Shown: in pieces, positions 1-64,000 of the stretch
Position numbering within the stretch: the first letter of the stretch is position 1
Layout of the letters: the number at the start of each line of letters is the position of its first letter
From: Catellatospora sp. TT07R-123
GTDB lineage: Bacteria > Actinomycetota > Actinomycetes > Mycobacteriales > Micromonosporaceae
Assembly: GCF_018327705.1 (NCBI RefSeq)
Contig: NZ_BNEM01000002.1
Coordinates: 3,162,001-3,226,000 of the forward strand
Direction: 5' to 3'
DNA: 64,000 nucleotides
The notes under the pieces: model-generated
The model's input: only the letters and a program-made list of their open reading frames with translations
The model's database searches: none
What the model was told of the DNA's origin: nothing
Made by a program: the position numbers and the translations under genes

Positions 1-1251
1 CGCAGCTACGACAACGCCGACCTGCCGATCTGCGAGTCCCTGTACGCCTCCGGCGACGCCAGGGCGCCGTTCTTCGCGTACTCGCACACCGCGCCGGTCA
101 CCCCGGGCGACGGCTGCGGCACCAGCGCCGGGGGCGCGGCCGGGGCCGAGCTGTTCTACCCGGCCAAGGGCGGCAGCTGGCCCGACGAGTACCGCGGTGC
201 GCTGCTGTTCGCCGACTACCCGCGCGACTGCGTGTGGGCGATGCTCGCCGACGACCCCGGCGACACCCCCTCGACCGACGGCATCCAGGTGCTGCTGCGC
301 GGCACCACCTCGGTGACCGACCTGGCGCTGGGCCCGGACGGCGACGTCTACTTCACCTCGCGCACCGGCAGCGTGCACCGCATCCGGCACCGCGACGGCA
401 ACGAGGCGCCGACCGCGTACTTCACCGCGCGCCCGACCTCGGGCCCGGTGCCGCTGACCGTCGAGTTCGACGCGGGCACCTCCAGCGACACCGACGCCTT
501 CGACGCCGCCGGGCTGACCTACCGGTGGGACTTCACCAGCGACGGGAGCTGGGACGCCGACGGCAGGTCGGTGCGCCACACGTACCCGCAGGCGGGCCGG
601 TTCGCGGCGAAGCTGCGGGTCACCGACGCCCTGGGCGCCTACGACGAGCACACCGTGTCGATCCGGGCCGGAGGTTCGGCCCCGGTCGCGGTCATCGACT
701 CGCCGAAGGCCGGGCGGACCTGGGGCGTCGGCGAGAAGCTGACCTTCGGCGGCCACGCCACCGACCCCGACCAGGGCAGGCTGCCCGCCTCGGCGCTGAC
801 CTGGCAGCTGCGGTTGCAGCACTGCGCCGACGGCGGCGGCTGCCACACCCACGTCGTCAGCGATGTCACCGGGGTAGCCGAGGGCACGATCGAGGGGCCG
901 GACCACGAGTACCCGTCATACCTGGAGCTGGCCCTCACCGCCACCGACGCCGACGGGCTGAGCAGCACCGTGGTGCGGCGCCTGGACCCGAAGGCCGTCG
1001 AGCTCGACTTCCGGACCGAGCCGGCGGGGCTGGAGCTGACGGTCGGGTCGTACACGGGCCGCACGCCGTTCACCCGGGAGATGATCCAGGGAGCGAGCAC
1101 CACGGTCTCGGCGGGCAGCCCGCAGGGCGACGGCGGCGACACGTACGCCTGGCGCTCCTGGTCGGACAAGGGCCGGGCCACCCACGTGGTGAAGGCGCCC
1201 GCGGGCGGGCGCACGTTCACCGCCGTCTTCGCGAAGCAGGACGGCCGTTAG
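1..1251 (+). CDS. Secreted glucose/sorbosone-dehydrogenase-like protein with PKD domain (5' truncated by window edge)
   Basis: The reading frame is open from base 1, so the N-terminus lies outside the window. The first ~130 codons look like the end of a PQQ-dependent sugar dehydrogenase (GSDH) beta-propeller: LFADYPRDCVWAM, then LALGPDGDVYFTSRTGSVHRI. A PKD/Ig-like domain follows, with the typical YRWDFTSDG and HTYPQAG signatures, then a second Ig-like segment with two cysteines and a C-terminal beta-rich stretch ending VFAKQDGR. Such proteins are extracellular and bind or oxidise carbohydrates; the exact substrate is not visible. Its stop codon overlaps the stop of the convergent ABC exporter by four bases (1248-1251). 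Confidence 0.85.
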   Translation, partial: RSYDNADLPICESLYASGDARAPFFAYSHTAPVTPGDGCGTSAGGAAGAELFYPAKGGSWPDEYRGALLFADYPRDCVWAMLADDPGDTPSTDGIQVLLRGTTSVTDLALGPDGDVYFTSRTGSVHRIRHRDGNEAPTAYFTARPTSGPVPLTVEFDAGTSSDTDAFDAAGLTYRWDFTSDGSWDADGRSVRHTYPQAGRFAAKLRVTDALGAYDEHTVSIRAGGSAPVAVIDSPKAGRTWGVGEKLTFGGHATDPDQGRLPASALTWQLRLQHCADGGGCHTHVVSDVTGVAEGTIEGPDHEYPSYLELALTATDADGLSSTVVRRLDPKAVELDFRTEPAGLELTVGSYTGRTPFTREMIQGASTTVSAGSPQGDGGDTYAWRSWSDKGRATHVVKAPAGGRTFTAVFAKQDGR

Positions 1252-3011
1252 GCGAGCTGGCCCGCCTGGAGGTGGGCGTACGTCCCGCGCCGGTCCAGCA
1301 GCTCGTCGTGCGAGCCGACCTCCTCGATCCGGCCGGCGTGCATGACCACGATCCGGTCGGCGTTGCGGATGGTCGACAGCCGGTGCGCCACCGTGAACAC
1401 GGTCCGCCCCGCGACCAGCCGGGCCAGCGCCTGCTGGATCAGCGCCTCCGAGCGGGTGTCCAGCGCCGAGGTCGCCTCGTCGAGGATGAGCACGCGCGGG
1501 TCGCGGATCAGCGCCCGCGCGATCGCCAGCCGCTGCCGCTGGCCGCCCGACAGCCGGGCGCCGCGCTCGCCGACGACGGTGTTCATCCCGTCGGAGAGCT
1601 GGTCGACGAACTCCAGCGCGTTCGCGTCGGCCAGCGCCCGGCGCACCTGCTCCAGCGGCACGTCGGTCATGCCGTACGTGACGTTCTCGTGGATGCTGCC
1701 CTCGAACAGGATCGGCTCCTGCGGCACCACCGACACGAACTGCCGGTAGCTGCGCAGGTCGAGGTCCTGCATGTCCTGCCCGTCGAGCAGGATGCGCCCG
1801 TGGGTGGGGCGCAGGAAGCCGATGACCAGGTTGAGCACCGTGGACTTGCCCGCGCCCGAGGCGCCGACCAGCGCGATCTTCTCGCCGGGGGCCACCTTCA
1901 GGTTGAAGTCGGTGACGGCGTCGGCCCCCTCGTCGTACCGGAAGGTCACGTCCTGGAACTCGACCGCGCCGCGCACCTGCCCGACCTGCGCCTTGCCCGC
2001 GTTGTCCTCCAGGTCGGGGGCCTGGAGCACCTCGCCGACCGAGCGCACCGACTCCAGCCCCTTGATGATGATCGGCCCGAGGGCGAGCAGGGTGGTCACC
2101 GACGCGGTCAGGGTGGTGAAGAAGGCGCTCAGCATGACCACGTCACCGGCGGTGATCGGCACCCAGCCGTAGTACGCCGCCAGCGCCGACCCGGCCAGGC
2201 AGCTCACGCCCAGCACCTGGAGCGAGGTCCAGGCCAGCGCGCCGAAACGGCCGTTGAGCAGGTCCAGCCGCAGCCCGGCGCGCAGCACCCGGTCCAGCGA
2301 GCCGTCGACGCGGCGCACCGCGACCCGCTCCAGCCCGTGCGCCCGGGTGATCGGGATCAGCGCGGTCATCTCGGCCACCCGCGACGACAGCCGCTCCACC
2401 TCGTGCCGGAACGTCTCGTTGTCGGTGCGCATCCGCGAGCGCAGCTTCATCACCAGCAGCGACGCGACCGGCACCAGCACCGCGAAGACCGGCAGGAACG
2501 CGGGAGCCCGCACCGCGATGACGATCAGGCCGCCGAGCAGCATCATCGTCGCGCCGGTGCCGACGTCGCCGGCCTGCTGCACCATCTGCTCGATGGCCTC
2601 GACGTCGCGGATCACCTTCGACTGGAGCACCGCGGCGCTGGCCCGGGAGTGGTAGCCGATCGACAGCTCCTGCATGCGGCGCACCAGCGAGGTGCGCAGC
2701 CGGGTGCCCATCCGGCGCACCGCCCCGCTGTGGCAGCGCACGAACAGCACGTGGAACGGGTAGTTGAGGCTGAGCATCGCCAGCAGCAGCAGCGCGTTGA
2801 CCCACAGCCGCGCCACCGGGCCGTGCTGCACCACCACGTCGATGACGTTGGCGGTCACCAGCGGCAGCAGCCAGGTCGGGCTGTGCTTGACCGCGAACGC
2901 GAAGACGCCGAGCCCGAGCCGCCACCGGTCCTCGCGCAGCAGATAGGCGACGGTCCGGACGGGATGCTCGCCCTGGTATCGGTGGTCGAGGGGATGCTGC
3001 GCCAGCGCCAT
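1248..3011 (-). CDS. ABC exporter, fused membrane and ATPase domains
   Basis: A 587-residue half-transporter of the MsbA/LmrA type that likely exports a lipid, peptide or drug as a homodimer. An N-terminal six-helix membrane domain (about residues 30-330) precedes one ATPase domain with Walker A GASGAGKST near residue 382, signature LSGGQRQR near 486 and Walker B VLILDEATSALD near 508, then the H-loop in TVAHRLST. I chose the ATG at 3011 because AAGGAG lies just upstream on the minus strand. The open frame continues to 3182 but would overlap bcp. It lies 133 bp downstream of bcp on the same strand, separated by a hairpin. Substrate unknown. Confidence 0.9.
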   Translation of the reverse strand: MALAQHPLDHRYQGEHPVRTVAYLLREDRWRLGLGVFAFAVKHSPTWLLPLVTANVIDVVVQHGPVARLWVNALLLLAMLSLNYPFHVLFVRCHSGAVRRMGTRLRTSLVRRMQELSIGYHSRASAAVLQSKVIRDVEAIEQMVQQAGDVGTGATMMLLGGLIVIAVRAPAFLPVFAVLVPVASLLVMKLRSRMRTDNETFRHEVERLSSRVAEMTALIPITRAHGLERVAVRRVDGSLDRVLRAGLRLDLLNGRFGALAWTSLQVLGVSCLAGSALAAYYGWVPITAGDVVMLSAFFTTLTASVTTLLALGPIIIKGLESVRSVGEVLQAPDLEDNAGKAQVGQVRGAVEFQDVTFRYDEGADAVTDFNLKVAPGEKIALVGASGAGKSTVLNLVIGFLRPTHGRILLDGQDMQDLDLRSYRQFVSVVPQEPILFEGSIHENVTYGMTDVPLEQVRRALADANALEFVDQLSDGMNTVVGERGARLSGGQRQRLAIARALIRDPRVLILDEATSALDTRSEALIQQALARLVAGRTVFTVAHRLSTIRNADRIVVMHAGRIEEVGSHDELLDRRGTYAHLQAGQLA

Positions 3012-3095
3012 CTCGCGCTCCTTGCCGTGTGCTCTGCCCAGGGCCGGCACACACGGGCGCAGCCCTTCGCCGTCGAAGTCCGCCGCGAGCCTAAC

Positions 3096-3131
3096 GACCG
3101 GCCGGAGGTGTGCGGTACCACCCGGCCGGTC
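3096..3131 (-). terminator. GC-rich hairpin between bcp and the ABC exporter
   Basis: Inverted repeat GACCGGCCGG / CCGGCCGGTC with perfect 10-bp arms and a 16-nt loop, 14 bp past the bcp stop. It probably ends bcp transcription or reduces read-through into the exporter. No U-tract is visible, as is usual in high-GC actinobacteria. Confidence 0.5.
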
Positions 3132-3144
3132 GACCACGGGTCGG

Positions 3145-3621
3145 TCAGGCGGCGTTGAGCTGCTGTACCACTTCGAGAGCACCGTTGACGTGCTTGCCGA
3201 TGTTGCTCATCGACTGGAAGACGTGGCGAACGACACCCTCCCGGTCGATCACGTAGGTGACCCGGCCGGGCAGCAGCCCGAACAGGGACGCCTGGACGTC
3301 GTACGCCTTGCGCACCTCGCCGCCGGCGTCCGAGAGCAGCAGGAACGGCAGCTTGTACTTGCTGGCGAAGCCCTCGTGCGAGTCGACCGAGTCGGAGCTT
3401 ATCCCGATGACCCGCGCACCGGCCTCGCTGAAGACCTCGTAGCTGTCGCGGAACGAGCACGCCTCGGCGGTGCAGCCGGGCGTGTTGTCCTTGGGGTAGA
3501 AGTAGAGCACCACGGTCTGCTTGCCGCGGAAGTCGCTGAGCGTCACCGACTCGCCCGAGTTCGAGGTGAGCGTGAAATCGGGCGCGATGTCGCCCGCCTG
3601 CGGTCCGGTGTTCTTGGCCAT
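3145..3621 (-). CDS. bcp: Thioredoxin-dependent peroxiredoxin, Bcp/PrxQ type
   Basis: A 158-residue cytoplasmic peroxidase that reduces hydrogen and organic peroxides using thioredoxin. The diagnostic motif TPGCTAEACSFRD places the peroxidatic Cys at residue 50 and the resolving Cys at 55, the spacing of two-Cys PrxQ enzymes. The YFYPKDNTPG loop and a C-terminal HVFQSM segment fit the family, and the length is normal. The ATG at 3621 has a GGGAGG ribosome site. The promoter region (3622-3675) is squeezed against the end of the TnpB-like gene and contains a perfect AACGGT-G-ACCGTT palindrome (about 3659-3671), a possible operator. Confidence 0.93.
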   Translation of the reverse strand: MAKNTGPQAGDIAPDFTLTSNSGESVTLSDFRGKQTVVLYFYPKDNTPGCTAEACSFRDSYEVFSEAGARVIGISSDSVDSHEGFASKYKLPFLLLSDAGGEVRKAYDVQASLFGLLPGRVTYVIDREGVVRHVFQSMSNIGKHVNGALEVVQQLNAA

Positions 3622-3675
3622 GATCGAACCTCCCGGCCGAAGCCTACCAACCGGATGGTTGAACGGTCACCGTTC

Positions 3676-5292
3676 CTATGGACTGTGCATGAGTTGTGCA
3701 TGCTCAGCCGCGTGCCCCGAACGGTGTTGGGCACACTGGTCGCCCGCTTTCAGTCCGCAGTCCGGTGACGGGCATCGTGTGCGCGGTCCGGGAACGCGGC
3801 GGCGGGGTCCCTCACACCCAGCGGCACTTGGTCCGGCCTGGGCGCTCCGATGCCCAACACGATCACTCCGGTCGTGTCGGGGCGGTGGCGTCCGTCGCCG
3901 GGCTTTGTGGCCCTGGGCGCGTCTACCGATCACGACGGCAGCCGCGTCGTGACGGGTGGTTTTGCAGGCGGGGGTGTGCAGCGGCTGCTGCCAGTGCTGC
4001 GCACCCCACTTGGACGTGTAGGCCGGGTCGACCGCGATGATCGTGATGCCGGTCTGGTCGGCCATGGAGGTCAGCCGGGCGCGCAGCCGTGCGGTAGGCA
4101 TGCCGGAGATCAGCTTGCGGAAGCGACTGCGCCGGCCGTGCTTCTCCCGGGTGGTGTCGGCGGTGAAGTCGAGGTCCTCAACGGCGATCGCGGTGACGCC
4201 GCAGGTGGTGGCCCAGTGCAGCAGTCGGGTGAGGGCGTGGCGGACCTGCGCGTCGCGGTGCTCCGCGTTGCCGGAAAGGTCGTAGCCGAACCGGTGCGGT
4301 GCGCCGACGGGGTTGCCATGGGCATCGAGGCGCCAGGCGGCCAGGTGGTCGGCGTTCATGTCCACCCCGATACACCCCGATACCAGGGCCGCAGCAAGGG
4401 GGATCGTGGGTGCGGGTGGGTGCTGCCAGGACGCGGTCACATACCAGCGGTCGCGCTGCGGGTCGTAGCTGATGCGGTACGCCACGGCCCGGTCGGCGGC
4501 GACACGGTCGGCCCACTCGGGGCCGCGGTGGGCGAACGCGACCCGGCAGGCCAACTGGTACCGGCCGTGCGGCGCGTTGGCCAAGTGGGCAAGCGGCGTC
4601 GGCAGTTTGATGGACAGCTGGCCGTCGGGGGTGACGCGGATCGTTTCGTTGCTGAACCGTTTACCGGACTCGCCGTCGGCGGACAGGAACCAACGCGCGG
4701 CCGTCCAGCGCTGCCGCCACTGATCCTGCGTCAGCTGCGCCCGCTCCAGGTGCTGGCGGGTGTTGAGCAGCCGGCCGCCACCGCGGACCACCCGGACCCG
4801 GCCGCTGTCCCAATCCGCGCCTGCCGCGGCGTGCCGGTCGACCAGACATGCCAAACGGCGGGACTTGGCGTGCCACTCCTTCTTCGAACGGTAGCCACCC
4901 GGCGTCCGTTTGGTTCCCTTCGCTCCCACTGGTTGGGCCAGCCGGTGGCGGAGCATGTCGATACCCGCCCGCAGACCCTGAATGTGCGCGGCCAGACCAC
5001 GCCGCGCTAGCGCCCACTGATCGTGGGTCGCTTTCGTGATCGACCCAGCCCACCGCGACGACGACACCGCTGTAAGACCCCGCTTACGCTCTGCCCACCG
5101 GGTGCTGTCATGGGACAGGCCGTCAGCACACCGCCGCCTAAGGTCACCACCTGCGAGGGAACCCAGATGTACGCCCACCAGCCGCAGCACCCGCTCGTCC
5201 TCGCCGGTCAGGCCTTTGAGCCGATCCCGTACCGCCACGCCGGACGGACCGGACGCCACAAACGGTGCGGCGATCGAACGCAGATCAGCCAT
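3676..5292 (-). CDS. TnpB-related RuvC-like nuclease (IS200/IS605 accessory family) without the usual zinc ribbon
   Basis: A 538-residue protein of the TnpB superfamily, the RNA-guided nucleases encoded by IS200/IS605 and IS607 elements. The RuvC-like triad is visible: Asp311 in GVDMNADHLA, Glu372 in AVEDLDF and Asp449 in TTRHDAAAVV. In place of the zinc ribbon that normally separates Glu and the last Asp, the sequence reads AYTSKWGAQHWQQ, so the CxxC pairs are gone. No TnpA transposase is nearby, so it is a solo element or a domesticated copy. Codon use is somewhat less GC-biased than in its neighbours, consistent with transfer. The start is uncertain because no strong ribosome site is seen at 5292. 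A guide (omega) RNA would be expected across the 3' end, about 3622-3800. Confidence 0.8.
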   Translation of the reverse strand: MADLRSIAAPFVASGPSGVAVRDRLKGLTGEDERVLRLVGVHLGSLAGGDLRRRCADGLSHDSTRWAERKRGLTAVSSSRWAGSITKATHDQWALARRGLAAHIQGLRAGIDMLRHRLAQPVGAKGTKRTPGGYRSKKEWHAKSRRLACLVDRHAAAGADWDSGRVRVVRGGGRLLNTRQHLERAQLTQDQWRQRWTAARWFLSADGESGKRFSNETIRVTPDGQLSIKLPTPLAHLANAPHGRYQLACRVAFAHRGPEWADRVAADRAVAYRISYDPQRDRWYVTASWQHPPAPTIPLAAALVSGCIGVDMNADHLAAWRLDAHGNPVGAPHRFGYDLSGNAEHRDAQVRHALTRLLHWATTCGVTAIAVEDLDFTADTTREKHGRRSRFRKLISGMPTARLRARLTSMADQTGITIIAVDPAYTSKWGAQHWQQPLHTPACKTTRHDAAAVVIGRRAQGHKARRRTPPPRHDRSDRVGHRSAQAGPSAAGCEGPRRRVPGPRTRCPSPDCGLKAGDQCAQHRSGHAAEHAQLMHSP

Positions 5293-5467
5293 GCCCAGCC
5301 GCTACAGCTTGCCCGCCACCGCTGCCTGTCGAGCCGCGACCGCACCAGCAGGCACCCAACGACACCGACGTCCCGACCACCACGAGCGGACCATAACATC
5401 CACTCGTATACATGCATAAACCGTCATGCGCACTCCGTCAGCAACAGCTAACAACCCCTCACCGGGC

Positions 5468-6403
5468 TCAGCCGCTGGTCAGGTACAGGATCGCGGTCAG
5501 TGTGGCCATGGACAGCAGGCTGGAGACGAGGATCGCGTCCCGGCTGAAGTCGGCGCCCGCCCGGTACTCGGTGGCGTAGACGAAGGTGTTCTGCGCGGTG
5601 GGCAGGCCCGCCACGACCGTGACCGCGACCAGCTCGGCCGGGCCGAGGTGGAACAGGAACCGGCCCGCCAGGTACGCCGCCAGCGGCTGCGCCAGCACCT
5701 TCAGCACCACGGCGACGCCCACCCCGGCGCCGCGCCCGGCGCCCGCCACGGGTTCCGCGTCCGGCGCCGCCGGGTCGCGGTGCAGCGACATGCCCAGGGC
5801 GAACAGCGCCGCCGGGACCGCCGCGCCGCCCAGCAGCTCCAGCGGGTGCAGCAGCCAGTCCGGCGGGTGCCAGCCGCTCGCGCTGGCCAGCACGCCGAAC
5901 AGCGAGCCCAGGATCACCGGCGTACGCAGCGGCAGCAGCGCGATCCGCCGCCACCGCCCCTGGCCGCCGTTGGCGTCGGCGTCGAGCAGGCCCACGATCA
6001 GCGGGGTGACCAGCATGGTCTGGAAGACCAGCACGGCGGTGATCAGGGAGACGTCGCGCAGCACGTACACGGCGACGGGGATGCCCAGGTTGCCGGAGTT
6101 GACGTACGCCGCCGACATGGCCGCGATCACCCGGTCGCCGTTGCGGCCGGGCAGCAGCCGCCGGGCCAGCATGTACGCCAGCAGCCCGATCGCCAGCGTG
6201 CTGAGGGCGAACGCGGCCAGCGGCCGTAGCGGCAGCCCGCCCAGCGGCGTCTTGGCCAGCGTGGTGAACAGCACCGCCGGGATCGCCACCAGGAACGTGA
6301 ACGCCGCCAGCGCCTGCTGGGTGGCCCGGGTCAGCACGCCGAAGCGGATCGTCCCCCACCCCAGCGCGGTGATCATCCAGATCGGAGCGAAGGCGGCCAG
6401 CAC
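5468..6403 (-). CDS. AEC-family transporter (auxin efflux carrier-like)
   Basis: A 311-residue integral membrane protein with about ten hydrophobic helices, typical in length and pattern for AEC/MleP carriers, which move dicarboxylates or other small organic anions. Family cues are the conserved AAYVNSGNLGIPVAVYVL segment and the later GLPTAQNTFVYA segment, two inverted halves. The start is GTG at 6403, the first start after an in-frame TAG. The same strand upstream carries the acyl-CoA ligase gene with a long hairpin (6431-6483) between them, so the two are probably separate transcripts. Substrate is not predictable from sequence. Confidence 0.85.
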   Translation of the reverse strand: MLAAFAPIWMITALGWGTIRFGVLTRATQQALAAFTFLVAIPAVLFTTLAKTPLGGLPLRPLAAFALSTLAIGLLAYMLARRLLPGRNGDRVIAAMSAAYVNSGNLGIPVAVYVLRDVSLITAVLVFQTMLVTPLIVGLLDADANGGQGRWRRIALLPLRTPVILGSLFGVLASASGWHPPDWLLHPLELLGGAAVPAALFALGMSLHRDPAAPDAEPVAGAGRGAGVGVAVVLKVLAQPLAAYLAGRFLFHLGPAELVAVTVVAGLPTAQNTFVYATEYRAGADFSRDAILVSSLLSMATLTAILYLTSG

Positions 6404-6430
6404 CAGCTCACGCTAGTCCCCGACGTGGTA

Positions 6431-6483
6431 TTGCCGGGCAATCGGGGTGACCGGAGGTCCGGAAACGCCCGATTGCCCGGCAA
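6431..6483. repeat. Dispersed inverted repeat, family A, copy 1
   Basis: Perfect 16-bp arms TTGCCGGGCAATCGGG (6431-6446) and its reverse complement (6468-6483) around a 21-nt loop. It lies 3' of the acyl-CoA ligase gene and shares its core with copies at 12634-12718, 49184-49262 and 63517-63573. Probably a transcript 3' hairpin. Confidence 0.8.
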
Positions 6484-6523
6484 CTCGCGCGCGGAGGAGG
6501 GACGCGCACGATCGGGTAACGCT

Positions 6524-8074
6524 CTAAAGCTGCGCCCGCAGGTCCTTGCGCAGGATCTTCCCGGCGGCGCTCTTGGGGATGGCCGGCACGAACGTCACCG
6601 CCCGCACCCGCTTGTACGGCGCGACCCGCTCGGCGACGAAGTCCTGCACGTCCTGCGCCGACAGCTCCACGCCGGGGGCCACGGCCACGAACGCGTGCGG
6701 GATCTCCTCGCCGTCGGCGTCGCGCCCGGCCACCACGGCCGCGTCGGCGATGCCCGGGTGCCCGAGCAGCACCGCCTCCAGCTCGGCGGGCGGCACCTGG
6801 TACCCCTTGTACTTGATCAGCTCCTTGACCCGGTCGACGATGAACCAGTCGCCCTCGGCGTCGACCAGGCCCACGTCGCCGGTGTGCAGCCAGCCGTCGG
6901 CGTCGACGGTCGCGTCGGTGTCCGACTGGCGGCCCAGGTAGCCGCGCATCACCTGCGGGCCCTTGATCCAGATCTCGCCCGCCTGGCCCGTCCCCAGGTC
7001 GTCGCCGGTGGCCACGTCCACCACCCGGGCCAGCGTGTTCGGGATCAGCGGGCCGACCGTGCCCGGCTTGACCCGGGGGTCGCCCTGCACCTGGGCGTGC
7101 GACACCGGCGACAGCTCGGTCATGCCGTAGCCCTGCTTGACCACGCAGCCCAGCCGGTCCGCGCACGCCTGCGCCAGCTCCCCGTCCAGCGGGGCGGCGC
7201 CGGAGAACACGACCTCCAGCGCGGACAGGTCGTATTCGGCGACCATCGGGTGCTTGGCCAGCGCCAGCACGATCGGCGGGGCGACGAACGCCCGGGTCAC
7301 CTTCTGGTCCTGGAGCGCGCCCAGGAACTCGGCCAGGTCGAAGCGGGGCAGCACCACCAGCGTCGCCCCGGCCGACAGCGCCATGTTCATCAGCACGGTC
7401 AGGCCGTAGATGTGGAAGAACGGCAGCACGGCCATGACCCGGTCGGCGGGTTCGTACTTGACCACCTGCTGCGACTGGACCACGTTGGCGACCAGGTTGT
7501 CGTGGGTGAGCATGACGCCCTTGGCCACCCCGGTGGTGCCGCTGGAGTACGGCAGCACCGCCAGCGTCGCGGCCGGGTCCACCGCCACCTGCGGCGCCGG
7601 GTCGGCCGTGGCCATCAGCTCGGTGACCGAGCGGTATCCGTCCGCCCCGTCGCAGACCAGGATCTCCTGCACCTGGTCGGCCGCCGCCGCGGCCCGGTCC
7701 AGGAACGCCGAGATCGTCACCAGGATGACGGAGCCCGAGTCGGCGAGCTGGGCCCGCAGGTCCTTCACCGTGGCCAGCGCGTTGACCGTGGTCACGGTGG
7801 CCCCGGCGGCGATCGCGGCGTGGAAGACCACCGGGTAGAGCAGCGAGTTCGGGCTGAACACGGCGAGCACGTGCCCTGGGCGCAGCCCCGCGGCGGCCAG
7901 CCCGGCCGCGAGCCGGTCGACGCTGTGCGCGAGCTGCGCGTACGTCATCGTCTGTCCGGTGCGGCCGTCGATCAGCGCGGGATGGTCCCCGCGCGCCGTG
8001 GCGCCGCCCAGGACGAGCTCGGTGACGGAGACCTGCGGGATCTCGACGTCGGCCATGGGACTGCGGAAGGGCAT
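6524..8074 (-). CDS. 4-coumarate-CoA-ligase-like AMP-forming acyl-CoA synthetase
   Basis: A 516-residue member of the adenylate-forming superfamily that activates a carboxylic acid with ATP and CoA. The phosphate-binding motif PYSSGTTGVAKGVMLTH, the adenine/acyl motif QGYGMTELSP, the hinge region ahead of the C-terminal domain and the catalytic lysine in SAAGKILRKDL are intact. The ATG at 8074 has a GAGG site and a conserved-looking start. Upstream in-frame codons to 8119 are unlikely to be used. Closest in style to 4CL-type ligases acting on aryl or medium-chain acids, but no neighbouring phenylpropanoid genes narrow the substrate. Confidence 0.88.
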   Translation of the reverse strand: MPFRSPMADVEIPQVSVTELVLGGATARGDHPALIDGRTGQTMTYAQLAHSVDRLAAGLAAAGLRPGHVLAVFSPNSLLYPVVFHAAIAAGATVTTVNALATVKDLRAQLADSGSVILVTISAFLDRAAAAADQVQEILVCDGADGYRSVTELMATADPAPQVAVDPAATLAVLPYSSGTTGVAKGVMLTHDNLVANVVQSQQVVKYEPADRVMAVLPFFHIYGLTVLMNMALSAGATLVVLPRFDLAEFLGALQDQKVTRAFVAPPIVLALAKHPMVAEYDLSALEVVFSGAAPLDGELAQACADRLGCVVKQGYGMTELSPVSHAQVQGDPRVKPGTVGPLIPNTLARVVDVATGDDLGTGQAGEIWIKGPQVMRGYLGRQSDTDATVDADGWLHTGDVGLVDAEGDWFIVDRVKELIKYKGYQVPPAELEAVLLGHPGIADAAVVAGRDADGEEIPHAFVAVAPGVELSAQDVQDFVAERVAPYKRVRAVTFVPAIPKSAAGKILRKDLRAQL

Positions 8075-8171
8075 CGTCGCCTCACTCTCGTACGCGTACA
8101 GAGTCAGGTCAGCATGCAAGCTGTCGCCGCGCTGGGCAATACCCGGCGGCGCTCACATCCCTCCAAACTGC

Positions 8172-9761
8172 TCAGCCCTCCTCCTCGCGCGGTTCGGGCG
8201 GTTCGGGCGGTACGGGCGGTACGGGCCGCCGCAGCCGCACCGCCGCCAGCGCCACACCGGTGGCGGCCAGCCCCGCGAGGACGTGCAGCGCCACCGACGG
8301 CGCCCGGCTGTCGAGCTCGGTCACCACGGCCCCGTCATGCCACCACGCCGTGAGCCCGATCGCGGCGACCGCCGCGAGCAGCACCGGCACCAGCCGTCCC
8401 GGCGGCAGCAGCCCCCGGCGCAGGGCCCGCGCCAGCGCCCACCCGGCCAGCGCGAGCGCGGCCAGGTTCAGCACCGCGAGCAGCAGGCCGGCTACGACGC
8501 CGGCGCCCTCCGGGCCGGGCGTCGAGGCGTACAGGGTGTCGACGAGGAACACGGTGCCGCCGAGGATCGGCGCACCGAGCAGCACGAACCGGCGGTCGCC
8601 GCCGCCGGGTCCGTACGTCCGGGCCGCCGCGGCCGCGACGAGCAGCACGAGCAGGCCGATCGCCCCAGCGGTGAACAGCGCCGCCGTGACCCGGGCGCCG
8701 ATGGTCGGCTCCCAGACGTCGGCCAGCGGCGGTACCGGGTCCCACCGGTCGAAGGTCCAGATGCCGAGCCGAGTCCAGGTGCCGTCGACGTCACGCCGCA
8801 AGATGCCGTCGGGCCCGTTGGCGACGATCACGACGTGCCCGCTGCCGGACGGGAACACCCGCAGCGATTGCGAGCTGAGGTGGTCCGTCTCGCCGGAGTC
8901 GCTGAAAAAGCCCTTCGGCTCGTACCAGTCGACGAGTGCCGCGAGCTGGCGGCCCCGCACCTGCCACGCGGTGGTCCAGGTCCGGCCGCCGTCCTGGCTG
9001 GACTGCACGTGCAGCTCGCCCTCGACCGCGCGGTAGCAGACCTGGCCGAGGCAGTCCTCACGCCGTCCGTCCTGCGGACGCTCGTCCGGTTGCTCCTGCA
9101 GCGGCACCGGGGTGAAGGTGGCGCCGCCGTCGGTGCTGCGTACGTATCCGAAGGGACTGTCGTGGTAGCCGTTGACGGTCTCGACGAGGATCGCGCCCGC
9201 CTCGTCCGTGCCCACCCAGTTCGTCTCGGGCCACATCGGTGCGCTGGTGGCCACGGTCGCCAGCAGCGCGGCAGGGACCAGGACCAGAGCCCGGACCGTC
9301 CGCAGCGTGCGCCCGGCAGGCCGTCGCGCGTGCCCGGCCCGGCGCCAGGCCCACCAGGACAGGGCCAGGGCGGGCAGGACCAGCAGGTCGGTCGCGTCGG
9401 CGCGGACCACCGACGGCCCGTGCAGCACCGACCACGCCTGCGACGCCAGCCGGGCGCCGGGTTCGACTGCCTTGACCGCGGTGAAGCCCGCCGCGGTGAG
9501 GGCGAGGGCCAGCGGGCCGGCCACGCGCTCGGGCAGCCGGGGCGCCAGCGCCGCGAGGCACGCCAGCAGCGGCGGGAACATCAGCATCCCGGCCAGGTCG
9601 CTGAGCTTGCCGGTGACCTGGCCGGGATACCAGGCCTTCAGCAGATGGTCGTTGAGCAGCAGCAGGACCAGGCCGCCCACGCTGACCGGATGGGCCAGCC
9701 AGGCCAGCGCCCGCCCCAGCCCGTCGCGCCGACCCTCATCGATACCCACCCCGTCCGACAT
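8172..9761 (-). CDS. Polytopic membrane protein with an extracytoplasmic Asp-box (sialidase-type) insert
   Basis: A 529-residue protein of unknown function. The N-terminal ~180 residues form several hydrophobic helices and include LLNDHLLKAWYPGQVTGKLS, a stretch that looks conserved. A soluble middle part (about residues 190-330) carries Asp-box/BNR motifs STDGGATFTP and SSQDGGRTW, the blades of sialidase-like propellers, and several cysteines (EDCLGQVCYR). Four or five further membrane helices and a proline/glutamate-rich tail end the protein. I chose the ATG at 9761; the frame is open further upstream only because of base composition. It is transcribed away from PAC2 beyond a strong terminator. 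Confidence 0.7.
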   Translation of the reverse strand: MSDGVGIDEGRRDGLGRALAWLAHPVSVGGLVLLLLNDHLLKAWYPGQVTGKLSDLAGMLMFPPLLACLAALAPRLPERVAGPLALALTAAGFTAVKAVEPGARLASQAWSVLHGPSVVRADATDLLVLPALALSWWAWRRAGHARRPAGRTLRTVRALVLVPAALLATVATSAPMWPETNWVGTDEAGAILVETVNGYHDSPFGYVRSTDGGATFTPVPLQEQPDERPQDGRREDCLGQVCYRAVEGELHVQSSQDGGRTWTTAWQVRGRQLAALVDWYEPKGFFSDSGETDHLSSQSLRVFPSGSGHVVIVANGPDGILRRDVDGTWTRLGIWTFDRWDPVPPLADVWEPTIGARVTAALFTAGAIGLLVLLVAAAAARTYGPGGGDRRFVLLGAPILGGTVFLVDTLYASTPGPEGAGVVAGLLLAVLNLAALALAGWALARALRRGLLPPGRLVPVLLAAVAAIGLTAWWHDGAVVTELDSRAPSVALHVLAGLAATGVALAAVRLRRPVPPVPPEPPEPREEEG

Positions 9762-9797
9762 GCGCCCCAGGATCGCAGCCGCGCACAACCTCGCGCC

Positions 9798-9858
9798 GGG
9801 CGCCGAGAAGGGCACCGTCCACCCGCACAGCGGTGGGACGGTGCCCTTCTCGGCGCCC
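9798..9858. terminator. Strong hairpin at the PAC2 3' end
   Basis: Perfect 23-bp arms (9798-9820 and 9836-9858) containing GAGAAGGGCACCGTCC, with a 15-nt loop that itself has a CACC/GGTG pair. It begins 2 bp past the PAC2 stop and precedes the next gene on the same strand. A similar GAAGGGCACC stem occurs at 40049-40096. Confidence 0.85.
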
Positions 9859-9859
9859 G

Positions 9860-10831
9860 TCAGTCCTTGGGGTTGTCCTTGTTGTGGTGCTCGGCGAGGA
9901 AGCGCTCCAGCTCCGCGCCGAGTTCGTCGGCCGTCGGCAGCGGGGTCGGCTCGGTGAGCAGGTTGCTGGCGCGGCCGCGGGTGAACGCGTCGTACTGCTC
10001 CTCCAGCGCGCGGACCACCGCGGCGGCCTGCTGGTTGTCGACGAGCTGGCGCTCGATCTCGGCCCGCACCCGCTCGCCCGCCTCGCGCAGGTCCTCGGTC
10101 GGCAGCAGCAGGCCGGTGGCGCGCGACACCGAGGTCAGCAGCAGTTCGGCGGCGGGCGGGTACTCGCTGTCGGCCAGGTAGTGCGGCACGTGGGCGGCGA
10201 AGCCCATCGCGTCGTGCCCGGCCTGGCCGAGGCGGAACTCCAGCAGGTTGGTCATGCTCGCGGGCACCTGCACGTTGGCGATCCACGGCTCGTGGCCCAC
10301 CGTCAGCTCGGGCCGGGTGCCGTGGGCGGTGACCCCGGCGGGCCGGGTGTGCGGCACCGACATCGGGATCGCGTGGACGCCGATGGTCAGCCGCACCTGG
10401 AGCCGGTCGACCAGCAGCTTGAACGCGGCCACGAACCGCTCCCACTGCAGGTCCGGCTCCGGGCCGGTGAGCAGCAGGAACGGGGTGTCGTCGTGGTCGC
10501 GCAGCGCGTGCAGCTCCAGCGCGGGCTCGTCGTAGGACTCCCAATGGTCGGCCGCGAAGTGCATCAGCGGCCGCCGGGACCGGTAGTCGAGCAGCTGGTC
10601 CAGATCGAACGTGGCGACCAGCTGCGAGTCGAGGGTGTCCAGCAGGTGCTCCCGGGCCAGCCGCCCGGCCGAACCGGCGTCGACGAACCCCGACAGCGCG
10701 TGCAGCAGGACCGGGCGGCCCAGCTCGGGCAGTTCGTCGGCCAGCTGGTACAGCTCCTGTGGGTCGAGCACGTCGTTCGCCTCCTGCAGATGGACTTCCA
10801 CCGAGGCCAACACCGCCGCCGCCGTGGGCAT
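9860..10831 (-). CDS. PAC2-family protein (proteasome-assembly-chaperone-like fold)
   Basis: A 323-residue cytoplasmic protein of the PAC2 family found in nearly all actinobacteria. It resembles archaeal/eukaryotic proteasome assembly chaperones and nucleosidase-like folds, but its bacterial role is unproven. Family features include LLHALSGFVDAGSAG near the N-terminus, PFLLLTGPEPDLQWERF in the centre and GFAAHVPHYLADSEYPPAAE followed by a long helical C-terminus with many arginines and glutamates. Length is standard. The ATG at 10831 is the natural start. No proteasome genes lie in this window, so the context adds nothing. Confidence 0.85.
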   Translation of the reverse strand: MPTAAAVLASVEVHLQEANDVLDPQELYQLADELPELGRPVLLHALSGFVDAGSAGRLAREHLLDTLDSQLVATFDLDQLLDYRSRRPLMHFAADHWESYDEPALELHALRDHDDTPFLLLTGPEPDLQWERFVAAFKLLVDRLQVRLTIGVHAIPMSVPHTRPAGVTAHGTRPELTVGHEPWIANVQVPASMTNLLEFRLGQAGHDAMGFAAHVPHYLADSEYPPAAELLLTSVSRATGLLLPTEDLREAGERVRAEIERQLVDNQQAAAVVRALEEQYDAFTRGRASNLLTEPTPLPTADELGAELERFLAEHHNKDNPKD

Positions 10832-10892
10832 TCCTGCGCGCTACCGCCGGATTGCCGGACACGCGGGCGCGTCCGGCGATCCGGCGTGGGCC

Positions 10893-11915
10893 TCAGCCTG
10901 CCACGGTAGCGCCGAGGCGCCGGGCGGCCTCGTGCGCCTCCGCCCCGGGCGCGTCCTGCGGCGCGTCCTCCTTGCGGCCCAGCCAGCCGAGGCCGACCAG
11001 AGCCAGGCCGACGGCGGCCCAGGCGGACAGGACCCATACCGCAGGGGTGCCGCCCGCGCCGTCGAACCAGGCGACCGAGCGCAGCAGGGTCGCCCCGGCG
11101 CCGATGGGCAGCCACTGCCCGAACTGCCCCCACGGCTGCGGCAGCAGCTCGGGGGCGGCGCCCACCGCGCCGAGCGCGTTGCCGACCAGCAGCACCAGCG
11201 CCGCGCCCAGCCCGATGCCGCGCGGCCCGGCGACGCTGGCCAGCCCGTTGACCGTGGCGCTGATCGCCAGGGTGATCAGCGCGATCACGCCCGCGACCGG
11301 CAGCCACTCGCCGCCGACCACGCCGAGCCAGCCCTGCAGCACGGTGGCGCCGATGGTGCCGGACAGGGCGGCGAAGGCGAGCAGCCCGGCGATCCGGGCG
11401 CCGAAGCGCGGCACCGCGAAGAACAGCGCGACGGCGGCCAGGATCGAGGTGATGACCAGCGGGAAGAAGCCGGAGGCGAAGCCGCCGCCGTGCGGGTCGT
11501 CGGCGGGCAGCGGCGCCAGGTCGGTGACGGCGACCGGCGGCCCGCCCGCGCCGAGCTGCTGGGCGGCCACGGTCAGCAGGCTGGCCACGGCGGGTGCGGC
11601 GGCCGAGGCGACGTGCAGCTGCGCGCCCTGCGGCCCGAGGACGAAGGCCGCGTACGCCTCCCGCCCGCGTACCGCCGCGTCGGCCGCCGCCGCGTCGGCG
11701 ACCTCGGTGACCTCGAACGCGTCGGGGTCCGCCGCGGTGATCCGGGCGGTGAACGCCGCGACCGCCGGGGCCGGACCGGTCACGACGACGGGCAGGTCAC
11801 GCGGCCCGAGGTTGGCCGCAGGGGCCGCGAACAGCGGCAGCAGCAGCGACTGCAGGGCCATCACCGCCGCGGCGATGATCAGGGCCAGGGCCGCCGGGGG
11901 TGGGGTGCGGCGCAT
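10893..11915 (-). CDS. Membrane protein resembling ABC-2/YhgE-type permeases
   Basis: A 340-residue protein with one N-terminal helix, a ~130-residue extracytoplasmic Ala-rich domain and about six C-terminal helices ending in a charged tail. This one-helix, large-loop, helix-bundle plan is that of ABC-2 or YhgE/Pip-type membrane proteins. No ATPase partner is adjacent. The ATG at 11915 has an AAGGAG site. It is divergent from a TetR regulator across 97 bp holding two operator-like palindromes, so it is very likely the regulator's target, for example a lipid, drug or peptide efflux component. Specific function unknown. Confidence 0.7.
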   Translation of the reverse strand: MRRTPPPAALALIIAAAVMALQSLLLPLFAAPAANLGPRDLPVVVTGPAPAVAAFTARITAADPDAFEVTEVADAAAADAAVRGREAYAAFVLGPQGAQLHVASAAAPAVASLLTVAAQQLGAGGPPVAVTDLAPLPADDPHGGGFASGFFPLVITSILAAVALFFAVPRFGARIAGLLAFAALSGTIGATVLQGWLGVVGGEWLPVAGVIALITLAISATVNGLASVAGPRGIGLGAALVLLVGNALGAVGAAPELLPQPWGQFGQWLPIGAGATLLRSVAWFDGAGGTPAVWVLSAWAAVGLALVGLGWLGRKEDAPQDAPGAEAHEAARRLGATVAG

Positions 11916-11930
11916 CAGCGACTCCTTAAA

Positions 11931-11999
11931 ACGAACGCTCATTCTCTTACGGAAGAGTGTGCCGTACCGCTTCCGCCTGTCAAGAACGATCGTTCGTTT
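11931..11999. promoter_or_regulatory. Divergent promoter with paired TetR-type operators
   Basis: Two related half-palindromic sites flank the region: ACGAACGCTCATTCT (11931-11945) and, in opposite orientation, AGAACGATCGTTCGT (11983-11997), whose reverse complement matches the first at 12 of 15 positions. The second abuts the regulator start. This arrangement suggests autoregulated TetR control of both genes. Confidence 0.65.
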
Positions 12000-12012
12000 T
12001 ATGATCTGGGAC

Positions 12013-12606
12013 ATGCCCCGCGTCTCGGAAGCCCACCTCGCCGCCCGCCGTCGCCAGATCATCGACGCCGCCCGCGCCTGCTTCTCCCGCAACGGCTTCC
12101 ACGCCACCTCGATGCAGGACGTGATCAGCGAGGCCGGGCTGTCCGTCGGCGCCTTCTACCGCTACTTCCGCAGCAAGGAGGAGCTGATCTCGGCGATCGC
12201 CGAGGACGTCATCGGCATGATCGGCGAGATCCTGGACCAGGTCCGCACGGACGAGCCCGTGCCGCCGCTGGCCGAGGCGATGAGCCGGGTGCTGCGTGCC
12301 GTCGAACCGCAGCTCGGCCCCGACGGCGTGTTCCCGATGGCGCTCCAGGTCTGGGCCGAGTCGCTGCGCAACCCGCAGCTGGCCGAGTTCGTGCGGCGGG
12401 TGTACGGCACCGTCCGCCACCACTTCGACGACCTGGCCCGCCGCCAGATCGCCGCCGGCCACCTGCCCCCCGGCGCCGACCCCCACGCCGTCGGCACCGT
12501 GCTGTTCAGCCTCATCCCCGGCTACGCCCTGCAACGCGTGCTGCTCGGCGAACCGGACGTCGACACCTACATCGCGGGCCTGCACACCCTCCTCACCACC
12601 CGCTGA
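12013..12606 (+). CDS. TetR/AcrR-family transcriptional repressor
   Basis: A 197-residue repressor with the canonical N-terminal TetR helix-turn-helix: ARACFSRNGFHATSMQDV followed by GLSVGAFYRYFRSKEEL. The C-terminal ligand domain (residues 60-197) is helical and unassigned. An ATG at 12001 would add four residues, but it directly abuts the operator, so I prefer 12013 (MPRVSEAHLAARRRQ), the commoner family start. Neither start has a clear ribosome site. It should repress the divergent membrane-protein gene and itself. Confidence 0.88.
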   Translation: MPRVSEAHLAARRRQIIDAARACFSRNGFHATSMQDVISEAGLSVGAFYRYFRSKEELISAIAEDVIGMIGEILDQVRTDEPVPPLAEAMSRVLRAVEPQLGPDGVFPMALQVWAESLRNPQLAEFVRRVYGTVRHHFDDLARRQIAAGHLPPGADPHAVGTVLFSLIPGYALQRVLLGEPDVDTYIAGLHTLLTTR

Positions 12607-12633
12607 CCCACCACTGACCCACCACCCGCCGCC

Positions 12634-12718
12634 GGAACCCCTCGCCGAGTTGCCGGGCAATCGGGCGTATCGCGGCCGCTCTTTCGCCCGATTGCCCGGC
12701 AACTCGGCGAGGGGTTCC
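12634..12718. repeat. Dispersed inverted repeat, family A, copy 2 (34-bp perfect arms)
   Basis: Arms 12634-12667 and 12685-12718 are perfect 34-bp inverted repeats with a 17-nt loop. The inner part carries the family core TTGCCGGGCAATCGGGCG and the outer part is CTCGCCGAG-flanked. It follows the TetR stop after a C-rich 27-bp run. This is the longest copy of the family in the window. Confidence 0.9.
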
Positions 12719-12755
12719 GTCCTCCCTGATCAAGGGCTCGGCGGGTGCCGTTAAT

Positions 12756-12773
12756 TGACTGATGACTCAGTCA
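12756..12773. promoter_or_regulatory. Operator-like palindrome upstream of the MFS gene
   Basis: TGACTGA-TGAC-TCAGTCA: perfect 7-bp arms with a 4-nt centre, unusually AT-rich for this DNA. A 19-base string covering it recurs exactly inside the oligopeptidase B gene (27532-27550), and a one-mismatch relative lies at 27195-27212. Likely a TetR-type operator, with the regulator at 14293 the best candidate. Confidence 0.6.
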
Positions 12774-12810
12774 GTGGATAGCCTGGCAGGGAAGCCGGGA
12801 GGGATGTCTG

Positions 12811-12906
12811 ATGGCCACGCGGGCCACGGGAACGAGCACGCAGGTCCGGGAGCAGGTCGTCGTCAAGCGCTGCTGGAGCCGTCGGGCGGCGCGGCAGTTC
12901 GGTTGA
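12811..12906 (+). CDS. Possible 31-codon leader peptide upstream of the MFS transporter
   Basis: ATG at 12811 is preceded by GGGAGG at proper spacing and opens a 31-codon frame (MATRATGTSTQVREQ, then a basic segment with VVVKRCWSRRAARQFG). It ends 61 bp before the transporter. A nested hairpin overlaps its stop (TTCGGT 12898-12903 with ACCGAA 12926-12931; GAGTGC 12905-12910 with GCACTC 12916-12921). The pairing of a small ORF with a hairpin resembles translational attenuation leaders of efflux genes, but this is inference; it may simply be untranslated leader. Confidence 0.3.
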   Translation: MATRATGTSTQVREQVVVKRCWSRRAARQFG

Positions 12907-12967
12907 GTGCCGGACGCACTCCGACACCGAACGCCCTTCCCTCTCTCCTCAGCTTGGAGCTCTTCCC

Positions 12968-14239
12968 ATGTCCGGCCTCGCGGTCGTCACCGCTGCCCGC
13001 CGTTACCGTGCCCTCATCGCCAGCCCGGGTGTCGCCAGGGTCGCGGTGCCCTCCCTGATCGGCCGCCTGCCCTACGGCATGGCGACCCTGGTCTTCGTGC
13101 TCGCCGTGCAGCACGGCACCGGCTCGTACGCCGTCGCCGGCATCGCCACCGGCGCGCACTCGGCCGTCACCGCGTTCACCGCCCCGTGGCTGGGCCGCCT
13201 GTGCGACCGCGGCCACGCCGTCGCGGTGCTGCGGAGCACCGGCGTGCTCTATGCCGCCCTGCTGACCGCGATGGTGGTGGTGCTGTGGCGGCACGACCCG
13301 GTGTGGCTGGTCGTCGCGCTGGCGGCCGCCGCCGGGGCCGCCAACCCGCCCGTCGGCGCGGTCACCCGGGTGGTGCTGCCGGGGCTCGCGCCCGCCCACG
13401 CCAAGACCGCGTACGCCTTCGACGCGATCACGGTCGAGCTGACGTACGTGCTCGGGCCGATGCTGATCGCGCTGGTGACCGCGCTGGCCAACCCGTACCT
13501 GGCGGTGGTGCTGACCGCGCTGCTGGCCACCGCGGGCTCGCTGGGCCTGGCCGCCGCGCCGGGCCTCACCGCCCGCTACCGCGAGATCCACACCGGGGCG
13601 GGCACCGCGGCCCCGGCCCGGCGCGACCGCACCCGGCTGCTCCTGCTCAGCATGGTGATCGTGCTCATCGTCGGCGCCCTCGAAGCCGCCGCGTACGGCG
13701 TGATGGAAGTCGCCATCCCCGCCTACGCCGCCGACCTGGGCACGCCCCAGTTCGCCGGGGCGGTGGTCGCCGCGTGGAGCGCCGGATCCATCACCGGCGG
13801 CATCTGGTTCTCAGGCATGAATCCGCGGCTTAGTCAAGCCAGGCTGTTCGCTCTGCTGCTGTGCCTCAACACCCTCGGGTTCGCCGCGATGCTGCTGGCC
13901 CACGGCCTGCCGAGCCTGGCGCTGATCCTCTTCCTCGGCGGAATGGTCATATCCCCGACAACAGCGGTCGAGTGCGCGCTCGTCACCGACATCGCCCCGG
14001 CCGGGCGCAGCACGGAGGCGTTCACGCTGGTAGGGACGGGGATCTATGTCGGTTTCGCCGCCGGGTCGTCGCTGTCGGGCGTGCTGATCTCCCGCGGCAC
14101 CGCGCTGACCAGCGTCATCCTCGTCGCCACCGCCATGGTCGGGCTCGGTGCGCTGCTGGCGCTGACCGGGCGCGGGCGCATCGGCGCCGACGCCGCCCGC
14201 GGGGTCGCGGCCGCATCGGACACACCGGTACGGGCCTGA
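12968..14239 (+). CDS. Major facilitator superfamily transporter
   Basis: A 423-residue MFS protein with twelve predicted helices. The first cytoplasmic loop carries GRLCDRGHAVAVLRS, a variant of the MFS A-motif, and the C-terminal half has GMVISPTTAVECALVTD. Such proteins usually export drugs or move small metabolites. The ATG at 12968 follows TTGGAG. A short patch around 13815-13850 uses AT-richer codons (MNPRLSQARLF) than the rest. It precedes a TetR gene on the same strand and carries the operator-like palindrome upstream, so it is plausibly controlled by that repressor. Substrate unknown; peptides or amino acids are conceivable given the neighbours. Confidence 0.88.
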   Translation: MSGLAVVTAARRYRALIASPGVARVAVPSLIGRLPYGMATLVFVLAVQHGTGSYAVAGIATGAHSAVTAFTAPWLGRLCDRGHAVAVLRSTGVLYAALLTAMVVVLWRHDPVWLVVALAAAAGAANPPVGAVTRVVLPGLAPAHAKTAYAFDAITVELTYVLGPMLIALVTALANPYLAVVLTALLATAGSLGLAAAPGLTARYREIHTGAGTAAPARRDRTRLLLLSMVIVLIVGALEAAAYGVMEVAIPAYAADLGTPQFAGAVVAAWSAGSITGGIWFSGMNPRLSQARLFALLLCLNTLGFAAMLLAHGLPSLALILFLGGMVISPTTAVECALVTDIAPAGRSTEAFTLVGTGIYVGFAAGSSLSGVLISRGTALTSVILVATAMVGLGALLALTGRGRIGADAARGVAAASDTPVRA

Positions 14240-14251
14240 TCAGCGACTCAG
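14236..14251. promoter_or_regulatory. Weak palindrome ahead of the second TetR gene
   Basis: CTGA-TCAGCGAC-TCAG, overlapping the MFS stop and 42 bp before the TetR start. It ends in GACTCAG, the heptamer also present in the sites at 12764, 16232 and 27538. Weak on its own, noted as a possible autoregulatory site. Confidence 0.3.
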
Positions 14252-14292
14252 CCGATGCTCGCCATGGTCGATTGTGCGTTAGGGTTTGGCGC

Positions 14293-14895
14293 GTGGCCCG
14301 ACGAACTGCCGAAGTGCGCCTCGATGCGCTGCTGCGCACCGCCGTCGACGTGATCGTCGAGCGCGGGTTCGCCAACACGCGCACGGCCGACGTCGCCAAG
14401 GCCGCCGGAGTCAGCCAGGCGCTGGTGTTCTACCACTTCACCAGCAAGGACGCCCTGCTGGCGCAGGCTTTCGCGTATGCGGCCGAGCAGGACGTGGCCC
14501 GGCTGCACGCGGTCATCGAATCCAACGCCACATCCACCGAGAAGCTGAAGCGGCTGGTGAAGCTGCTCGCCCCGGCCGGGCGGTCCAAGTCGTGGCTGAT
14601 GTGGATCGACGGCTGGTCCGAGGCGCTGCGCACCCCGGAGCTGGAGAAGGTGTCCCGGAAGATGGATCTGCGCTGGAAGGAGGGGCTGACCGAGGTCATC
14701 GCGGCCGGGGTCGCCGACGGCTCCTTCACCTGCGACGACCCGGCCGGTGCCGCCTGGCGCATCAACGCCATCATCGACGGTCTCGCCGTCCAGCTCACCG
14801 TCCACGAGAAGGCCATCTCCCGCAAACAAGCCTTCGAATGGATGCGCATGGTGACTGCTCGCGAGGTCGGCATAGATCCCGCCGACCTCGCTTGA
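14293..14895 (+). CDS. TetR-family regulator with BetI-like C-terminal domain
   Basis: A 200-residue TetR protein starting at GTG 14293. The HTH is clear: ANTRTADVAKAAGVSQ then ALVFYHFTSKDALL. The C-terminal part (KSWLMWIDGWSEALRTPEL, then RWKEGLTEVIAAGVADG and WRINAIIDGLAVQLTVH) matches the BetI-type ligand domain, a group often found with amine, amidohydrolase and peptidase genes. It lies between the MFS gene and the convergent HDAC-like gene, close to the DmpA-like peptidase. I infer it binds the TGACTGA-type palindromes of this region, but binding is untested. Confidence 0.9.
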   Translation: MARRTAEVRLDALLRTAVDVIVERGFANTRTADVAKAAGVSQALVFYHFTSKDALLAQAFAYAAEQDVARLHAVIESNATSTEKLKRLVKLLAPAGRSKSWLMWIDGWSEALRTPELEKVSRKMDLRWKEGLTEVIAAGVADGSFTCDDPAGAAWRINAIIDGLAVQLTVHEKAISRKQAFEWMRMVTAREVGIDPADLA

Positions 14896-14898
14896 CTG

Positions 14899-15013
14899 CT
14901 GGCGCCCGCTCCGCGGGCGCGGCACGCTCGCTCTGCCGCTGGCGCCCGCCTCCGCGGGCGCGGCACGCTCGCTCTGCCGCTGGCGCCCGCCTCCGCGGGC
15001 GCGGCACGCTCGC
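14899..15013. repeat. Tandem repeat, ~41-bp unit, nearly three copies
   Basis: Units start at 14899 (40 bp, one C missing), 14939 and 14980 (partial). Each contains GCGCCCGCCTCCGCGGGCGC, itself an 8-bp-arm hairpin, followed by GGCACGCTCGCTCTGC. The array begins 3 bp after the TetR stop, at the convergent end with the HDAC-like gene, so it forms serial hairpins in the 3' region. Confidence 0.85.
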
Positions 15014-15020
15014 CTTTCAG

Positions 15021-15084
15021 GCGGCGTCTTCCCTCGTCGCTGCCGAGCCTTCGGCTCGGTCACGCTCCTCAGTCCAGACGCCGC
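15021..15084. terminator. Convergent terminator structure with a UUCG-type stem-loop
   Basis: Outer arms GCGGCGTCT (15021-15029) and AGACGCCGC (15076-15084) enclose a perfect stem CCGAGCC-TTC-GGCTCGG (15043-15059) closing on a C(UUCG)G tetraloop. It sits between the convergent TetR and HDAC-like genes. Confidence 0.6.
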
Positions 15085-15112
15085 CGGCGAGCGTGCGAGA
15101 CCCGCGTGGGGT

Positions 15113-16177
15113 TCAGCGGGTGGTGAGGCCTTGGAGGGTCGCGACCGTCAGGGCGCCGAGGGTCGGGAGGTGGTAGCCGCCCTCGTGGACGGCTACGGCC
15201 GGTAGGCCCAGGTCGGCGAGGATGGCGCCGGTGTCGTGGTAGCCCTGTTCGGTGACCTGGAGCGGGCTCTCCGGGTCGGCGGCGGCCGCGTCCACGCCGA
15301 GGGAGAGCACGATGGCGTCGGCGCGGCCCGCGACGAACTCGGCCATCCGGCGTACGCCCGCAAGCCAGGTCTGGTCGCCGCTGCCCGGCGCGATCGGGAT
15401 GTTGAGGTTGGCCCCCTCGCCCGCGCCGGTGCCGGCCTCGTCGCCGAACCCGGCGTAGTGCGGGAACCAGCCCGCGCCCGGGTCCACGTGCACCGAGGTG
15501 TAGAGCACGTCGGCACGGTCGTAGAAGATCGACTGGGTGCCGTTGCCGTGGTGGGCGTCGACGTCGATCACGGCCACCCGGGCGACTCCGGCCCGGCGCA
15601 GCGCCAGCGCCGCGACGGCGGCGTTGTTCAGGTAGCACGAGCCGCCGAAGCCGGTGCGGGTGGCGTGGTGGCCGGGCGGGCGGCAGAGGGCGTACGCGGC
15701 CCGCTCCCCCGCGGCGACCAGGTCGGCCGCGGTCGCCGCGGCGTGCGCGGCGGCCTGGGCGGCGGGCCAGGTCCCCGGCCCGACCAGCGTCATCGTGTCG
15801 TAGCAGAACTGCCCGGCGCGCGCGTGCACGGCCGTCGGGCGGCGCACCGGCAGCCCTTCGAGCATCGCCGGAGTCGGGAAGACGTACGGCACCACGCGGT
15901 TCTGGTGGTCCAGGTAGCCGCCTTCGCACCACTCGCGATAGATGTTCTCCAAGTGCGCCACCAGGGCCGGGTCGTGTGCCTGTACGAGCAGGTCGTCGGC
16001 GAGCGGGCGGGCCTGGACCAGCCGCGCGCCCGCGCCGGTCAGCGCCGCGCGCAGCACCGTGGCGCGTTCGGGGAGTTCGGTGCCGGGCGTGCGTACGCCG
16101 ATCCAGATCTCGGCGTCGGGAACGTGCCGCAGCACGTCGTCGCTCCACACCACGGGCAGGTCCAACTGCTTCGCCAT
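15113..16177 (-). CDS. Histone-deacetylase-superfamily amidohydrolase (acetylpolyamine amidohydrolase-like)
   Basis: A 354-residue zinc amidohydrolase of the HDAC/AcuC/AphA superfamily that removes acyl groups from an amine such as an acetylpolyamine or acetyl-lysine. The active-site motifs are intact: RPPGHHATRTGFGGSCYLN (histidine dyad), IDVDAHHGNGTQ (zinc Asp and His) and the late SLGVDAAAADP and EGGYHLPTLG loops. Length fits the bacterial family. The start is ATG at 16177, 75 bp from the divergent DmpA-like peptidase. The shared promoter contains a perfect 16-bp palindrome. The pairing suggests joint breakdown of acylated or beta-linked peptides and amines. Substrate not determinable. Confidence 0.88.
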   Translation of the reverse strand: MAKQLDLPVVWSDDVLRHVPDAEIWIGVRTPGTELPERATVLRAALTGAGARLVQARPLADDLLVQAHDPALVAHLENIYREWCEGGYLDHQNRVVPYVFPTPAMLEGLPVRRPTAVHARAGQFCYDTMTLVGPGTWPAAQAAAHAAATAADLVAAGERAAYALCRPPGHHATRTGFGGSCYLNNAAVAALALRRAGVARVAVIDVDAHHGNGTQSIFYDRADVLYTSVHVDPGAGWFPHYAGFGDEAGTGAGEGANLNIPIAPGSGDQTWLAGVRRMAEFVAGRADAIVLSLGVDAAAADPESPLQVTEQGYHDTGAILADLGLPAVAVHEGGYHLPTLGALTVATLQGLTTR

Positions 16178-16222
16178 CCCGGCATGATGCCAGCCTTCAT
16201 CGGCTCCTCACAGGGGTCGTTA

Positions 16223-16238
16223 CTGAGTCGAGACTCAG
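16223..16238. promoter_or_regulatory. Palindrome in the HDAC/DmpA divergent promoter
   Basis: CTGAGTC-GA-GACTCAG, perfect 7-bp arms, 15 bp before the peptidase start and 46 bp before the amidohydrolase start. It shares the GACTCAG heptamer with the MFS-upstream site but has a different arm spacing, so the same regulator is plausible but not certain. Confidence 0.6.
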
Positions 16239-16252
16239 CTAGGCTCCCGCCC

Positions 16253-17353
16253 ATGCCCCGCGTGACTGACCTCGGTATCACCATCGGTTCCCTGCCCAGC
16301 GGCCCCAGCCGCTCCATCGTCGACGTGCCCGGCGTCGGCGTCGGCCACGCCACCGTCTGGCGCGACGAGCAGCCGCCACCGCTGGGGCGCGGCGCGGCGC
16401 GCACCGGGGTGACCGTCATCGACCTCGGCGGCAGCGGCTTCCACGCCCCGATCCCGGCGGGCGGCTCGGTGCTCAACGGCGCGGGCGAATGTACCGGCCT
16501 GCTGTCCGCGCAGGAATGGGGGCTGGTCGAGAGCCCGATCTTCCTCACCTCCACCATGCAACTCGGCCGCGTGTACGACGCCGCCTGCGAACTGCTGATG
16601 GCCGAGGAACCCGCGATCGGCGACGACGACGTGATCATCCCCGTGGTCGCCGAGTGCGACGACAGCTTCCTCAGCGAGTCACGCCGCATGCAGGTCACCC
16701 GCGACGACGTCGCCGCCGCGCTGGCCGCCGCCCGCGCCGGTGCGGCCGCCGCCGACGCCGACCGGGCCGCCGGGCGCGTCCCGCAGCCGCCCGCCGAGGG
16801 CGCGGTCGGCTCCGGCACCGGCATGAGCTGCCTGGGCTTCAAGGGCGGCATCGGCACCGCGTCCCGGGTCGTGCCCAGCGGCCACACCGTCGGCGTGCTG
16901 GCGATGACGAACTTCGGCGAGCGCGAGCGGCTGACGGTGGCGGGCGTACCGGCCGGACGGCTGCTGCCCGGGGCCGCCGCCCCGACCGCGCCCCCGGCCG
17001 GGTCCTGCGTCGTCGTGATCGTCACCGACGCGCCGATCGACCCCGCCGGCTGCCGGCGGCTGGCGGCCCGCGCCGGGCTCGGCCTGGCCCGTACCGGCTC
17101 CACCGCCCACCACGCCAGCGGCGAGATCTTCCTCGCCCTGGCCACCGGGCTGCGGGCACCGCGCGGCGGCCTGAGCGAGCGGACGGCCCTGCAGGGCCGG
17201 GCACTGGATCCGTACTTCGCGGCCGTCGTCGAGGCCACGGAGGAGAGCGTCCTGAACAGCCTGCTCAACGCCCCGACGGTCACCGGCCGCAACGGCAACA
17301 CCTCCGAAGGCCTCCCGATCGACCAGCTCACCCCCCTCCTCCACCACCCCTGA
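16253..17353 (+). CDS. P1-family (DmpA/BapA-type) N-terminal-nucleophile aminopeptidase
   Basis: A 366-residue proenzyme of the DmpA family (peptidase clan with beta-peptidyl and L/D-aminopeptidase members). These self-cleave before a Ser that becomes the N-terminal nucleophile. Here Ser251 in PPAGSCVVVIVTDAPI aligns with the DmpA/BapA cleavage site (Ser250), so processing between Gly250 and Ser251 is expected. Other family signatures: GSVLNGAGECTGL near residue 75, GSGTGMSCLGFKGGIGTASR and MTNFGERERL. No signal peptide, so cytoplasmic. It is divergent from the amidohydrolase and followed by a C-rich 3' region. Likely trims N-terminal residues from short or unusual peptides. Confidence 0.93.
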   Translation: MPRVTDLGITIGSLPSGPSRSIVDVPGVGVGHATVWRDEQPPPLGRGAARTGVTVIDLGGSGFHAPIPAGGSVLNGAGECTGLLSAQEWGLVESPIFLTSTMQLGRVYDAACELLMAEEPAIGDDDVIIPVVAECDDSFLSESRRMQVTRDDVAAALAAARAGAAAADADRAAGRVPQPPAEGAVGSGTGMSCLGFKGGIGTASRVVPSGHTVGVLAMTNFGERERLTVAGVPAGRLLPGAAAPTAPPAGSCVVVIVTDAPIDPAGCRRLAARAGLGLARTGSTAHHASGEIFLALATGLRAPRGGLSERTALQGRALDPYFAAVVEATEESVLNSLLNAPTVTGRNGNTSEGLPIDQLTPLLHHP

Positions 17354-17468
17354 CCCCACACCGCCCCACACCACACCGCCCCACCCAGCTCCGCCGCGTC
17401 CCACCCCGCCCTCCCCCGCCCTGCCCCGCCCCGCCCTGCCCTGCCCTGCCCCTGCGCCGCCCCGCCCC
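17354..17468 (+). other. C-rich, G-poor 3' tract after the aminopeptidase
   Basis: About 115 bases made almost only of C with scattered A, T and G (repeated CCCCACACCGCC and CCCTGCC blocks), directly after the stop codon and before hairpin family B copy 1. The composition is that of a Rho-utilisation (rut) region in the plus-strand transcript. No coding potential is seen. Confidence 0.5.
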
Positions 17469-17478
17469 GTCTTTTATT

Positions 17479-17537
17479 GACGCTGGCCTATTACGTGGAC
17501 TTTGACCTTGCCTCAGTCGACGTAATAGGCCAGCGTC
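17479..17537. repeat. Dispersed inverted repeat, family B, copy 1
   Basis: Perfect 18-bp arms GACGCTGGCCTATTACGT (17479-17496) and reverse complement (17520-17537), 23-nt loop. Related to 21263-21347 and 57703-57761. AT-richer than surrounding DNA. Lies 3' of the aminopeptidase. Confidence 0.85.
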
Positions 17538-17555
17538 TACATTGGCGCCGTGGGT

Positions 17556-17616
17556 GATCGCCGTCTGCGGTCGCATGGTGCGGATGCAGCGCATGTTTCG
17601 ACCGCAGACGGCGATC
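17556..17616. repeat. Second hairpin next to family B copy 1
   Basis: Perfect 18-bp arms GATCGCCGTCTGCGGTCG (17556-17573) and reverse complement (17599-17616) with a 25-nt loop that has its own GCATG direct pair. Unrelated in sequence to families A and B. Two long hairpins within 140 bp precede the GH13 promoter. Confidence 0.75.
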
Positions 17617-17708
17617 TCCACGCGACCCACCCGCGGCAGCGCCCCACGCGGCAGCGCCAAGCGGTAGCGCGCCCGAGCGGCAGCCGGGTAGCGTCTCCGA
17701 TCACGACT

Positions 17709-17786
17709 GGAAAGCGCTTTCCGCAACCATTGACCCAGCCCAGACCCGCCTAGTAAGGTTCGAATCCGATACAGAAAGCGGTTTCC
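17709..17786. promoter_or_regulatory. LacI-type operators upstream of the GH13 glucosidase
   Basis: GGAAAGCGCTTTCC (17709-17722) is a perfect 14-bp palindrome, and GAAAGCGGTTTCC (17774-17786) is a near copy. Both fit LacI/GalR-family operators with a central CG. They lie 35-112 bp before the glucosidase ATG, bracketing the likely promoter. No LacI gene is adjacent, so the regulator is elsewhere. Confidence 0.75.
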
Positions 17787-17820
17787 ATGCCGTTTCCGTA
17801 CGCCGAACTCCGGAGACCCC

Positions 17821-19449
17821 ATGAGCAGGCACTCCCGACCGTGGTGGCGCGACGCCGTCATCTACCAGGTCTACCCGCGCAGCTTCGCCGACGGGGACGG
17901 CGACGGGATCGGTGACGTCAACGGCCTGCGCGACCGCCTCCCCTACCTGCGTGACCTCGGCATCGACGCGATCTGGCTCAGCCCCTGGTACGTCTCCCCC
18001 ATGGCCGACGCCGGCTACGACGTCGCCGACTACCGCGACATCGACCCGCGGTTCGGCTCCCTGGCCCACGCCGAGGCGTTCCTCGCCGAGGCGCACGCCC
18101 TGGATCTGCGCGTCATCGTCGACATCGTGCCCAACCACTGCTCCGACCGGCACCCGGCGTTCGCGGCGGCACTGGCGGCCGCGCCCGGCGCCCCGGAGCG
18201 GGACCTGTTCTGGTTCCGGCCCGGCCGGGGCGAGCACGGCGACCAGCCGCCCAACGACTGGCGCTCGCACTTCGGCGGCCCGGCCTGGACGCGGGTCGAC
18301 GACGGCGACTGGTACCTGCACATGTTCGCCCCCGAGCAGCCCGACTGGAACTGGGACCACCCCGCGGTGCGCGCCGACTTCGAGACCACGCTGCGGTTCT
18401 GGCTCGACCGGGGCGTGGACGGTTTCCGCATCGACGTCGCCGACCACCTGGTCAAGGACCCGGCGCTGCCCGACCAGTCCACTCTCGACCCCGCCGCGAT
18501 CCGGCCGTGGCGCGACCAGGACGGGGTGCACGAGATCTTCCGGAGCTGGCGCGCCATCGCCGACACGTACCCCCAGCAGGCGGTGTTCGTCGGTGAGCTC
18601 TGGGAACCGAACGCCGACCGGTTCACCCGCTACCTGCGCCCCGACGAGCTGCACACCGGGTTCAACTTCGCGTTCCTGGCCTGCCCCTGGGACGCGCTGG
18701 CGTTCCGGGCGGTGATCGACGAGACGCTGGGCACGCACGCGCTGGTCGGTGCGCCGGCGACGTGGGTGCTGTCCAACCACGATGTCGTACGCCACGTGAC
18801 GCGCTACGGCCGCGCCGACACCTCGCACAGCTTCGCCCCCGACGCGATGACGCAGACCGCCGACCTGGCCCTGGGCACCCGGCGGGCGCGGGCGGCGGCG
18901 CTGCTCAGCCTCGCCCTGCCCGGCAGCGCGTACGTCTACCAGGGCGAGGAGCTGGGTCTGCCCGAGGTCCAGGACATTGCGGCCGAGCTGTTGCAGGACC
19001 CGCGCTGGCTGCGGTCGGGCTTCACCGACCGGGGCCGCGACGGCTGCCGGGTGCCGCTGCCCTGGTCGGGCACTGCCAAGCCGTACGGCTTCAGCCCCGA
19101 CTGGGCCACCGCCGACCCGTGGCTGCCGCAGCCGGAGGCGTGGGCGGCGCTGAGCGCGCAGGCCCAGGCGGGCAGCCGCCCGTCCATGCTGGAGCTGTAC
19201 CGGCGCGCCCTGCACCTGCGGCGCACCGAGCCCGACCTCGGCGACGGCACCCTCACCTGGCTCGACGGCGCGGGCCCGGCCGCCCACGGCGTGCTGTACT
19301 TCCGGCGCGGCGACGGCTTCGCCTGCCTGGTCAACCTGTCCGCCGAGCCGGTGCCGCTGCCGCCGCACGGCTACCTGCTGCTGGCCAGCGACCCGCTACA
19401 GGAGCTCAAGGTCGCCCCGGACAGCGCGGTCTGGCTGCGGCTGGTCTGA
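17821..19449 (+). CDS. GH13 alpha-glucosidase / oligo-1,6-glucosidase-like
   Basis: A 542-residue cytoplasmic GH13 enzyme that hydrolyses alpha-glucosidic bonds of maltose-type or isomaltose-type oligosaccharides. The N-terminus WWRDAVIYQVYPRSFADGDG is typical of the subfamily. Catalytic residues: nucleophile Asp205 in GFRIDVADHL, acid/base Glu259 in VGELWEPN and Asp321 in LSNHDVVRH. A C-terminal beta domain with YLLLASDP ends it. Length is usual. The ATG at 17821 has CGGAG upstream. It is a monocistron controlled by two LacI-type operators and followed by a hairpin at 19488-19529. Sugar transport must come from elsewhere. Confidence 0.93.
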   Translation: MSRHSRPWWRDAVIYQVYPRSFADGDGDGIGDVNGLRDRLPYLRDLGIDAIWLSPWYVSPMADAGYDVADYRDIDPRFGSLAHAEAFLAEAHALDLRVIVDIVPNHCSDRHPAFAAALAAAPGAPERDLFWFRPGRGEHGDQPPNDWRSHFGGPAWTRVDDGDWYLHMFAPEQPDWNWDHPAVRADFETTLRFWLDRGVDGFRIDVADHLVKDPALPDQSTLDPAAIRPWRDQDGVHEIFRSWRAIADTYPQQAVFVGELWEPNADRFTRYLRPDELHTGFNFAFLACPWDALAFRAVIDETLGTHALVGAPATWVLSNHDVVRHVTRYGRADTSHSFAPDAMTQTADLALGTRRARAAALLSLALPGSAYVYQGEELGLPEVQDIAAELLQDPRWLRSGFTDRGRDGCRVPLPWSGTAKPYGFSPDWATADPWLPQPEAWAALSAQAQAGSRPSMLELYRRALHLRRTEPDLGDGTLTWLDGAGPAAHGVLYFRRGDGFACLVNLSAEPVPLPPHGYLLLASDPLQELKVAPDSAVWLRLV

Positions 19450-19483
19450 GCGGCCCGACACCGCGGACGACCCCCCGCAGTGA

Positions 19484-20650
<1,167 letters not shown>

Positions 20651-20669
20651 TCCGGCCTGTGTGGATCGT

Positions 20670-20701
20670 GTGAAGGGCCGGTGCACGCACCGGCCCTTCA
20701 C
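20670..20701 (+). terminator. asd terminator
   Basis: Perfect 15-bp stem GTGAAGGGCCGGTGC with only a 2-nt apex, 19 bp past the asd stop. The strongest short hairpin in this part of the window. Confidence 0.85.
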
Positions 20702-20726
20702 GGCATCCGGGTGGTTGCATGAACCT

Positions 20727-21194
20727 GTGCGTGACTTCTTCCGCGTATCGCGACGGCTGAGCCTGCGGGCGGCGGCCGCCTGGACCGCACTGCTGATCTT
20801 CACCGGCGGCTGCGCGTGCTGCTGCGGCTCGATCGGGCCGATCGGCTTCGCCCCCGACCTCGAACCCGTGGACCTGGTGGACACCTGGACCGGCGAGAGC
20901 GGGGCCCGGCTGGTGCTGCACTCGGACGGCACCTTCGACGCCGACCGCCTGCACGGATGCGCCGACAACGACAACAGCCGCTACCACGGCCACGACATGG
21001 CCGACCTGCCCGACGGCGGCACGGGGCGGTGGACGCTGGGGCCGCCGGAGCGGCTGGACCCGTACCAGGACCTGTGGCTGGAGTTCGACAGCGGGGCGGG
21101 CTGGGGCTGGCAGGCGGGCGACGACGAGATCGTGGTGCTGCTGGGCGACCCGGACGTCCAGGACGTCTGCTTCTTCGAGCGCAGCACCTCCTGA
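20727..21194 (+). CDS. Small secreted or lipoprotein of unknown function
   Basis: A ~155-residue protein starting at GTG 20727 (VRDFFRVSRRLSLR). A basic N-terminus and hydrophobic stretch WTALLIFTGGCACCCGS form an export signal, and the cysteine cluster looks like an imperfect lipobox. The mature part is acidic with tryptophans (TGRWTLGPPERL, GWGWQAGDDEIVVLLGDPD) and three further cysteines. I recognise no family. It lies between the asd terminator and a convergent hairpin of family B and appears to be a single-gene unit. The start is uncertain because no good ribosome site is visible. Confidence 0.6.
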   Translation: MRDFFRVSRRLSLRAAAAWTALLIFTGGCACCCGSIGPIGFAPDLEPVDLVDTWTGESGARLVLHSDGTFDADRLHGCADNDNSRYHGHDMADLPDGGTGRWTLGPPERLDPYQDLWLEFDSGAGWGWQAGDDEIVVLLGDPDVQDVCFFERSTS

Positions 21195-21262
21195 CTGGCC
21201 CGACCCGACCCCGCCCCCCGACCCCCATCACTCACGGCGACCGCCCCCACCTCCGCCCAGCT

Positions 21263-21347
21263 CCCGTTTTTCATAAACGTTGGCCTATCTCATCGACTCC
21301 AGCGAGATCGAACTCGACGACATAGGCCAACGTTTATGAAAAACGGG
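21263..21347. repeat. Dispersed inverted repeat, family B, copy 2 (26-bp perfect arms)
   Basis: Arms 21263-21288 and 21322-21347 are perfect 26-bp inverted repeats including AAACGTTGGCCTAT, with a 33-nt loop that can pair further. It lies between convergent genes: the left flank is C-rich and G-poor, the right flank G-rich, so both converging transcripts read as C-rich before reaching the hairpin. Likely a bidirectional terminator. Confidence 0.88.
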
Positions 21348-21417
21348 CGGGCGGCGGGCGTGGTGGCGGGGTCGGGGCGGGATCAGGCGGGGTCTGGGCG
21401 GGGTGGGACAGGGCAGG

Positions 21418-22503
21418 TCAAGCGGTGGGGCCGGTCGGGGTGCCGTTCGCGGCGGCGGCGATGCCGTCGCCCACGTGGGGCAGCAGGCAGGCCGCCTGGT
21501 GGCCGCCGTGCAGCGGCAGCACCGGCAGTGCCTCGCCCGCGCAGCGCGCCGCGATCCCGGCCCGCTGGGCAGTGCCGTCGGCCACCGCGGGGCAGCGCGG
21601 ATGGAACCGGCACCCGGCCGGTATCCGCGACGGGTCCGGCGACTCCCCCGCCAGCACGATCGGCTCCCGCCCCGCCTCCGGCAGCACCGAGATCAGCGCC
21701 GACGTGTACGGATGCTTCGGCACCGCCAGCACCTGCTCGGTCCGCCCCACCTCGACGATGCGCCCGAGGTACATCACCGCGAGCCGGTCGGCGATGTTCC
21801 ACGCCAGCCCGAGGTCATGCGTCACGACCAGCACCGACAGGCCCAGCTCGTCGCGCAGGGACAGCAGCAGGGCCAGGATCTCGCCGCGCACCGAGGCGTC
21901 CAGCGACGCGACCGGCTCGTCCGCGATGATCAGCTCCGGTTCGAGCACCAGCGCACCCGCGATCACGACCCGCTGACGCTGCCCGCCGGACAGCTCGTGC
22001 GGGTACCGCCCGAAGAATCGCTCCGCCGGGCGCAGCCCCGCCTGCGAGAGCGCTCGGGCGACCAGTGCCTTCTCGTCGCCGGGCACCTTGTGGATGCGCA
22101 GGCCCTCGGCGACGGCCTCGTACACGGTGCGGCGCGGGTTGAGGGCGCCGGTCGGGTCCTGGAGCACCAGCTGCACCCGGCGGCGCAGCGCCTTGAGCCC
22201 GGCCGAGCGGTAGTCCAGCGGCCGGCCGTGGTGCAGCACCTGGCCCGCGTACGGCCGCTGGAGCCCCAGCAGCGCGCGGGCCAGCGTGGTCTTGCCGCTG
22301 CCGGACTCCCCGGCCAGGGCCACGATCTCGCCCCGGTCGACCGACAGCTCGACCCCGTCGACGGCCCGGATCGGCGGCACCCCCTTGACCGGCGCCCCGA
22401 ACCCGACCTTCAGCCCTCGCGCCTCGATCACCGGATGCACCGAGAACCGGTCCGCGCCGGCGGCTCCGGCCGCCGCCCCGGGCCGTGCGACCTGCTCACT
22501 CAT
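21418..22503 (-). CDS. Oligopeptide ABC transporter ATPase, DppF/OppF type
   Basis: A 361-residue ATPase, last gene of the five-gene peptide-uptake operon. Walker A GESGSGKTT, signature LSGGQRQR, Walker B LIIADEPVASLD and the C-terminal oligopeptide-transporter domain with CRFHPRCP are present. The C-terminal tail after the second Cys cluster is low-complexity. ATG at 22503 overlaps the upstream ATPase stop by four bases (ATGA), with GGGAGG inside the preceding gene, so the two are translationally coupled. It pairs with the DppD-type ATPase to energise the permease. Confidence 0.93.
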   Translation of the reverse strand: MSEQVARPGAAAGAAGADRFSVHPVIEARGLKVGFGAPVKGVPPIRAVDGVELSVDRGEIVALAGESGSGKTTLARALLGLQRPYAGQVLHHGRPLDYRSAGLKALRRRVQLVLQDPTGALNPRRTVYEAVAEGLRIHKVPGDEKALVARALSQAGLRPAERFFGRYPHELSGGQRQRVVIAGALVLEPELIIADEPVASLDASVRGEILALLLSLRDELGLSVLVVTHDLGLAWNIADRLAVMYLGRIVEVGRTEQVLAVPKHPYTSALISVLPEAGREPIVLAGESPDPSRIPAGCRFHPRCPAVADGTAQRAGIAARCAGEALPVLPLHGGHQAACLLPHVGDGIAAAANGTPTGPTA

Positions 22504-23471
22504 GACGGACCTCCCACGTGGACGCAGGCGGCGCTGCGGGCGTCGTCGACGCGGCGCAGCGCGATGTCGTGCTCGGCGCATTCGCCCAGCGCCACCGGGC
22601 AGCGCGGCGCGAAGGCGCAGCCGCCGTCGAGGTCGCGCGGGTCGGGCGGGTCGCCGGGCAGCCCGCGCGGGGCGCGGCGGGAGGCCGGGTCGCCGATGAC
22701 CGGGAACGCCGCCGCCAGCGCCCGCGCGTACGGGTGCGCGGCGGCGGCGAACAGCTCGTGGCCGGGACCGTGCTCGACCACGCGGCCGGCGTACATGACG
22801 GCGACGCGGTGGCAGGTGGAGGCGAGCACCGACAGGTCGTGGCTGATCAGGATCAGGCCCAGTCCCCGCTCCCGGACCAGGTCCGTGAGCAGCGTCAGCA
22901 CCTGGGCCTGCACCATCACGTCCAGCGCGGTGGTCGGCTCGTCGGCGATGATGAGCCGCGGCTCGCAGGCCAGCGCCATCGCGATCATGACGCGCTGCTT
23001 CTGCCCGCCGGACAGCTCGTGCGGGTAGGAGTCGGCCCGCCACGCGGGCACCCCGACCTGTTCCAGCAGGTCGGCGACCCGGGCGGCCGCCGTACGGGCC
23101 GAGGTCCTCGGCGCGTGCAGCAGGATCGGTTCGGCGATCTGGCGGCCGACGGTGCGCACCGGGTTGAGGGCGTGCATCGCGCCCTGGAACACGATCGAGG
23201 CGTCGTTCCAGCGTACGGCGCGCAGCTGGCCCCAGCTCATGGTGAGCACGTCGGCGCCGTCGAGTGCGATCCGCCCGGACACCTCGGCGGTGCCCGGCAG
23301 CAGCCGCAGGATCGCCCCGGCCAGGGTCGACTTGCCGCAGCCGGACTCCCCGGCCAGGCCGAGCGTCTGCCCGGCGTCCAGGGACAGGTCCACGCCGCGC
23401 ACGGCGGGGACTCCGACGCCGCGGTCGCGGTAGGACACCCGCAGATCCGATATCTCCAGCAGGGGTGCCAT
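22500..23471 (-). CDS. Oligopeptide ABC transporter ATPase, DppD/OppD type
   Basis: A 323-residue ATPase of the peptide operon. Walker A GESGCGKST, Q-loop FQGAMHALNPVRTV, signature LSGGQKQR, Walker B LIIADEPTTALD and the C-terminal CAFAPRCPVALGEC motif place it in the OppD/DppD family. Starts at ATG 23471, overlapping the permease stop by one base. Together with the downstream OppF-type subunit it forms the cytoplasmic heterodimer. Confidence 0.93.
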   Translation of the reverse strand: MAPLLEISDLRVSYRDRGVGVPAVRGVDLSLDAGQTLGLAGESGCGKSTLAGAILRLLPGTAEVSGRIALDGADVLTMSWGQLRAVRWNDASIVFQGAMHALNPVRTVGRQIAEPILLHAPRTSARTAAARVADLLEQVGVPAWRADSYPHELSGGQKQRVMIAMALACEPRLIIADEPTTALDVMVQAQVLTLLTDLVRERGLGLILISHDLSVLASTCHRVAVMYAGRVVEHGPGHELFAAAAHPYARALAAAFPVIGDPASRRAPRGLPGDPPDPRDLDGGCAFAPRCPVALGECAEHDIALRRVDDARSAACVHVGGPS

Positions 23472-24340
23472 CACATCTCCAGCCGTGGGTCGAGGATGCG
23501 CTCCAGCGCCCGGCCGCACATGTTGAACGCGCGGACCACCAGCACCACCGACAGGCCGGGGGCGAGCACCCACCACCAGGCGTCGAGGTCGATCGCGCCG
23601 AGGTCGTACGCCTGCTCCAGGATGCGGCCCCAGGAGACCCGCAGCGGGTCGCCGAGGCCGAGGAACGACAGCGTGGTCTCGGCGATGATCGCGACGGAGA
23701 CGGTCAGCGTGGTGTTGGCCAGCACCAGCGGCATCACGTTGGGCAGCACGTGCCGGGTCATCTGGTGCCAGTGGCCGCCGCCCAGGGCGCGGGCCCGTTC
23801 CAGGTACGGCCGCGCCTCGATGGCCATGGTCTGCGCCCGCACCAGCCGGGCGGTGCCGGACCACGACGTCACGCCGATCACGATGACCACGGCGACGAGC
23901 TTGGGCACCGCCGGCGGGAACACCGTGGCCAGCACGATCGCCAGCGGCAGGTACGGGATGACCAGGAACCACTCGGTGAGCCGGTTGAGCGTGCCGCCGA
24001 GCAGGCCGCTGAAATGGCCGGAGGTGATGCCGACCAGGGTGCCCAGCACCATCGAGATCACCGTGGCGGCCAGCCCGACCAGCAGCGTGATCTGGCTGCC
24101 GTGGACGACCATGGTGAGCACCGAGCGGCCCGCGTTGTCGGTGCCGAGCGGGAACGCCCAGCTCGGCGGTTGGAGCGGGCGGCCGGGCGCCTTGGTGATC
24201 TCCAGGCCGACCGGGTCGGCCAGCAGGTCCGCGAAGATCGCGACCAGCGCGAACAGCACCAGCACGATCAGGCCGGACCGGCCCTCGCGGTCGCGCAGGA
24301 AGCGCCGCCAGGTCGGGACACGCAGGGCAGTGATCGTCAT
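23471..24340 (-). CDS. Oligopeptide ABC transporter permease, DppC/OppC type
   Basis: A 289-residue membrane protein with the OppC N-terminal helix, a conserved FPLGTDNAGRSVLTMVVHG loop and five further helices. The ATPase-contact EAA-like loop is ARALGGGHWHQMTRHVLPN. Starts at ATG 24340, overlapping the DppB-type gene by four bases. It forms the channel with that partner. Confidence 0.92.
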   Translation of the reverse strand: MTITALRVPTWRRFLRDREGRSGLIVLVLFALVAIFADLLADPVGLEITKAPGRPLQPPSWAFPLGTDNAGRSVLTMVVHGSQITLLVGLAATVISMVLGTLVGITSGHFSGLLGGTLNRLTEWFLVIPYLPLAIVLATVFPPAVPKLVAVVIVIGVTSWSGTARLVRAQTMAIEARPYLERARALGGGHWHQMTRHVLPNVMPLVLANTTLTVSVAIIAETTLSFLGLGDPLRVSWGRILEQAYDLGAIDLDAWWWVLAPGLSVVLVVRAFNMCGRALERILDPRLEM

Positions 24341-25350
24341 GACGCACGCACCCGGGGGTCCAGCACCGGCATGAGCAGGTCGGCGACGAGGTTCATGACG
24401 ATCACTCCGGCCGAGAAGAACAGGAACAGGCCCTGCAGCAGCGGGATGTCCGGTCCGCGCAGCGCGTCGAAGGTCAGCAGGCCCAGCCCCGGCCAGGAGA
24501 ACACCGTCTCCACCGTGATCGCCCCGGCCACCACGAAGCCCATGCTGAGGAAGAACAGGGTCATCGACGGCAGCAGCGCGTTGGGCAGCGCGTGGCGCCG
24601 CATCACCAGGTCGTCGCGCAGGCCCTTGGCCCGCGCCGTGGCCAGGTAGTCGGCGCGCCGCTCGTCCAGCATCGACGACCGCATGATCAGGGAGTACTCG
24701 GCGACGTAGACGACGGTGAGGACGGTGACCGGCAGCACCATGTGCCACAGGGTGTCCACGACGGCGGGCAGGGTGGTGCGCGGGTCGCTCATGCCCCGGG
24801 CCGGGAAGACGCCGTACTTGTTGAGCAGCACCAGCAGCACCAGGCCGAGCAGCCACTCCGGCACCGAGTAGAAGGTGACGGCGAGGCTGGAGGCGACCCG
24901 GTCGAACCGGCTGCCGTGGCGCCAGCCGCTGCGCGCGCCCAGCCATACGCCGATCCCGGCGGCCAGGACCAGCGCGGTGCCCGACAGCAGGACGGTCGGC
25001 AGGATGCGCTCGCCGATCACGTCGACGACCTTGGCGTGCTGGCTGAACGAGACGCCCAGATCGCCCTGGAGCAGCGCGCGCAGGTACTTGCCGAACGCCG
25101 TGTACCACGGGTCGGTGAGCCCGAGCCGGTCGCGCAGTTCCCGCAGCGCCTCGGGGTCGGCGTTGCGCCCGCGCGGGGCGAACGCCTTGGCCGGGTCGCC
25201 GGGCAGCACCCGGAACAGGAAGAAGTTGACGACCGTGACGAACAGCAGCATGGCCAGCGCCGAGAGCAGCTTGCGCAGGACGTACCCGGCGGAGAGGGTC
25301 CGGCGGGGCCGGTGCGTCGCCGCACCGGCCCCGTCGCCGACGCCGCTCAC
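24337..25350 (-). CDS. Oligopeptide ABC transporter permease, DppB/OppB type
   Basis: A 337-residue permease with the OppB signature FFLFRVLPGDPAKAFAPRG after helix 1, LGVSFSQHAKVVDVIGERI and the coupling loop YLATARAKGLRDDLVMRRHA. Starts at GTG 25350, sharing GTGA with the stop of the binding-protein gene, so translation is coupled to it. The frame is open far upstream, but that region belongs to the binding protein in another frame. Confidence 0.92.
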   Translation of the reverse strand: MSGVGDGAGAATHRPRRTLSAGYVLRKLLSALAMLLFVTVVNFFLFRVLPGDPAKAFAPRGRNADPEALRELRDRLGLTDPWYTAFGKYLRALLQGDLGVSFSQHAKVVDVIGERILPTVLLSGTALVLAAGIGVWLGARSGWRHGSRFDRVASSLAVTFYSVPEWLLGLVLLVLLNKYGVFPARGMSDPRTTLPAVVDTLWHMVLPVTVLTVVYVAEYSLIMRSSMLDERRADYLATARAKGLRDDLVMRRHALPNALLPSMTLFFLSMGFVVAGAITVETVFSWPGLGLLTFDALRGPDIPLLQGLFLFFSAGVIVMNLVADLLMPVLDPRVRAS

Positions 25351-27242
25351 TCCCGGTCGTCCGCGTTCTTGCGACGGCGGCTGACCAGCACGATCACCAT
25401 GACGATCAGCGCGAGCAGCACCACCGCCCCGGCGACGATCAGCACGACCAGCACCGTGGACAGGCTGTCGTTGCCGGCGGGGGCCGCCGAGGTGACCGGC
25501 TGGATGTGGCGGTAGCTGTGCGTGCCGTACTGGAAGGCGAGGATGCCGCCGTTGCTGGGCTGCGGGACGAACCCGGTGAACCGGTCCGACCGGTACGCCT
25601 CGGACTGGTTGTAGTAGTACGTCAGCGAGTACGCGACGTCGTCGTACAGCAGCTTCTGGGCCGCCTTGACCACCTCGGCCCGCGCCTTCGGGTCGATCAT
25701 GGTCTGCTGCTGCCGGTACAGCTTGTCGAACTCGGGGTTGCAGTAGAAGCTGTCCGACCAGCCCGCCGCGATCTCGCCGTCCTCCTCGTACGAGCGCTGG
25801 TCGCAGGTCATCACCGACAGCTGGAAGTCGGGGTCGGGCTCGACGACCCAGCCCCACTCGAACAGGTCGAACTCGCCCTTGCCCAGCACGCTGGTGAGGT
25901 TGTCCTCGCTCATGATCGAGACGGTGACCTTGATGCCGACGTCCTTGAGCCAGGAGCGCACGTACTCGGCGGACTGCTTGGAGTATTCCGAGGAGTCGCG
26001 GCCGAACAGGCGGAGCTCCAGCTTCCTGCCGTCCTTGGCGCGTACGCCGTCGGCGCCCTTGGCGTAGCCCGCGGCGTCGAGGATCGCGTTCGCCTTGGCC
26101 GGGTCGAACGCGCGGGCGTCGGCGCCGGGGTTCCAGTGCATGTCGGCGTAGATCGGCGGGATCACGCCGGAGGCGGGGCTGCCGTGGCCGTTGAGCACCT
26201 TGTCGACCAGGGTCTTGCGGTCGATGGCGGTGTCGATGGCCAGCCGGACCTGCTTGTCCTTCAGCGCCGGGTGCCCGTCGCCGATGGCCTTGCCGTCGAC
26301 GGTGGCGGCGCCGAGGTTGTAGCCGATCTCGTTGAAGCCGTAGTACTTGGCGTCGTTGACGGTGATGCCGGGCTTGCCGACCAGGGTGTCCGCGATCGCG
26401 GCGGGCAGTTCCTGCGCCATGTCGATCTCGCCCTGGCGCAGCGCCTGGGCCAGCGCGGAGTCGTCGGCGAAGACCGTGAACACCAGCTCGTCGATCTTCG
26501 GCGCCCCGTCGAAGTACGACTTGTTGGCGGTGAACCGGTAGAACTGCCCCTTCTTCGCCTCGGCCAGCCGGAACGGCCCCGAACCCACCACATCCTTGTC
26601 GTTGGCGAAGGTGCCCGCGTCCTTGGCGCTGACCTTCGACCAGACGTGCTCGGGCAGGATCGGCACGGCCAGGCGCAGCATGATCGGGCTGGGTTTCTCC
26701 GTGGTCATGACCACGGTCGCGTCGTCGGGCGCGGTGATGTCGGTGATGTTGTCGACGTAGCTGCTGTACTGCCCGTTGGCCGTCTCGTCGGTCTTGGCCC
26801 GCTTGAACGTGTAGACGACGTCCTTGGCGGTCAGGTCGGTGCCGTCGGACCACTTCACGCCCGGGTGCAGGTGGTAGGTCCAGGTCTTGCCGTCGGCCGA
26901 GGTCTCCCAGCTCTGCGCGAGCGAGGGCTCGGGCGAGAAGTCCTTGGCGGAGGAGACGGTGAGGTAGTCGTACATCAGCTGGTACATGTCGAACGCGGCC
27001 GCGACCACGCCGACGTACGGGTTCAGCGAGTCGATGTCCTGCTTGACGCCGATGACGAAGCTCGTCTTGCTCCGCGGCGGGTTGGCGGCACCGGGCGAGG
27101 GCGACTCGTCCGCGGCGGCCGGGGCGGCCAGCGCCCCGAGCGCGGCCAGCGCGACGGCGGCCACCATGGCCACCCGGGCGCGAACTCCGCGTACTGACTG
27201 ATTGGTCAGCCAGGATTTGGGAGCAGGTGGGGTGCTGCTCAT
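25347..27242 (-). CDS. Family-5 peptide-binding protein with a C-terminal membrane anchor
   Basis: A 631-residue extracellular solute-binding protein (SBP_bac_5), first gene of the peptide operon. A Sec signal (about residues 22-45, ending ALAAPAAADESP) has no lipobox cysteine. The binding domain shows DLTAKDVVYTFKRAKTD, YGFNEIGYNL and the late YYYNQSEAYRSDRF region. Instead of a lipid anchor, the C-terminus carries one hydrophobic helix, VLVVLIVAGAVVLLALIVMV, followed by a basic tail SRRRKNADDRE, a type-I anchor. ATG at 27242 has a GGGAGA site. An operator-like palindrome lies inside its first codons (27195-27212). It delivers peptides to the DppB/C pore. Confidence 0.92.
   Translation of the reverse strand: MSSTPPAPKSWLTNQSVRGVRARVAMVAAVALAALGALAAPAAADESPSPGAANPPRSKTSFVIGVKQDIDSLNPYVGVVAAAFDMYQLMYDYLTVSSAKDFSPEPSLAQSWETSADGKTWTYHLHPGVKWSDGTDLTAKDVVYTFKRAKTDETANGQYSSYVDNITDITAPDDATVVMTTEKPSPIMLRLAVPILPEHVWSKVSAKDAGTFANDKDVVGSGPFRLAEAKKGQFYRFTANKSYFDGAPKIDELVFTVFADDSALAQALRQGEIDMAQELPAAIADTLVGKPGITVNDAKYYGFNEIGYNLGAATVDGKAIGDGHPALKDKQVRLAIDTAIDRKTLVDKVLNGHGSPASGVIPPIYADMHWNPGADARAFDPAKANAILDAAGYAKGADGVRAKDGRKLELRLFGRDSSEYSKQSAEYVRSWLKDVGIKVTVSIMSEDNLTSVLGKGEFDLFEWGWVVEPDPDFQLSVMTCDQRSYEEDGEIAAGWSDSFYCNPEFDKLYRQQQTMIDPKARAEVVKAAQKLLYDDVAYSLTYYYNQSEAYRSDRFTGFVPQPSNGGILAFQYGTHSYRHIQPVTSAAPAGNDSLSTVLVVLIVAGAVVLLALIVMVIVLVSRRRKNADDRE
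27195..27212. promoter_or_regulatory. Operator-like palindrome inside the start of the peptide operon
   Basis: TGACTGA-TTGG-TCAGCCA: the same 7-4-7 layout as the MFS-upstream site with one arm mismatch. It lies 30-47 bp inside the binding-protein coding region, close enough to block transcription. Confidence 0.5.
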
Positions 27243-27292
27243 CAGGTTCTCTCCCTTGGTGCCCGGGGGCGTGGGGGGTAAGGTCCCCGGTC

Positions 27293-29356
27293 ATGCCGCA
27301 CGATCGAGACGATCACGACGCCACCGTCCCGCCGGTCGCCCCGACCGAGCCGCACGAGCGTGAGCTGCACGGACGCCGGTGGACCGACGAGTACGGATGG
27401 ATGCGCGACCACGGCGACCCGCGGCTTCTCGCCTACCTGCGCGCCGAGCGCGAGTACCACGATGCCGCCGCCGATCGCTGTGAACGCACCCGGACCGAGG
27501 TGTTCCACGAGGTGGAGCAACGCCTCCTCCCGACTGATGACTCAGTCAGTTGGAGACATGGTTCACGTTTCTACTACACCCGGACCGTCGCCGGAAGTGA
27601 GTACGAGCAGTTCTTACAAGCCGGTCATGACGGCGACGCCGACCGGGTGCTGCTGGACGGCGCCCTTCTGGCGGGTACGGACGGGTTCGCCGAGATCGGG
27701 CTGCGGGAGCTGAGCCCCGACAACACGCTCCTGGCGTACTCCGTGGATACCACCGGCGACGAGGTCTATCGACTGCGGTTCCGCCAGTTGGCGACGTTGA
27801 CGGACCTTTCGGAGGAGCTGCCCCGCACGTACTACACCGGGGCGTGGAGCGCCGACTCCGGCACGTTCTTCTACACCGTGCACGACGAGCTGTTCCGCCC
27901 GCACCAGGTGTGGCGGCACACGATCGGCACCCCCGCCGACGCCGACGTGCTCGTGCTCCAGGAGGACGACGCGCGCCACGAGCTGACCGTACGGGCCAGC
28001 CGGGACCTGCACTGGATCATGATCGAGTCGCGCAGCCGCGACACCAGCGAATGGCACCTGGTCCCCGCGCACGAGCCGCACGCGGCCCCCAGCCTGGTCG
28101 CCCCCCGGCGGCGCGGCGTCGAATACCGGATCGACCACGCCGACGGGCAGCTGGTCGTCACCACCGACGACGGCGCCCCCGAGTTCCGGGTCGTCACCGC
28201 CCCGGTCGGGACCCCCGGTCCCGGGCACTGGACGCCGCTGCTGGCCGCCCGGCCCGGCGAGCGCCTGGTCGCCTGCCACGCGCTGCGCACCCACTGGCTG
28301 TGCGAGCTGCGCCGCGACGGGTTCCCGCTGCTGCGCACGATCGACCGGGCCACCGGCGCCGAGCTGGAGATCGGCTCCGGCCTGGCGGCGGGCAGCGTCG
28401 TCCTGGCCACCCCCATCGAGTACGACGACACCGCCGTCACCGTGCGCGTCGAGTCCCTGATCGACCCGCCCGCCTGGTACTGCGTAGACCTGCGCACCGG
28501 CGCCCGCGAGCTGCGCAAGCGCCACGAGGTGCCCGGCTACGACCCGGCCGCGTACCGCACGCAGCGGCGCCACGCCACCGCTCCCGACGGCACCGCCGTC
28601 CCCGTCACGCTGGCCTGGCGCGCCGGCACCCCGCTCGACGGCACCGCCCCCGCCCTGCTCTACGGGTACGGCGCCTACGAGGCGTGCCTGGACCCCGAGT
28701 TCGACCCGGTGCTGCCCAGCCTGCTCGACCGGGGCGTGGTCTACGCGCTGACCCACCCGCGCGGCGGCGGCGAGAACGGCCGCGCCTGGTGGCACGGCGG
28801 CCGCCTGGCCGCCAAGGCCAGCACGTTCACCGACCACCTCGCCGTGGCCGACTGGCTCGCCGACGGCATCGCCGACGGCACCCGGCTGGGCACGCGCGGG
28901 CTGTCGGCGGGCGGGCTGCTCCAGGGCGCGGTGTACTCGATGCGGCCCGAGCGCTGGGCCGCGGTCGTGGCCGAGGTGGCGTTCGTGGACGTGGTCACCA
29001 CCATGCTCGACCCCGACATCCCGCTGACCGTCAACGAGTGGGACGAGTGGGGCGACCCGCGGCGGGCCGAGGAGTTCGCGTGGCTGTGGGCGTACTCGCC
29101 GTATGAGAACCCGCCCGCCGGGCCCCGGCCGCCGCTGCTGGCCACGGCGGCGCTGCACGACCCCCGGGTGATGGTGCACGAGCCGGCCAAGTGGGTGGCC
29201 CGGCTGCGCGCCACCGCCGCCCCCGGCGACGGGCCGGTCTACCTGCGTACGGAGCTGGGGGCAGGCGCCCACACGGGCCCCGCGGGCCGCTACGCCCACG
29301 CCCGCTACGAAGCCGAGATCGCCGCCTTCCTCCTCACCCACCTCCGCACCACCTGA
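27293..29356 (+). CDS. ptrB: Oligopeptidase B-type serine peptidase (S9A)
   Basis: A 687-residue cytosolic prolyl-oligopeptidase-family enzyme. The DPDIPLTVNEWDEWGDP segment marks it as oligopeptidase B-like, which cuts short peptides after basic residues. Catalytic triad: Ser538 in TRGLSAGGLLQG, Asp623 in HDPRVMVHEPAKW and His660 in GAGAHTGPAGRY, where one extra residue sits before the histidine relative to the usual GAGHGG form. The N-terminal beta-propeller (about 70-400) restricts access to small peptides. Divergent from the peptide ABC operon with 50 bp between starts, which supports joint use of imported peptides. A 19-base operator-like string lies at codons ~80-86. Confidence 0.92.
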   Translation: MPHDRDDHDATVPPVAPTEPHERELHGRRWTDEYGWMRDHGDPRLLAYLRAEREYHDAAADRCERTRTEVFHEVEQRLLPTDDSVSWRHGSRFYYTRTVAGSEYEQFLQAGHDGDADRVLLDGALLAGTDGFAEIGLRELSPDNTLLAYSVDTTGDEVYRLRFRQLATLTDLSEELPRTYYTGAWSADSGTFFYTVHDELFRPHQVWRHTIGTPADADVLVLQEDDARHELTVRASRDLHWIMIESRSRDTSEWHLVPAHEPHAAPSLVAPRRRGVEYRIDHADGQLVVTTDDGAPEFRVVTAPVGTPGPGHWTPLLAARPGERLVACHALRTHWLCELRRDGFPLLRTIDRATGAELEIGSGLAAGSVVLATPIEYDDTAVTVRVESLIDPPAWYCVDLRTGARELRKRHEVPGYDPAAYRTQRRHATAPDGTAVPVTLAWRAGTPLDGTAPALLYGYGAYEACLDPEFDPVLPSLLDRGVVYALTHPRGGGENGRAWWHGGRLAAKASTFTDHLAVADWLADGIADGTRLGTRGLSAGGLLQGAVYSMRPERWAAVVAEVAFVDVVTTMLDPDIPLTVNEWDEWGDPRRAEEFAWLWAYSPYENPPAGPRPPLLATAALHDPRVMVHEPAKWVARLRATAAPGDGPVYLRTELGAGAHTGPAGRYAHARYEAEIAAFLLTHLRTT
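27532..27550. promoter_or_regulatory. Operator-like sequence inside oligopeptidase B
   Basis: GACTGATGACTCAGTCAGT, identical over 19 bases to the palindrome upstream of the MFS gene (12757-12775). It is about 240 bp into the coding region and AT-rich compared with its surroundings. With the site at 27195 it brackets the divergent promoters. Confidence 0.5.
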
Positions 29357-29448
29357 CCTCCGCCCGCAACAGAAACGTATCCGCTGCCGTATATGTCGAT
29401 ACTTCTATGCTCGCCCGGCCGATGTCGTTCTCCTGATGGGAAACGCCC

Positions 29449-30765
29449 TTGTCCGGAAAGATCTCGCGCGCCCTGGCGGGCGCCTGCCTCATGCTGTGGG
29501 CCGTGGCGGTCGCGGCGGCCCCGGCCGGTGCGGCCGGCCCGATGCCGTACTTCCAGCTGCCTTTCCCCTGCGGAGAGACCTGGCGGATGGCGACGTACGC
29601 CGGTCACGACGACTACGACATCGACATGACGTACACCGGGGGCGCCAGCAGCGGGCGTGCCATCCTGGCCTCGGCCGCGGGCACGGTCGCGTTCGCGGGG
29701 TGGGGCAGCGGTGGCGGCAACTACGTCATCGTCGATCACGGCGGCGGCTGGCGCAGCACGTACATGCACATGATCGAGACTCCGATGGTCCGCTCGGGGC
29801 AGTCCGTGGCCCAGGGCCAGCAGCTCGGCCGGGTCGGCAGCACCGGCAACTCGACCGGCCCGCACCTGCACTACGAGGTGGGCCGCGACGGCGGCAAGAC
29901 CGAGGCCTACTTCAACGGCTCCCCGTCGGGCATCACCTCCGACGGCAGCGCGTCGACCGGCCCGATCTACGTCAACGGCCCGGTGTCGGCGGCCCGCAAC
30001 GCCACCAGCGCCAACTGCGGCCGCTCCGCCCCGCACGACCATGTCGGCGACTTCAGCGGCGACGGCCACGCCGACGTGCTCGGCGTCAACGCCGCCGGGA
30101 ACCTGCTCTACTACGCCAACAACGGGCTGGCGCTGTCCGCGCCCGTTCAGATCGGCAACGGCTGGGGCACCTTCAAGTTCGTCATGGCCGCCGACTACAG
30201 CGGCGACGGCGCCGCCGACGTGCTCGGCGTCGACGCCGCCGGCGACCTCTGGTACTACCCCAACAACGGCCTGGCCCTGTCCGCCCGCGTGAAGATCGGC
30301 AACGGCTGGGGCACCTTCAAGCACGTCATGGCCGCCGACTACAGCGGCGACGGGGCGGCCGACGTGCTGGGTGTCGACGCCGACGGCGACCTCTGGTACT
30401 ACCCCCACAACGGCGCCGGGCTGTCCGCACCGGTGCAGATCGGCAACGGCTGGGGTGGCTTCCTCCAGGTCACAGCCGCCGACTACAGCGGTGACGGGCA
30501 TGCCGACGTGCTCGGCGTGAACGCCGCGGGCAACCTGCTCTACTACCCCAACAACGGGCTGGCGCTGTCCGCACCCGTTCAGATCGGCACCGGCTGGGCC
30601 ACTTTCAAGCAGGTCAACGCGGTGGACTACAGCGGCGACGGGGCCGCCGACGTGCTCGGCGTCGACGCCGACGGCGACCTCTGGTACTACCCGCACAACG
30701 GCGCCGGGCTGTCCGCGCCGGTGCAGATCGGCAACGGCTGGGGCACCTTCAAGTTCGTCATGTGA
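29449..30765 (+). CDS. Secreted M23 peptidase with FG-GAP/VCBS repeats
   Basis: A 438-residue exported protein. A signal peptide (MSGKISRALAGACLMLWA..., ending near AGAAGP) is followed by a lysostaphin-type M23 zinc endopeptidase domain with AGHDDYDIDM and GPHLHYEVG metal motifs (residues ~40-190), which cleaves peptidoglycan cross-bridges. From about residue 198 come five near-identical 48-residue units, each with DYSGDGAADVLGVDA and WYYP, typical of VCBS/FG-GAP beta-propeller blades that bind calcium or carbohydrate. The start is TTG at 29449; an in-frame TGA at 29434 excludes earlier starts. DNA repeats of 144 bp may vary in number between strains. Confidence 0.88.
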   Translation: MSGKISRALAGACLMLWAVAVAAAPAGAAGPMPYFQLPFPCGETWRMATYAGHDDYDIDMTYTGGASSGRAILASAAGTVAFAGWGSGGGNYVIVDHGGGWRSTYMHMIETPMVRSGQSVAQGQQLGRVGSTGNSTGPHLHYEVGRDGGKTEAYFNGSPSGITSDGSASTGPIYVNGPVSAARNATSANCGRSAPHDHVGDFSGDGHADVLGVNAAGNLLYYANNGLALSAPVQIGNGWGTFKFVMAADYSGDGAADVLGVDAAGDLWYYPNNGLALSARVKIGNGWGTFKHVMAADYSGDGAADVLGVDADGDLWYYPHNGAGLSAPVQIGNGWGGFLQVTAADYSGDGHADVLGVNAAGNLLYYPNNGLALSAPVQIGTGWATFKQVNAVDYSGDGAADVLGVDADGDLWYYPHNGAGLSAPVQIGNGWGTFKFVM

Positions 30766-30775
30766 TCCGCCGCTC

Positions 30776-30810
30776 CCGCCGCCGGTCCGCGCTCGGCGGA
30801 CCGGCGGCGG
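30776..30810. terminator. Convergent terminator between the M23 and LacI genes
   Basis: Perfect 15-bp arms CCGCCGCCGGTCCGC (30776-30790) and reverse complement (30796-30810), 5-nt loop, between two stop codons 51 bp apart. Confidence 0.85.
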
Positions 30811-30815
30811 ACCGG

Positions 30816-31853
30816 TCAGACCAGCGGGCGGACCGAGTCGCGGATGGTGATGTGGGTGCCGAGCATGACGTGCCGGCGGGCCGGACCGGTGCGCTGCAAC
30901 GCCAGCCGCACCGCCGTGCGCCCCAGCTCGTCGTGCGGCAGGTGCACGCTGGTCAGCGGGGTGGACAGGTCCTGGGCGAACGGGGCGTCGTCGTACCCGA
31001 TGATCGAGACGTCGTCGGGGACGCGCCTGCCCGCCGCGCGCAGGGCGCGCATCGCACCGGCGGCCACGTGGTCGTTGGCGGCGAAGATCGCGGTGAAGTC
31101 CGTCCCGGCGGCCAGCAGCTCGTTGACGCGGTCGGCGCCGTAGTCGGGGCTGAGGCGGGGACTGTGGCTGACCAGGGCCGGGTCGACCGCGGCCCCGAAC
31201 GCGGCCATCGCCGCGCGGTAGCCGGTGTCGCGGCCGTCGAAGGTGGTGTTGCCGACGGCGCCGCCGAGGAAGGCGATGCGGCGGTGGCCCGCCGACAGCA
31301 GGTGGCTGGTGGCGGCGAAGGCGCCGCCGGTGTTGTCGTACTCGACGGTGACCGCCGGGAAGTCGGGTGCCGGCGCCGGGCGGCCGCACAGGACCAGGCG
31401 GCTGCCGCCGTCCTCCAGGGCCTTGGCGTAGCGCCGCATCCGTTCGCGGTAGTCGTCGGTCATGGTGACGCCGCCGACCAGGATCACCGCGTCGGCGTGC
31501 TGCTCCCGCATCAGCTTGACGATCTCCAGCTCGCGGTCGGGGTCGCCGCCGGTGGTGCAGACCAGGCAGAGGCGGCCGGTCTCGGCGGCCTGGGCCTCGA
31601 CACCCGCGGCGATGTGCGCGTAGAACGGCGTGGTCACGTCGAACAGGACGAGGGCGACGACCTTGGAGGTGGCGCCGGACAGGGCGCGGGCGTGCGCGTT
31701 GACGACGTAGTCGAGGTCGCGGACGGCGCGCTGCACGCGGGTCCGGGTGGGGCCGGCGACCGGGTAGTCGCCGGAGAGCACGCGCGACACCGTGGCCACC
31801 GACACTCCGGCGAGCGCCGCGACGTCGCGGATGGTGGGTCGCTTGGCGGTCAT
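30816..31853 (-). CDS. LacI-family transcriptional regulator (divergent from hexosaminidase)
   Basis: A 345-residue LacI/GalR repressor. The N-terminal HTH is RPTIRDVAALAGVSVATVSRV, then the hinge and a periplasmic-binding-like sensor domain (FLGGAVGNTTFDGRDTGYRA, AANDHVAAGAMRALR, GYDDAPFAQDLSTPLTSV). ATG 31853 is preferred over the adjacent in-frame GTG and TTG. Divergent from the GH20 gene across ~220 bp containing two LacI-like sites, so it probably controls chitobiose or N-acetylglucosamine use. Confidence 0.92.
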   Translation of the reverse strand: MTAKRPTIRDVAALAGVSVATVSRVLSGDYPVAGPTRTRVQRAVRDLDYVVNAHARALSGATSKVVALVLFDVTTPFYAHIAAGVEAQAAETGRLCLVCTTGGDPDRELEIVKLMREQHADAVILVGGVTMTDDYRERMRRYAKALEDGGSRLVLCGRPAPAPDFPAVTVEYDNTGGAFAATSHLLSAGHRRIAFLGGAVGNTTFDGRDTGYRAAMAAFGAAVDPALVSHSPRLSPDYGADRVNELLAAGTDFTAIFAANDHVAAGAMRALRAAGRRVPDDVSIIGYDDAPFAQDLSTPLTSVHLPHDELGRTAVRLALQRTGPARRHVMLGTHITIRDSVRPLV

Positions 31854-31897
31854 CACCAACCCCAGTCGGTACAGGACGAGCAGCGGAAACAGCCAGA

Positions 31898-32034
31898 GAA
31901 AGCGTTTACGCTACCCCTGCGCCGACGGGCCTGTCCACGCCCGACCGCGCCCGACCGCGCCGCCTCGACACCGGTGGACCTGGCTACTGTTAAGACGGCG
32001 TACTGCGGTGCGCCTGGCTATCGGAACCGTTTTC
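31898..32034. promoter_or_regulatory. LacI-like operators in the LacI/GH20 divergent region
   Basis: GAAAGCGTTTAC (31898-31909), overlapping AGCGTTTACGCT, and GGAACCGTTTTC (32023-32034) both have the central CG and A/T-rich arms of LacI operators. They lie ~45 bp before the regulator and ~40 bp before the hexosaminidase. Confidence 0.55.
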
Positions 32035-32074
32035 ACGTCGACCTGCCACCGCGCGGGTCCGAGAAGGAGCCGCC

Positions 32075-33574
32075 GTGCTGATCCCCCAGCCCACGTCGTA
32101 CGTGTCGCACCCCGGTGCGTGGACGCTGACCGCCGGCACGGCCGTCGAGGCGCCCGCCGAGATCGCCGCGCTGCTGCGCGAGCTGCTCACCCCGGCCACC
32201 GGCCTGCCCCTGCCGGACGGCCCCGGCGGTCTGGTGTTCACCGTCGACCCGGCCGCGGACCTGGGCGCCGAGGGTTACACGCTGACCGTGGACGGGTCGG
32301 GCGCGCGCGCCACCGCCGCCACGCTCGCCGGGCTGCGCTGGGCGGTGCAGACGCTGCGCCAGCTGCTGCCCGTCGCGGCGTACGCGGCCCAGCCCGGGCC
32401 CGGCACCGCCTGGACCCTGCCGTACGCCGAGATCACCGACCGCCCCCGCTACCCGTGGCGCGGCATCATGATCGACGTGGCCCGCTGGCACCAGCCGCTG
32501 CCGTGGCTGCACACCGTGGTCGACCTGCTGGCGATCCACCGGATGAACACGCTGCACCTGCACCTGACCGACGACCAGGGCTGGCGCTTCGAGTCGCACC
32601 GCCACCCGAGGCTGACCTCGGTCGGCGCCTGGCGCAGCGCGTCCCCGGCCGGGCACGAGCGCGACAAGCAGACCGACGGCGCCCCGCACGGCGGCTTCTA
32701 CACCCAGGACGAGCTGCGCGGGCTGGTCGCGTACGCGGCCCGGCGCGGCGTCACCGTCGTCCCCGAGATCGACCTGCCCGGCCACACCGTCGCGGTGGTG
32801 GCCGCCTACCCGGAGCTGGGCAACTTCCCCGAGGCGCGGCACGAGACCGCGACCCGCTGGGGCATCCACGACCGGGTGCTCAACTGCGACGACGCCACCG
32901 TCCAGGTCATGCGCGACGTGCTGGACGAGCTGGTCGCGGTGTTCCCGGGCGAGCTGATCCACCTCGGCGGCGACGAGGTGCCGCCGAAGGAGTGGGTCGA
33001 GGGCGAGAGCGGGCGGGCCCGCATGGCCGAGCTCGGCCTCACCGACCCCGAGGACCTGCTCGGCTGGTGGATCAACCAGCTCGCCGACCACCTGCGCGGG
33101 CACGGCCGCCGGGTCGTGGTCTGGGACGAGCTGGTCGGCCGGGGCGTGCCCGCCGACGCGCTGATCATGGCGTGGCGCGGCGTGGACCGGGTCACCGCGG
33201 CCCTGCACGACGGCCACGACGTGATCGCGACCCCGTCCAGCCACGTCTACCTGGACTACAACGAGTCGATGGCCGAGGGCGAGCCGCCGTCGATCGGCTC
33301 CGGCCCCACCCCGCTGTCGACCGTGTACGGCTACGACCCCGAACCCGCCGACGACCCGCGCAACGGCCACCGGGTGCTCGGCGTCCAGGGCAACCTGTGG
33401 ACCGAGTACCTGCCGAACCCGACCCGGGCCGAGTACAACCTGCTGCCGCGCCTGTGCGCGGTGGCCGAGGTCGGCTGGGGCACCGCGGGCGAGCTCGCCG
33501 AGTTCCGGCAGCGGCTGGCGGGGGCGCTGGCCCGGTTCGACGCCATGGGCGTGACCTACCGCCCGCTCGACTGA
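32075..33574 (+). CDS. GH20 beta-N-acetylhexosaminidase
   Basis: A 499-residue glycoside hydrolase releasing terminal GlcNAc/GalNAc, e.g. from chitobiose or muropeptides, by substrate-assisted catalysis. An N-terminal GH20b domain (residues 1-125) precedes the barrel beginning YPWRGIMIDVARW. The diagnostic pair Asp300-Glu301 sits in HLGGDEVPPKEW, with HLHLTDDQGWR and VPEIDLPGHT upstream. No signal peptide, so probably intracellular, acting on imported disaccharide. GTG 32075 has an AAGGAG site. Divergent from the LacI regulator. Confidence 0.93.
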   Translation: MLIPQPTSYVSHPGAWTLTAGTAVEAPAEIAALLRELLTPATGLPLPDGPGGLVFTVDPAADLGAEGYTLTVDGSGARATAATLAGLRWAVQTLRQLLPVAAYAAQPGPGTAWTLPYAEITDRPRYPWRGIMIDVARWHQPLPWLHTVVDLLAIHRMNTLHLHLTDDQGWRFESHRHPRLTSVGAWRSASPAGHERDKQTDGAPHGGFYTQDELRGLVAYAARRGVTVVPEIDLPGHTVAVVAAYPELGNFPEARHETATRWGIHDRVLNCDDATVQVMRDVLDELVAVFPGELIHLGGDEVPPKEWVEGESGRARMAELGLTDPEDLLGWWINQLADHLRGHGRRVVVWDELVGRGVPADALIMAWRGVDRVTAALHDGHDVIATPSSHVYLDYNESMAEGEPPSIGSGPTPLSTVYGYDPEPADDPRNGHRVLGVQGNLWTEYLPNPTRAEYNLLPRLCAVAEVGWGTAGELAEFRQRLAGALARFDAMGVTYRPLD

Positions 33575-33638
33575 TCGACATATCCTGCTGGACACCGCGC
33601 CGGTCCCGGTGCGGTGCCCAGCGGGGGAGGATGGCTTC

Positions 33639-34685
33639 ATGCGTGCGGTGGTCTACGACCGGTTCGGTGCGATGCCGCAGGTCCGGGAGGTGCCCGATCC
33701 GGTGGCGCCGCCCGCCGGGGCGGTGATCCGGGTCGAGGCGACCGGGTTGTGCCGCAGCGACTGGCACGGCTGGATGGGCCACGACCCCGACATCGCGACC
33801 TTCCCGCACGTGCCCGGCCACGAGCTGGCCGGGGTGGTGCACGCCGTCGGCGACGGGGTGCGGCGCTGGCAGCCCGGCGCCCGGGTGACCGTGCCGTTCG
33901 TGTGCGGGTGCGGCTCGTGCGCCACCTGCCGGGCCGGGGACCACCAGGTGTGCGAGCGGCAGACGCAGCCCGGGTTCACCCACTGGGGCTCGTTCGCGCA
34001 GTACACCGTGATCCACCATGCCGACCTGAACCTGGTCGCGCTGCCGCCGGAGCTGTCGTACGGGGCCGCGGCGGCGCTGGGCTGCCGCTTCGCCACGGCG
34101 TACCGGGCGGTCACGGCGCAGGGGCGGGTCGCGCCGGGCGAATGGGTCGCCGTGTACGGCTGCGGCGGCGTCGGCCTGTCCGCCATCATGATCGCCACCG
34201 CGTACGGCGCCCGCGTGATCGCCGTCGACGTCTCCCCCGGCGCACTGGCCCTGGCCCACTCCCACGGCGCGGTCGCCCTGGTCAACAGTGCCGAGCACGA
34301 CCCGGTCGAGGCGATCCGCGAGATCACCGGCAGCGGCGCCCACCTGACCGTGGACGCGCTGGGCAGCTCGGTCACCGCCACCGCCGCGATCCTCAGCCTG
34401 CGCCGCCGGGGGCGGCACGTCCAGGTCGGGCTGCTGCCGTCGGCGGTCGGCGACCCGGCGCTGCCGATGAGCCGGGTGATCGGCCACGAGCTGGAGATCC
34501 TGGGCAGCCACGGCCTGTCCCCCGCCGACTACCCGGACCTGCTGGCGCTGGTGCTCGACCGCATCCGCCCCGACTCGCTGGTCACCGCCCGGATCGGGCT
34601 CTCGGCGGTCCCGGCCGCGCTGGCCGCGATGGGCGAGCGCCCGCCGACCGGCATCACCGTCATCGAGCCGCAGCGCCCGGAGTGA
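33639..34685 (+). CDS. Zinc-dependent alcohol dehydrogenase (MDR family)
   Basis: A 348-residue medium-chain dehydrogenase/reductase. The catalytic zinc region is TGLCRSDWHGWMG and PHVPGHELAG, the structural zinc cysteines are in CGCGSCATCRAGDHQVC and the NAD-binding motif is VAVYGCGGVGLSAI. The layout resembles zinc alcohol dehydrogenases acting on diverse alcohols, including fungal or bacterial benzyl/secondary alcohol types; the substrate is not predictable. ATG 33639 sits 8 nt after GGGGGAGG. It follows the GH20 gene by 64 bp and may be co-transcribed. Confidence 0.9.
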   Translation: MRAVVYDRFGAMPQVREVPDPVAPPAGAVIRVEATGLCRSDWHGWMGHDPDIATFPHVPGHELAGVVHAVGDGVRRWQPGARVTVPFVCGCGSCATCRAGDHQVCERQTQPGFTHWGSFAQYTVIHHADLNLVALPPELSYGAAAALGCRFATAYRAVTAQGRVAPGEWVAVYGCGGVGLSAIMIATAYGARVIAVDVSPGALALAHSHGAVALVNSAEHDPVEAIREITGSGAHLTVDALGSSVTATAAILSLRRRGRHVQVGLLPSAVGDPALPMSRVIGHELEILGSHGLSPADYPDLLALVLDRIRPDSLVTARIGLSAVPAALAAMGERPPTGITVIEPQRPE

Positions 34686-34687
34686 GC

Positions 34688-34724
34688 GCGAGCGCCGCCA
34701 CCCGACCCGGGTGACGGCGCTCGC
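34688..34724. terminator. Convergent terminator after the alcohol dehydrogenase
   Basis: Arms GCGAGCGCCGCCACCC (34688-34703) and GGGTGACGGCGCTCGC (34709-34724), 15 of 16 paired, 5-nt loop, between convergent stop codons. Confidence 0.8.
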
Positions 34725-34735
34725 CAGGCACCGGA

Positions 34736-35065
34736 TCAGACGGGGACGCGGCGGCAGACGACGTTGTAGACCGGCGTCTCGACCACGCCGCCGGTGGTCA
34801 CCGTCGCCTTGAACGAGTAGCGCTGACCGACCGTGCAGGCGGTCGAGACGCTCAGCTTGTTGTCCCAGCTCGGGATGTACACCCCGTTCATGCTCCACTT
34901 CACGCTGTCGGCGGCCGGACCGTACAGGTCGCAGGCGATGTTGCTGTAGCCCGACTCGCAGCCGACGGTGTGGGTCGCGGCCAGCGCCGGTGCGGCGCCG
35001 AACAGCGTCGCGCCGAAGGCCGCCAGGGCCACGCCCGCCCCGAGCACGGCAGAAGAGGTGCGCAT
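34736..35065 (-). CDS. Small secreted four-cysteine protein, paralogue 1
   Basis: A 109-residue protein with a clear Sec signal (MRTSSAVLGAGVALAAFG..., cleavage near ALAATH) and a ~79-residue mature domain containing VGCESGYSNIACDLYG, WSMNGVYIPSWDN, an internal ACTVGQRYSF and C-terminal VVCRRVPV. Four cysteines could form two disulfides in a small beta/Ig-like fold. It is about half identical to the neighbouring protein at 35192-35521, a tandem duplication. GGAGG ribosome site. Function unknown; a secreted binding or inhibitor-like protein is conceivable. Confidence 0.8.
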   Translation of the reverse strand: MRTSSAVLGAGVALAAFGATLFGAAPALAATHTVGCESGYSNIACDLYGPAADSVKWSMNGVYIPSWDNKLSVSTACTVGQRYSFKATVTTGGVVETPVYNVVCRRVPV

Positions 35066-35149
35066 CGATCCTCCACGGTGGATTTCATCGCGCCGGGATC
35101 TCCGGCCCGCCCAGTATCAGGCAGCTCCAGGCGCCAATCCATGCTCACA

Positions 35150-35160
35150 TGTAAATGTTT
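35150..35160 (-). promoter_or_regulatory. Conserved promoter element, paralogue 1
   Basis: TGTAAATGTTT (AAACATTTACA on the gene strand), 85-95 bp before the start codon. The same 11-mer lies at 84-94 bp before paralogue 2. It falls in the spacer of a plausible promoter with a -35-like TTGTCA. Confidence 0.5.
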
Positions 35161-35191
35161 GACAAGCCCTCGGTTCGGGGCGCGTCAGGCG

Positions 35192-35521
35192 TCAGCGCCA
35201 GGCGCCCCGCCAGCACAGGATGCTGCGAACAGGCGTCTCGACCACGCCGCCGACCGTCACCGTGGCCTGGAAGGTGTACCACTGGCCACTGGTGCACGCG
35301 GTGGTGATCGTCATCTGGTTGTCCCAGCTCGGGATGTAGGTCCCGTTCCTGGTCCACTGCACACTGTCGACCGGGCCGCCGCTCACCCCGCACTCGATGG
35401 TGCTGTAGCCGGACTCGCAGCTCACGGTACTGGTCGCGTGGGCCGCGGTGGGAACAGCCAGCGCCGCGCCGACGACGGCCACGGTCAGGCCGGCCCGGAC
35501 GGCAGCGGAAGAGATGCGCAT
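35192..35521 (-). CDS. Small secreted four-cysteine protein, paralogue 2
   Basis: A 109-residue paralogue of the 34736-35065 protein, same length. Signal peptide MRISSAAVRAGLTVAVVGAA ending near AAHATS, then VSCESGYSTIECGVSG, WTRNGTYIPSWDN, TACTSGQWYTF and SILCWRGAWR. All four cysteines and the NGxYIPSWDN block are kept. Each gene has its own promoter region, with a shared element at the same distance, so they are probably expressed separately but under the same control. Starts at ATG 35521 with GGAGG. Confidence 0.8.
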   Translation of the reverse strand: MRISSAAVRAGLTVAVVGAALAVPTAAHATSTVSCESGYSTIECGVSGGPVDSVQWTRNGTYIPSWDNQMTITTACTSGQWYTFQATVTVGGVVETPVRSILCWRGAWR

Positions 35522-35604
35522 GGGTCCTCCAGGTGAAACTCGCGCCGGAGATCTTCCGGCGCACCGTGTATCGAATATCAAGAGTCTCCCGTTAAATAGC
35601 ACAA

Positions 35605-35615
35605 TGTAAATGTTT
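35605..35615 (-). promoter_or_regulatory. Conserved promoter element, paralogue 2
   Basis: TGTAAATGTTT, 84-94 bp before the start of paralogue 2. On the gene strand it is followed by TATTTA at a -10-like distance from a CTGTCG -35-like box. Confidence 0.5.
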
Positions 35616-35700
35616 CGACAGCAGTGAGCCCGGGTGTGGGAAGTCGCACCCGGCGCGACCTCCCCCGGACCGGGGCGGCGGCGCCTTGTACGGTGATCGG

Positions 35701-36870
35701 GTGCTGTTCCGGACCTGGGACCAGCCGCTCCACGGGGCGGGTGACGCCACCGTCGAGGTGAGCGACCACGTCGGCGTACGCCACGTGGTGGTGACCCGAC
35801 CTGAAGTGATCAAGCAGGTGCTGGGCGACCCCGACACGTTCCGCCCCGACAACGCGCTCGACGCGATCACACCGATGCCGGTGAGCGTGATGCGGGTGCT
35901 CACGTCGTACGGCTTCCGCCTGCCGCCGACCCTGGCCAACAACGGCGGCGCCAGCCACCCCGCCATCCGCGAGATCACCGCGCGGGCCCTGCACCCCGCT
36001 CGCGTGGCCGAGCAGCAGCCGTGGCTCACCGGCCTGGTGCGCCGCCGGGTCGCCGCCCTCGCCGCCCGGCTGCGCGCGGGCGAGCCCGTCGACCTGTACG
36101 CCGACCTCGCCGCCGACCTGCCGCTGCTGGTCCTGGCCCGGCTCGTCGAGCTGCCCTCAGCCGACGCCGCCGTGGTCAAGGAGTTCTCCCGGGCCGCGCT
36201 CGAACTGTTCTGGGCGCCGCTGGACGCCCCACGCCAGCTCGCGCTGGCCGACACGGTCGGGCGGTTCCACGCCATGCTGCGCGACTTCGCCGCCACCGCC
36301 GGGGGGATGGTCGGTGAGCTGCGCGAATACACGACCTCCCACGGCCTGCACCGGGACACCCCGGTCGGGGCGCTGTTCTTCCTGCTCGTAGCCGGGCAGG
36401 AGACCACCTCGCAGTTCCTGACGCTGCTGCTGCACCGGCTCACCACCGCACCCGCCGTGCTGGACGGGCTGGTCCGGGGCACGTACGGCGTCGAGGACGT
36501 GGTCGAGGAGGGGCTGCGGCTGGAGCCGCCGATCCCGACCTGGCGCCGGGTCACCGCCCGCGACACCGAGCTCGACGGCCTGCCCGTGCCGCGCGGCCGC
36601 AGCATCGTGCTGTGGCTGGCCCGCGCCGGTCACCACGTGGTGCAGCACCCGCACGACCTCGTGCCCGGCCAGCGCGGCTCCCGCCGCCACCTGGCCTTCG
36701 GCGCGGGCGCCCACCGCTGCGTCGGCGCCCAGCTGTCCCGCATGGAAGCCGCCGTCGTCGTCGCGGAGACCGCCCCGCTCCTACGCGGCGCCGAGGTCCT
36801 GCGCGCCCCCTGGTGCCCCGACAACCTCAGCTTCCGCATGCCCGACACCTTCACCATCCACCGCCCCTGA
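35701..36870 (+). CDS. Cytochrome P450
   Basis: A ~389-residue soluble bacterial P450. The I-helix oxygen-binding motif is VAGQETTSQ, the K-helix ExxR is in EEGLRLEPP, and the heme ligand is Cys340 in FGAGAHRCVGAQL. Slightly short for the family, with a compact N-terminus. The start is ambiguous: GTG 35701 or an in-frame TTG at 35686. It converges on bioD with only 12 bp between stops, so it is not in the biotin operon. Substrate and redox partners are unknown; no ferredoxin gene is nearby. Confidence 0.88.
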   Translation: MLFRTWDQPLHGAGDATVEVSDHVGVRHVVVTRPEVIKQVLGDPDTFRPDNALDAITPMPVSVMRVLTSYGFRLPPTLANNGGASHPAIREITARALHPARVAEQQPWLTGLVRRRVAALAARLRAGEPVDLYADLAADLPLLVLARLVELPSADAAVVKEFSRAALELFWAPLDAPRQLALADTVGRFHAMLRDFAATAGGMVGELREYTTSHGLHRDTPVGALFFLLVAGQETTSQFLTLLLHRLTTAPAVLDGLVRGTYGVEDVVEEGLRLEPPIPTWRRVTARDTELDGLPVPRGRSIVLWLARAGHHVVQHPHDLVPGQRGSRRHLAFGAGAHRCVGAQLSRMEAAVVVAETAPLLRGAEVLRAPWCPDNLSFRMPDTFTIHRP

Positions 36871-36882
36871 CCGGGCGGCGGG

Positions 36883-37620
36883 TCAGTCCTCGTCGGGTTC
36901 GGCGAGCAGGCGGGGGTCGTCGCAGGTGCCGTGGAGGGCGGGGTGGAGCCACTCGGGGGCGCTGCGGCGGAAGACGCCCGGATCGATGTCGCCGGCGCCG
37001 TCGGGCAGCAGGCCGTACAGGTCGTCGGGCAGGTCGGCCAGGTTGGTGTAGTGGACCAGCTCGGGGCGCGACGGCCAGGCGCCGAGCACCGGGTACGCCG
37101 GGATGCTGCGGCGGTTCATCGCCTCCAGCGTCAGCGCGGTGTGGTTGAGCGTGCCCAGCCCGGCCCGCGCCACCACGATCGCGGGCGCCGACAGCGCCAC
37201 CGCGAGGTCGGCCAGCGTCCACTGGGAGCCGCCGGGATGCACGCCCATCGGCACCAGCAGCCCGCCCGCGCCCTCGACCAGGGTCAGCTCGTGCTCGGCG
37301 GCGATGCCCTTGACCTGGTCGATGACGTCGAACATGTCCGGCGGGTCGACCTGCGCGACCCGGGCGGCGGCCGTCGGGGCGAGCGGGTCGGGGAACTCGT
37401 GCAGCGTCTCGACCGTGGCCGGGGCGGCCAGGCGGTGGACTATCTCCATGTCGGAGACCTCGCCGTAGGCCGGATCGACGCCGGTCTGCGCCGGTTTGAC
37501 CACGGCGACGCGCAGTCCGGCCGCGCTGGCGGCGGCGGCCACCGCCGCGGTGACGATGGTCTTGCCGACCCCGGTGTCGGTGCCGGTGACCAGCACGATT
37601 CCCCGTAGCGCCGTGCTCAC
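36883..37620 (-). CDS. bioD: Dethiobiotin synthetase
   Basis: A 245-residue ATP-dependent enzyme that closes the ureido ring of dethiobiotin from 7,8-diaminopelargonate and CO2. The P-loop is VTGTDTGVGKT, followed by VVKPAQTGVD, VEGAGGLLVPMG and VARAGLGTLNHT. GTG 37620 overlaps the bioF stop by GTGA, so the two are coupled. Order bioF-bioD on one transcript. bioA, the aminotransferase step between them, is absent from the window. Confidence 0.95.
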   Translation of the reverse strand: MSTALRGIVLVTGTDTGVGKTIVTAAVAAAASAAGLRVAVVKPAQTGVDPAYGEVSDMEIVHRLAAPATVETLHEFPDPLAPTAAARVAQVDPPDMFDVIDQVKGIAAEHELTLVEGAGGLLVPMGVHPGGSQWTLADLAVALSAPAIVVARAGLGTLNHTALTLEAMNRRSIPAYPVLGAWPSRPELVHYTNLADLPDDLYGLLPDGAGDIDPGVFRRSAPEWLHPALHGTCDDPRLLAEPDED

Positions 37621-38753
37621 GGCCGTACCTCCACGATGATCTCCAAAGCCCGCGCGAACTCCGCCGCCGGCACCCCCGCGTTGACCGTCAGCCGCAGCCG
37701 CGACCGCTGGTCCGGGGTGGACGGCGGGCGGAAGCAGCCCACGGCCACGCCCTTGTCCCGGCAGGCCCCGGCCCAGGCCCACGCCTGCTCGGCCGAGTCG
37801 GCGGTCGCCGAGACCACGCCACCGGCGGGGTCGGTGACCTCCAGCCCGGCGGTGCGCAGGGTGTCACGGATCTGCCGGGCACGCTCGTGCAGCGTAACCC
37901 GCAGATCGTCGCGGACGGTGGACAGCTCCAGCGCGGCGGCGACCCCGGCGGTCACGGCCGGGGGCAGGGCGGTGTCGAAGATGAAGGTACGGCCCGTGTC
38001 GATCAGGTGCCTGACCAGCGCTTCCGGGCCTGCCACCACGCCGCCCGCGCCGCCCAGCGCCTTGGACAGGGTGGCAGTGACCACGACGTCGGGTTCGCCC
38101 GCGATCCCGGCGGCGACCACGCCCCCGGAGCCGGAAGGGCCGATCACGCCGAGGCCGTGCGCGTCGTCGACCAGCAGCAGTGCCCCGTGGGCGCGGGCGA
38201 CGGCGTGCAGTTCGGGCAGCGGGGCCAGGTCGCCGTCGACGGAGAAGACCGACTCGGTGAGCACGACGGCGGGGCGGCCGGGGTGGGCGGCCAGCACCGC
38301 GGCGGCGGCGTCGGGGTCGGCGTGCGCGAACACGATCGTCTCGACCCCGGCCAGGCGGCACCCGTCGATCAGCGAGGCGTGGCAGTGCGCGTCGGAGACC
38401 AGCAGCGTACGCGGCCGGGACAGCGCCCGGACGACGCCGAGGTTGGCCAGGTAGCCGCTGGAGTACACCAGCGCCCGGTCGGTGCCGAGCCGGTGCGCGA
38501 GCGCGTCCTCCAGCGCGGTGTGCGCGTCGGTGCTGCCCCGCACCAGGCGGGAACCGGTGGCGCCGAGGCCGTACTCGGTGAGGGCGCGGGCGGCGGCGGC
38601 CACCACCTCGGGGTGCCGGGACAGGCCCAGGTAGTCGTTGCCCGCGAGGTCGGTCATCGCGTCGCCGCCGTCGCGCGGGCGCAACTCGCGCCGCAGTCCG
38701 GCGCGTTCGCGCAGCTCCGCCTTGCGGCGCAGGGTGCTCAGCCAGTCGCCCAT
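37617..38753 (-). CDS. bioF: 8-amino-7-oxononanoate synthase
   Basis: A 378-residue PLP enzyme condensing pimeloyl thioester with L-alanine. Family marks: LAGNDYLGLSRHPEV, GATGSRLVRGSTDAH, VDDAHGLGVIG and the PLP lysine in ATLSKALGGAGG. ATG 38753 is preferred over the adjacent TTG. Divergent from bioB across 70 bp, where I see no clear BirA-type or BioQ-type palindrome. Confidence 0.95.
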   Translation of the reverse strand: MGDWLSTLRRKAELRERAGLRRELRPRDGGDAMTDLAGNDYLGLSRHPEVVAAAARALTEYGLGATGSRLVRGSTDAHTALEDALAHRLGTDRALVYSSGYLANLGVVRALSRPRTLLVSDAHCHASLIDGCRLAGVETIVFAHADPDAAAAVLAAHPGRPAVVLTESVFSVDGDLAPLPELHAVARAHGALLLVDDAHGLGVIGPSGSGGVVAAGIAGEPDVVVTATLSKALGGAGGVVAGPEALVRHLIDTGRTFIFDTALPPAVTAGVAAALELSTVRDDLRVTLHERARQIRDTLRTAGLEVTDPAGGVVSATADSAEQAWAWAGACRDKGVAVGCFRPPSTPDQRSRLRLTVNAGVPAAEFARALEIIVEVRP

Positions 38754-38823
38754 CAACCCAACTCATCCACGTATCGCTCGGCCTTCGGCAGACCCGCCCT
38801 GGCCGCGTTGGTAGGGTACGCCC

Positions 38824-39831
38824 ATGTCCACCAGCTCTTCATCCGTGCTCGACCGCGCCCGCATCCGTGTCCTCGAACAGGGGCTCGGATTGGAGGAGGC
38901 GGACATCCTCGCCGTCCTCCAGCTGCCCGACGAGGACATCCCCGCCGCGCTCCAGCTCGCCCACGAGGTGCGCATGCGCTGGTGCGGCCCCGAGGTCGAG
39001 GTCGAGGGGATCGTGTCGCTGAAGACCGGCGGCTGCCCCGAGGACTGCCACTTCTGCTCCCAGTCGGGCCTGTTCTCCTCACCGGTGCGCTCGGTGTGGC
39101 TGGACATCCCGTCGCTGGTGGAGGCGGCCCGGCAGACCGCGGCCACCGGCGCGAGCGAGTTCTGCATCGTCGCCGCCGTGCGCGGCCCGGACGCGAAGCT
39201 GATGACGCAGATGCGTGACGGCGTCGCCGCGATCAAGGCCGCCGTGGACATCAACGTCGCCGCGAGCCTGGGCATGCTGACCCAGGAGCAGGTCGACGAG
39301 CTGGTCGACATGGGCGTGCACCGGTACAACCACAACCTGGAGACCTGCCGGTCTTACTTCCCGAACGTGGTCACCACCCACTCGTGGGAGGAGCGCTGGG
39401 GCACCCTGAAGATGGTGCGCGACTCCGGCATGGAGGTCTGCTGCGGCGGCATCATCGGCCTGGGCGAGACCCTGGAGCAGCGGGCCGAGTTCGCCGCGCA
39501 GCTGGCCGAGCTGGAGCCGGACGAGGTGCCGCTGAACTTCCTGAACCCGCGGCCGGGCACCCCGCTGGGCGACCAGCCCGTGATGGACCCCAAGGACGCG
39601 CTGCGGGCGATCGCGGCGTTCCGGCTCGCGCTGCCGCGCACCATCCTGCGGTACGCGGGCGGCCGCGAGATCACCCTCGGCGACCTGGGCACCCGCGACG
39701 GCCTGCTCGGCGGCATCAACGCGGTGATCGTCGGCAACTACCTGACCACGCTGGGCCGCCCGGCAACCGCTGACCTGGACCTGCTGACCGAGCTGAAGAT
39801 GCCGGTCAAGGCCCTGTCGGCGACGCTGTAG
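38824..39831 (+). CDS. bioB: Biotin synthase
   Basis: A 335-residue radical-SAM enzyme inserting sulfur into dethiobiotin. The SAM [4Fe-4S] ligands are Cys71, Cys75 and Cys78 in [26 protein letters not shown] and [12 protein letters not shown] are also typical. The sequence is of the actinobacterial type that works with the helper protein encoded immediately downstream (14 bp gap). Confidence 0.96.
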
Positions 39832-39845
39832 CCCGGGGAGCGACC

Positions 39846-40037
39846 GTGACCGAGACGACGGTGACGTACTGCGACCGCTGTGGTGAGGACGCCGCCGCAG
39901 CCGACCATACGGCGTGCCGGGCGGCGCGGGAGCTGGAGCCGCCGCGCTACTGCGCGCACTGCCGCCGCCGGATGAAGGTCCAGGTGGTCCCGACCGGCTG
40001 GTCTGCCGCCTGCTCCGTGCACGGCTCCCCCGCCTGA
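39846..40037 (+). CDS. bsaP: Biotin synthase auxiliary protein
   Basis: A 63-residue cysteine-rich protein next to bioB. Cysteines at 9, 12, 24, 36, 39 and 56 include two CxxC pairs (YCDRCGED and YCAHCRRRM). Size, position and pattern match BsaP, the small iron-sulfur protein reported to support mycobacterial-type BioB. GTG 39846 follows GGGGAG. Co-transcribed with bioB and closed by a bidirectional hairpin. The identification rests on pattern and synteny. Confidence 0.85.
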
Positions 40038-40048
40038 GGTTCGACGTC

Positions 40049-40096
40049 AAGAAGGGCACCTTCTCCATCGCATGGCGACGAGAAGGTGCCCTTCTT
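40049..40096. terminator. Bidirectional terminator between bsaP and the deacetylase
   Basis: Perfect 17-bp arms AAGAAGGGCACCTTCTC (40049-40065) and reverse complement (40080-40096), 14-nt loop, between convergent stops. Confidence 0.9.
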
Positions 40097-40108
40097 CCGG
40101 TCGTGGCC

Positions 40109-41029
40109 CTACGGGAGTGGGGCGTCCACGGGGAGCGCGATCAGGTCGAAGCGGGCCGCCAGCCAGGGAAGCAGCGTGCGGTAGGCCGTGATCGTGTCCG
40201 GCTTGCCGTTGTCGTGGGACAGGATGATCGAACCCGGCCGGACGTTGCCCTCGACGGCAGAGATGACGTGGTTCACCATCTTCGAGCCCTTGCCGAACGC
40301 CGAGGAGTCCCAGTCGCGCGGGTCGACGTGCCAGTAGATCGAGGCCATGCCCAGGTCCTTGGCGATCTGCACCATCTCGGCGGTGAAGTTCCCGCCCGGC
40401 GCGCGGAAATACGCGATCTTGGCGTCGGGCACGATGGCGTGGATCGCCTTGTTGGTGCCCGTGAGGTCGTCGACGATCGCCTTGTGGGTGCGCTTGCCCA
40501 GGTCGGTCAGGTGCTGCCACGAGTGGTTGCAGAGGGTGTGCCCCTCCGCGTAGATCCGGCGGACCAGGTCCGGCCGGTCCCGGGCCCGGAAGCCGACCAG
40601 GCAGAACGTCGCCTTGACCCCGCACTGCTTGAGCATGTCGAGGATCTTCGGCGTGTTGATCGGGTCCGGCCCGTCGTCGAAGGTCAGCGCGACGGCGTCG
40701 GTGCCGGTCCGCAGGATCGAGCCGGCGGGGCCGGTGCCGGTGGCCTGGGGGCGGTTGAGGGTGGCCTTGCCCGTACAGGAGATCGGGCCGCCGGCGGGCG
40801 TGGTGCTCTGGGTCGGCTTCGGGCTCGGCCCGCGCGTCGGGGACGGCGACGGGCTCGGCGAGGCACTGGGTGTCGGCGTGGGTGACGGCGACGCGGAGTC
40901 GGAGGGCGAGGGGGCCACGGAGACGGACGGAGCCGTGGCGCTCGGCGAGGCGACCGGGTCCTTGGTCGAGGTGCACCCGGCAAGGCCGAGCAGGACCACG
41001 ACGGCGGACACCGCGATGCGACGACGCAT
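40109..41029 (-). CDS. Lipoprotein polysaccharide deacetylase (NodB/CE4)
   Basis: A 306-residue exported lipoprotein. Signal peptide MRRRIAVSAVVVLLGLAGC ends in a lipobox (LAGC). An S/P/T-rich linker (about residues 25-75) follows, then a NodB homology domain with metal Asp pair TFDDGPDP, the HSWQH histidine motif, FRAPGGN and the late LSHDNG motif. It likely removes acetyl groups from peptidoglycan or another cell-surface polysaccharide. ATG 41029 has GGAG. Convergent with bioB-bsaP. Confidence 0.92.
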   Translation of the reverse strand: MRRRIAVSAVVVLLGLAGCTSTKDPVASPSATAPSVSVAPSPSDSASPSPTPTPSASPSPSPSPTRGPSPKPTQSTTPAGGPISCTGKATLNRPQATGTGPAGSILRTGTDAVALTFDDGPDPINTPKILDMLKQCGVKATFCLVGFRARDRPDLVRRIYAEGHTLCNHSWQHLTDLGKRTHKAIVDDLTGTNKAIHAIVPDAKIAYFRAPGGNFTAEMVQIAKDLGMASIYWHVDPRDWDSSAFGKGSKMVNHVISAVEGNVRPGSIILSHDNGKPDTITAYRTLLPWLAARFDLIALPVDAPLP

Positions 41030-41404
41030 GGCGGGACTCCAATGAGCGGGGGTGCAAAAGGGGTGAAGCTGTGGTGCGGGGGTGCAGCGTGCCCCGACCA
41101 TAGACCATCCGGTCGCGCAGCACAGCCGCCCGATGGCACCGAAGTGATCCGCCCGACTCGCCCCGAAAGATCCATGGCAAGGGCAGGACCAGGGGGTACG
41201 GCCCGGAGCCGCTGGTCGCGGCCACATGTTACCGAGCGGTAGGAATCCGAGAGGTTTGTCACCGCCCTCAGACATCGGCGCAGGTCGACGGAGTGCACCG
41301 GATCGCGGGAGAGGAATTTCTCATTGCCCGCGCCGCTCGGGCGGCGGCAGAGTACCGACCAACTCGCGGCCCGGCCGGTGCCGCGGCTCAACGAGGAGGA
41401 CCGG
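41030..41404. other. Divergent intergenic region, deacetylase / aldehyde dehydrogenase
   Basis: About 375 bp without a credible gene. It must hold both divergent promoters. The only notable structure is a small palindrome TACCG-AG-CGGTA (41230-41241), a TetR-operator-like site ~165 bp before the dehydrogenase start. Confidence 0.4.
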
Positions 41405-42961
41405 ATGGCACCGCAGCTCGCCCACGGCACCGACTGGAGCACGACTCTCGCCCGCGCCGTCGCCGCCACACCCGAGGCGTTCGACCCCGCAGCGGGCTCG
41501 GCCACCCTGCGCAACCTGATCCAGGGCGACTGGCGGCCGATCGGCCGCCCCAGCCCGCTCACCACCGGCGTCGACGGGACCACCCTGGCGAACCTGTCGC
41601 GCCTGGACGCCGAGACCGCCCTGGCCGCCGTACGCCACGCGGCCGCCGCCCACCGCGACTGGGCCGCGACCCCGCTGCCCGAGCGCAAGGCCCGCGTCGC
41701 GGCCGCCGTGGACGCCCTCACCGCACACCGCGACCTGCTGGCCATGCTGCTGGTCTGGGAGATCGGCAAGCCGTGGCGGCTCGCCTGCGCCGACGTCGAC
41801 CGCGCCCTGGACGGCGTGCGCTGGTACGCGGACCAGATCGACCGCCAGACGGCCGGGCGGGAGCCGCTGCCCGGCCCGGTCAGCAACATCGCCTCCTGGA
41901 ACTACCCCATGTCCGTGCTGGTCCACGCCGAGCTGGTGCAGCTGCTGGCGGGCAACGCGGTCATCGCCAAGACCCCGTCGCAGGGCGGCGCGATCTGCCT
42001 CACCGTCGCGCACGCGCTGATGCACCGGGCCGGACTGCCCGTCACGCTGCTGTCCGGCAGCGGCGAGGAGCTGTCGGAGGTGCTGGTCCGCGCGCCCGAG
42101 ATCGGCGCGGTCGCCTTCGTCGGCGGCCGCTCCAACGGCGGCAAGGTCGCGGCCGCGCTCCTGGACACGGACAAACGCCACATGATCGAGCAGGAGGGCC
42201 TCAACGCCTGGGGCGTGTGGGAGTTCTCCCAGTGGGAGCTGCTCGCCGGGCACCTGCGCAAAGGTTTCGAGTACGGCAAGCAGCGGTGCACCGCGTACCC
42301 CCGGTTCGTGGTGCAGCGCGATCTGGTCGACGAGTTCCTCGACGTCTACCTGCCCGTGGTCAAGGCGGTCCGGTTCGGGCACCCGCTGGCCGTGGCGTCG
42401 GCCGGCGACCCGCTGCCCGAGCTCGACTTCGGCCCGCTGATCAGCGCCGCCAAGGCCGAGGAGCTGCACCGCAAGGTGGAGGAGGCGGTCCGGGCGGGCG
42501 CGGTCCCGCTGCACCGGGGCAGGCTGTCGCACGGCCGCTTCCTCGACGGCCAGGACACTTCCGCGTACGCCGCCCCCACCGCGCTGCTCGCCCCGCCCGG
42601 CCGGTCCCGGCTGATGCACGCCGAGCCGTTCGGGCCGGTCGACACGATCGTGGTCGTCGACACCGAGGAGGAGCTGCTCGCGGCGATGAACGCCTCCAAC
42701 GGCGCCCTGGTCGCGAGCCTGGCCTGCGACGACGAGGAGCTGGCGGGCAAGCTCGCCGGGGACCTGCAGGCGTTCAAGGTCGGGGTGAACCGGCCCCGCT
42801 CGCGCGGCGACCGCGAGGAGCCGTTCGGCGGCCGCGGCGCCTCCTGGAAGGGCGCGTTCGTCGGCGGCGACCTGCTGGTGCAGGCCGTCACCGTCGGCGG
42901 CCCCGACGAGCGCCTCTACGGCAACTTTCCGGATTGGACGGCGCTGCCGCCCAGCGTGTGA
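41405..42961 (+). CDS. Aldehyde dehydrogenase-superfamily protein, divergent
   Basis: A 518-residue NAD(P)-dependent ALDH-fold enzyme. Conserved parts: NIASWNYPMSVLVHAELVQL, LLAGNAVIAKTPSQGG, FVGGRSNGGKV, catalytic Cys295 in YGKQRCTAYPR and a late MHAEPFGPVDTIVVVDT. The general-base region reads IEQEGLNAWG instead of the usual ELGGKN; Glu262 aligns with the base. This is typical of a distant ALDH subgroup with an unknown aldehyde substrate. ATG 41405 sits behind GAGGAGG. Followed by a hairpin at 42965-43002. Confidence 0.85.
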   Translation: MAPQLAHGTDWSTTLARAVAATPEAFDPAAGSATLRNLIQGDWRPIGRPSPLTTGVDGTTLANLSRLDAETALAAVRHAAAAHRDWAATPLPERKARVAAAVDALTAHRDLLAMLLVWEIGKPWRLACADVDRALDGVRWYADQIDRQTAGREPLPGPVSNIASWNYPMSVLVHAELVQLLAGNAVIAKTPSQGGAICLTVAHALMHRAGLPVTLLSGSGEELSEVLVRAPEIGAVAFVGGRSNGGKVAAALLDTDKRHMIEQEGLNAWGVWEFSQWELLAGHLRKGFEYGKQRCTAYPRFVVQRDLVDEFLDVYLPVVKAVRFGHPLAVASAGDPLPELDFGPLISAAKAEELHRKVEEAVRAGAVPLHRGRLSHGRFLDGQDTSAYAAPTALLAPPGRSRLMHAEPFGPVDTIVVVDTEEELLAAMNASNGALVASLACDDEELAGKLAGDLQAFKVGVNRPRSRGDREEPFGGRGASWKGAFVGGDLLVQAVTVGGPDERLYGNFPDWTALPPSV

Positions 42962-42964
42962 GCC

Positions 42965-43002
42965 GTGCCCTGCCCCTGGCGCCGCGACCAGGGGCGGGGC
43001 AC
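42965..43002 (+). terminator. Hairpin after the aldehyde dehydrogenase
   Basis: GTGCCCTGCCCCTGG (42965-42979) pairs with CCAGGGGCGGGGCAC (42988-43002), 14 of 15 paired, 8-nt loop. Confidence 0.75.
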
Positions 43003-43106
43003 CGCCCGTGCGCCCCCGCTGCGCCACGCGGTCGGTGCGAACGTGCCGCATCAACTAACGTGAGCGCATTCGGTCGGGGAGATCGAAACGCGGGGAGGGG
43101 ATGCGC

Positions 43107-43463
43107 ATGCCCGACAGCGGGCGTGATCTCGGAGCTGATCTGTTCCGGCTCTACACGATGGCCAAGACGAACCTGCCGGACGTCGCGGCCGAGTATGCGA
43201 GCGCCGCAGGTTCCGTGGGCGACACCGACAGCGGCCTGGCGGCCGCGTTCACCCGGCCCGCCCAGTTCGGCGGTCCGCAGGGCACGGCCTACCAGTCGTG
43301 GGTGGAACTGCGCGACACCGTGAAGCGGTTCCTCGCCGACACCGACGAGAACCTCGGCGAGACGGCGCAGGCGCTGCTGCTGGCCACCGACGCCTATGCG
43401 ACGAGCGACTACACCGCCAAGGTGGAGCTCGATCGGCTGAAGCGAGAGAGCCAGGTGCCGTGA
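43107..43463 (+). CDS. Small helical protein, WXG100/ESX-substrate-like
   Basis: A 118-residue Cys-free helical protein starting MPDSGRDLGADLFRLYTMAKT. Length, the absence of a signal peptide, a central turn with FGGPQGTAYQSWVELRD (a W..L variant of the WXG hairpin) and a C-terminal YTAKVELDRLKRE tail fit ESX/type VII-associated proteins, but no strict WxG is present. GAGGGG gives correct spacing to ATG 43107, better than the ATG at 43101. First gene of a compact four-ORF unit. No ESX machinery genes are in the window. Confidence 0.6.
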   Translation: MPDSGRDLGADLFRLYTMAKTNLPDVAAEYASAAGSVGDTDSGLAAAFTRPAQFGGPQGTAYQSWVELRDTVKRFLADTDENLGETAQALLLATDAYATSDYTAKVELDRLKRESQVP

Positions 43464-43510
43464 TGACGACGATCCACACCGGACCGGGTGCGACGGGGGG
43501 ACCGCGGTGA
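43463..43510 (+). CDS. 15-codon bridging ORF (possible coupling peptide)
   Basis: MTTIHTGPGATGGPR. Its ATG shares the A of the upstream stop (TGATG), and its TGA overlaps the downstream GTG by GTGA. It therefore forms an unbroken chain of stop-start overlaps between the two ESX-like genes. It may serve only to pass ribosomes on. No independent evidence of a functional peptide. Confidence 0.4.
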   Translation: MTTIHTGPGATGGPR

Positions 43511-44439
43511 GTTTCGACCAGCTCATGCAGCACGCCACCGACATCGGCAACAAGGCGTTCGAGGAGGGGCTGGGGGAGCTGATGGGCACCCAGTCGCCCA
43601 CCCTCGTCGCCCAGGAGCAGCCGAAGCTGATCAACCGCTGCTACGGCGAGGTGCCGCAGCTGTTCCAGCCGTTCAGCCAGATCCCTGACCCGGCGTCGTA
43701 CACGCCGGCGATCGAGTCGCTCAAGCGGGCGCTGGGCAGGCTCTGCACCGGCCAGGACACCCGCGACCCGATCTCCACCAACGGCTCCAACTACTACGCC
43801 AACCCGGTGCTGGACAAGCTCAGCGCCTCGGGCGACTACATCGAGTCGTGGACCGGCAAGGCCGCGATGGAGTTCAAGGCCAACTTCATCGACCCGTTCC
43901 CGTCGGTGGCGCGCAACCAGTTCCTGCTGATCTCGGCGCTGAAGGCGGGGCTGGAGGCCGAGCAGGCCATGTGGGAGGCCGCGCGCAAGGACATCGACCA
44001 GATCGCCGAGAACACGCTCAAGGCGCTGGACTGCATGGACGACTGCTCACCCAAGGAGTGGGCGGTCACCTTCACGGCGGCCGCCGCGATCACCGGCATC
44101 CTGCTGACGATCCCCACCCTGGGCACGTCGGCGGTGGCAGCGATCTCGATCTCGACGGTCGGCGCCGCCGCCTGGGTGGCCGCCGCGCTGCCGCCCAGCC
44201 CGCCGACGCTGAACATCACCGGCGACCACACCAACGCCGTGCTCGACTCGATGCACGCCGCCGTGGACAAGGCGAGCCAGGTCATCAGCGAGACCGAGCA
44301 GCGGATCGCCAAGGCGATGGACAGCATCCTGGACGCGATCCACAGCCACCGCGACTACTTCGTCGCGCCGCGGCCGTCGCTGGCCGGGGCCACCAAGCAG
44401 AACATCACCAGGCCCGAGTACATGGGTTACTCCGACTGA
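43507..44439 (+). CDS. ESX-associated-like helical protein with central hydrophobic region
   Basis: A 310-residue protein of unknown function. The N-terminal half is helical with SWTGKAAMEFKANF, resembling the WXG/EspB-like turn. A central pair of hydrophobic segments (about residues 180-235, including AAAITGILLTIPTLGTSAVA and AISISTVGAAAWVAAALPP) could insert in a membrane. The C-terminal third is an amphipathic coiled-coil-like region with SETEQRIAKAMDSILDAIHS. This layout recalls secreted ESX substrates or pore-forming effectors of actinobacteria. GTG 43507 is coupled to the 15-codon ORF. Confidence 0.55.
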   Translation: MSFDQLMQHATDIGNKAFEEGLGELMGTQSPTLVAQEQPKLINRCYGEVPQLFQPFSQIPDPASYTPAIESLKRALGRLCTGQDTRDPISTNGSNYYANPVLDKLSASGDYIESWTGKAAMEFKANFIDPFPSVARNQFLLISALKAGLEAEQAMWEAARKDIDQIAENTLKALDCMDDCSPKEWAVTFTAAAAITGILLTIPTLGTSAVAAISISTVGAAAWVAAALPPSPPTLNITGDHTNAVLDSMHAAVDKASQVISETEQRIAKAMDSILDAIHSHRDYFVAPRPSLAGATKQNITRPEYMGYSD

Positions 44440-44455
44440 CGAAGGCGGTGCGAGC

Positions 44456-44980
44456 ATGGGTCTGGGTGACCAGCTCGACGAGATGCGGGTCAGCGCCCGC
44501 TCTCCCAACGGCGAGATCTGGGCCGAGCTGACCGGACGCCGCGCGCTGCGGCTGGAGTTCATGCCCGGGTACTACGACCGGACGTCCGAGAACGCCCTGG
44601 AGGGGCAGCTCGCGGCGCTGTGCCGCCTGCTGTGGGTGGCCCGCACCCGCGAGGCCGAGGCGCTGGTCAGCGCCTCGGGCGGCGAGACGCTGACCCCGGC
44701 CCGGGTCCAGGACCCGGCCGGCCAGGCCTACTTCCAGGGCCTGGCGGCGATCGAGGCGCGGGGCGGCAGCGCCGACGGCAGCGTCTCGGTGGTCGCGACG
44801 CACGGCATGCGGGAGTGGCAGGTCCGCATCAGCGACGGCACGCTGCGCCGGTGCAACGAGGCCGAGTTCGCGGCACGGGCCGCGGAGGCGGCCGACAGCG
44901 TCGTGCGCGACCAGCTCGACCGCGTACGCCGCCTGCGCGTGGAGGTGTACCGCCCGGAGCTGCTGAACAGCCCCGGCTGA
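44456..44980 (+). CDS. YbaB/EbfC-like protein of the ESX-like unit
   Basis: A 174-residue protein whose N-terminal half reads VSARSPNGEIWAELTGRRA then LRLEFMPGYYDRTSENALE, resembling the YbaB/EbfC fold that often accompanies ESX-type secretion genes. The C-terminal half (HGMREWQVRISDGTLRRCNE) is unassigned. It follows the hydrophobic protein by 16 bp and is in the same transcript. Its end is convergent with the nitric oxide synthase gene, with a repeat cluster between. Moderate confidence in family, low in function. Confidence 0.5.
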   Translation: MGLGDQLDEMRVSARSPNGEIWAELTGRRALRLEFMPGYYDRTSENALEGQLAALCRLLWVARTREAEALVSASGGETLTPARVQDPAGQAYFQGLAAIEARGGSADGSVSVVATHGMREWQVRISDGTLRRCNEAEFAARAAEAADSVVRDQLDRVRRLRVEVYRPELLNSPG

Positions 44981-45027
44981 ACCATCGCCGCCGGGGCCGC
45001 CGGAGCGGTCTGCCAGGCATCCCCTGT

Positions 45028-45101
45028 CGCGGGCTCACACCTCATGGGTTGTACTCACACCGTATGAGGTGTGAGCCCGCGAGATGAGGTGTGAGCCCGC
45101 G
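45028..45101. repeat. 18-bp element in one inverted and one direct extra copy
   Basis: CGCGGGCTCACACCTCAT (45028-45045) is followed by its perfect reverse complement at 45064-45081 and again at 45084-45101. The left copy can pair with either right copy, giving two alternative hairpins between convergent genes. Confidence 0.85.
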
Positions 45102-45124
45102 GGCGTCCGCATCATCGGACGCGG

Positions 45125-46759
45125 TCAGCCGAGTAGACGGCGCAGGCCGCGCTTGCGCACCGGTTCCGCCTCGGCCGCAGCCACCGCCACAGCCACCTCC
45201 CCGGCTGGCGCGGCGACGGAAGCAGGAGCGGCCGTGGGAGCGGCCGTGGGAGCGGCCGTGGGAGCGGCCGTGGGAGCGGCCGTGGGAGCGGCCGTGGGAG
45301 CGGCCGTGGGAGCGGCCGTGGGAGCGGCCGTGGGAGCGGTCGCGGGAGCGGGCGCGGGAGCGGGCGCCGAAACGGGCGCGGCGGCGGAAGCGGCAGCGGG
45401 GGCGGCGGCGCGCACCGTCACCGGGGGCACCGGGCCGGTGACCGGCGGCGCGGACTGGCCGGTGACCGGCGGCGTGGACTGGCCGGTGACCGGCGGCGTG
45501 GACTGGCCGGTGACCGTGGGCGTGGACTGGCCGGTGACCGGGCAGCGGGCGCCGGCGGCGACGGTGCGCTGGGCGGGGATCGCCGGTGCGGCGGCCTGCC
45601 ACGGGCAGCGGGCGGCGCTGTCCAGGTAGAAGTTCGGCCGCTGGTCGGTCTCCGGGAAGTACTGGTGGAAGATCGGGCTCAGGCCGCCTGACATCGGCGG
45701 GACCAGCCACGTCCAGTCCCCCGGCGTCTGCCGGCCGGCCCGCAGCTCCCGTTCGACATGCGTCAGGAACAGGCGCGACTCGCTGTGGTGGTCGGTGATC
45801 CGTACCCCCGAACGCTCGAACGACCACAGCACCGCCCGGTTGAGCTCCAGCAGTGCGCGGTCGCGCCACAGCGTGGCCTCGCTGCCGGTGTCCAGGCCCA
45901 GCCGGGCCGCGACGACCGGGAGCTGGTCGTAGCGGTCGGCGTCGGCGAGGTTGCGCGCCCCGATCTCGGTGCCCATGTACCAGCCCGAGAACGGCGCGAG
46001 CGGATAGTCGACCCCGCCGATCGACAGCCGCATGTTCGAGATCGCCGGCACGGCGTGCCAGCGCAGGCCCAGCTCGGCGAACCAGCCGTACTCGGGGTGG
46101 GCCAGGGGCACCTCCAGCACCGAGGACTCGGGCAGCTCGTAGAGCCTGGGCTCGGCGTCGCCGGTCTGGAGCACGATCGGCAGCAGGTCGAAGGCGCTGC
46201 CCTTGCCGGTCCAGCCGAGCTTCCCCACCGCCTCGGTGAACTGCTCGTACTGCGGGTCGCCCACGAGCGCGCCGTCCCGGCGGTGCCCGGCGTACCGGAT
46301 GAGCTGATCGTTCCAGGTGCGGGTGACTGGGCGGCCGGGGACCGCCTGCCCGAAGACGGAGATCACGGCGCGCAGCCTGCCCCGATTGTGCCCTTCACCG
46401 GTGGCCAGGCGCAGGTGCGTGACGAGGTCGTCGAAGATCTGGTCCTCGCCGCGGCGGGTCCGCCGGTCCAGCACGCTCAGGCTGCGCCAGTACACCCGCC
46501 CGATGCAGCGGCTGGCGTTGCGCCAGGCCATCCGGGCCCCGTGCACCAGCTCGGTATGGGTGTGCGTGTACGTGCCCAGCGCGTCGATCTGCTCGCGCAC
46601 CGCGGCCAGCCGGGGCTCGACCGGCCCCAGCTTCGGCAGCTCGGCGTAGCAGGCCCGCAGGAAGTCCTCGGCCTCGGCGAAGTCGACGGGCCGGTCCGGA
46701 TCCCACTCGCTCAGCGGCGCATCACGGTATCCGGTCGGCGGCGTGTGAGGGGCGCTCAT
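45125..46759 (-). CDS. nos: Bacterial nitric oxide synthase oxygenase with a long repetitive C-terminal tail
   Basis: A 544-residue protein. Residues ~1-380 are a bacterial NOS oxygenase domain oxidising L-arginine to nitric oxide and citrulline: heme-thiolate Cys85 in WRNASRCIGRVYW and arginine-binding Glu265 in GWYMGTEIGARN. It lacks a reductase domain, as usual. Unusually, ~165 residues follow: four to five TGQSTPPV repeats, then nine AAPT units from a perfect 12-bp DNA repeat, then an Ala-rich part ending VRKRGLRRLLG, a short basic helix. Normal bacterial NOS ends near residue 360-400. The tail may be a linker that tethers the enzyme to a surface or partner. Start ATG 46759. It follows two ACT-domain genes on the same strand. 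Confidence 0.93.
   Translation of the reverse strand: MSAPHTPPTGYRDAPLSEWDPDRPVDFAEAEDFLRACYAELPKLGPVEPRLAAVREQIDALGTYTHTHTELVHGARMAWRNASRCIGRVYWRSLSVLDRRTRRGEDQIFDDLVTHLRLATGEGHNRGRLRAVISVFGQAVPGRPVTRTWNDQLIRYAGHRRDGALVGDPQYEQFTEAVGKLGWTGKGSAFDLLPIVLQTGDAEPRLYELPESSVLEVPLAHPEYGWFAELGLRWHAVPAISNMRLSIGGVDYPLAPFSGWYMGTEIGARNLADADRYDQLPVVAARLGLDTGSEATLWRDRALLELNRAVLWSFERSGVRITDHHSESRLFLTHVERELRAGRQTPGDWTWLVPPMSGGLSPIFHQYFPETDQRPNFYLDSAARCPWQAAAPAIPAQRTVAAGARCPVTGQSTPTVTGQSTPPVTGQSTPPVTGQSAPPVTGPVPPVTVRAAAPAAASAAAPVSAPAPAPAPATAPTAAPTAAPTAAPTAAPTAAPTAAPTAAPTAAPTAAPASVAAPAGEVAVAVAAAEAEPVRKRGLRRLLG
45231..45338 (-). repeat. Nine perfect 12-bp tandem repeats in nos
   Basis: GCCGTGGGAGCG repeated nine times (45231-45338), with degenerate units to 45370. 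It encodes (AAPT)n in frame, so copy-number changes lengthen or shorten the tail without frameshift. A further 24-bp repeat encoding TGQSTPPV lies at about 45435-45542. Confidence 0.95.
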
Positions 46760-46831
46760 GAATGAATGTTTGACCAGGTACAAGCATGGCGGTCGCACAA
46801 TGTGTGCGACCGCCTACTCGGATGACAGCAG

Positions 46832-47881
46832 TCACTGGGAGTTCAGCGCGGCCGTCTCGGAAACGGCGATGGTGGCGCTCAGCAGGGTGCCGTCCCGGTC
46901 GAGGCGGGACGGGCTCGGCAGCCGCCGCATGGTGCGCAGCATGGCGTCGTTCTCGGCGTGGGTGTGCAGCGTGACCGAGCGGAACCCGGACGGTGCGGCC
47001 AGCCCGACCAGCCGCCGCAGCAGCGCGGTGCCGATGCCCCGCCGCTGCCAACCGTCCTCGACCAGCAGCGCGATCTCGGCGGTCTCGCCCTCGCCGACCA
47101 GGTTGGCCACGGCCACCACGTGCGGGCCGTCGGCCGCGGCCACCTCGGCGACCATGCTGACCCCGCGCGCCGGGGTCAGCAGCCGGGCCAGGCGGCTGCG
47201 GCCCGGACCCCGGGTGCCGCACAGGTAGCGCAGGTAGAGGCTGCGCTCGCCGCAGCGGCCGTGCATCGCGTCGACCGCGCCCAGGTCGTGGGCGCCCGCC
47301 GGGCGCAGCGCCACCTCGGTGCCGTCGGGCAGCAGCACGGTGGCGGCGGCCAGGCGCCGGGTCACCACGGCCCGGCACACCTCGACCAGCGCGTGGGCGC
47401 GGGCGAACTCGGCCGGAGTGAACGCCGGGGCCAGCCGGGTCAGCACGAGCGAGCCGCCGTCGCTGCACGGGTCGGGCAGGCGCATCGTGGTGTCGGAGTG
47501 GCCGCTGGCGGCGGCGCCACCCGGCTCGCGCCGGACCAGGCTGCCGCCGAGCAGCGCGGTCAGCGCCGTGGGCAGCGACTCGGGGTCGGCGGCCAGGCGG
47601 GCGGCCAGGGTCAGGGCCTGGGTGGGCGGGTCGATCAGGCCGTACGCGTCGGTGCGGCTGACCCATGCGTCGCGGCCCCGGCCGCGCTCGATCGCGGCCA
47701 GCAGCTCGGCCTCGCTCATCGCGTCGGGTGCGTCCACGACCAGGTCGTCGACGGCACCGAACTCGGTCGTGAGCACCTGGACCGCGAGGATGTTGACCGA
47801 CCGCAGTGCCAGACTCGCCGTCAGCACCGCCAGAAACCCGGGACGATCGTCGACGGTCGCCCGTACCCGCCACAGCGCCAT
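46832..47881 (-). CDS. ACT-domain / GNAT acetyltransferase fusion
   Basis: A 349-residue two-domain protein. The N-terminal ACT domain (MALWRVRATVDDRPGFLAVL...SVNILAVQV) is a small-molecule, usually amino-acid, sensor. From about residue 195 comes a GNAT acetyltransferase domain (VALRPAGAHDLGAVDAMH, then VAVANLVGEGETAEIALLVE and the acetyl-CoA loop WQRRGIGTALLRRL). Such fusions resemble ACT-regulated protein lysine acetyltransferases known in actinobacteria, so amino-acid-controlled protein acetylation is plausible. Substrate unknown. Lies 72 bp before nos. Confidence 0.85.
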   Translation of the reverse strand: MALWRVRATVDDRPGFLAVLTASLALRSVNILAVQVLTTEFGAVDDLVVDAPDAMSEAELLAAIERGRGRDAWVSRTDAYGLIDPPTQALTLAARLAADPESLPTALTALLGGSLVRREPGGAAASGHSDTTMRLPDPCSDGGSLVLTRLAPAFTPAEFARAHALVEVCRAVVTRRLAAATVLLPDGTEVALRPAGAHDLGAVDAMHGRCGERSLYLRYLCGTRGPGRSRLARLLTPARGVSMVAEVAAADGPHVVAVANLVGEGETAEIALLVEDGWQRRGIGTALLRRLVGLAAPSGFRSVTLHTHAENDAMLRTMRRLPSPSRLDRDGTLLSATIAVSETAALNSQ

Positions 47882-48035
47882 GACCCGCTCCTATTCCCGC
47901 CGGAGCAGCCGCCCGGTCTGGGCGACCTCCGGCGTCAGGAACTCAGCGTGCGCCCGCCGTGTTTCCGGGCGGTTACACGTCTTTATCAAGATCTAACTAT
48001 GCCCGAGGTCACAGGTTGCGGCGTGGTAAAGCAGG

Positions 48036-48842
48036 TCAGACGGCCGACGCGGGCTCCTCCGACGAGCGCTCGCCGACGGCGGTGCGCGGCGCGGGGGCCT
48101 TGGCGGTGTCCAGCCGGTCGCCCACGATCACGGCGGCGGCGCGCACCAGCTGGGCGACCCGGTCGACCTCGGTGGCGTGGAAGGCGGCGACCGGCAGCTC
48201 GGCGTCGGCCGAACGGGCCACCACCAGCACCAGCCCGGACCGGCCGAACGGCGCCACCGCATACCGGGTGCCGTCGACGCCGGTCATCGCCCGGGCGCGC
48301 AGTGGCGTCACCTCGGGCAGCCGCAGCTGCTGCGGGGCGCGCCAGCTGGCGTACAGCACCGGCGGGGTGACCGGCTTGTGCCGCAGCGCCCCGAGGGCCA
48401 GCACGTCGTCGACGCCCTGGCGCACCTCGACCCCGACCGACGAGCCGCTGCGCACCGCCCAGTCGGCGGGCACGCGGATCGCCATGGCCCAGTCGGCGGC
48501 CAGCAGTGCCGGGACGGTGTCGACCAGCGTGGCCAGGCCCTCGTTCGGGTTGGCGGCGATCTGGGTGAGCAGCTCGGCGTCGAAGGCCCCGGCCACCGGC
48601 GCGCCGATGGCCCGCCAGATGCCGTCGACCCGCACGCCCGGCATGGCGCCCAGCCCGGCCCGCAGGCGCTCGACCCCGGCCCCGCCCGGCCACACCACGG
48701 TGAAGTCGTCGATCGCCCGGCCACCGAGGCGCTCCAGCACCACGACCTGGACGATGTCGGCACCGGCGACGCCGAGCGTGCGCGCGACCTGGCCGAGCGA
48801 GCCCGGACGGTCAGGCAGTGCGACGCGGACCCTCAGCAACAT
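48036..48842 (-). CDS. ACT-domain protein of unknown function
   Basis: A 268-residue protein with an N-terminal ACT domain (MLLRVRVALPDRPGSLGQVA then VAGADIVQVVVLER) closely similar to that of the downstream GNAT fusion. The rest (about 90-268) has no recognisable domain but includes YAVAPFGRSGLVLVVARS, compatible with a small sensory fold. ATG 48842 has GGAGGGAG. First of three same-strand genes ending with nos. It may act as an amino-acid-sensing partner of the acetyltransferase. Confidence 0.75.
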   Translation of the reverse strand: MLLRVRVALPDRPGSLGQVARTLGVAGADIVQVVVLERLGGRAIDDFTVVWPGGAGVERLRAGLGAMPGVRVDGIWRAIGAPVAGAFDAELLTQIAANPNEGLATLVDTVPALLAADWAMAIRVPADWAVRSGSSVGVEVRQGVDDVLALGALRHKPVTPPVLYASWRAPQQLRLPEVTPLRARAMTGVDGTRYAVAPFGRSGLVLVVARSADAELPVAAFHATEVDRVAQLVRAAAVIVGDRLDTAKAPAPRTAVGERSSEEPASAV

Positions 48843-49308
48843 GGCGGCTCCCTCCGGACGAGCGGCGCGCAAGCGCCGGAACTCTGCCCGAGCTTGCTCT
48901 ATTACCGTTTCGTACGTATTGCGGCGCCGTATCCGCGAGGAAGAATCTCGATCAGTGAGAATCGCAGGTCAGCGCCGCCCGAACGGGGAAGCGCCGCCAT
49001 TGCCGCCACCCGGCCCCACCCCCGAACGCCGTCGCCTCGCAACGACCGGGGTGAATGCCTCACCCGCCCGTCACCGGGCGGACCATCATCTTCCACGCCC
49101 GCGTCGATCCCCGTCAACCGAACGTCCATCTAGCGGGCGAACCCCCCGAAGATCCCCCAAAGATCACCCCGACCCCCGGCCCGAAGATCAGCCGAGTTGC
49201 CGGGCAATCGGGCGAAAGACCCCTCAAGATACGCCCAGTTGCCAGGCAACTCGGCTGATCTTTAATGCGGCGGCGGCCCGGTGGAGGGCGCGGGGTGGGT
49301 GCGGTGGG
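48843..49308. other. Intergenic region between the ACT gene and cebR
   Basis: 466 bp without a gene. It should contain the promoter of the ACT-GNAT-nos unit near 48843-48930, where TTACCGTTTCGTACGTATTG is notably AT-richer. A small CCCGCCCG/CGGGCGG hairpin lies near 49060-49080, and the family A repeat is at 49184-49262. The final 45 bp are G-rich on this strand, so the cebR transcript ends in a C-rich tract. Confidence 0.4.
49184..49262. repeat. Dispersed inverted repeat, family A, copy 3
   Basis: Arms AAGATCAGCCGAGTTGCCGG... (49184-49214) and the matching right arm (49232-49262) pair over 31 bp with three mismatches (the right arm has CCCAGTTGCCAGG). 3' of cebR. The left arm shares GATCAGCCGAGTTGCCGGGC with copy 4. 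Confidence 0.85.
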
Positions 49309-50331
49309 TCAGGCCGAGTTGCGGTGGACCAGGTGGGTGTCGAGGAGGATGTGGTTGGGCTCCTCCTCGCCGCGGATGCGGGAGAGCAGCAGGCGCGCCA
49401 TGTGCCGGCCCATGTCCTCGACGGGCTGGTACACCGTGGTCAGCGGCGGCTCGGTCTGGCGGGCGACCGGCGAGTCCTCGAAGCCGACCACCGCGACGTC
49501 CTCGGGCACGCGCCGCCCGGCGTCGCGCAGCGCGCGGAGGGCACCGGCGGCCATCAGGTCGGAGGCGACGAAGACCGCGTCGAGATCGGGGCGGCGGGCC
49601 AGCAGCCGGCGCATCGCCTCGACCCCGCTGTACTCGCTGAAGTCGCCGAACTCGATCAGCGGCTCGCCCGCGGCGGCCTGGACGCCGGCCCGGTAGCCGA
49701 CCAGGCGGTCCACGCCCACGCCGAGGTCCTGCGGGCCGGCGATGGTGGCGACCCGGCGGCGGCCCGCGTTGAGCAGGTATTCCACCGCGATCCGGGCGCC
49801 GTTGACGTTGTCCATGTCGACGTAGGAGATCTGCTGGTCGATGCTGACCGGGCGGCCGCCGAGCACGGCGGGCAGGCCGCGCTGGCGCAGCAGCTGCGGC
49901 AGCGCGTCGGTCTCGTGCAGCGACAGCAGCAGCACGCCGTCGACGTGCTGGCTGGTCAGGTGGTGCTCGATGCGCTGGCGCTCGGCGGGCGACTGGGCCA
50001 TGGCCAGCCACAGCTGGAGCGAGGTGTCGGCCAGGGCCGAGGAGACGCCGCGCACTATTCCGGCGAAGAACGGCTCGGCGAAGACCCGCTCCTGCGACTC
50101 CGACACGACCAGCGCCACCGAGTCGGTGCGCTGGGTGACCAGGGCGCGGGCGGCGCGGTTGGGGACGTATCCGAGCTCCTTGATCGCCTCCTGGACCGCG
50201 GAGCGGGCCTCGGGGCTGACCTGGGGCGAGCCGTTGACGACGCGCGAGACCGTGCCGCGGCCCACACCGGCCAGCGCGGCGACCTCGTCCAGCGTCGGTC
50301 TGCCCGCAGACCTCGTGCGCTGCGTCGTCAT
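49309..50331 (-). CDS. cebR: CebR-type LacI repressor of cellobiose use
   Basis: A 340-residue LacI-family repressor. The N-terminus RPTLDEVAALAGVGRGTVSRV closely resembles streptomycete CebR, which binds 14-bp TGGGAGCGCTCCCA sites and is released by cellobiose-type sugars. The sensor domain has GPQDLGVGVDRLVGYRAG and VVGFEDSPVARQTEPPLTTV. It is downstream of bglC on the same strand behind a terminator, as in the known ceb clusters. The two sites at 55107-55174 are its likely operators. Confidence 0.85.
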   Translation of the reverse strand: MTTQRTRSAGRPTLDEVAALAGVGRGTVSRVVNGSPQVSPEARSAVQEAIKELGYVPNRAARALVTQRTDSVALVVSESQERVFAEPFFAGIVRGVSSALADTSLQLWLAMAQSPAERQRIEHHLTSQHVDGVLLLSLHETDALPQLLRQRGLPAVLGGRPVSIDQQISYVDMDNVNGARIAVEYLLNAGRRRVATIAGPQDLGVGVDRLVGYRAGVQAAAGEPLIEFGDFSEYSGVEAMRRLLARRPDLDAVFVASDLMAAGALRALRDAGRRVPEDVAVVGFEDSPVARQTEPPLTTVYQPVEDMGRHMARLLLSRIRGEEEPNHILLDTHLVHRNSA

Positions 50332-50356
50332 TGCTGCTCCTTATTCATGTCTAGCC

Positions 50357-50387
50357 GTCCGGGGGCCGATCGTCACGGCCCCCGGAC
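50357..50387 (-). terminator. Hairpin between bglC and cebR
   Basis: GTCCGGGGGCC (50357-50367) pairs perfectly with GGCCCCCGGAC (50377-50387), 9-nt loop, 9 bp past the bglC stop. It should separate cebR from the operon. Confidence 0.8.
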
Positions 50388-50395
50388 CGCTGTCG

Positions 50396-51810
<1,415 letters not shown>

Positions 51811-51814
<4 letters not shown>

Positions 51815-52653
51815 GCTTTTACTGCACCTTCCATGATGCCGCCGATGATCTGGCGACCGAAAACGACGAAGACGAGCAGCAGCGGCACCGTCGCCACCGC
51901 CGTCGCCGCGAACACCTGTGCGTAATCGGTGTAGTACGCCGACGACAGCAGCGCCAGTGACACCTGCACGGTAGGCGTGTCGGAGTCGAGGATCGCGTAC
52001 GGCCACAGGAACGAGTTCCAGGTGTCCATGAACGTCAGCAGGCCGAGCACACCCGCGGCGGGACGCAGCGCCGGTGCGACGACACTCCAGAAGATGCGGA
52101 AGGTGCTGCACCCGTCGACGCGGGCGGCCTCGATCAGCTCGTCGGAGATCGCCGAGCTCGCGTACTGGCGCATCATGAACACGCCGAACGCGGTCACCAT
52201 GAACGGCACGATGACGGCCTGCAGGGTGGCTCCCCAGCCCCAGTCCTGCATCATGCCGTACAGCGGGATGATGGCCAGCTGCGTGGGCACCATCATGGTT
52301 CCGACGATAGCCAGCAGCAGCAGGTTGCGGCCCTTGAATCGCAGCTTGGCGAAGGCGAAGCCGGACAGCGCGGAGAAGAACACCACGCTGATCGTGACCG
52401 CGCACGACACGATCACGGAGTTGACCAGGCCGTAGATGAACGCGGCGTGCTCGTTGTCGAGCACCCGGCCGAAGTTCTCACCGAAGTCCGCGCCGGGGGT
52501 GAACGGCGGCGGGACCGCGTTGATGACCTCCAGCTTGCGGGTGGCCACGATGAACATGAAGTAGAACGGGAACAGCGACAGCAACGACGCCAGGATCAGG
52601 GCACCGTACGTCAGGGGACTGGCCTGCCACAGCCGTTTCGAACCAGAGGTCAT
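51811..52653 (-). CDS. cebG: Cellobiose-type ABC permease, MalG/CebG class
   Basis: A 280-residue CUT1-family permease with six helices. The ATPase-contact EAA loop reads [38 protein letters not shown] near the N-terminus is typical. It partners with the CebF-like protein 10 bp upstream. As in other CUT1 systems there is no ATPase in the operon; a shared MsiK-type ATPase elsewhere is expected. Confidence 0.9.
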
Positions 52654-52663
52654 GTCAGGCTCC

Positions 52664-53626
52664 TCACTTGACCGAGCGGCGGATCAGCAGGTAGTTCACG
52701 CCGGACACAAGGATGATCATGATGAACAGGGCCCAGGCGATCGCGGATCCGTACCCGAACTGAAGGTCGTTGAAGCCCTTCTCGTACATGTACATCGCGA
52801 TGGTCTGGAATTCGCGCTGCGCGCCGCCCAGGATGCGGCCGTCGCCGAAGATCACCGGCTCGGTGAACAGCTGCAGGCCGCCGATGGTCGACACCGTGAC
52901 CACGAAGATCAGGGTCGGCCGCAGCTGCGGCAGCGTGATCGACCAGAACTGGCGCCACTTGCCGGCGCCGTCCAGCGACGCGGACTCGTAGATGTCCTTC
53001 GGGATCGCCTGCATCGCGGCCAGCAGGATCAGCGTGTTGTAGCCGGTCCAGCGCCAGTCGACCATGGTGGCGATCGCGGACCAGGAGCTCCACGTCTCGC
53101 CCTTCCAGTCGATCGCGTCGACGCCGAAGAAGCCGAGCACCCAGTTGACCAGGCCGAAGTCGCGGCGGAACAGCACCGCGAAGACGATCGCGACCGCCGC
53201 CACCGAGGTGACGTTCGGCGCGACGATCATCAGGCGGAAGAACATGCGCCCGCGCATGTTCTGGTTCAGCAGGTTGGCCAGGAACAGCGCGCCGAACAGC
53301 TGCGGGATGGTCGCCAGCAGGAAGATGCCGAACGTGTTCTTGACGGCGTTCCAGAAGTATTCGTCGCCCATCAGGGCGGTGAAGTTGTCGAACCCGGTGA
53401 AGGTGTGGTCACCGATCAGGTTCCAGTCGTACAGCGCCATCCGGGCGGTCTGGAGCACCGGGTAGATGCCGAAGACGGCGAACAGGAGGAAGAACGGCGC
53501 GACGTAGATGTACGGCGAGTACTTGATGTCCCAGCGCGAGAGCTTGAAGCGGCGGCTGCTGGACGACGCGCGGTGGGTATCCGGCTTGACCAGCTGAGGC
53601 GGCGCGGGAGGTGCCGAGAGGCTCAT
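52664..53626 (-). CDS. cebF: Cellobiose-type ABC permease, MalF/CebF class
   Basis: A 320-residue CUT1 permease with an Ala/Pro-rich basic cytoplasmic N-terminus and six helices. The EAA-like coupling loop is ESASLDGAGKWRQFWSITLP, and VLQTARMALYDWNLIGD follows helix 1. It lies behind a hairpin (53671-53699) after the binding-protein gene, which lowers permease expression relative to the binding protein. Confidence 0.9.
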   Translation of the reverse strand: MSLSAPPAPPQLVKPDTHRASSSSRRFKLSRWDIKYSPYIYVAPFFLLFAVFGIYPVLQTARMALYDWNLIGDHTFTGFDNFTALMGDEYFWNAVKNTFGIFLLATIPQLFGALFLANLLNQNMRGRMFFRLMIVAPNVTSVAAVAIVFAVLFRRDFGLVNWVLGFFGVDAIDWKGETWSSWSAIATMVDWRWTGYNTLILLAAMQAIPKDIYESASLDGAGKWRQFWSITLPQLRPTLIFVVTVSTIGGLQLFTEPVIFGDGRILGGAQREFQTIAMYMYEKGFNDLQFGYGSAIAWALFIMIILVSGVNYLLIRRSVK

Positions 53627-53670
53627 GGTGATTCCCTTGCTCGTGACTGCACAGGAGGCGGTGAACAGAC

Positions 53671-53699
53671 CCGGTGGCGCTCGGGAAGAGCGCCACCGG
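53671..53699 (-). terminator. Attenuating hairpin between the binding-protein and permease genes
   Basis: CCGGTGGCGCTC (53671-53682) pairs perfectly with GAGCGCCACCGG (53688-53699), 5-nt loop. Typical intra-operon hairpin that raises binding-protein over permease mRNA. Confidence 0.8.
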
Positions 53700-53723
53700 G
53701 GCCGCTGTGCGGTTCAACTCAGA

Positions 53724-55016
53724 TCAGAACGCGCCCTGAACCTTCGCGTCCTTGATCGCCTGGTCCCAGGCCGCCTGGGCGGACAGGCGTCCGGCCTCGT
53801 AGGCCTGCAGCGCGGGCTCGAACGCCCGCTCCTTCACCGAGGAGTGCTTCGGGCCGATGGTCACCGGCTTGAGGGTCTTGGCGCCCTCACCGAAGATCTT
53901 GCCGACCGGCGCGTTGTTGAAGTACGGGTTCTGGTACGCCTGGAAGTCGGCGTTGCCCAGCGCCTTCAGGTTCGAGGGCAGCGGGCCCTTGGCCTTGAAC
54001 GCGGCGACCTGGCTGTCAGCGTTGGTCAGGAACGCGGCCAGCTCGGCAGCCTCCTTCGGGTGCTTGCTCTGGGTCGGCACGGACAGCCAGGAGCCGCCCC
54101 AGTTGCCGCCGCCGCCGGGAACCGAGGCGACGTCCCACTTGCCCTTGTTCGCGGCGCCCGAGTTCTGCTCGATGATGCCGAGCATCCACGACGGGCACAG
54201 GGTCGCGGCGAAGGTGCCCTGCTGGAAACCGGCCTGCCACTCGGCGGACCAGGTGTTGGTCTTGGCGGTCACCTTGGCGTCGGCCAGCTTGAGGGCCAGG
54301 TCCCACGAGGTCTTCACGGCCGGGCTGGTGTCAGCCACGACGTTGAAGTCCTTGTCGTAGAACAGGTCGCCACCGACCTGCGACAGGCTCGCGCTGAACG
54401 CCGTGGTCACGGTGTCGAGCAGGCCCTTGCCGGTCTTGGTCCGGTACTCCTGGCCGACCTTGATGAAGTCGTCCCAGGTCGGCCACAGCGCGGAGACAGC
54501 CTCGCGGTCGGACTTGAAGCCCGCCGCCTCCAGCAGGTCCTTGCGGTAGCACATGGCCAGGCCGCCCACGTCGGTCGGCAGACCGAGCAGCTTGCCGTCC
54601 GAGGTCTTGCCGATCTCGTACTTCCACGGCAGGTAGTCGGCCGACTTGTCGCCGACGTACTGCGAGAGGTCCACCCAGTTGGCCGCGTTGGCCTTGAACT
54701 CGGTGATGATGCCCTCTTCCAGGGCGGTCACGTCGCCGGCGCCCTTGTTGGTCGCCAGGTAGCGGACCAGCTTCGGCCGGTAGTCGCCCAGCTGGGCGGT
54801 CTTCCGCAGCTCGATCTTGATGCCGGGGTGGGAAGCCTCGTACTGCTTCACCAGGTCGTCGTAGCCGAACTCACCGAAGGTGTCGACCACAAGCTTGATC
54901 TCGCCGGGAGTGCTCGGCTCATCGTTCTTCTTGGTGCACGCAGCAAGGCCGCCAATGGCGGTGATCGCGGCGAGTGCGGCCACCGCGAACGTGCGGCGGC
55001 GCGGGGTGACGCCCAT
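53724..55016 (-). CDS. cebE: Cellobiose/cello-oligosaccharide-binding lipoprotein
   Basis: A 430-residue CUT1 substrate-binding lipoprotein. The signal peptide ends in the lipobox GLAAC (Cys ~27). The mature protein has the family-1 solute-binding pattern: KLVVDTFGEFGYDDLVKQYE, GLPTDVGGLAMCYRKDLLE, WPTWDDFIKVGQEY and AAELAAFLTNADSQVAAF. ATG 55016 with a GAGAGGGG region upstream. The promoter region has two CebR-type operators. Sugar specificity (cellobiose/cellotriose) is inferred from operators and gene order, not from binding residues. Confidence 0.92.
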   Translation of the reverse strand: MGVTPRRRTFAVAALAAITAIGGLAACTKKNDEPSTPGEIKLVVDTFGEFGYDDLVKQYEASHPGIKIELRKTAQLGDYRPKLVRYLATNKGAGDVTALEEGIITEFKANAANWVDLSQYVGDKSADYLPWKYEIGKTSDGKLLGLPTDVGGLAMCYRKDLLEAAGFKSDREAVSALWPTWDDFIKVGQEYRTKTGKGLLDTVTTAFSASLSQVGGDLFYDKDFNVVADTSPAVKTSWDLALKLADAKVTAKTNTWSAEWQAGFQQGTFAATLCPSWMLGIIEQNSGAANKGKWDVASVPGGGGNWGGSWLSVPTQSKHPKEAAELAAFLTNADSQVAAFKAKGPLPSNLKALGNADFQAYQNPYFNNAPVGKIFGEGAKTLKPVTIGPKHSSVKERAFEPALQAYEAGRLSAQAAWDQAIKDAKVQGAF

Positions 55017-55106
55017 CCTGACCCCTCTCAGGTCGTCGAATGTGCAGGTGGGGGCTGTTTCGTAGAGATCAGCACAACCCTGTTCTGTGGCCTGGACCAC
55101 AGAGTC

Positions 55107-55174
55107 CGGGAGCGCTCCCATGAGATTGCCGTCAGGTTACGCAGGTGTCAAGGGGAGTGATGGGAGCGTTCCCA
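55107..55174. promoter_or_regulatory. Two CebR-type operators upstream of cebE
   Basis: CGGGAGCGCTCCCA (55107-55120) and TGGGAGCGTTCCCA (55161-55174), each 13 of 14 positions of the known CebR site TGGGAGCGCTCCCA. They lie 90-160 bp before the cebE start, 54 bp apart (about five helical turns). Confidence 0.88.
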
Positions 55175-55307
55175 TTCTGTTACCTATGTCACTGCATGAT
55201 CATCCGGGCGTACGCAGCGTGTTTCCGCCATGAGGGAGGTTGCGGGCCAGTTTTATTCGTACGAGTGGCCACCCGGTGCTCGGCCGTTCGTCCGATACGC
55301 TCCGAGC

Positions 55308-56390
55308 ATGGCCGCAGCGCGCCGAGCGACCCCCGACGAGATCGCGGTCGGGCTGATCAACCTGCCCGAGCGGCGGTACGACCCCGTACGCCAGATCCGC
55401 AGCCGCGTCTGCTACGGCCTGGCCATCCTCGCCGCCGTCGTGCTGCTCGTCATGGCCGACCGCAACGGCTACCGGGACGGCGCCGACGGGAAGATGAGCT
55501 GGCTGGACGCCCTCTACTACGCCACCGTCACCCTCTCGACCACCGGCTACGGCGACATCGTGCCGGTCAGCCCCAGCGCCCGCCTCGTCAACGCCGTCGT
55601 CATCACCCCGCTGCGCATCGCGTTCGTGGCCATCCTGGTCGGCACCGCGTTCGAGGTGCTCACCCGCCGCTACCGCGATCAGCGCCGCCGCGACCGCTGG
55701 AGGACCACCTTGCAGGGGCACACCGTCGTCATCGGATACGGCACCAAGGGCGTCAACGCCATCAAGCAGCTGCTCGCCACCGGGCTCAGCCCGGACCGCG
55801 TCGTCGTCGTCGACACCCGGCCGGACAACGTCGCCGAGGCCAACCGCGACGGATACGCCGCCGTCCTCGGCGACGCCACCCGCGACGCGGTCCTCCGGCA
55901 GGCCGGCGTGCCCACCGCCGAGCGGGTCATCATCGCCGCCAACCGCGACGACACCGCCGTCCTGGCCACCCTCAGCGCCCGCCAGCTCAACCCGACCTGC
56001 CTGGTCGCCGCCTCGGTCCGCGAGGCCGAGAACGAGCCCCTGCTGTTGCGCTCCGGCGCCGACGCCGTCATCACCTCCTCGGCCGCCGCCGGGCGGCTGC
56101 TCGGCGTCGCCGCCCAGTCGCCGCTGGTCGGGGAGGTCTTCGCCGACCTGCTCGTCCACGGCGACGGGCTGGAGCTGGCCGAGCGACCGGTGCGGCCCGA
56201 GGAGGTCGGCCGCGCGCCGCGCGACTGCCCCGAACCGGTGGTCGCGGTGCTCCGGCACGGCAGGGCGATACCGTATCCGCAGGTCAGCTTACTGACTGAG
56301 GGCGATCGGGTGGTCGTCGTCGGCAGCCGTCCCCGGGTCGGCCCGCCGCCGGAGACCGTCGTCGTCGCCGTCGAGCCCGACCAGCCCTGA
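55308..56390 (+). CDS. Two-helix potassium channel with TrkA-N (RCK) domain
   Basis: A 360-residue channel. Two membrane helices flank the selectivity filter TLSTTGYGDIVPVS (residues ~75-90). From about residue 142 follows a Rossmann RCK/TrkA-N domain (HTVVIGYGTKGVNAIKQLL, VVVDTRPDN, VLGDATRDAVL) and a C-terminal TrkA-C part. Nucleotide or cation binding to RCK gates such channels. ATG 55308 (MAAARRATPDE) is chosen; an in-frame ATG at 55230 has no ribosome site and a non-conserved extension. Confidence 0.9.
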   Translation: MAAARRATPDEIAVGLINLPERRYDPVRQIRSRVCYGLAILAAVVLLVMADRNGYRDGADGKMSWLDALYYATVTLSTTGYGDIVPVSPSARLVNAVVITPLRIAFVAILVGTAFEVLTRRYRDQRRRDRWRTTLQGHTVVIGYGTKGVNAIKQLLATGLSPDRVVVVDTRPDNVAEANRDGYAAVLGDATRDAVLRQAGVPTAERVIIAANRDDTAVLATLSARQLNPTCLVAASVREAENEPLLLRSGADAVITSSAAAGRLLGVAAQSPLVGEVFADLLVHGDGLELAERPVRPEEVGRAPRDCPEPVVAVLRHGRAIPYPQVSLLTEGDRVVVVGSRPRVGPPPETVVVAVEPDQP

Positions 56391-56448
56391 GCCCGCAGCC
56401 CTGAGCCGCAGTCCCGAGCCACCCTGCCTCGCCGCCGAGGGAGTTGCC

Positions 56449-56568
56449 ATGATCTGCAAGGAGTGCCGCGAGCAGCGCCACGACCGCTGCCGCGGCGGCA
56501 CCTGGTGCGACTGCCAGCACCGTCCCGCCGAACCCACGCCCCCGGTCACCGGCCCGCCCGGCGAATGA
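56449..56568 (+). CDS. 39-residue cysteine-rich small protein
   Basis: A very short gene with GGGAG 6 nt before ATG 56449. The product begins MICKECREQRHDRCRGG and continues TWCDCQHR, then a Pro-rich tail. Five cysteines plus two histidines (CxxC then CxxxxxCxC) could bind one zinc. The regular spacing of Cys and basic residues and the good ribosome site argue for a real gene. Possibly co-transcribed with the potassium channel, 58 bp upstream. Function unknown. Confidence 0.6.
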   Translation: MICKECREQRHDRCRGGTWCDCQHRPAEPTPPVTGPPGE

Positions 56569-56627
56569 CTCCGCCCGCCGCTCCTCGGCCCGCCCGCGCC
56601 CCTGCGTCGCCCGCGGGCCGCGCCGGG

Positions 56628-56709
56628 CATGGTCGAGTGCAGTTTCGGGGAAAGTGCTGGAATCCGGTGCAAGATTCGTGCACTTTCCCCGAAAGTGCAC
56701 TCGACCATG
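56628..56709. repeat. Long inverted repeat (29 of 30 paired) before the RibD-like gene
   Basis: Arms 56628-56657 and 56680-56709 match over 30 bp with one mismatch, core GCACTTTCCCCGAAAGTGCA on the right side. 22-nt loop. Different sequence from families A and B but similar architecture. It lies 60 bp past the small Cys-rich gene and 39 bp before the reductase. Confidence 0.85.
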
Positions 56710-56748
56710 GCGCCCCGCACGGGGACCCGGCTGAGGGATGGAGAGCGG

Positions 56749-57480
56749 ATGCGGTCTGCGGCGGATGTCGACGACGGCGAGCTGGCGGCGTGGTACGGCC
56801 GGGCCGACCGGCCATGGCTGCGGGCCAACTTCGTGACCAGCGTGGACGGGGCCGTGGCGGTCGCCGGGCTGTCGGCGGGGCTGTCCGGTGCGCAGGACCG
56901 GCGGCTGCTGAAACTGCTGCGGATGCTCTGCGACGGGCTGCTCGTGGGGGCGAACACACTGCGGGCCGAGCAGTATCGGCCGCTGACCCTGGACGCCGAC
57001 CGCAGGGGGTGGCGGGAGGCGCGCGGGCTGGTGCCGTACCCCCGGCTGGTGGTCGTGTCCGGCTCGCTCGATCTCGACCCCGACCTGCCCGCGCTGGCCG
57101 GCGCCCCGGTCCGGCCCCTGGTGCTGACCGGGCCGGACGCGCCGGCGGCCCGGCAGGAGCGGCTCGCCGAGGTCGCCGAGGTCGTGGCCGCGCCCGATCT
57201 GCGGGCGGGGCTGGCCCTGCTGCGCGGGCAGGGCCTGGGGCAGCTGCTGTGCGAGGGCGGGCCGACGCTGCTCGGCGCGCTCACCGCGGCCGACCTGGTC
57301 GACGAGCTGTGCCTGACCGTGTCCCCGCTGCTGGCCGGGGCAGGGGCGAGCCGGATCACCGCCGGATCACCGCACCCCCCGCGTCCCCTGACGCAGGTGC
57401 ACGCCCACACCGACCCGGAAGGCTTCCTCTACCTGCGCTACACCCGCCCCGCGTCCCCGCAGCCTGCCCACGACCGCTGA
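56749..57480 (+). CDS. RibD C-terminal/dihydrofolate-reductase-like pyrimidine reductase
   Basis: A 243-residue stand-alone reductase of the RibD-C/DHFR-like family. PWLRANFVTSVDGAVAVAG at the N-terminus and LLCEGGPTLLGALTAADL near the C-terminus are the family signatures of NADPH-dependent reduction of pyrimidine-type substrates, as in riboflavin synthesis. It lacks the deaminase half and no rib genes are near, so its exact substrate is uncertain. ATG 56749 follows GGAG. Confidence 0.85.
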   Translation: MRSAADVDDGELAAWYGRADRPWLRANFVTSVDGAVAVAGLSAGLSGAQDRRLLKLLRMLCDGLLVGANTLRAEQYRPLTLDADRRGWREARGLVPYPRLVVVSGSLDLDPDLPALAGAPVRPLVLTGPDAPAARQERLAEVAEVVAAPDLRAGLALLRGQGLGQLLCEGGPTLLGALTAADLVDELCLTVSPLLAGAGASRITAGSPHPPRPLTQVHAHTDPEGFLYLRYTRPASPQPAHDR

Positions 57481-57494
57481 GCTCCGGCCGCCCC

Positions 57495-57590
57495 GACCAC
57501 TGAACTCCCTGCGAGGCAGCCCGCCCCCGACCGGTGAGCTCCCTGCGAGGCAAGCTGCCCGCGACCGGCGAGCTCACTGCGAGATCGCTG
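57495..57590. repeat. Degenerate 34-bp tandem repeat, about three units
   Basis: Units start at 57495, 57529 and 57563. Shared pattern GACCGGTGAGCTCCCTGCGAG with variation, the third incomplete. It lies just after the RibD-like stop in a region with no gene (57481-57866), together with family B copy 3 and a G-rich tract at 57771-57866. Confidence 0.6.
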
Positions 57591-57702
57591 TCTCCGGTCA
57601 TTTCCGGCTCCCCAGCTCCACCTTCTGACCGCGAACGCCGATCATCCGCCCGGCAGCCCGCCGACACGCCGCTGCGCGGCTCGCGCCACCCCGACTTTCA
57701 TA

Positions 57703-57761
57703 GACATTGGCCTATTACGAAGAGTTTTTCGCGATCATCTTCGATGTAATAGGCCAGCGTC
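57703..57761. repeat. Dispersed inverted repeat, family B, copy 3
   Basis: GACATTGGCCTATTAC (57703-57718) pairs with GTAATAGGCCAGCGTC (57746-57761), 14 of 16. The loop is AT-rich. It lies between convergent genes, with the right flank strongly G-rich up to the GntR stop. Confidence 0.8.
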
Positions 57762-57866
57762 GATTTAAAACGGAGCGGGAGCGGGGCGGGCCGGGAGCGG
57801 GAGCGGGCCGGGACGCGTCGGGTGGGCGGGGCGCTGTGGTGGTGGGTGGTCGGCGGGTTAGTGGGG

Positions 57867-58553
57867 TTAGTGGGGGCGGGCGAAGCCGCCGAGGTGGCGT
57901 TCGCGGGCGAGGGTGAGGTGGTCGCGCATCGCCGTCTCGGCGCCGTCGGCGTCCCCGGCGGCGATCGCGGCGGCGATGCGCCGGTGCTCGTCGGCGGTCG
58001 TGCCCGCCTGGGCGTACGGGAAGAACAGCCGGTGGATGTGCAGGTGGGCGTGCAGCCGCACGATGCCGTCGCGCAGCAGCGTGTTCCCGGCGGCCTGTGC
58101 GATCCGGTCGTGGAAGGCCGCGTCGAGCGTGGTGAACGCGGCGTGTGCCCGCCACGCGTCGGAGTCGGGCGCGGCCGGGGCGGCCTCGGGCGCCGCGTCG
58201 GCGACGATGCCGTCGCGGGCGTCGGCGGTGGCCCGCTGGGCGGCCCAGCGCGCGGCGGCCGACTCCAGCAGGATGCGCATGTCGAACATGTCCATGAACT
58301 CCTGCCGGGTGAGCAGCGGCGACACCGTGTATCCGGCCAGGGCGCGCTTGCGGACCAGGCCGTCGGACTCCAGCCGGGCCAGGGCCTCGCGGACCGGGGT
58401 CGCCGACACCTCCAGCTGCCGGGCGAGCGAGTCGATGTTGACGCGGTCGCCGGGGGCGAGGGTGTGTTCCATGATCAGTGCGGTCATGGTCTCGTAGACG
58501 TCGTCGCCCAGGGTCGATCGGCGCAGGCGCGGGATCGGAGCGGGTTGGGCCAT
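57867..58553 (-). CDS. GntR/FadR-family regulator of the sugar-acid operon
   Basis: A ~228-residue repressor. The N-terminal winged helix has STLGDDVYETMTALIMEHTL and LARQLEVSATPVREALARLE. The FCD-type C-terminal domain shows FDMRILLESAAARWAAQRA and a metal-binding-like AFHDRIAQAAGN/DEHRRIAAAI. In-frame ATGs at 58577 and 58562 are alternative starts; 58553 (MAQPAPIPRL) has the best-placed AGG. It is the last gene of the fuconate-type operon, 30 bp after the dehydratase, and likely controls it in response to a sugar acid. Confidence 0.88.
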   Translation of the reverse strand: MAQPAPIPRLRRSTLGDDVYETMTALIMEHTLAPGDRVNIDSLARQLEVSATPVREALARLESDGLVRKRALAGYTVSPLLTRQEFMDMFDMRILLESAAARWAAQRATADARDGIVADAAPEAAPAAPDSDAWRAHAAFTTLDAAFHDRIAQAAGNTLLRDGIVRLHAHLHIHRLFFPYAQAGTTADEHRRIAAAIAAGDADGAETAMRDHLTLARERHLGGFARPH

Positions 58554-58583
58554 GGGAAGCATCCTAGGTTCGTCCATCCACGA

Positions 58584-59890
58584 TCATGAGAGCGCGCGGC
58601 CGCGCCAGGCGACGCCCTCGGGGTACGCGAACCGGGCCAGCGTCTGCGGCCGCAGTTGCGCCGAGAAGCCGGGCGTGAGCGGCACCCGGTAGGCCCCGCG
58701 GTGCACCACGACCGGGTCGACGAAGTGCTCGTGCAGGTGGTCGACGTACTCGATCGCGCGGTCGGTGAGGTCGGCGGAGACGGCCACGTAGTCGAAGACC
58801 GCCAGGTGCTGGACCAGCTCGCACAGGCCCACTCCCCCGGCGTGCGGGCAGACGGGGCGGCCGAACGCGGCGGCCAGCAGCAGGATCGCCACGTTCTCGT
58901 TGACGCCGCCGACCCGGCACGCGTCGAGCTGCACCACGTCGACGGCGTCGGCGCGCAGCAGCTGCTTGAACACCACCCGGTTGGCGACGTGCTCGCCGGT
59001 GGCGACCCGGATCGGGCCGCCGCCGGGACCGGCCGTGGCCAGGGCACGGCGGATGTCGGCGTGGCCGAGGATGTCGTCGGGGCTGGTCGGCTCCTCGATC
59101 CACCAGGGGTCGTACGGCGCGAGCGCCCGCATCCAGGTCACCGCCTCGTCGACGTCCCACCGCTGGTTGGCGTCGACGGCGATGCGCACCCGGCTGCCGA
59201 CCGCCTTGCGCACCAGCGCCAGCCGGCGCACGTCGTCATCGAGGTCGGCCCCGACCTTGAGCTTGAGCTGGCCGTACCCGTCGGCGACGGCCTCCTTCGC
59301 CAGCCGGGTCAGCTTCGCGTCGTCGTAGCCGAGCCACCCGGCCGAGGTGTGGTACGCCGGGTAGCCGCTCGCGATGATCTCCTCGGTCCGCCGCGCCCGC
59401 CCCGGCTCGGCCGCGACGAGGATGTCGCGGGCCTGCGAGCGGGGCAGCGCGTCGGACAGGTAGCGCCAGTCGACCAGGTCCAGCAGCTGGTCGGGAGGCA
59501 TCTCCGCGAGCAGCCGCCAGACCGGCTTGCGGGCGAACCGGGCGGCCAGGTCCCACGCCGCGTTGATCAGCGCGGCGGCGGCCAGGTGCATCACGCCCTT
59601 CTCCGGGCCCAGCCACCGGGTCTGCGAGTCGTGGGTGAGCCGGCGGGCGAACTCGCCCAGGTCGTCGACGCCCTGCCCGATCACCAGCGGGGTCAGCGAG
59701 TCGATCGCGGCGCAGACGACCTCGTTGCCGCGCCCGATGGTGAAGGTGAACCCGTGCCCCTCCAGCTCGGTGTCGGTGGACAGCACGACGTACGCGGCCG
59801 AGTAGTCCGGGTCCGGGTTCATCGCGTCGGACCCGTCCAGGTCCCGCGAGGTCGGGAAGCGGATGTCGTGGGTCTCGACGGCCCTGATCC

Positions 59891-59894
<4 letters not shown>
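58584..59894 (-). CDS. fucD: L-fuconate dehydratase-like enolase-superfamily enzyme
   Basis: A 436-residue mandelate-racemase-subgroup enzyme. The N-terminal signature [19 protein letters not shown] is characteristic of L-fuconate dehydratases, which convert L-fuconate to 2-keto-3-deoxy-L-fuconate. Catalytic residues: Lys211/Lys213 in QLKLKVG, metal ligands Asp241 (DANQRW), Glu267 (WIEEP) and Glu301 (ATGEH), and general acid/base His351 in [11 protein letters not shown] 59894 has AGGAGG and overlaps the transporter ATPase by four bases. Next steps of the pathway are not in the window. Confidence 0.92.
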
Positions 59895-61401
<1,507 letters not shown>

Positions 61402-61405
<4 letters not shown>

Positions 61406-62421
61406 GACGACCTCCGGGAGAGTTTCTGGCGTACGGCCCCGACCAGCACCGCGCCGAGGACCACCGCCCCGACGATCAGGTCGACCCAGCGCCGGTTGAT
61501 GCCGAACTGGGCCTGGGTCACGTCGACCAGCCGCACGATGAACGCGGCGACGCTGGTCCCGAGCACGCTGACCACGCCCCCGGCCAGCGCGACGCCGCCG
61601 ATGATCGGGGCGGCGAAGCTGGGCAGCAGCAGGTCGTCGCCGATGGTGGCGTTGACCGAGCCCGACTGGGCCAGGGTGAGCACCGCGGCGACCCCGGCGA
61701 GCAGGCCGGAGACGGTGTGCGCGACCAGGATCGACCGGTCGTTGGAGACGCCGGACAGCCGGGCCGCGAACGGGCTGCCGCCGCTGGCCAGCAGGTGCCG
61801 CCCGGCGACGGTGCGCGCGAAGAACAGCCACACCGCGACGGCGACCAGCACCGCCGCGAGGAACACGACCGGGATGCCCGCCAGCGAGGCCTGCCCGAGC
61901 CGTTGCAGGCCGGGCGAGTAGTCCTGATACGTCCGGGGACCGTTCACGCCGTAGCGCAGCCCGTCGACGATGGTCATCGTGGCCAGGGTGACGATGAAGG
62001 CGTTGATCCTGGTCCGTACCACGAGAATGCCGTTGGCCAGGCCGACCAGCGCGCCCAGCAGGAGCGCCCCCGGCACCGCCAGCACGGCGGGCCAGCCCGC
62101 CTCCAGCATGAGCCAGGCCGACACCATGGCGCAGAAGCCGGTGAGCACGCCCACCGACAGGTTCATCTGCCCGATCGCCAGCACCGTCATCTGCGCCAGC
62201 CCGATCACCATCGGCACGGCCAGGAAGCGGAAGAACGCGGCGAGCGTGCCGGAGGTGAGCATGTTGCCGTCGGTGGCGATCGTCAGCGCCACGAACCCGA
62301 TCAGCGCGATCGTGACCAGGGTGAACTCGGAGCCGCGGACGGCACGGCGCCAGCCGCGCCGGGGCGCGGTTGCCGAGGTCGGCACGGCGGCGTCCGCCGC
62401 CAGGGTCTCGGAGGCGGTCAT
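61402..62421 (-). CDS. Ribose-type ABC permease 2
   Basis: A 339-residue RbsC-family membrane protein with about nine helices and a cytoplasmic basic N-terminus. [18 protein letters not shown] and [17 protein letters not shown] are the helix 3 and 5 signatures, and [20 protein letters not shown] is the coupling loop. Overlaps both neighbours. It forms a heterodimer with the preceding permease. Confidence 0.92.
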
Positions 62422-63464
62422 GCCGGAACTCCCCGCTTCTCGGCCACCACGTGGCGCACCCGGTCCAGCGACAGCGCGAGCAGCAGGATGAGGCCGATGT
62501 AGAGCTTCAGCTCGTCCACCTGGAACTGGAGCAGGTTCAGGCCCTTATAGATGACCTGGACGATGGCGGTGCCGAGCACCGTGCCCAGGACGCTCACGGC
62601 ACCGCCGACCAGCAGCGTGCCGCCCAGCACCGGGGCCAGGAACGAGGGCAGCAGGAACCCGTCGCCGATGCTGGCGGAGAAGGCGCCGTTGTTGGCGGCG
62701 AGCAGGAACCCGGCCAGGCCCGCGAGCACACCCGACAGCGCGTGCGCCTGGATGATCCGGGACCGCACCGGGATGCCCGACAGCGTCGCGGCCTTCTCGC
62801 TGGCCCCGATCATCAGCACCTCGCGGCCGACCCGCGACCAGCGGAACAGCAGGCCCACCAGCAGTACGGCGACCAGGGCGTACGGGACCTGCAACGGGAT
62901 CGGCGGGCCGCACACGTCGCCGACGCAGTAGTCGGCGAAGGTGTCGCTGCGCATCTCGGCCATCCCGGCGGGCTGCCCGGCGAAGGCGACGCCCTCGGTG
63001 AACGTGGCGTACAGCAGGGAGACCAGGCCGATCAGGGCGAAGTCGAGCGCGAGGGTCACCACGAAGGAGTTGACTCCGGTGGTGGTGACGATCAGCCCGG
63101 CCAGCGCGCCGAGCAGCCCGGCCGCGGCCATCCCGGCCAGCAGCGCGACCGGCAGCGACACGTCGAACCGGTCGTGCACGAGCCCGGCGGTGAACGCGCT
63201 GAACGCGGCCATCCGGCCGACGGCCATGTTCATGTGCCCCAGCGAGAGGACGGACAGCTGGGCGAGGCCGACCACGGCGTACACGCTGATGTCGGCCTGT
63301 AGCGGCACCAGGGTCAGGTAGGTGTTGAGGAAGCCCGGTCGCAGCGTGGCGAACAGCGCGACCAGGGCGATCAGCAGTACGACCAGGCCGATGCGGGGGT
63401 TGGCCCACAGCGGCAGGGCTCGGGGCGGCGGCGGGGATGGTGCGGGTGGCGCGGCGTCGGTCAC
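62418..63464 (-). CDS. Ribose-type ABC permease 1
   Basis: A 348-residue RbsC-family permease with a Pro-rich cytoplasmic N-terminus. LGHMNMAVGRMAAFSAFT and VVTLALDFALIGLVSLLY are the family signatures. An extra loop with two cysteines (YCVGDVCGPPIP) is not seen in its partner. GTG 63464 with GGAG upstream. Follows the binding-protein gene beyond family A hairpin copy 4. Confidence 0.92.
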   Translation of the reverse strand: MTDAAPPAPSPPPPRALPLWANPRIGLVVLLIALVALFATLRPGFLNTYLTLVPLQADISVYAVVGLAQLSVLSLGHMNMAVGRMAAFSAFTAGLVHDRFDVSLPVALLAGMAAAGLLGALAGLIVTTTGVNSFVVTLALDFALIGLVSLLYATFTEGVAFAGQPAGMAEMRSDTFADYCVGDVCGPPIPLQVPYALVAVLLVGLLFRWSRVGREVLMIGASEKAATLSGIPVRSRIIQAHALSGVLAGLAGFLLAANNGAFSASIGDGFLLPSFLAPVLGGTLLVGGAVSVLGTVLGTAIVQVIYKGLNLLQFQVDELKLYIGLILLLALSLDRVRHVVAEKRGVPA

Positions 63465-63516
63465 GGCGGTCTCCGGGAGGGGGTCGGGACGGCGCGGCGA
63501 CGTCGTTGATCAGCCG

Positions 63517-63573
63517 AGTTGCCGGGCGATCGGGCGTATCTTGCGGGATCATTGCCCCGATTGCCCGGCAACT
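63517..63573. repeat. Dispersed inverted repeat, family A, copy 4
   Basis: AGTTGCCGGGCGATCGGG (63517-63534) pairs with CCCGATTGCCCGGCAACT (63556-63573) with one mismatch. It lies between the binding-protein gene and its permeases, in the position of an attenuator. Confidence 0.85.
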
Positions 63574-63616
63574 TGCGCAAACAGCGATCAGCGCGCGCCG
63601 ACGCGCCGGGGCGGTA

Positions 63617-64000
63617 CTACTTGCAGGTGAGGTACTTGGAGTCGAAGTCCTGCTTCAGGGAGTCGGTCTTGGCCTGGCGGTCGTTGTCGTAGGTGCCGAC
63701 GTTGGCCGTGGTGACCACGAACGATCCGGAGTCGATGATGACCCCGGGGGTGGCCATCGTGCAGCCCCCGGCCAGCTTCTCCAGCGCGTACGAGCCGACG
63801 TAGCCCTGGCCCAGCGGGTTCTGGAGCACGGTGGCGGCCACCGAGCCGTCCTTGATGCCGTCGATGATGGTCGGGTCGTCGTCGATCGCGATGACCTTGA
63901 TCGGCAGCTTGGCCTGCTTGACGCCGCCGGCCGCCGCGACCGCCGGGTTGTACGCGGTGGTGACGATGCCGTTGACCTGGGTGCCCTTGGCCGCGAGCAG
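63617..64000 (-). CDS. Sugar-binding protein of the fuconate-type ABC transporter (5' truncated)
   Basis: The frame is open from the window edge (base 64000) to a TAG at 63617, giving the last 127 residues of a periplasmic-binding-protein-like (Peripla_BP_4/RbsB) protein: GTQVNGIVTTAYNPA, IKVIAIDDDPTIIDGIKDG, ATVLQNPLGQGYVGSYALEK and KQDFDSKYLTCK. First gene of the operon read here. Confidence 0.9.
   Translation of the reverse strand: MLAAKGTQVNGIVTTAYNPAVAAAGGVKQAKLPIKVIAIDDDPTIIDGIKDGSVAATVLQNPLGQGYVGSYALEKLAGGCTMATPGVIIDSGSFVVTTANVGTYDNDRQAKTDSLKQDFDSKYLTCK

Follow-up and report, generated by a model that had tools for sequence, protein, structure and literature searches.

Introduction

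BetI, the choline-responsive repressor of the TetR family (TIGR03384), recognises in Ruegeria a palindromic box, ATTGACG*CGTCAAT, which lies within a protected region over the -35 box (PMC12442346). A different mode of repression is described for PurR at purB of Escherichia coli (He and Zalkin 1992, as cited in PMC4132739 and PMC10310618), where the repressor sits downstream of the start site and blocks elongating RNA polymerase. PurR at purB can be regarded as a precedent for roadblocking. The purB site reportedly lies within the coding sequence, a few hundred bp from its beginning. TetR regulons are known, and conserved in-gene operators are the feature of the locus described here. No published description of this regulon was found in the literature searched, most subscription journals being outside the scope of that search.

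Occurrence of the operator motif

The DNA analysed (the window) is a 64-kb stretch that named relatives place in the genus Catellatospora. An earlier note on this DNA had reported two exact copies of a 19-base sequence and a relative of 7-4-7 design at 27195–27212, and a scan of the window confirmed all three. The 19-mer GACTGATGACTCAGTCAGT occurs at 12757–12775 and 27532–27550, has no further copy at up to three mismatches in the 64-kb window and appeared in 0 of 100 dinucleotide shuffles of it. It contains the palindrome TGACTGA-N4-TCAGTCA (7-4-7), which is perfect at 12756–12773 (operator 1) and has one mismatch each at 27195–27212 (operator 2) and 27531–27548 (operator 3). The note had considered a chance match of such an AT-rich 19-mer very unlikely; with a GC content of 47% (letter count) the sequence is AT-rich only relative to this genome.

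Viewed from the window alone, a coincidence between a coding 19-mer and a real operator 15 kb away would seem conceivable: three palindrome matches at up to three mismatches, compared to a shuffle mean of 1.22, were reached in 8 of 100 shuffles and are not rare. The genome-wide scan that the note had proposed gave a sharper picture, since at up to one mismatch the 9.17-Mb genome contains exactly these three sites, with none for the reversed-pattern control. Allowing two mismatches yielded 11 matches vs. 9 for the same control, so that only the three best sites stand out; with the relaxed pattern TGACTG-N6-CAGTCA and one mismatch there were 10 matches vs. 6 for the control, and those other than the three known sites are background. 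This uniqueness, together with conservation across genera and, above all, the fact that all 13 ptrB orthologues retain their site (see below), leaves coincidence with a negligible probability. Chance as the origin of the sites was rejected on the genome-wide scan and the ptrB codon test.

The comparison comprised 11 Catellatospora genomes and a family sample of 354 genomes. The perfect palindrome is present in exactly one copy per genome, at a single locus, in all 11 members of the genus. At up to one mismatch these genomes contain 27 sites, compared to 8 for a control pattern: 11 are operon sites, 10 ptrB sites and 2 binding-protein sites, and four could not be assigned, a number in line with background. 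The remaining eight binding-protein-side sites of the genus have two mismatches each. In the family sample, the exact palindrome was detected anywhere in 33 of 354 genomes and an orthologue of tetR2, the regulator gene discussed below, in 210. Scans at up to two mismatches gave 7 matches vs. 6 for the control in a Hamadaea MAG, 17 vs. 7 in Rhizocola and 10 vs. 7 in Catelliglobosispora; the tetR2 loci of the latter two (L089, L090) showed no site at up to three mismatches.

Operator 1 and the peptidase-MFS operon

The following features surround operator 1:

12755–12784, plus strand: promoter of the S15-relic/MFS operon, with TTGACT at 12755–12760, an 18-bp spacer and TAGCCT at 12779–12784
12756–12773, no strand: operator 1, TGACTGA-TGAC-TCAGTCA, perfect palindrome within the promoter, assigned by sequence match and genus conservation
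12811–12906, plus strand: relic of an S15 peptidase gene, 31 codons in total, consisting of the first ~13 codons and then a different tail to the stop
12968–14239, plus strand: MFS transporter (PF07690)

In all 11 Catellatospora genomes, operator 1 occupies the spacer between the two promoter elements of TTGACT-N18-TAnnCT; overlap with a promoter, as in a local TetR-family regulon, was thus found in 11/11, and the motif also lies 5′ of tetR2 in three other genomes. The earlier note had placed this site upstream of the MFS gene. It does lie ~190 bp 5′ of the MFS start, but the relic of another gene stands in between. In 6 of the 11 genomes the gene order is operator 1, a gene for an S15 X-Pro-dipeptidyl-peptidase-like protein, MFS and tetR2, and the MFS gene is located between operator and tetR2 in 10 of the 11, G004 being split by a contig end.

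The S15 comparison covered 487 residues, and the full open frame was examined in G005 only (656 aa), where the protein has Peptidase_S15 and PepX_C domains and is CocE/NonD-like. Compared with G009, the window has lost the gene from roughly codon 13 almost as far as the stop: the alignment breaks near position 12849 and picks up again ~1.86 kb further on. An S15 orthologue was not found elsewhere in this genome, the best match (1.5e-12) having 43% identity over 88 residues. In the window and at loci L012, L018, L019 and L015, operator and MFS gene are kept, and the S15 gene is either reduced to a remnant start (G000, G001, G007 and G008) or was not seen (G004). By eye, apparent S15 remnants also lie behind the operator of L151 (G088).

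The MFS gene as founding or primary target was rejected, since the S15 gene directly follows the operator in 6 of 11 genomes. With S15 in first place there and a relic here, the presumed MFS operator becomes the operator of a peptidase-MFS operon. Judged by gene order, operator 1 is the predicted operator of an S15 peptidase-MFS operon of which the peptidase, encoded by the first gene, is lost here.

Assignment of the probable regulator

Downstream of the MFS gene lies the proposed binder:

14293–14895, plus strand: BetI-like TetR regulator (TetR2), with TetR_N and TetR_C_6 domains

TetR2 scored 55.6 bits with PF00440 and 79.5 bits with PF13977, both above cut-off, as expected of a member of the TetR family. 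Its scores with the BetI profiles were 67.5 bits for TIGR03384 (cut-off 201.3) and 57.7 bits for NF001978 (cut-off 118), far under the equivalog cut-offs, and BetI proper was therefore rejected as its identity; the designation BetI-like in the earlier note was appropriate as a likeness (67.5 vs. 201.3 bits). Among the neighbouring genes that were scanned, none was named as betA, betB or betT.

The assignment of TetR2 to the palindrome was made based on linkage. An orthologue with 93–99% identity is encoded in all 10 other Catellatospora genomes, and tetR2 adjoins the operon site in all members of the genus except G004, where site and gene are both at contig ends. Among the 22 non-Catellatospora genomes with an exact site, at least six (G088, G135, G136, G138, G344 and G196) have one within ~6 kb of a tetR2 orthologue, and in G344 and G196 it is located 5–6 kb from tetR2 and not at an evident target; nine of the rest carry the palindrome elsewhere, four are without a tetR2 orthologue, and for three the tetR2 position is not listed. 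A perfect TGACTG-N6-CAGTCA was found 61–72 bp upstream of tetR2 in G088, G344 and G196. Four distant MAG loci were also scanned (four of the six distant matches, the short partial matches L096 and L097 being left out), and at three of them one-mismatch versions of the motif precede genes for TetR2 homologues of 34–35% identity.

Linkage is not universal, the 210 family genomes with a tetR2 orthologue contrasting with only 33 that have an exact palindrome. At 28 of 34 tetR2 loci there was no good site within 300 bp upstream; nine of these loci (six Catellatospora, three of the Hamadaea genus) have the site at the S15/MFS operon promoter, and at the other 19, from many genera and including six from the largest genus (g23), no site was recognised. 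Nine wider tetR2 loci without exact sites (L156–L164) gave none at up to two mismatches. The 19 loci without a recognised site argue against a single operator shared by all TetR2 orthologues.

The neighbouring TetR at 12013 (TetR1), whose gene immediately precedes operator 1 in 10 of the 11 Catellatospora genomes, could by its position bind the palindrome instead of TetR2. However, relatives of TetR1 are missing from the 19-kb G004 locus around the site and from the other-genus loci with linked sites (L088; L151–L155), and on this ground TetR1 was rejected as binder. Its own upstream region (11925–12004) contains a different palindrome (AACGATCGTTCGTT), and it is the distant homologues of TetR2 that carry the motif, which makes binding by TetR1 very unlikely. 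The predicted binder is very probably TetR2, and the note's choice of the regulator at 14293 was upheld by the association of tetR2 orthologues and homologues with the motif.

Other sequence elements were observed around the two regulator genes. The stretch 11925–12004, between a membrane-protein gene and tetR1, holds a palindrome family (AACGAACG/CGTTCGTT) distinct from the operator motif and likely the operator of TetR1. At 12632–12720, between tetR1 and operator 1, CGGAACCCCTCGCCGAGTTGCCGGGCAATCGGGCG and its complement form a long, almost perfect inverted repeat, perhaps a terminator. A tandem GC-rich repeat unit (CTGGCGCCCGC...GCGGGCGCGGCACGCTCGC) lies 3′ of tetR2 at 14896–15010. It is followed by a histone-deacetylase-fold gene (PF00850; 15113–16177), which might encode an acetylpolyamine amidohydrolase; such a gene lies 3′ of tetR2 in 10 of 11 Catellatospora genomes and in G088, and ~5 kb from tetR2 in G344.

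Operator 3 within ptrB

The second exact copy of the 19-mer falls within a peptidase gene:

27293–29356, plus strand: oligopeptidase-B-like S9 peptidase, ptrB (PF02897, PF00326)
27531–27548, no strand: operator 3, one mismatch, ptrB codons 80–86, conserved in 13 orthologues
27549–27640, no strand: low-GC rare-codon patch in ptrB adjoining operator 3, GC 0.58–0.59, with conserved GGT90, TCA91 and AGT102

The encoded protein has the S9 N-terminal and catalytic domains and reached 380.4 bits with the NCBIfam equivalog NF007511, below its cut-off of 1313, hence the name oligopeptidase-B-like. Operator 3 lies 239–256 bp into the gene. The divergent binding-protein/ptrB locus is present in 10 of 11 Catellatospora genomes and the ptrB site was kept in 10 of 10; G004 has no ptrB orthologue (best 43%) and no second site. 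Outside the genus the search covered 12 genomes of nine other genera, not the whole family. Orthologues were found in three of them, with 71% identity in G088 (one mismatch in the site), 63% in G344 (two mismatches) and 62% in G142 (one mismatch), and the other nine had only a homologue of 42–46%. The earlier note had held that loss of the in-gene copies from orthologues keeping the protein would speak against an operator; the ptrB copy was retained by every one of the 13 orthologues detected (those of 10 Catellatospora genomes and of G088, G344 and G142; four genera; identities down to 62%).

The site was further compared with synonymous codon freedom, as the note had suggested. The codon alignment of the 13 ptrB orthologues has 472 columns with a degenerate residue common to at least 11 sequences; codons were considered rare when making up less than 25% of their family in these 13 genes and fixed at 85% or more. 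Only 12 of the 472 columns have a fixed rare codon. Four are within codons 81–86, namely ACT81 (13/13), GAT82 (11/11), TCA84 (13/13) and AGT86 (12/13), of which the last shares just its first base with the palindrome. Three others are just beyond (GGT90, TCA91 and AGT102). Hypergeometric values for this clustering were 3.5e-6 (codons 81–86) and 1.2e-7 (codons 81–102), the columns being treated as independent though the genes are related. Save for the two mismatches in G344, the half-sites are constant while the N4 spacer changes: spacer codon 83 varies, as does its residue (GAC, AGC, TCT, TCG and others), and codon 82 is GAG in two species. Ordinary PtrB homologues all encode T-D-x-S/T-V at this place, and the palindrome was present in 0 of 12 of their genes, with ACC or ACG for Thr in 11 of 12 and TCA in none; L175 uses ACT GAT and L173 GAT.

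The ptrB site is therefore located within coding sequence and kept at the DNA level, and these codon comparisons indicate that it is under DNA-level selection inside the gene, independent of the protein. The operator would have restricted the choice of codons in at least four genera, so that the enzyme gene doubles as a predicted repressor site. Alternatively, the conservation of this DNA might serve a promoter of the opposite-strand transport genes, another regulator of these genes or translational pausing at rare codons, with the palindrome being incidental, which would agree with a conserved low-GC patch that reaches ~90 bp past the palindrome. Such a function leaves unexplained the match with the promoter operator, the symmetry despite a changing spacer and the second site ~330 bp off, and we consider it improbable. 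As the rare-codon patch extends beyond the operator, something else may also be conserved alongside it. A TTA codon is found in this patch (27549–27640) in all 10 Catellatospora copies, and the patch is conserved past the operator.

Operator 2 and the divergent transport locus

On the other side of the ptrB start lie the transport genes:

25347–27242, minus strand: peptide ABC transporter solute-binding protein, first transport gene (PF00496)
27195–27212, no strand: operator 2, one mismatch, binding-protein codons 11–16, with one to two mismatches in 10/10 Catellatospora
27256–27284, plus strand: putative promoter TTGGTG-N17-TAAGGT of a leaderless ptrB transcript, with the ATG 8 nt downstream

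The binding-protein gene is followed on the same strand by an OppC-like permease and two oligo_HPY ATPases. Operator 2 has the 7-4-7 design noted earlier, with the correction that it is also intragenic, lying 31–48 bp into the solute-binding-protein gene, just ahead of a variable stretch. It precedes the ptrB start codon by 98 bp (96–98 bp across the genus) and is 328, 329 or 336 bp away from operator 3. Orthologue comparison had a divided outcome for this copy, which was kept in 10/10 Catellatospora but not found at up to two mismatches in G088, G344 and G142. Only overlapping three-mismatch versions occur in G088, and at up to three mismatches none was detected near the gene in G344 or in ~1.5 kb upstream for G142. 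Lacking a clear counterpart in the other three genera, operator 2 is so far a genus-level feature.

By reading, a similar -35/-10 layout and an apparently leaderless start were recognised in 13 of 13 ptrB orthologues, in a 50-bp intergenic gap. With the promoter in this gap and a site on either side, the two in-gene sites bracket the ptrB promoter. The note's statement that they bracket the divergent peptide promoters holds for ptrB, but the promoter of the transport operon was not located: a search of the minus strand within ptrB brought out no conserved sigma-70-like candidate. The low-GC patch next to operator 3 may contain the transport-gene promoter.

At this locus TetR2 would occupy the two in-gene sites ~330 bp apart. 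Both are found in the early part of their respective genes, which run in opposite directions, so that repression there is most simply, and most likely, explained by an elongation roadblock, possibly with the help of a loop. The two sites could instead be a loop pair: TetR2 dimers would bridge them and close the ~330-bp segment that includes the ptrB promoter, in the manner of lac or gal repression. In all 10 Catellatospora genomes with this locus, the conserved ptrB promoter does lie between them. Yet their spacing differs by 7–8 bp between clades (328/329 vs. 336) and gives no strict helical phase, and outside the genus the ptrB site was kept in 3/3 while a partner at up to two mismatches was not found (in G142, ~1.5 kb upstream scanned). 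A strict need for a loop is made less likely by the altered spacing and by the other genera, which keep operator 3 but have no clear partner for it. TetR-family dimers are not generally known to loop DNA, and a loop pair seems rather unlikely. As a tentative model that may well need revision, the divergent pair could be held shut in Catellatospora via its two in-gene operators, with one dimer per gene blocking elongation (or looping) and the ptrB operator alone constraining codons.

Predicted regulon and ligand

Taken together, the comparative data make it probable that TetR2 governs a local regulon for peptide use, in which it would repress the promoter at operator 1 and act by roadblock or looping within genes. 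The note's proposal of a local peptide-utilisation regulon with intragenic sites and one shared operator appears to hold on this evidence. TetR2 would act as a dimeric BetI-like repressor that binds TGACTGA-N4-TCAGTCA, and at operator 1, where the layout places it across the -35/-10 spacer, it would block initiation of the S15 peptidase-MFS operon. Two peptidases (S15 and S9), a peptide ABC transporter and an MFS transporter are its proposed targets.

Release of TetR2 may be brought about by a peptide-derived ligand, perhaps proline- or hydroxyproline-related. Genes for proline-racemase/hydroxyproline-epimerase-like and DapA-family proteins occur near the operon in G088 and in two of three Hamadaea-genus loci, and an FAD oxidase gene in all four, neighbours that hint at proline- or hydroxyproline-rich peptides. 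Relatives of the proline racemase, DapA-like and FAD-oxidase proteins were absent from the window and from ten ~19.5-kb congener loci, which speaks against a proline-related ligand in the present case. The neighbours of the motif in distant MAGs include polyamine-type ABC and FAD oxidase genes, suggesting that the wider TetR2 group may sense amines. Several TGACTGA-N4-TCAGTCT-like sites were observed around the TetR2-like gene in L092, L093 and L095 (two Acidimicrobiales, one Actinomycetes), together with FAD oxidase-like, aminotransferase and polyamine-type ABC genes; a related regulon is possible there.

The locus offers a clean natural case of an intragenic regulatory site for which comparison alone indicates protein-independent selection, with a likely binder at hand. 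It would constitute a small, testable Micromonosporaceae regulon of peptidases, a peptide ABC transporter and an MFS transporter, provides a concrete predicted operator for at least part of the widespread TetR2 orthologue group (210 of 354 family genomes) and may serve as a test bed for in-gene repression by TetR proteins.

Comparison with known systems

TetR2 resembles BetI in its C-terminal class (TetR_C_6), BetI being its best NCBIfam match, and differs from it in operator sequence and in its proposed targets, which are peptidases and a peptide ABC transporter. PurR at purB is a LacI-family protein acting on purine genes, whereas here a TetR-family protein is predicted and a second in-gene site is present, in Catellatospora, in the divergent gene. 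The layout of operator 1, a palindrome over the -35/-10 spacer beside the regulator gene, is that of classic local TetR-family repressors; unlike these, TetR2 apparently extends its control, via in-gene sites, to a second locus at a distance of 15 kb.
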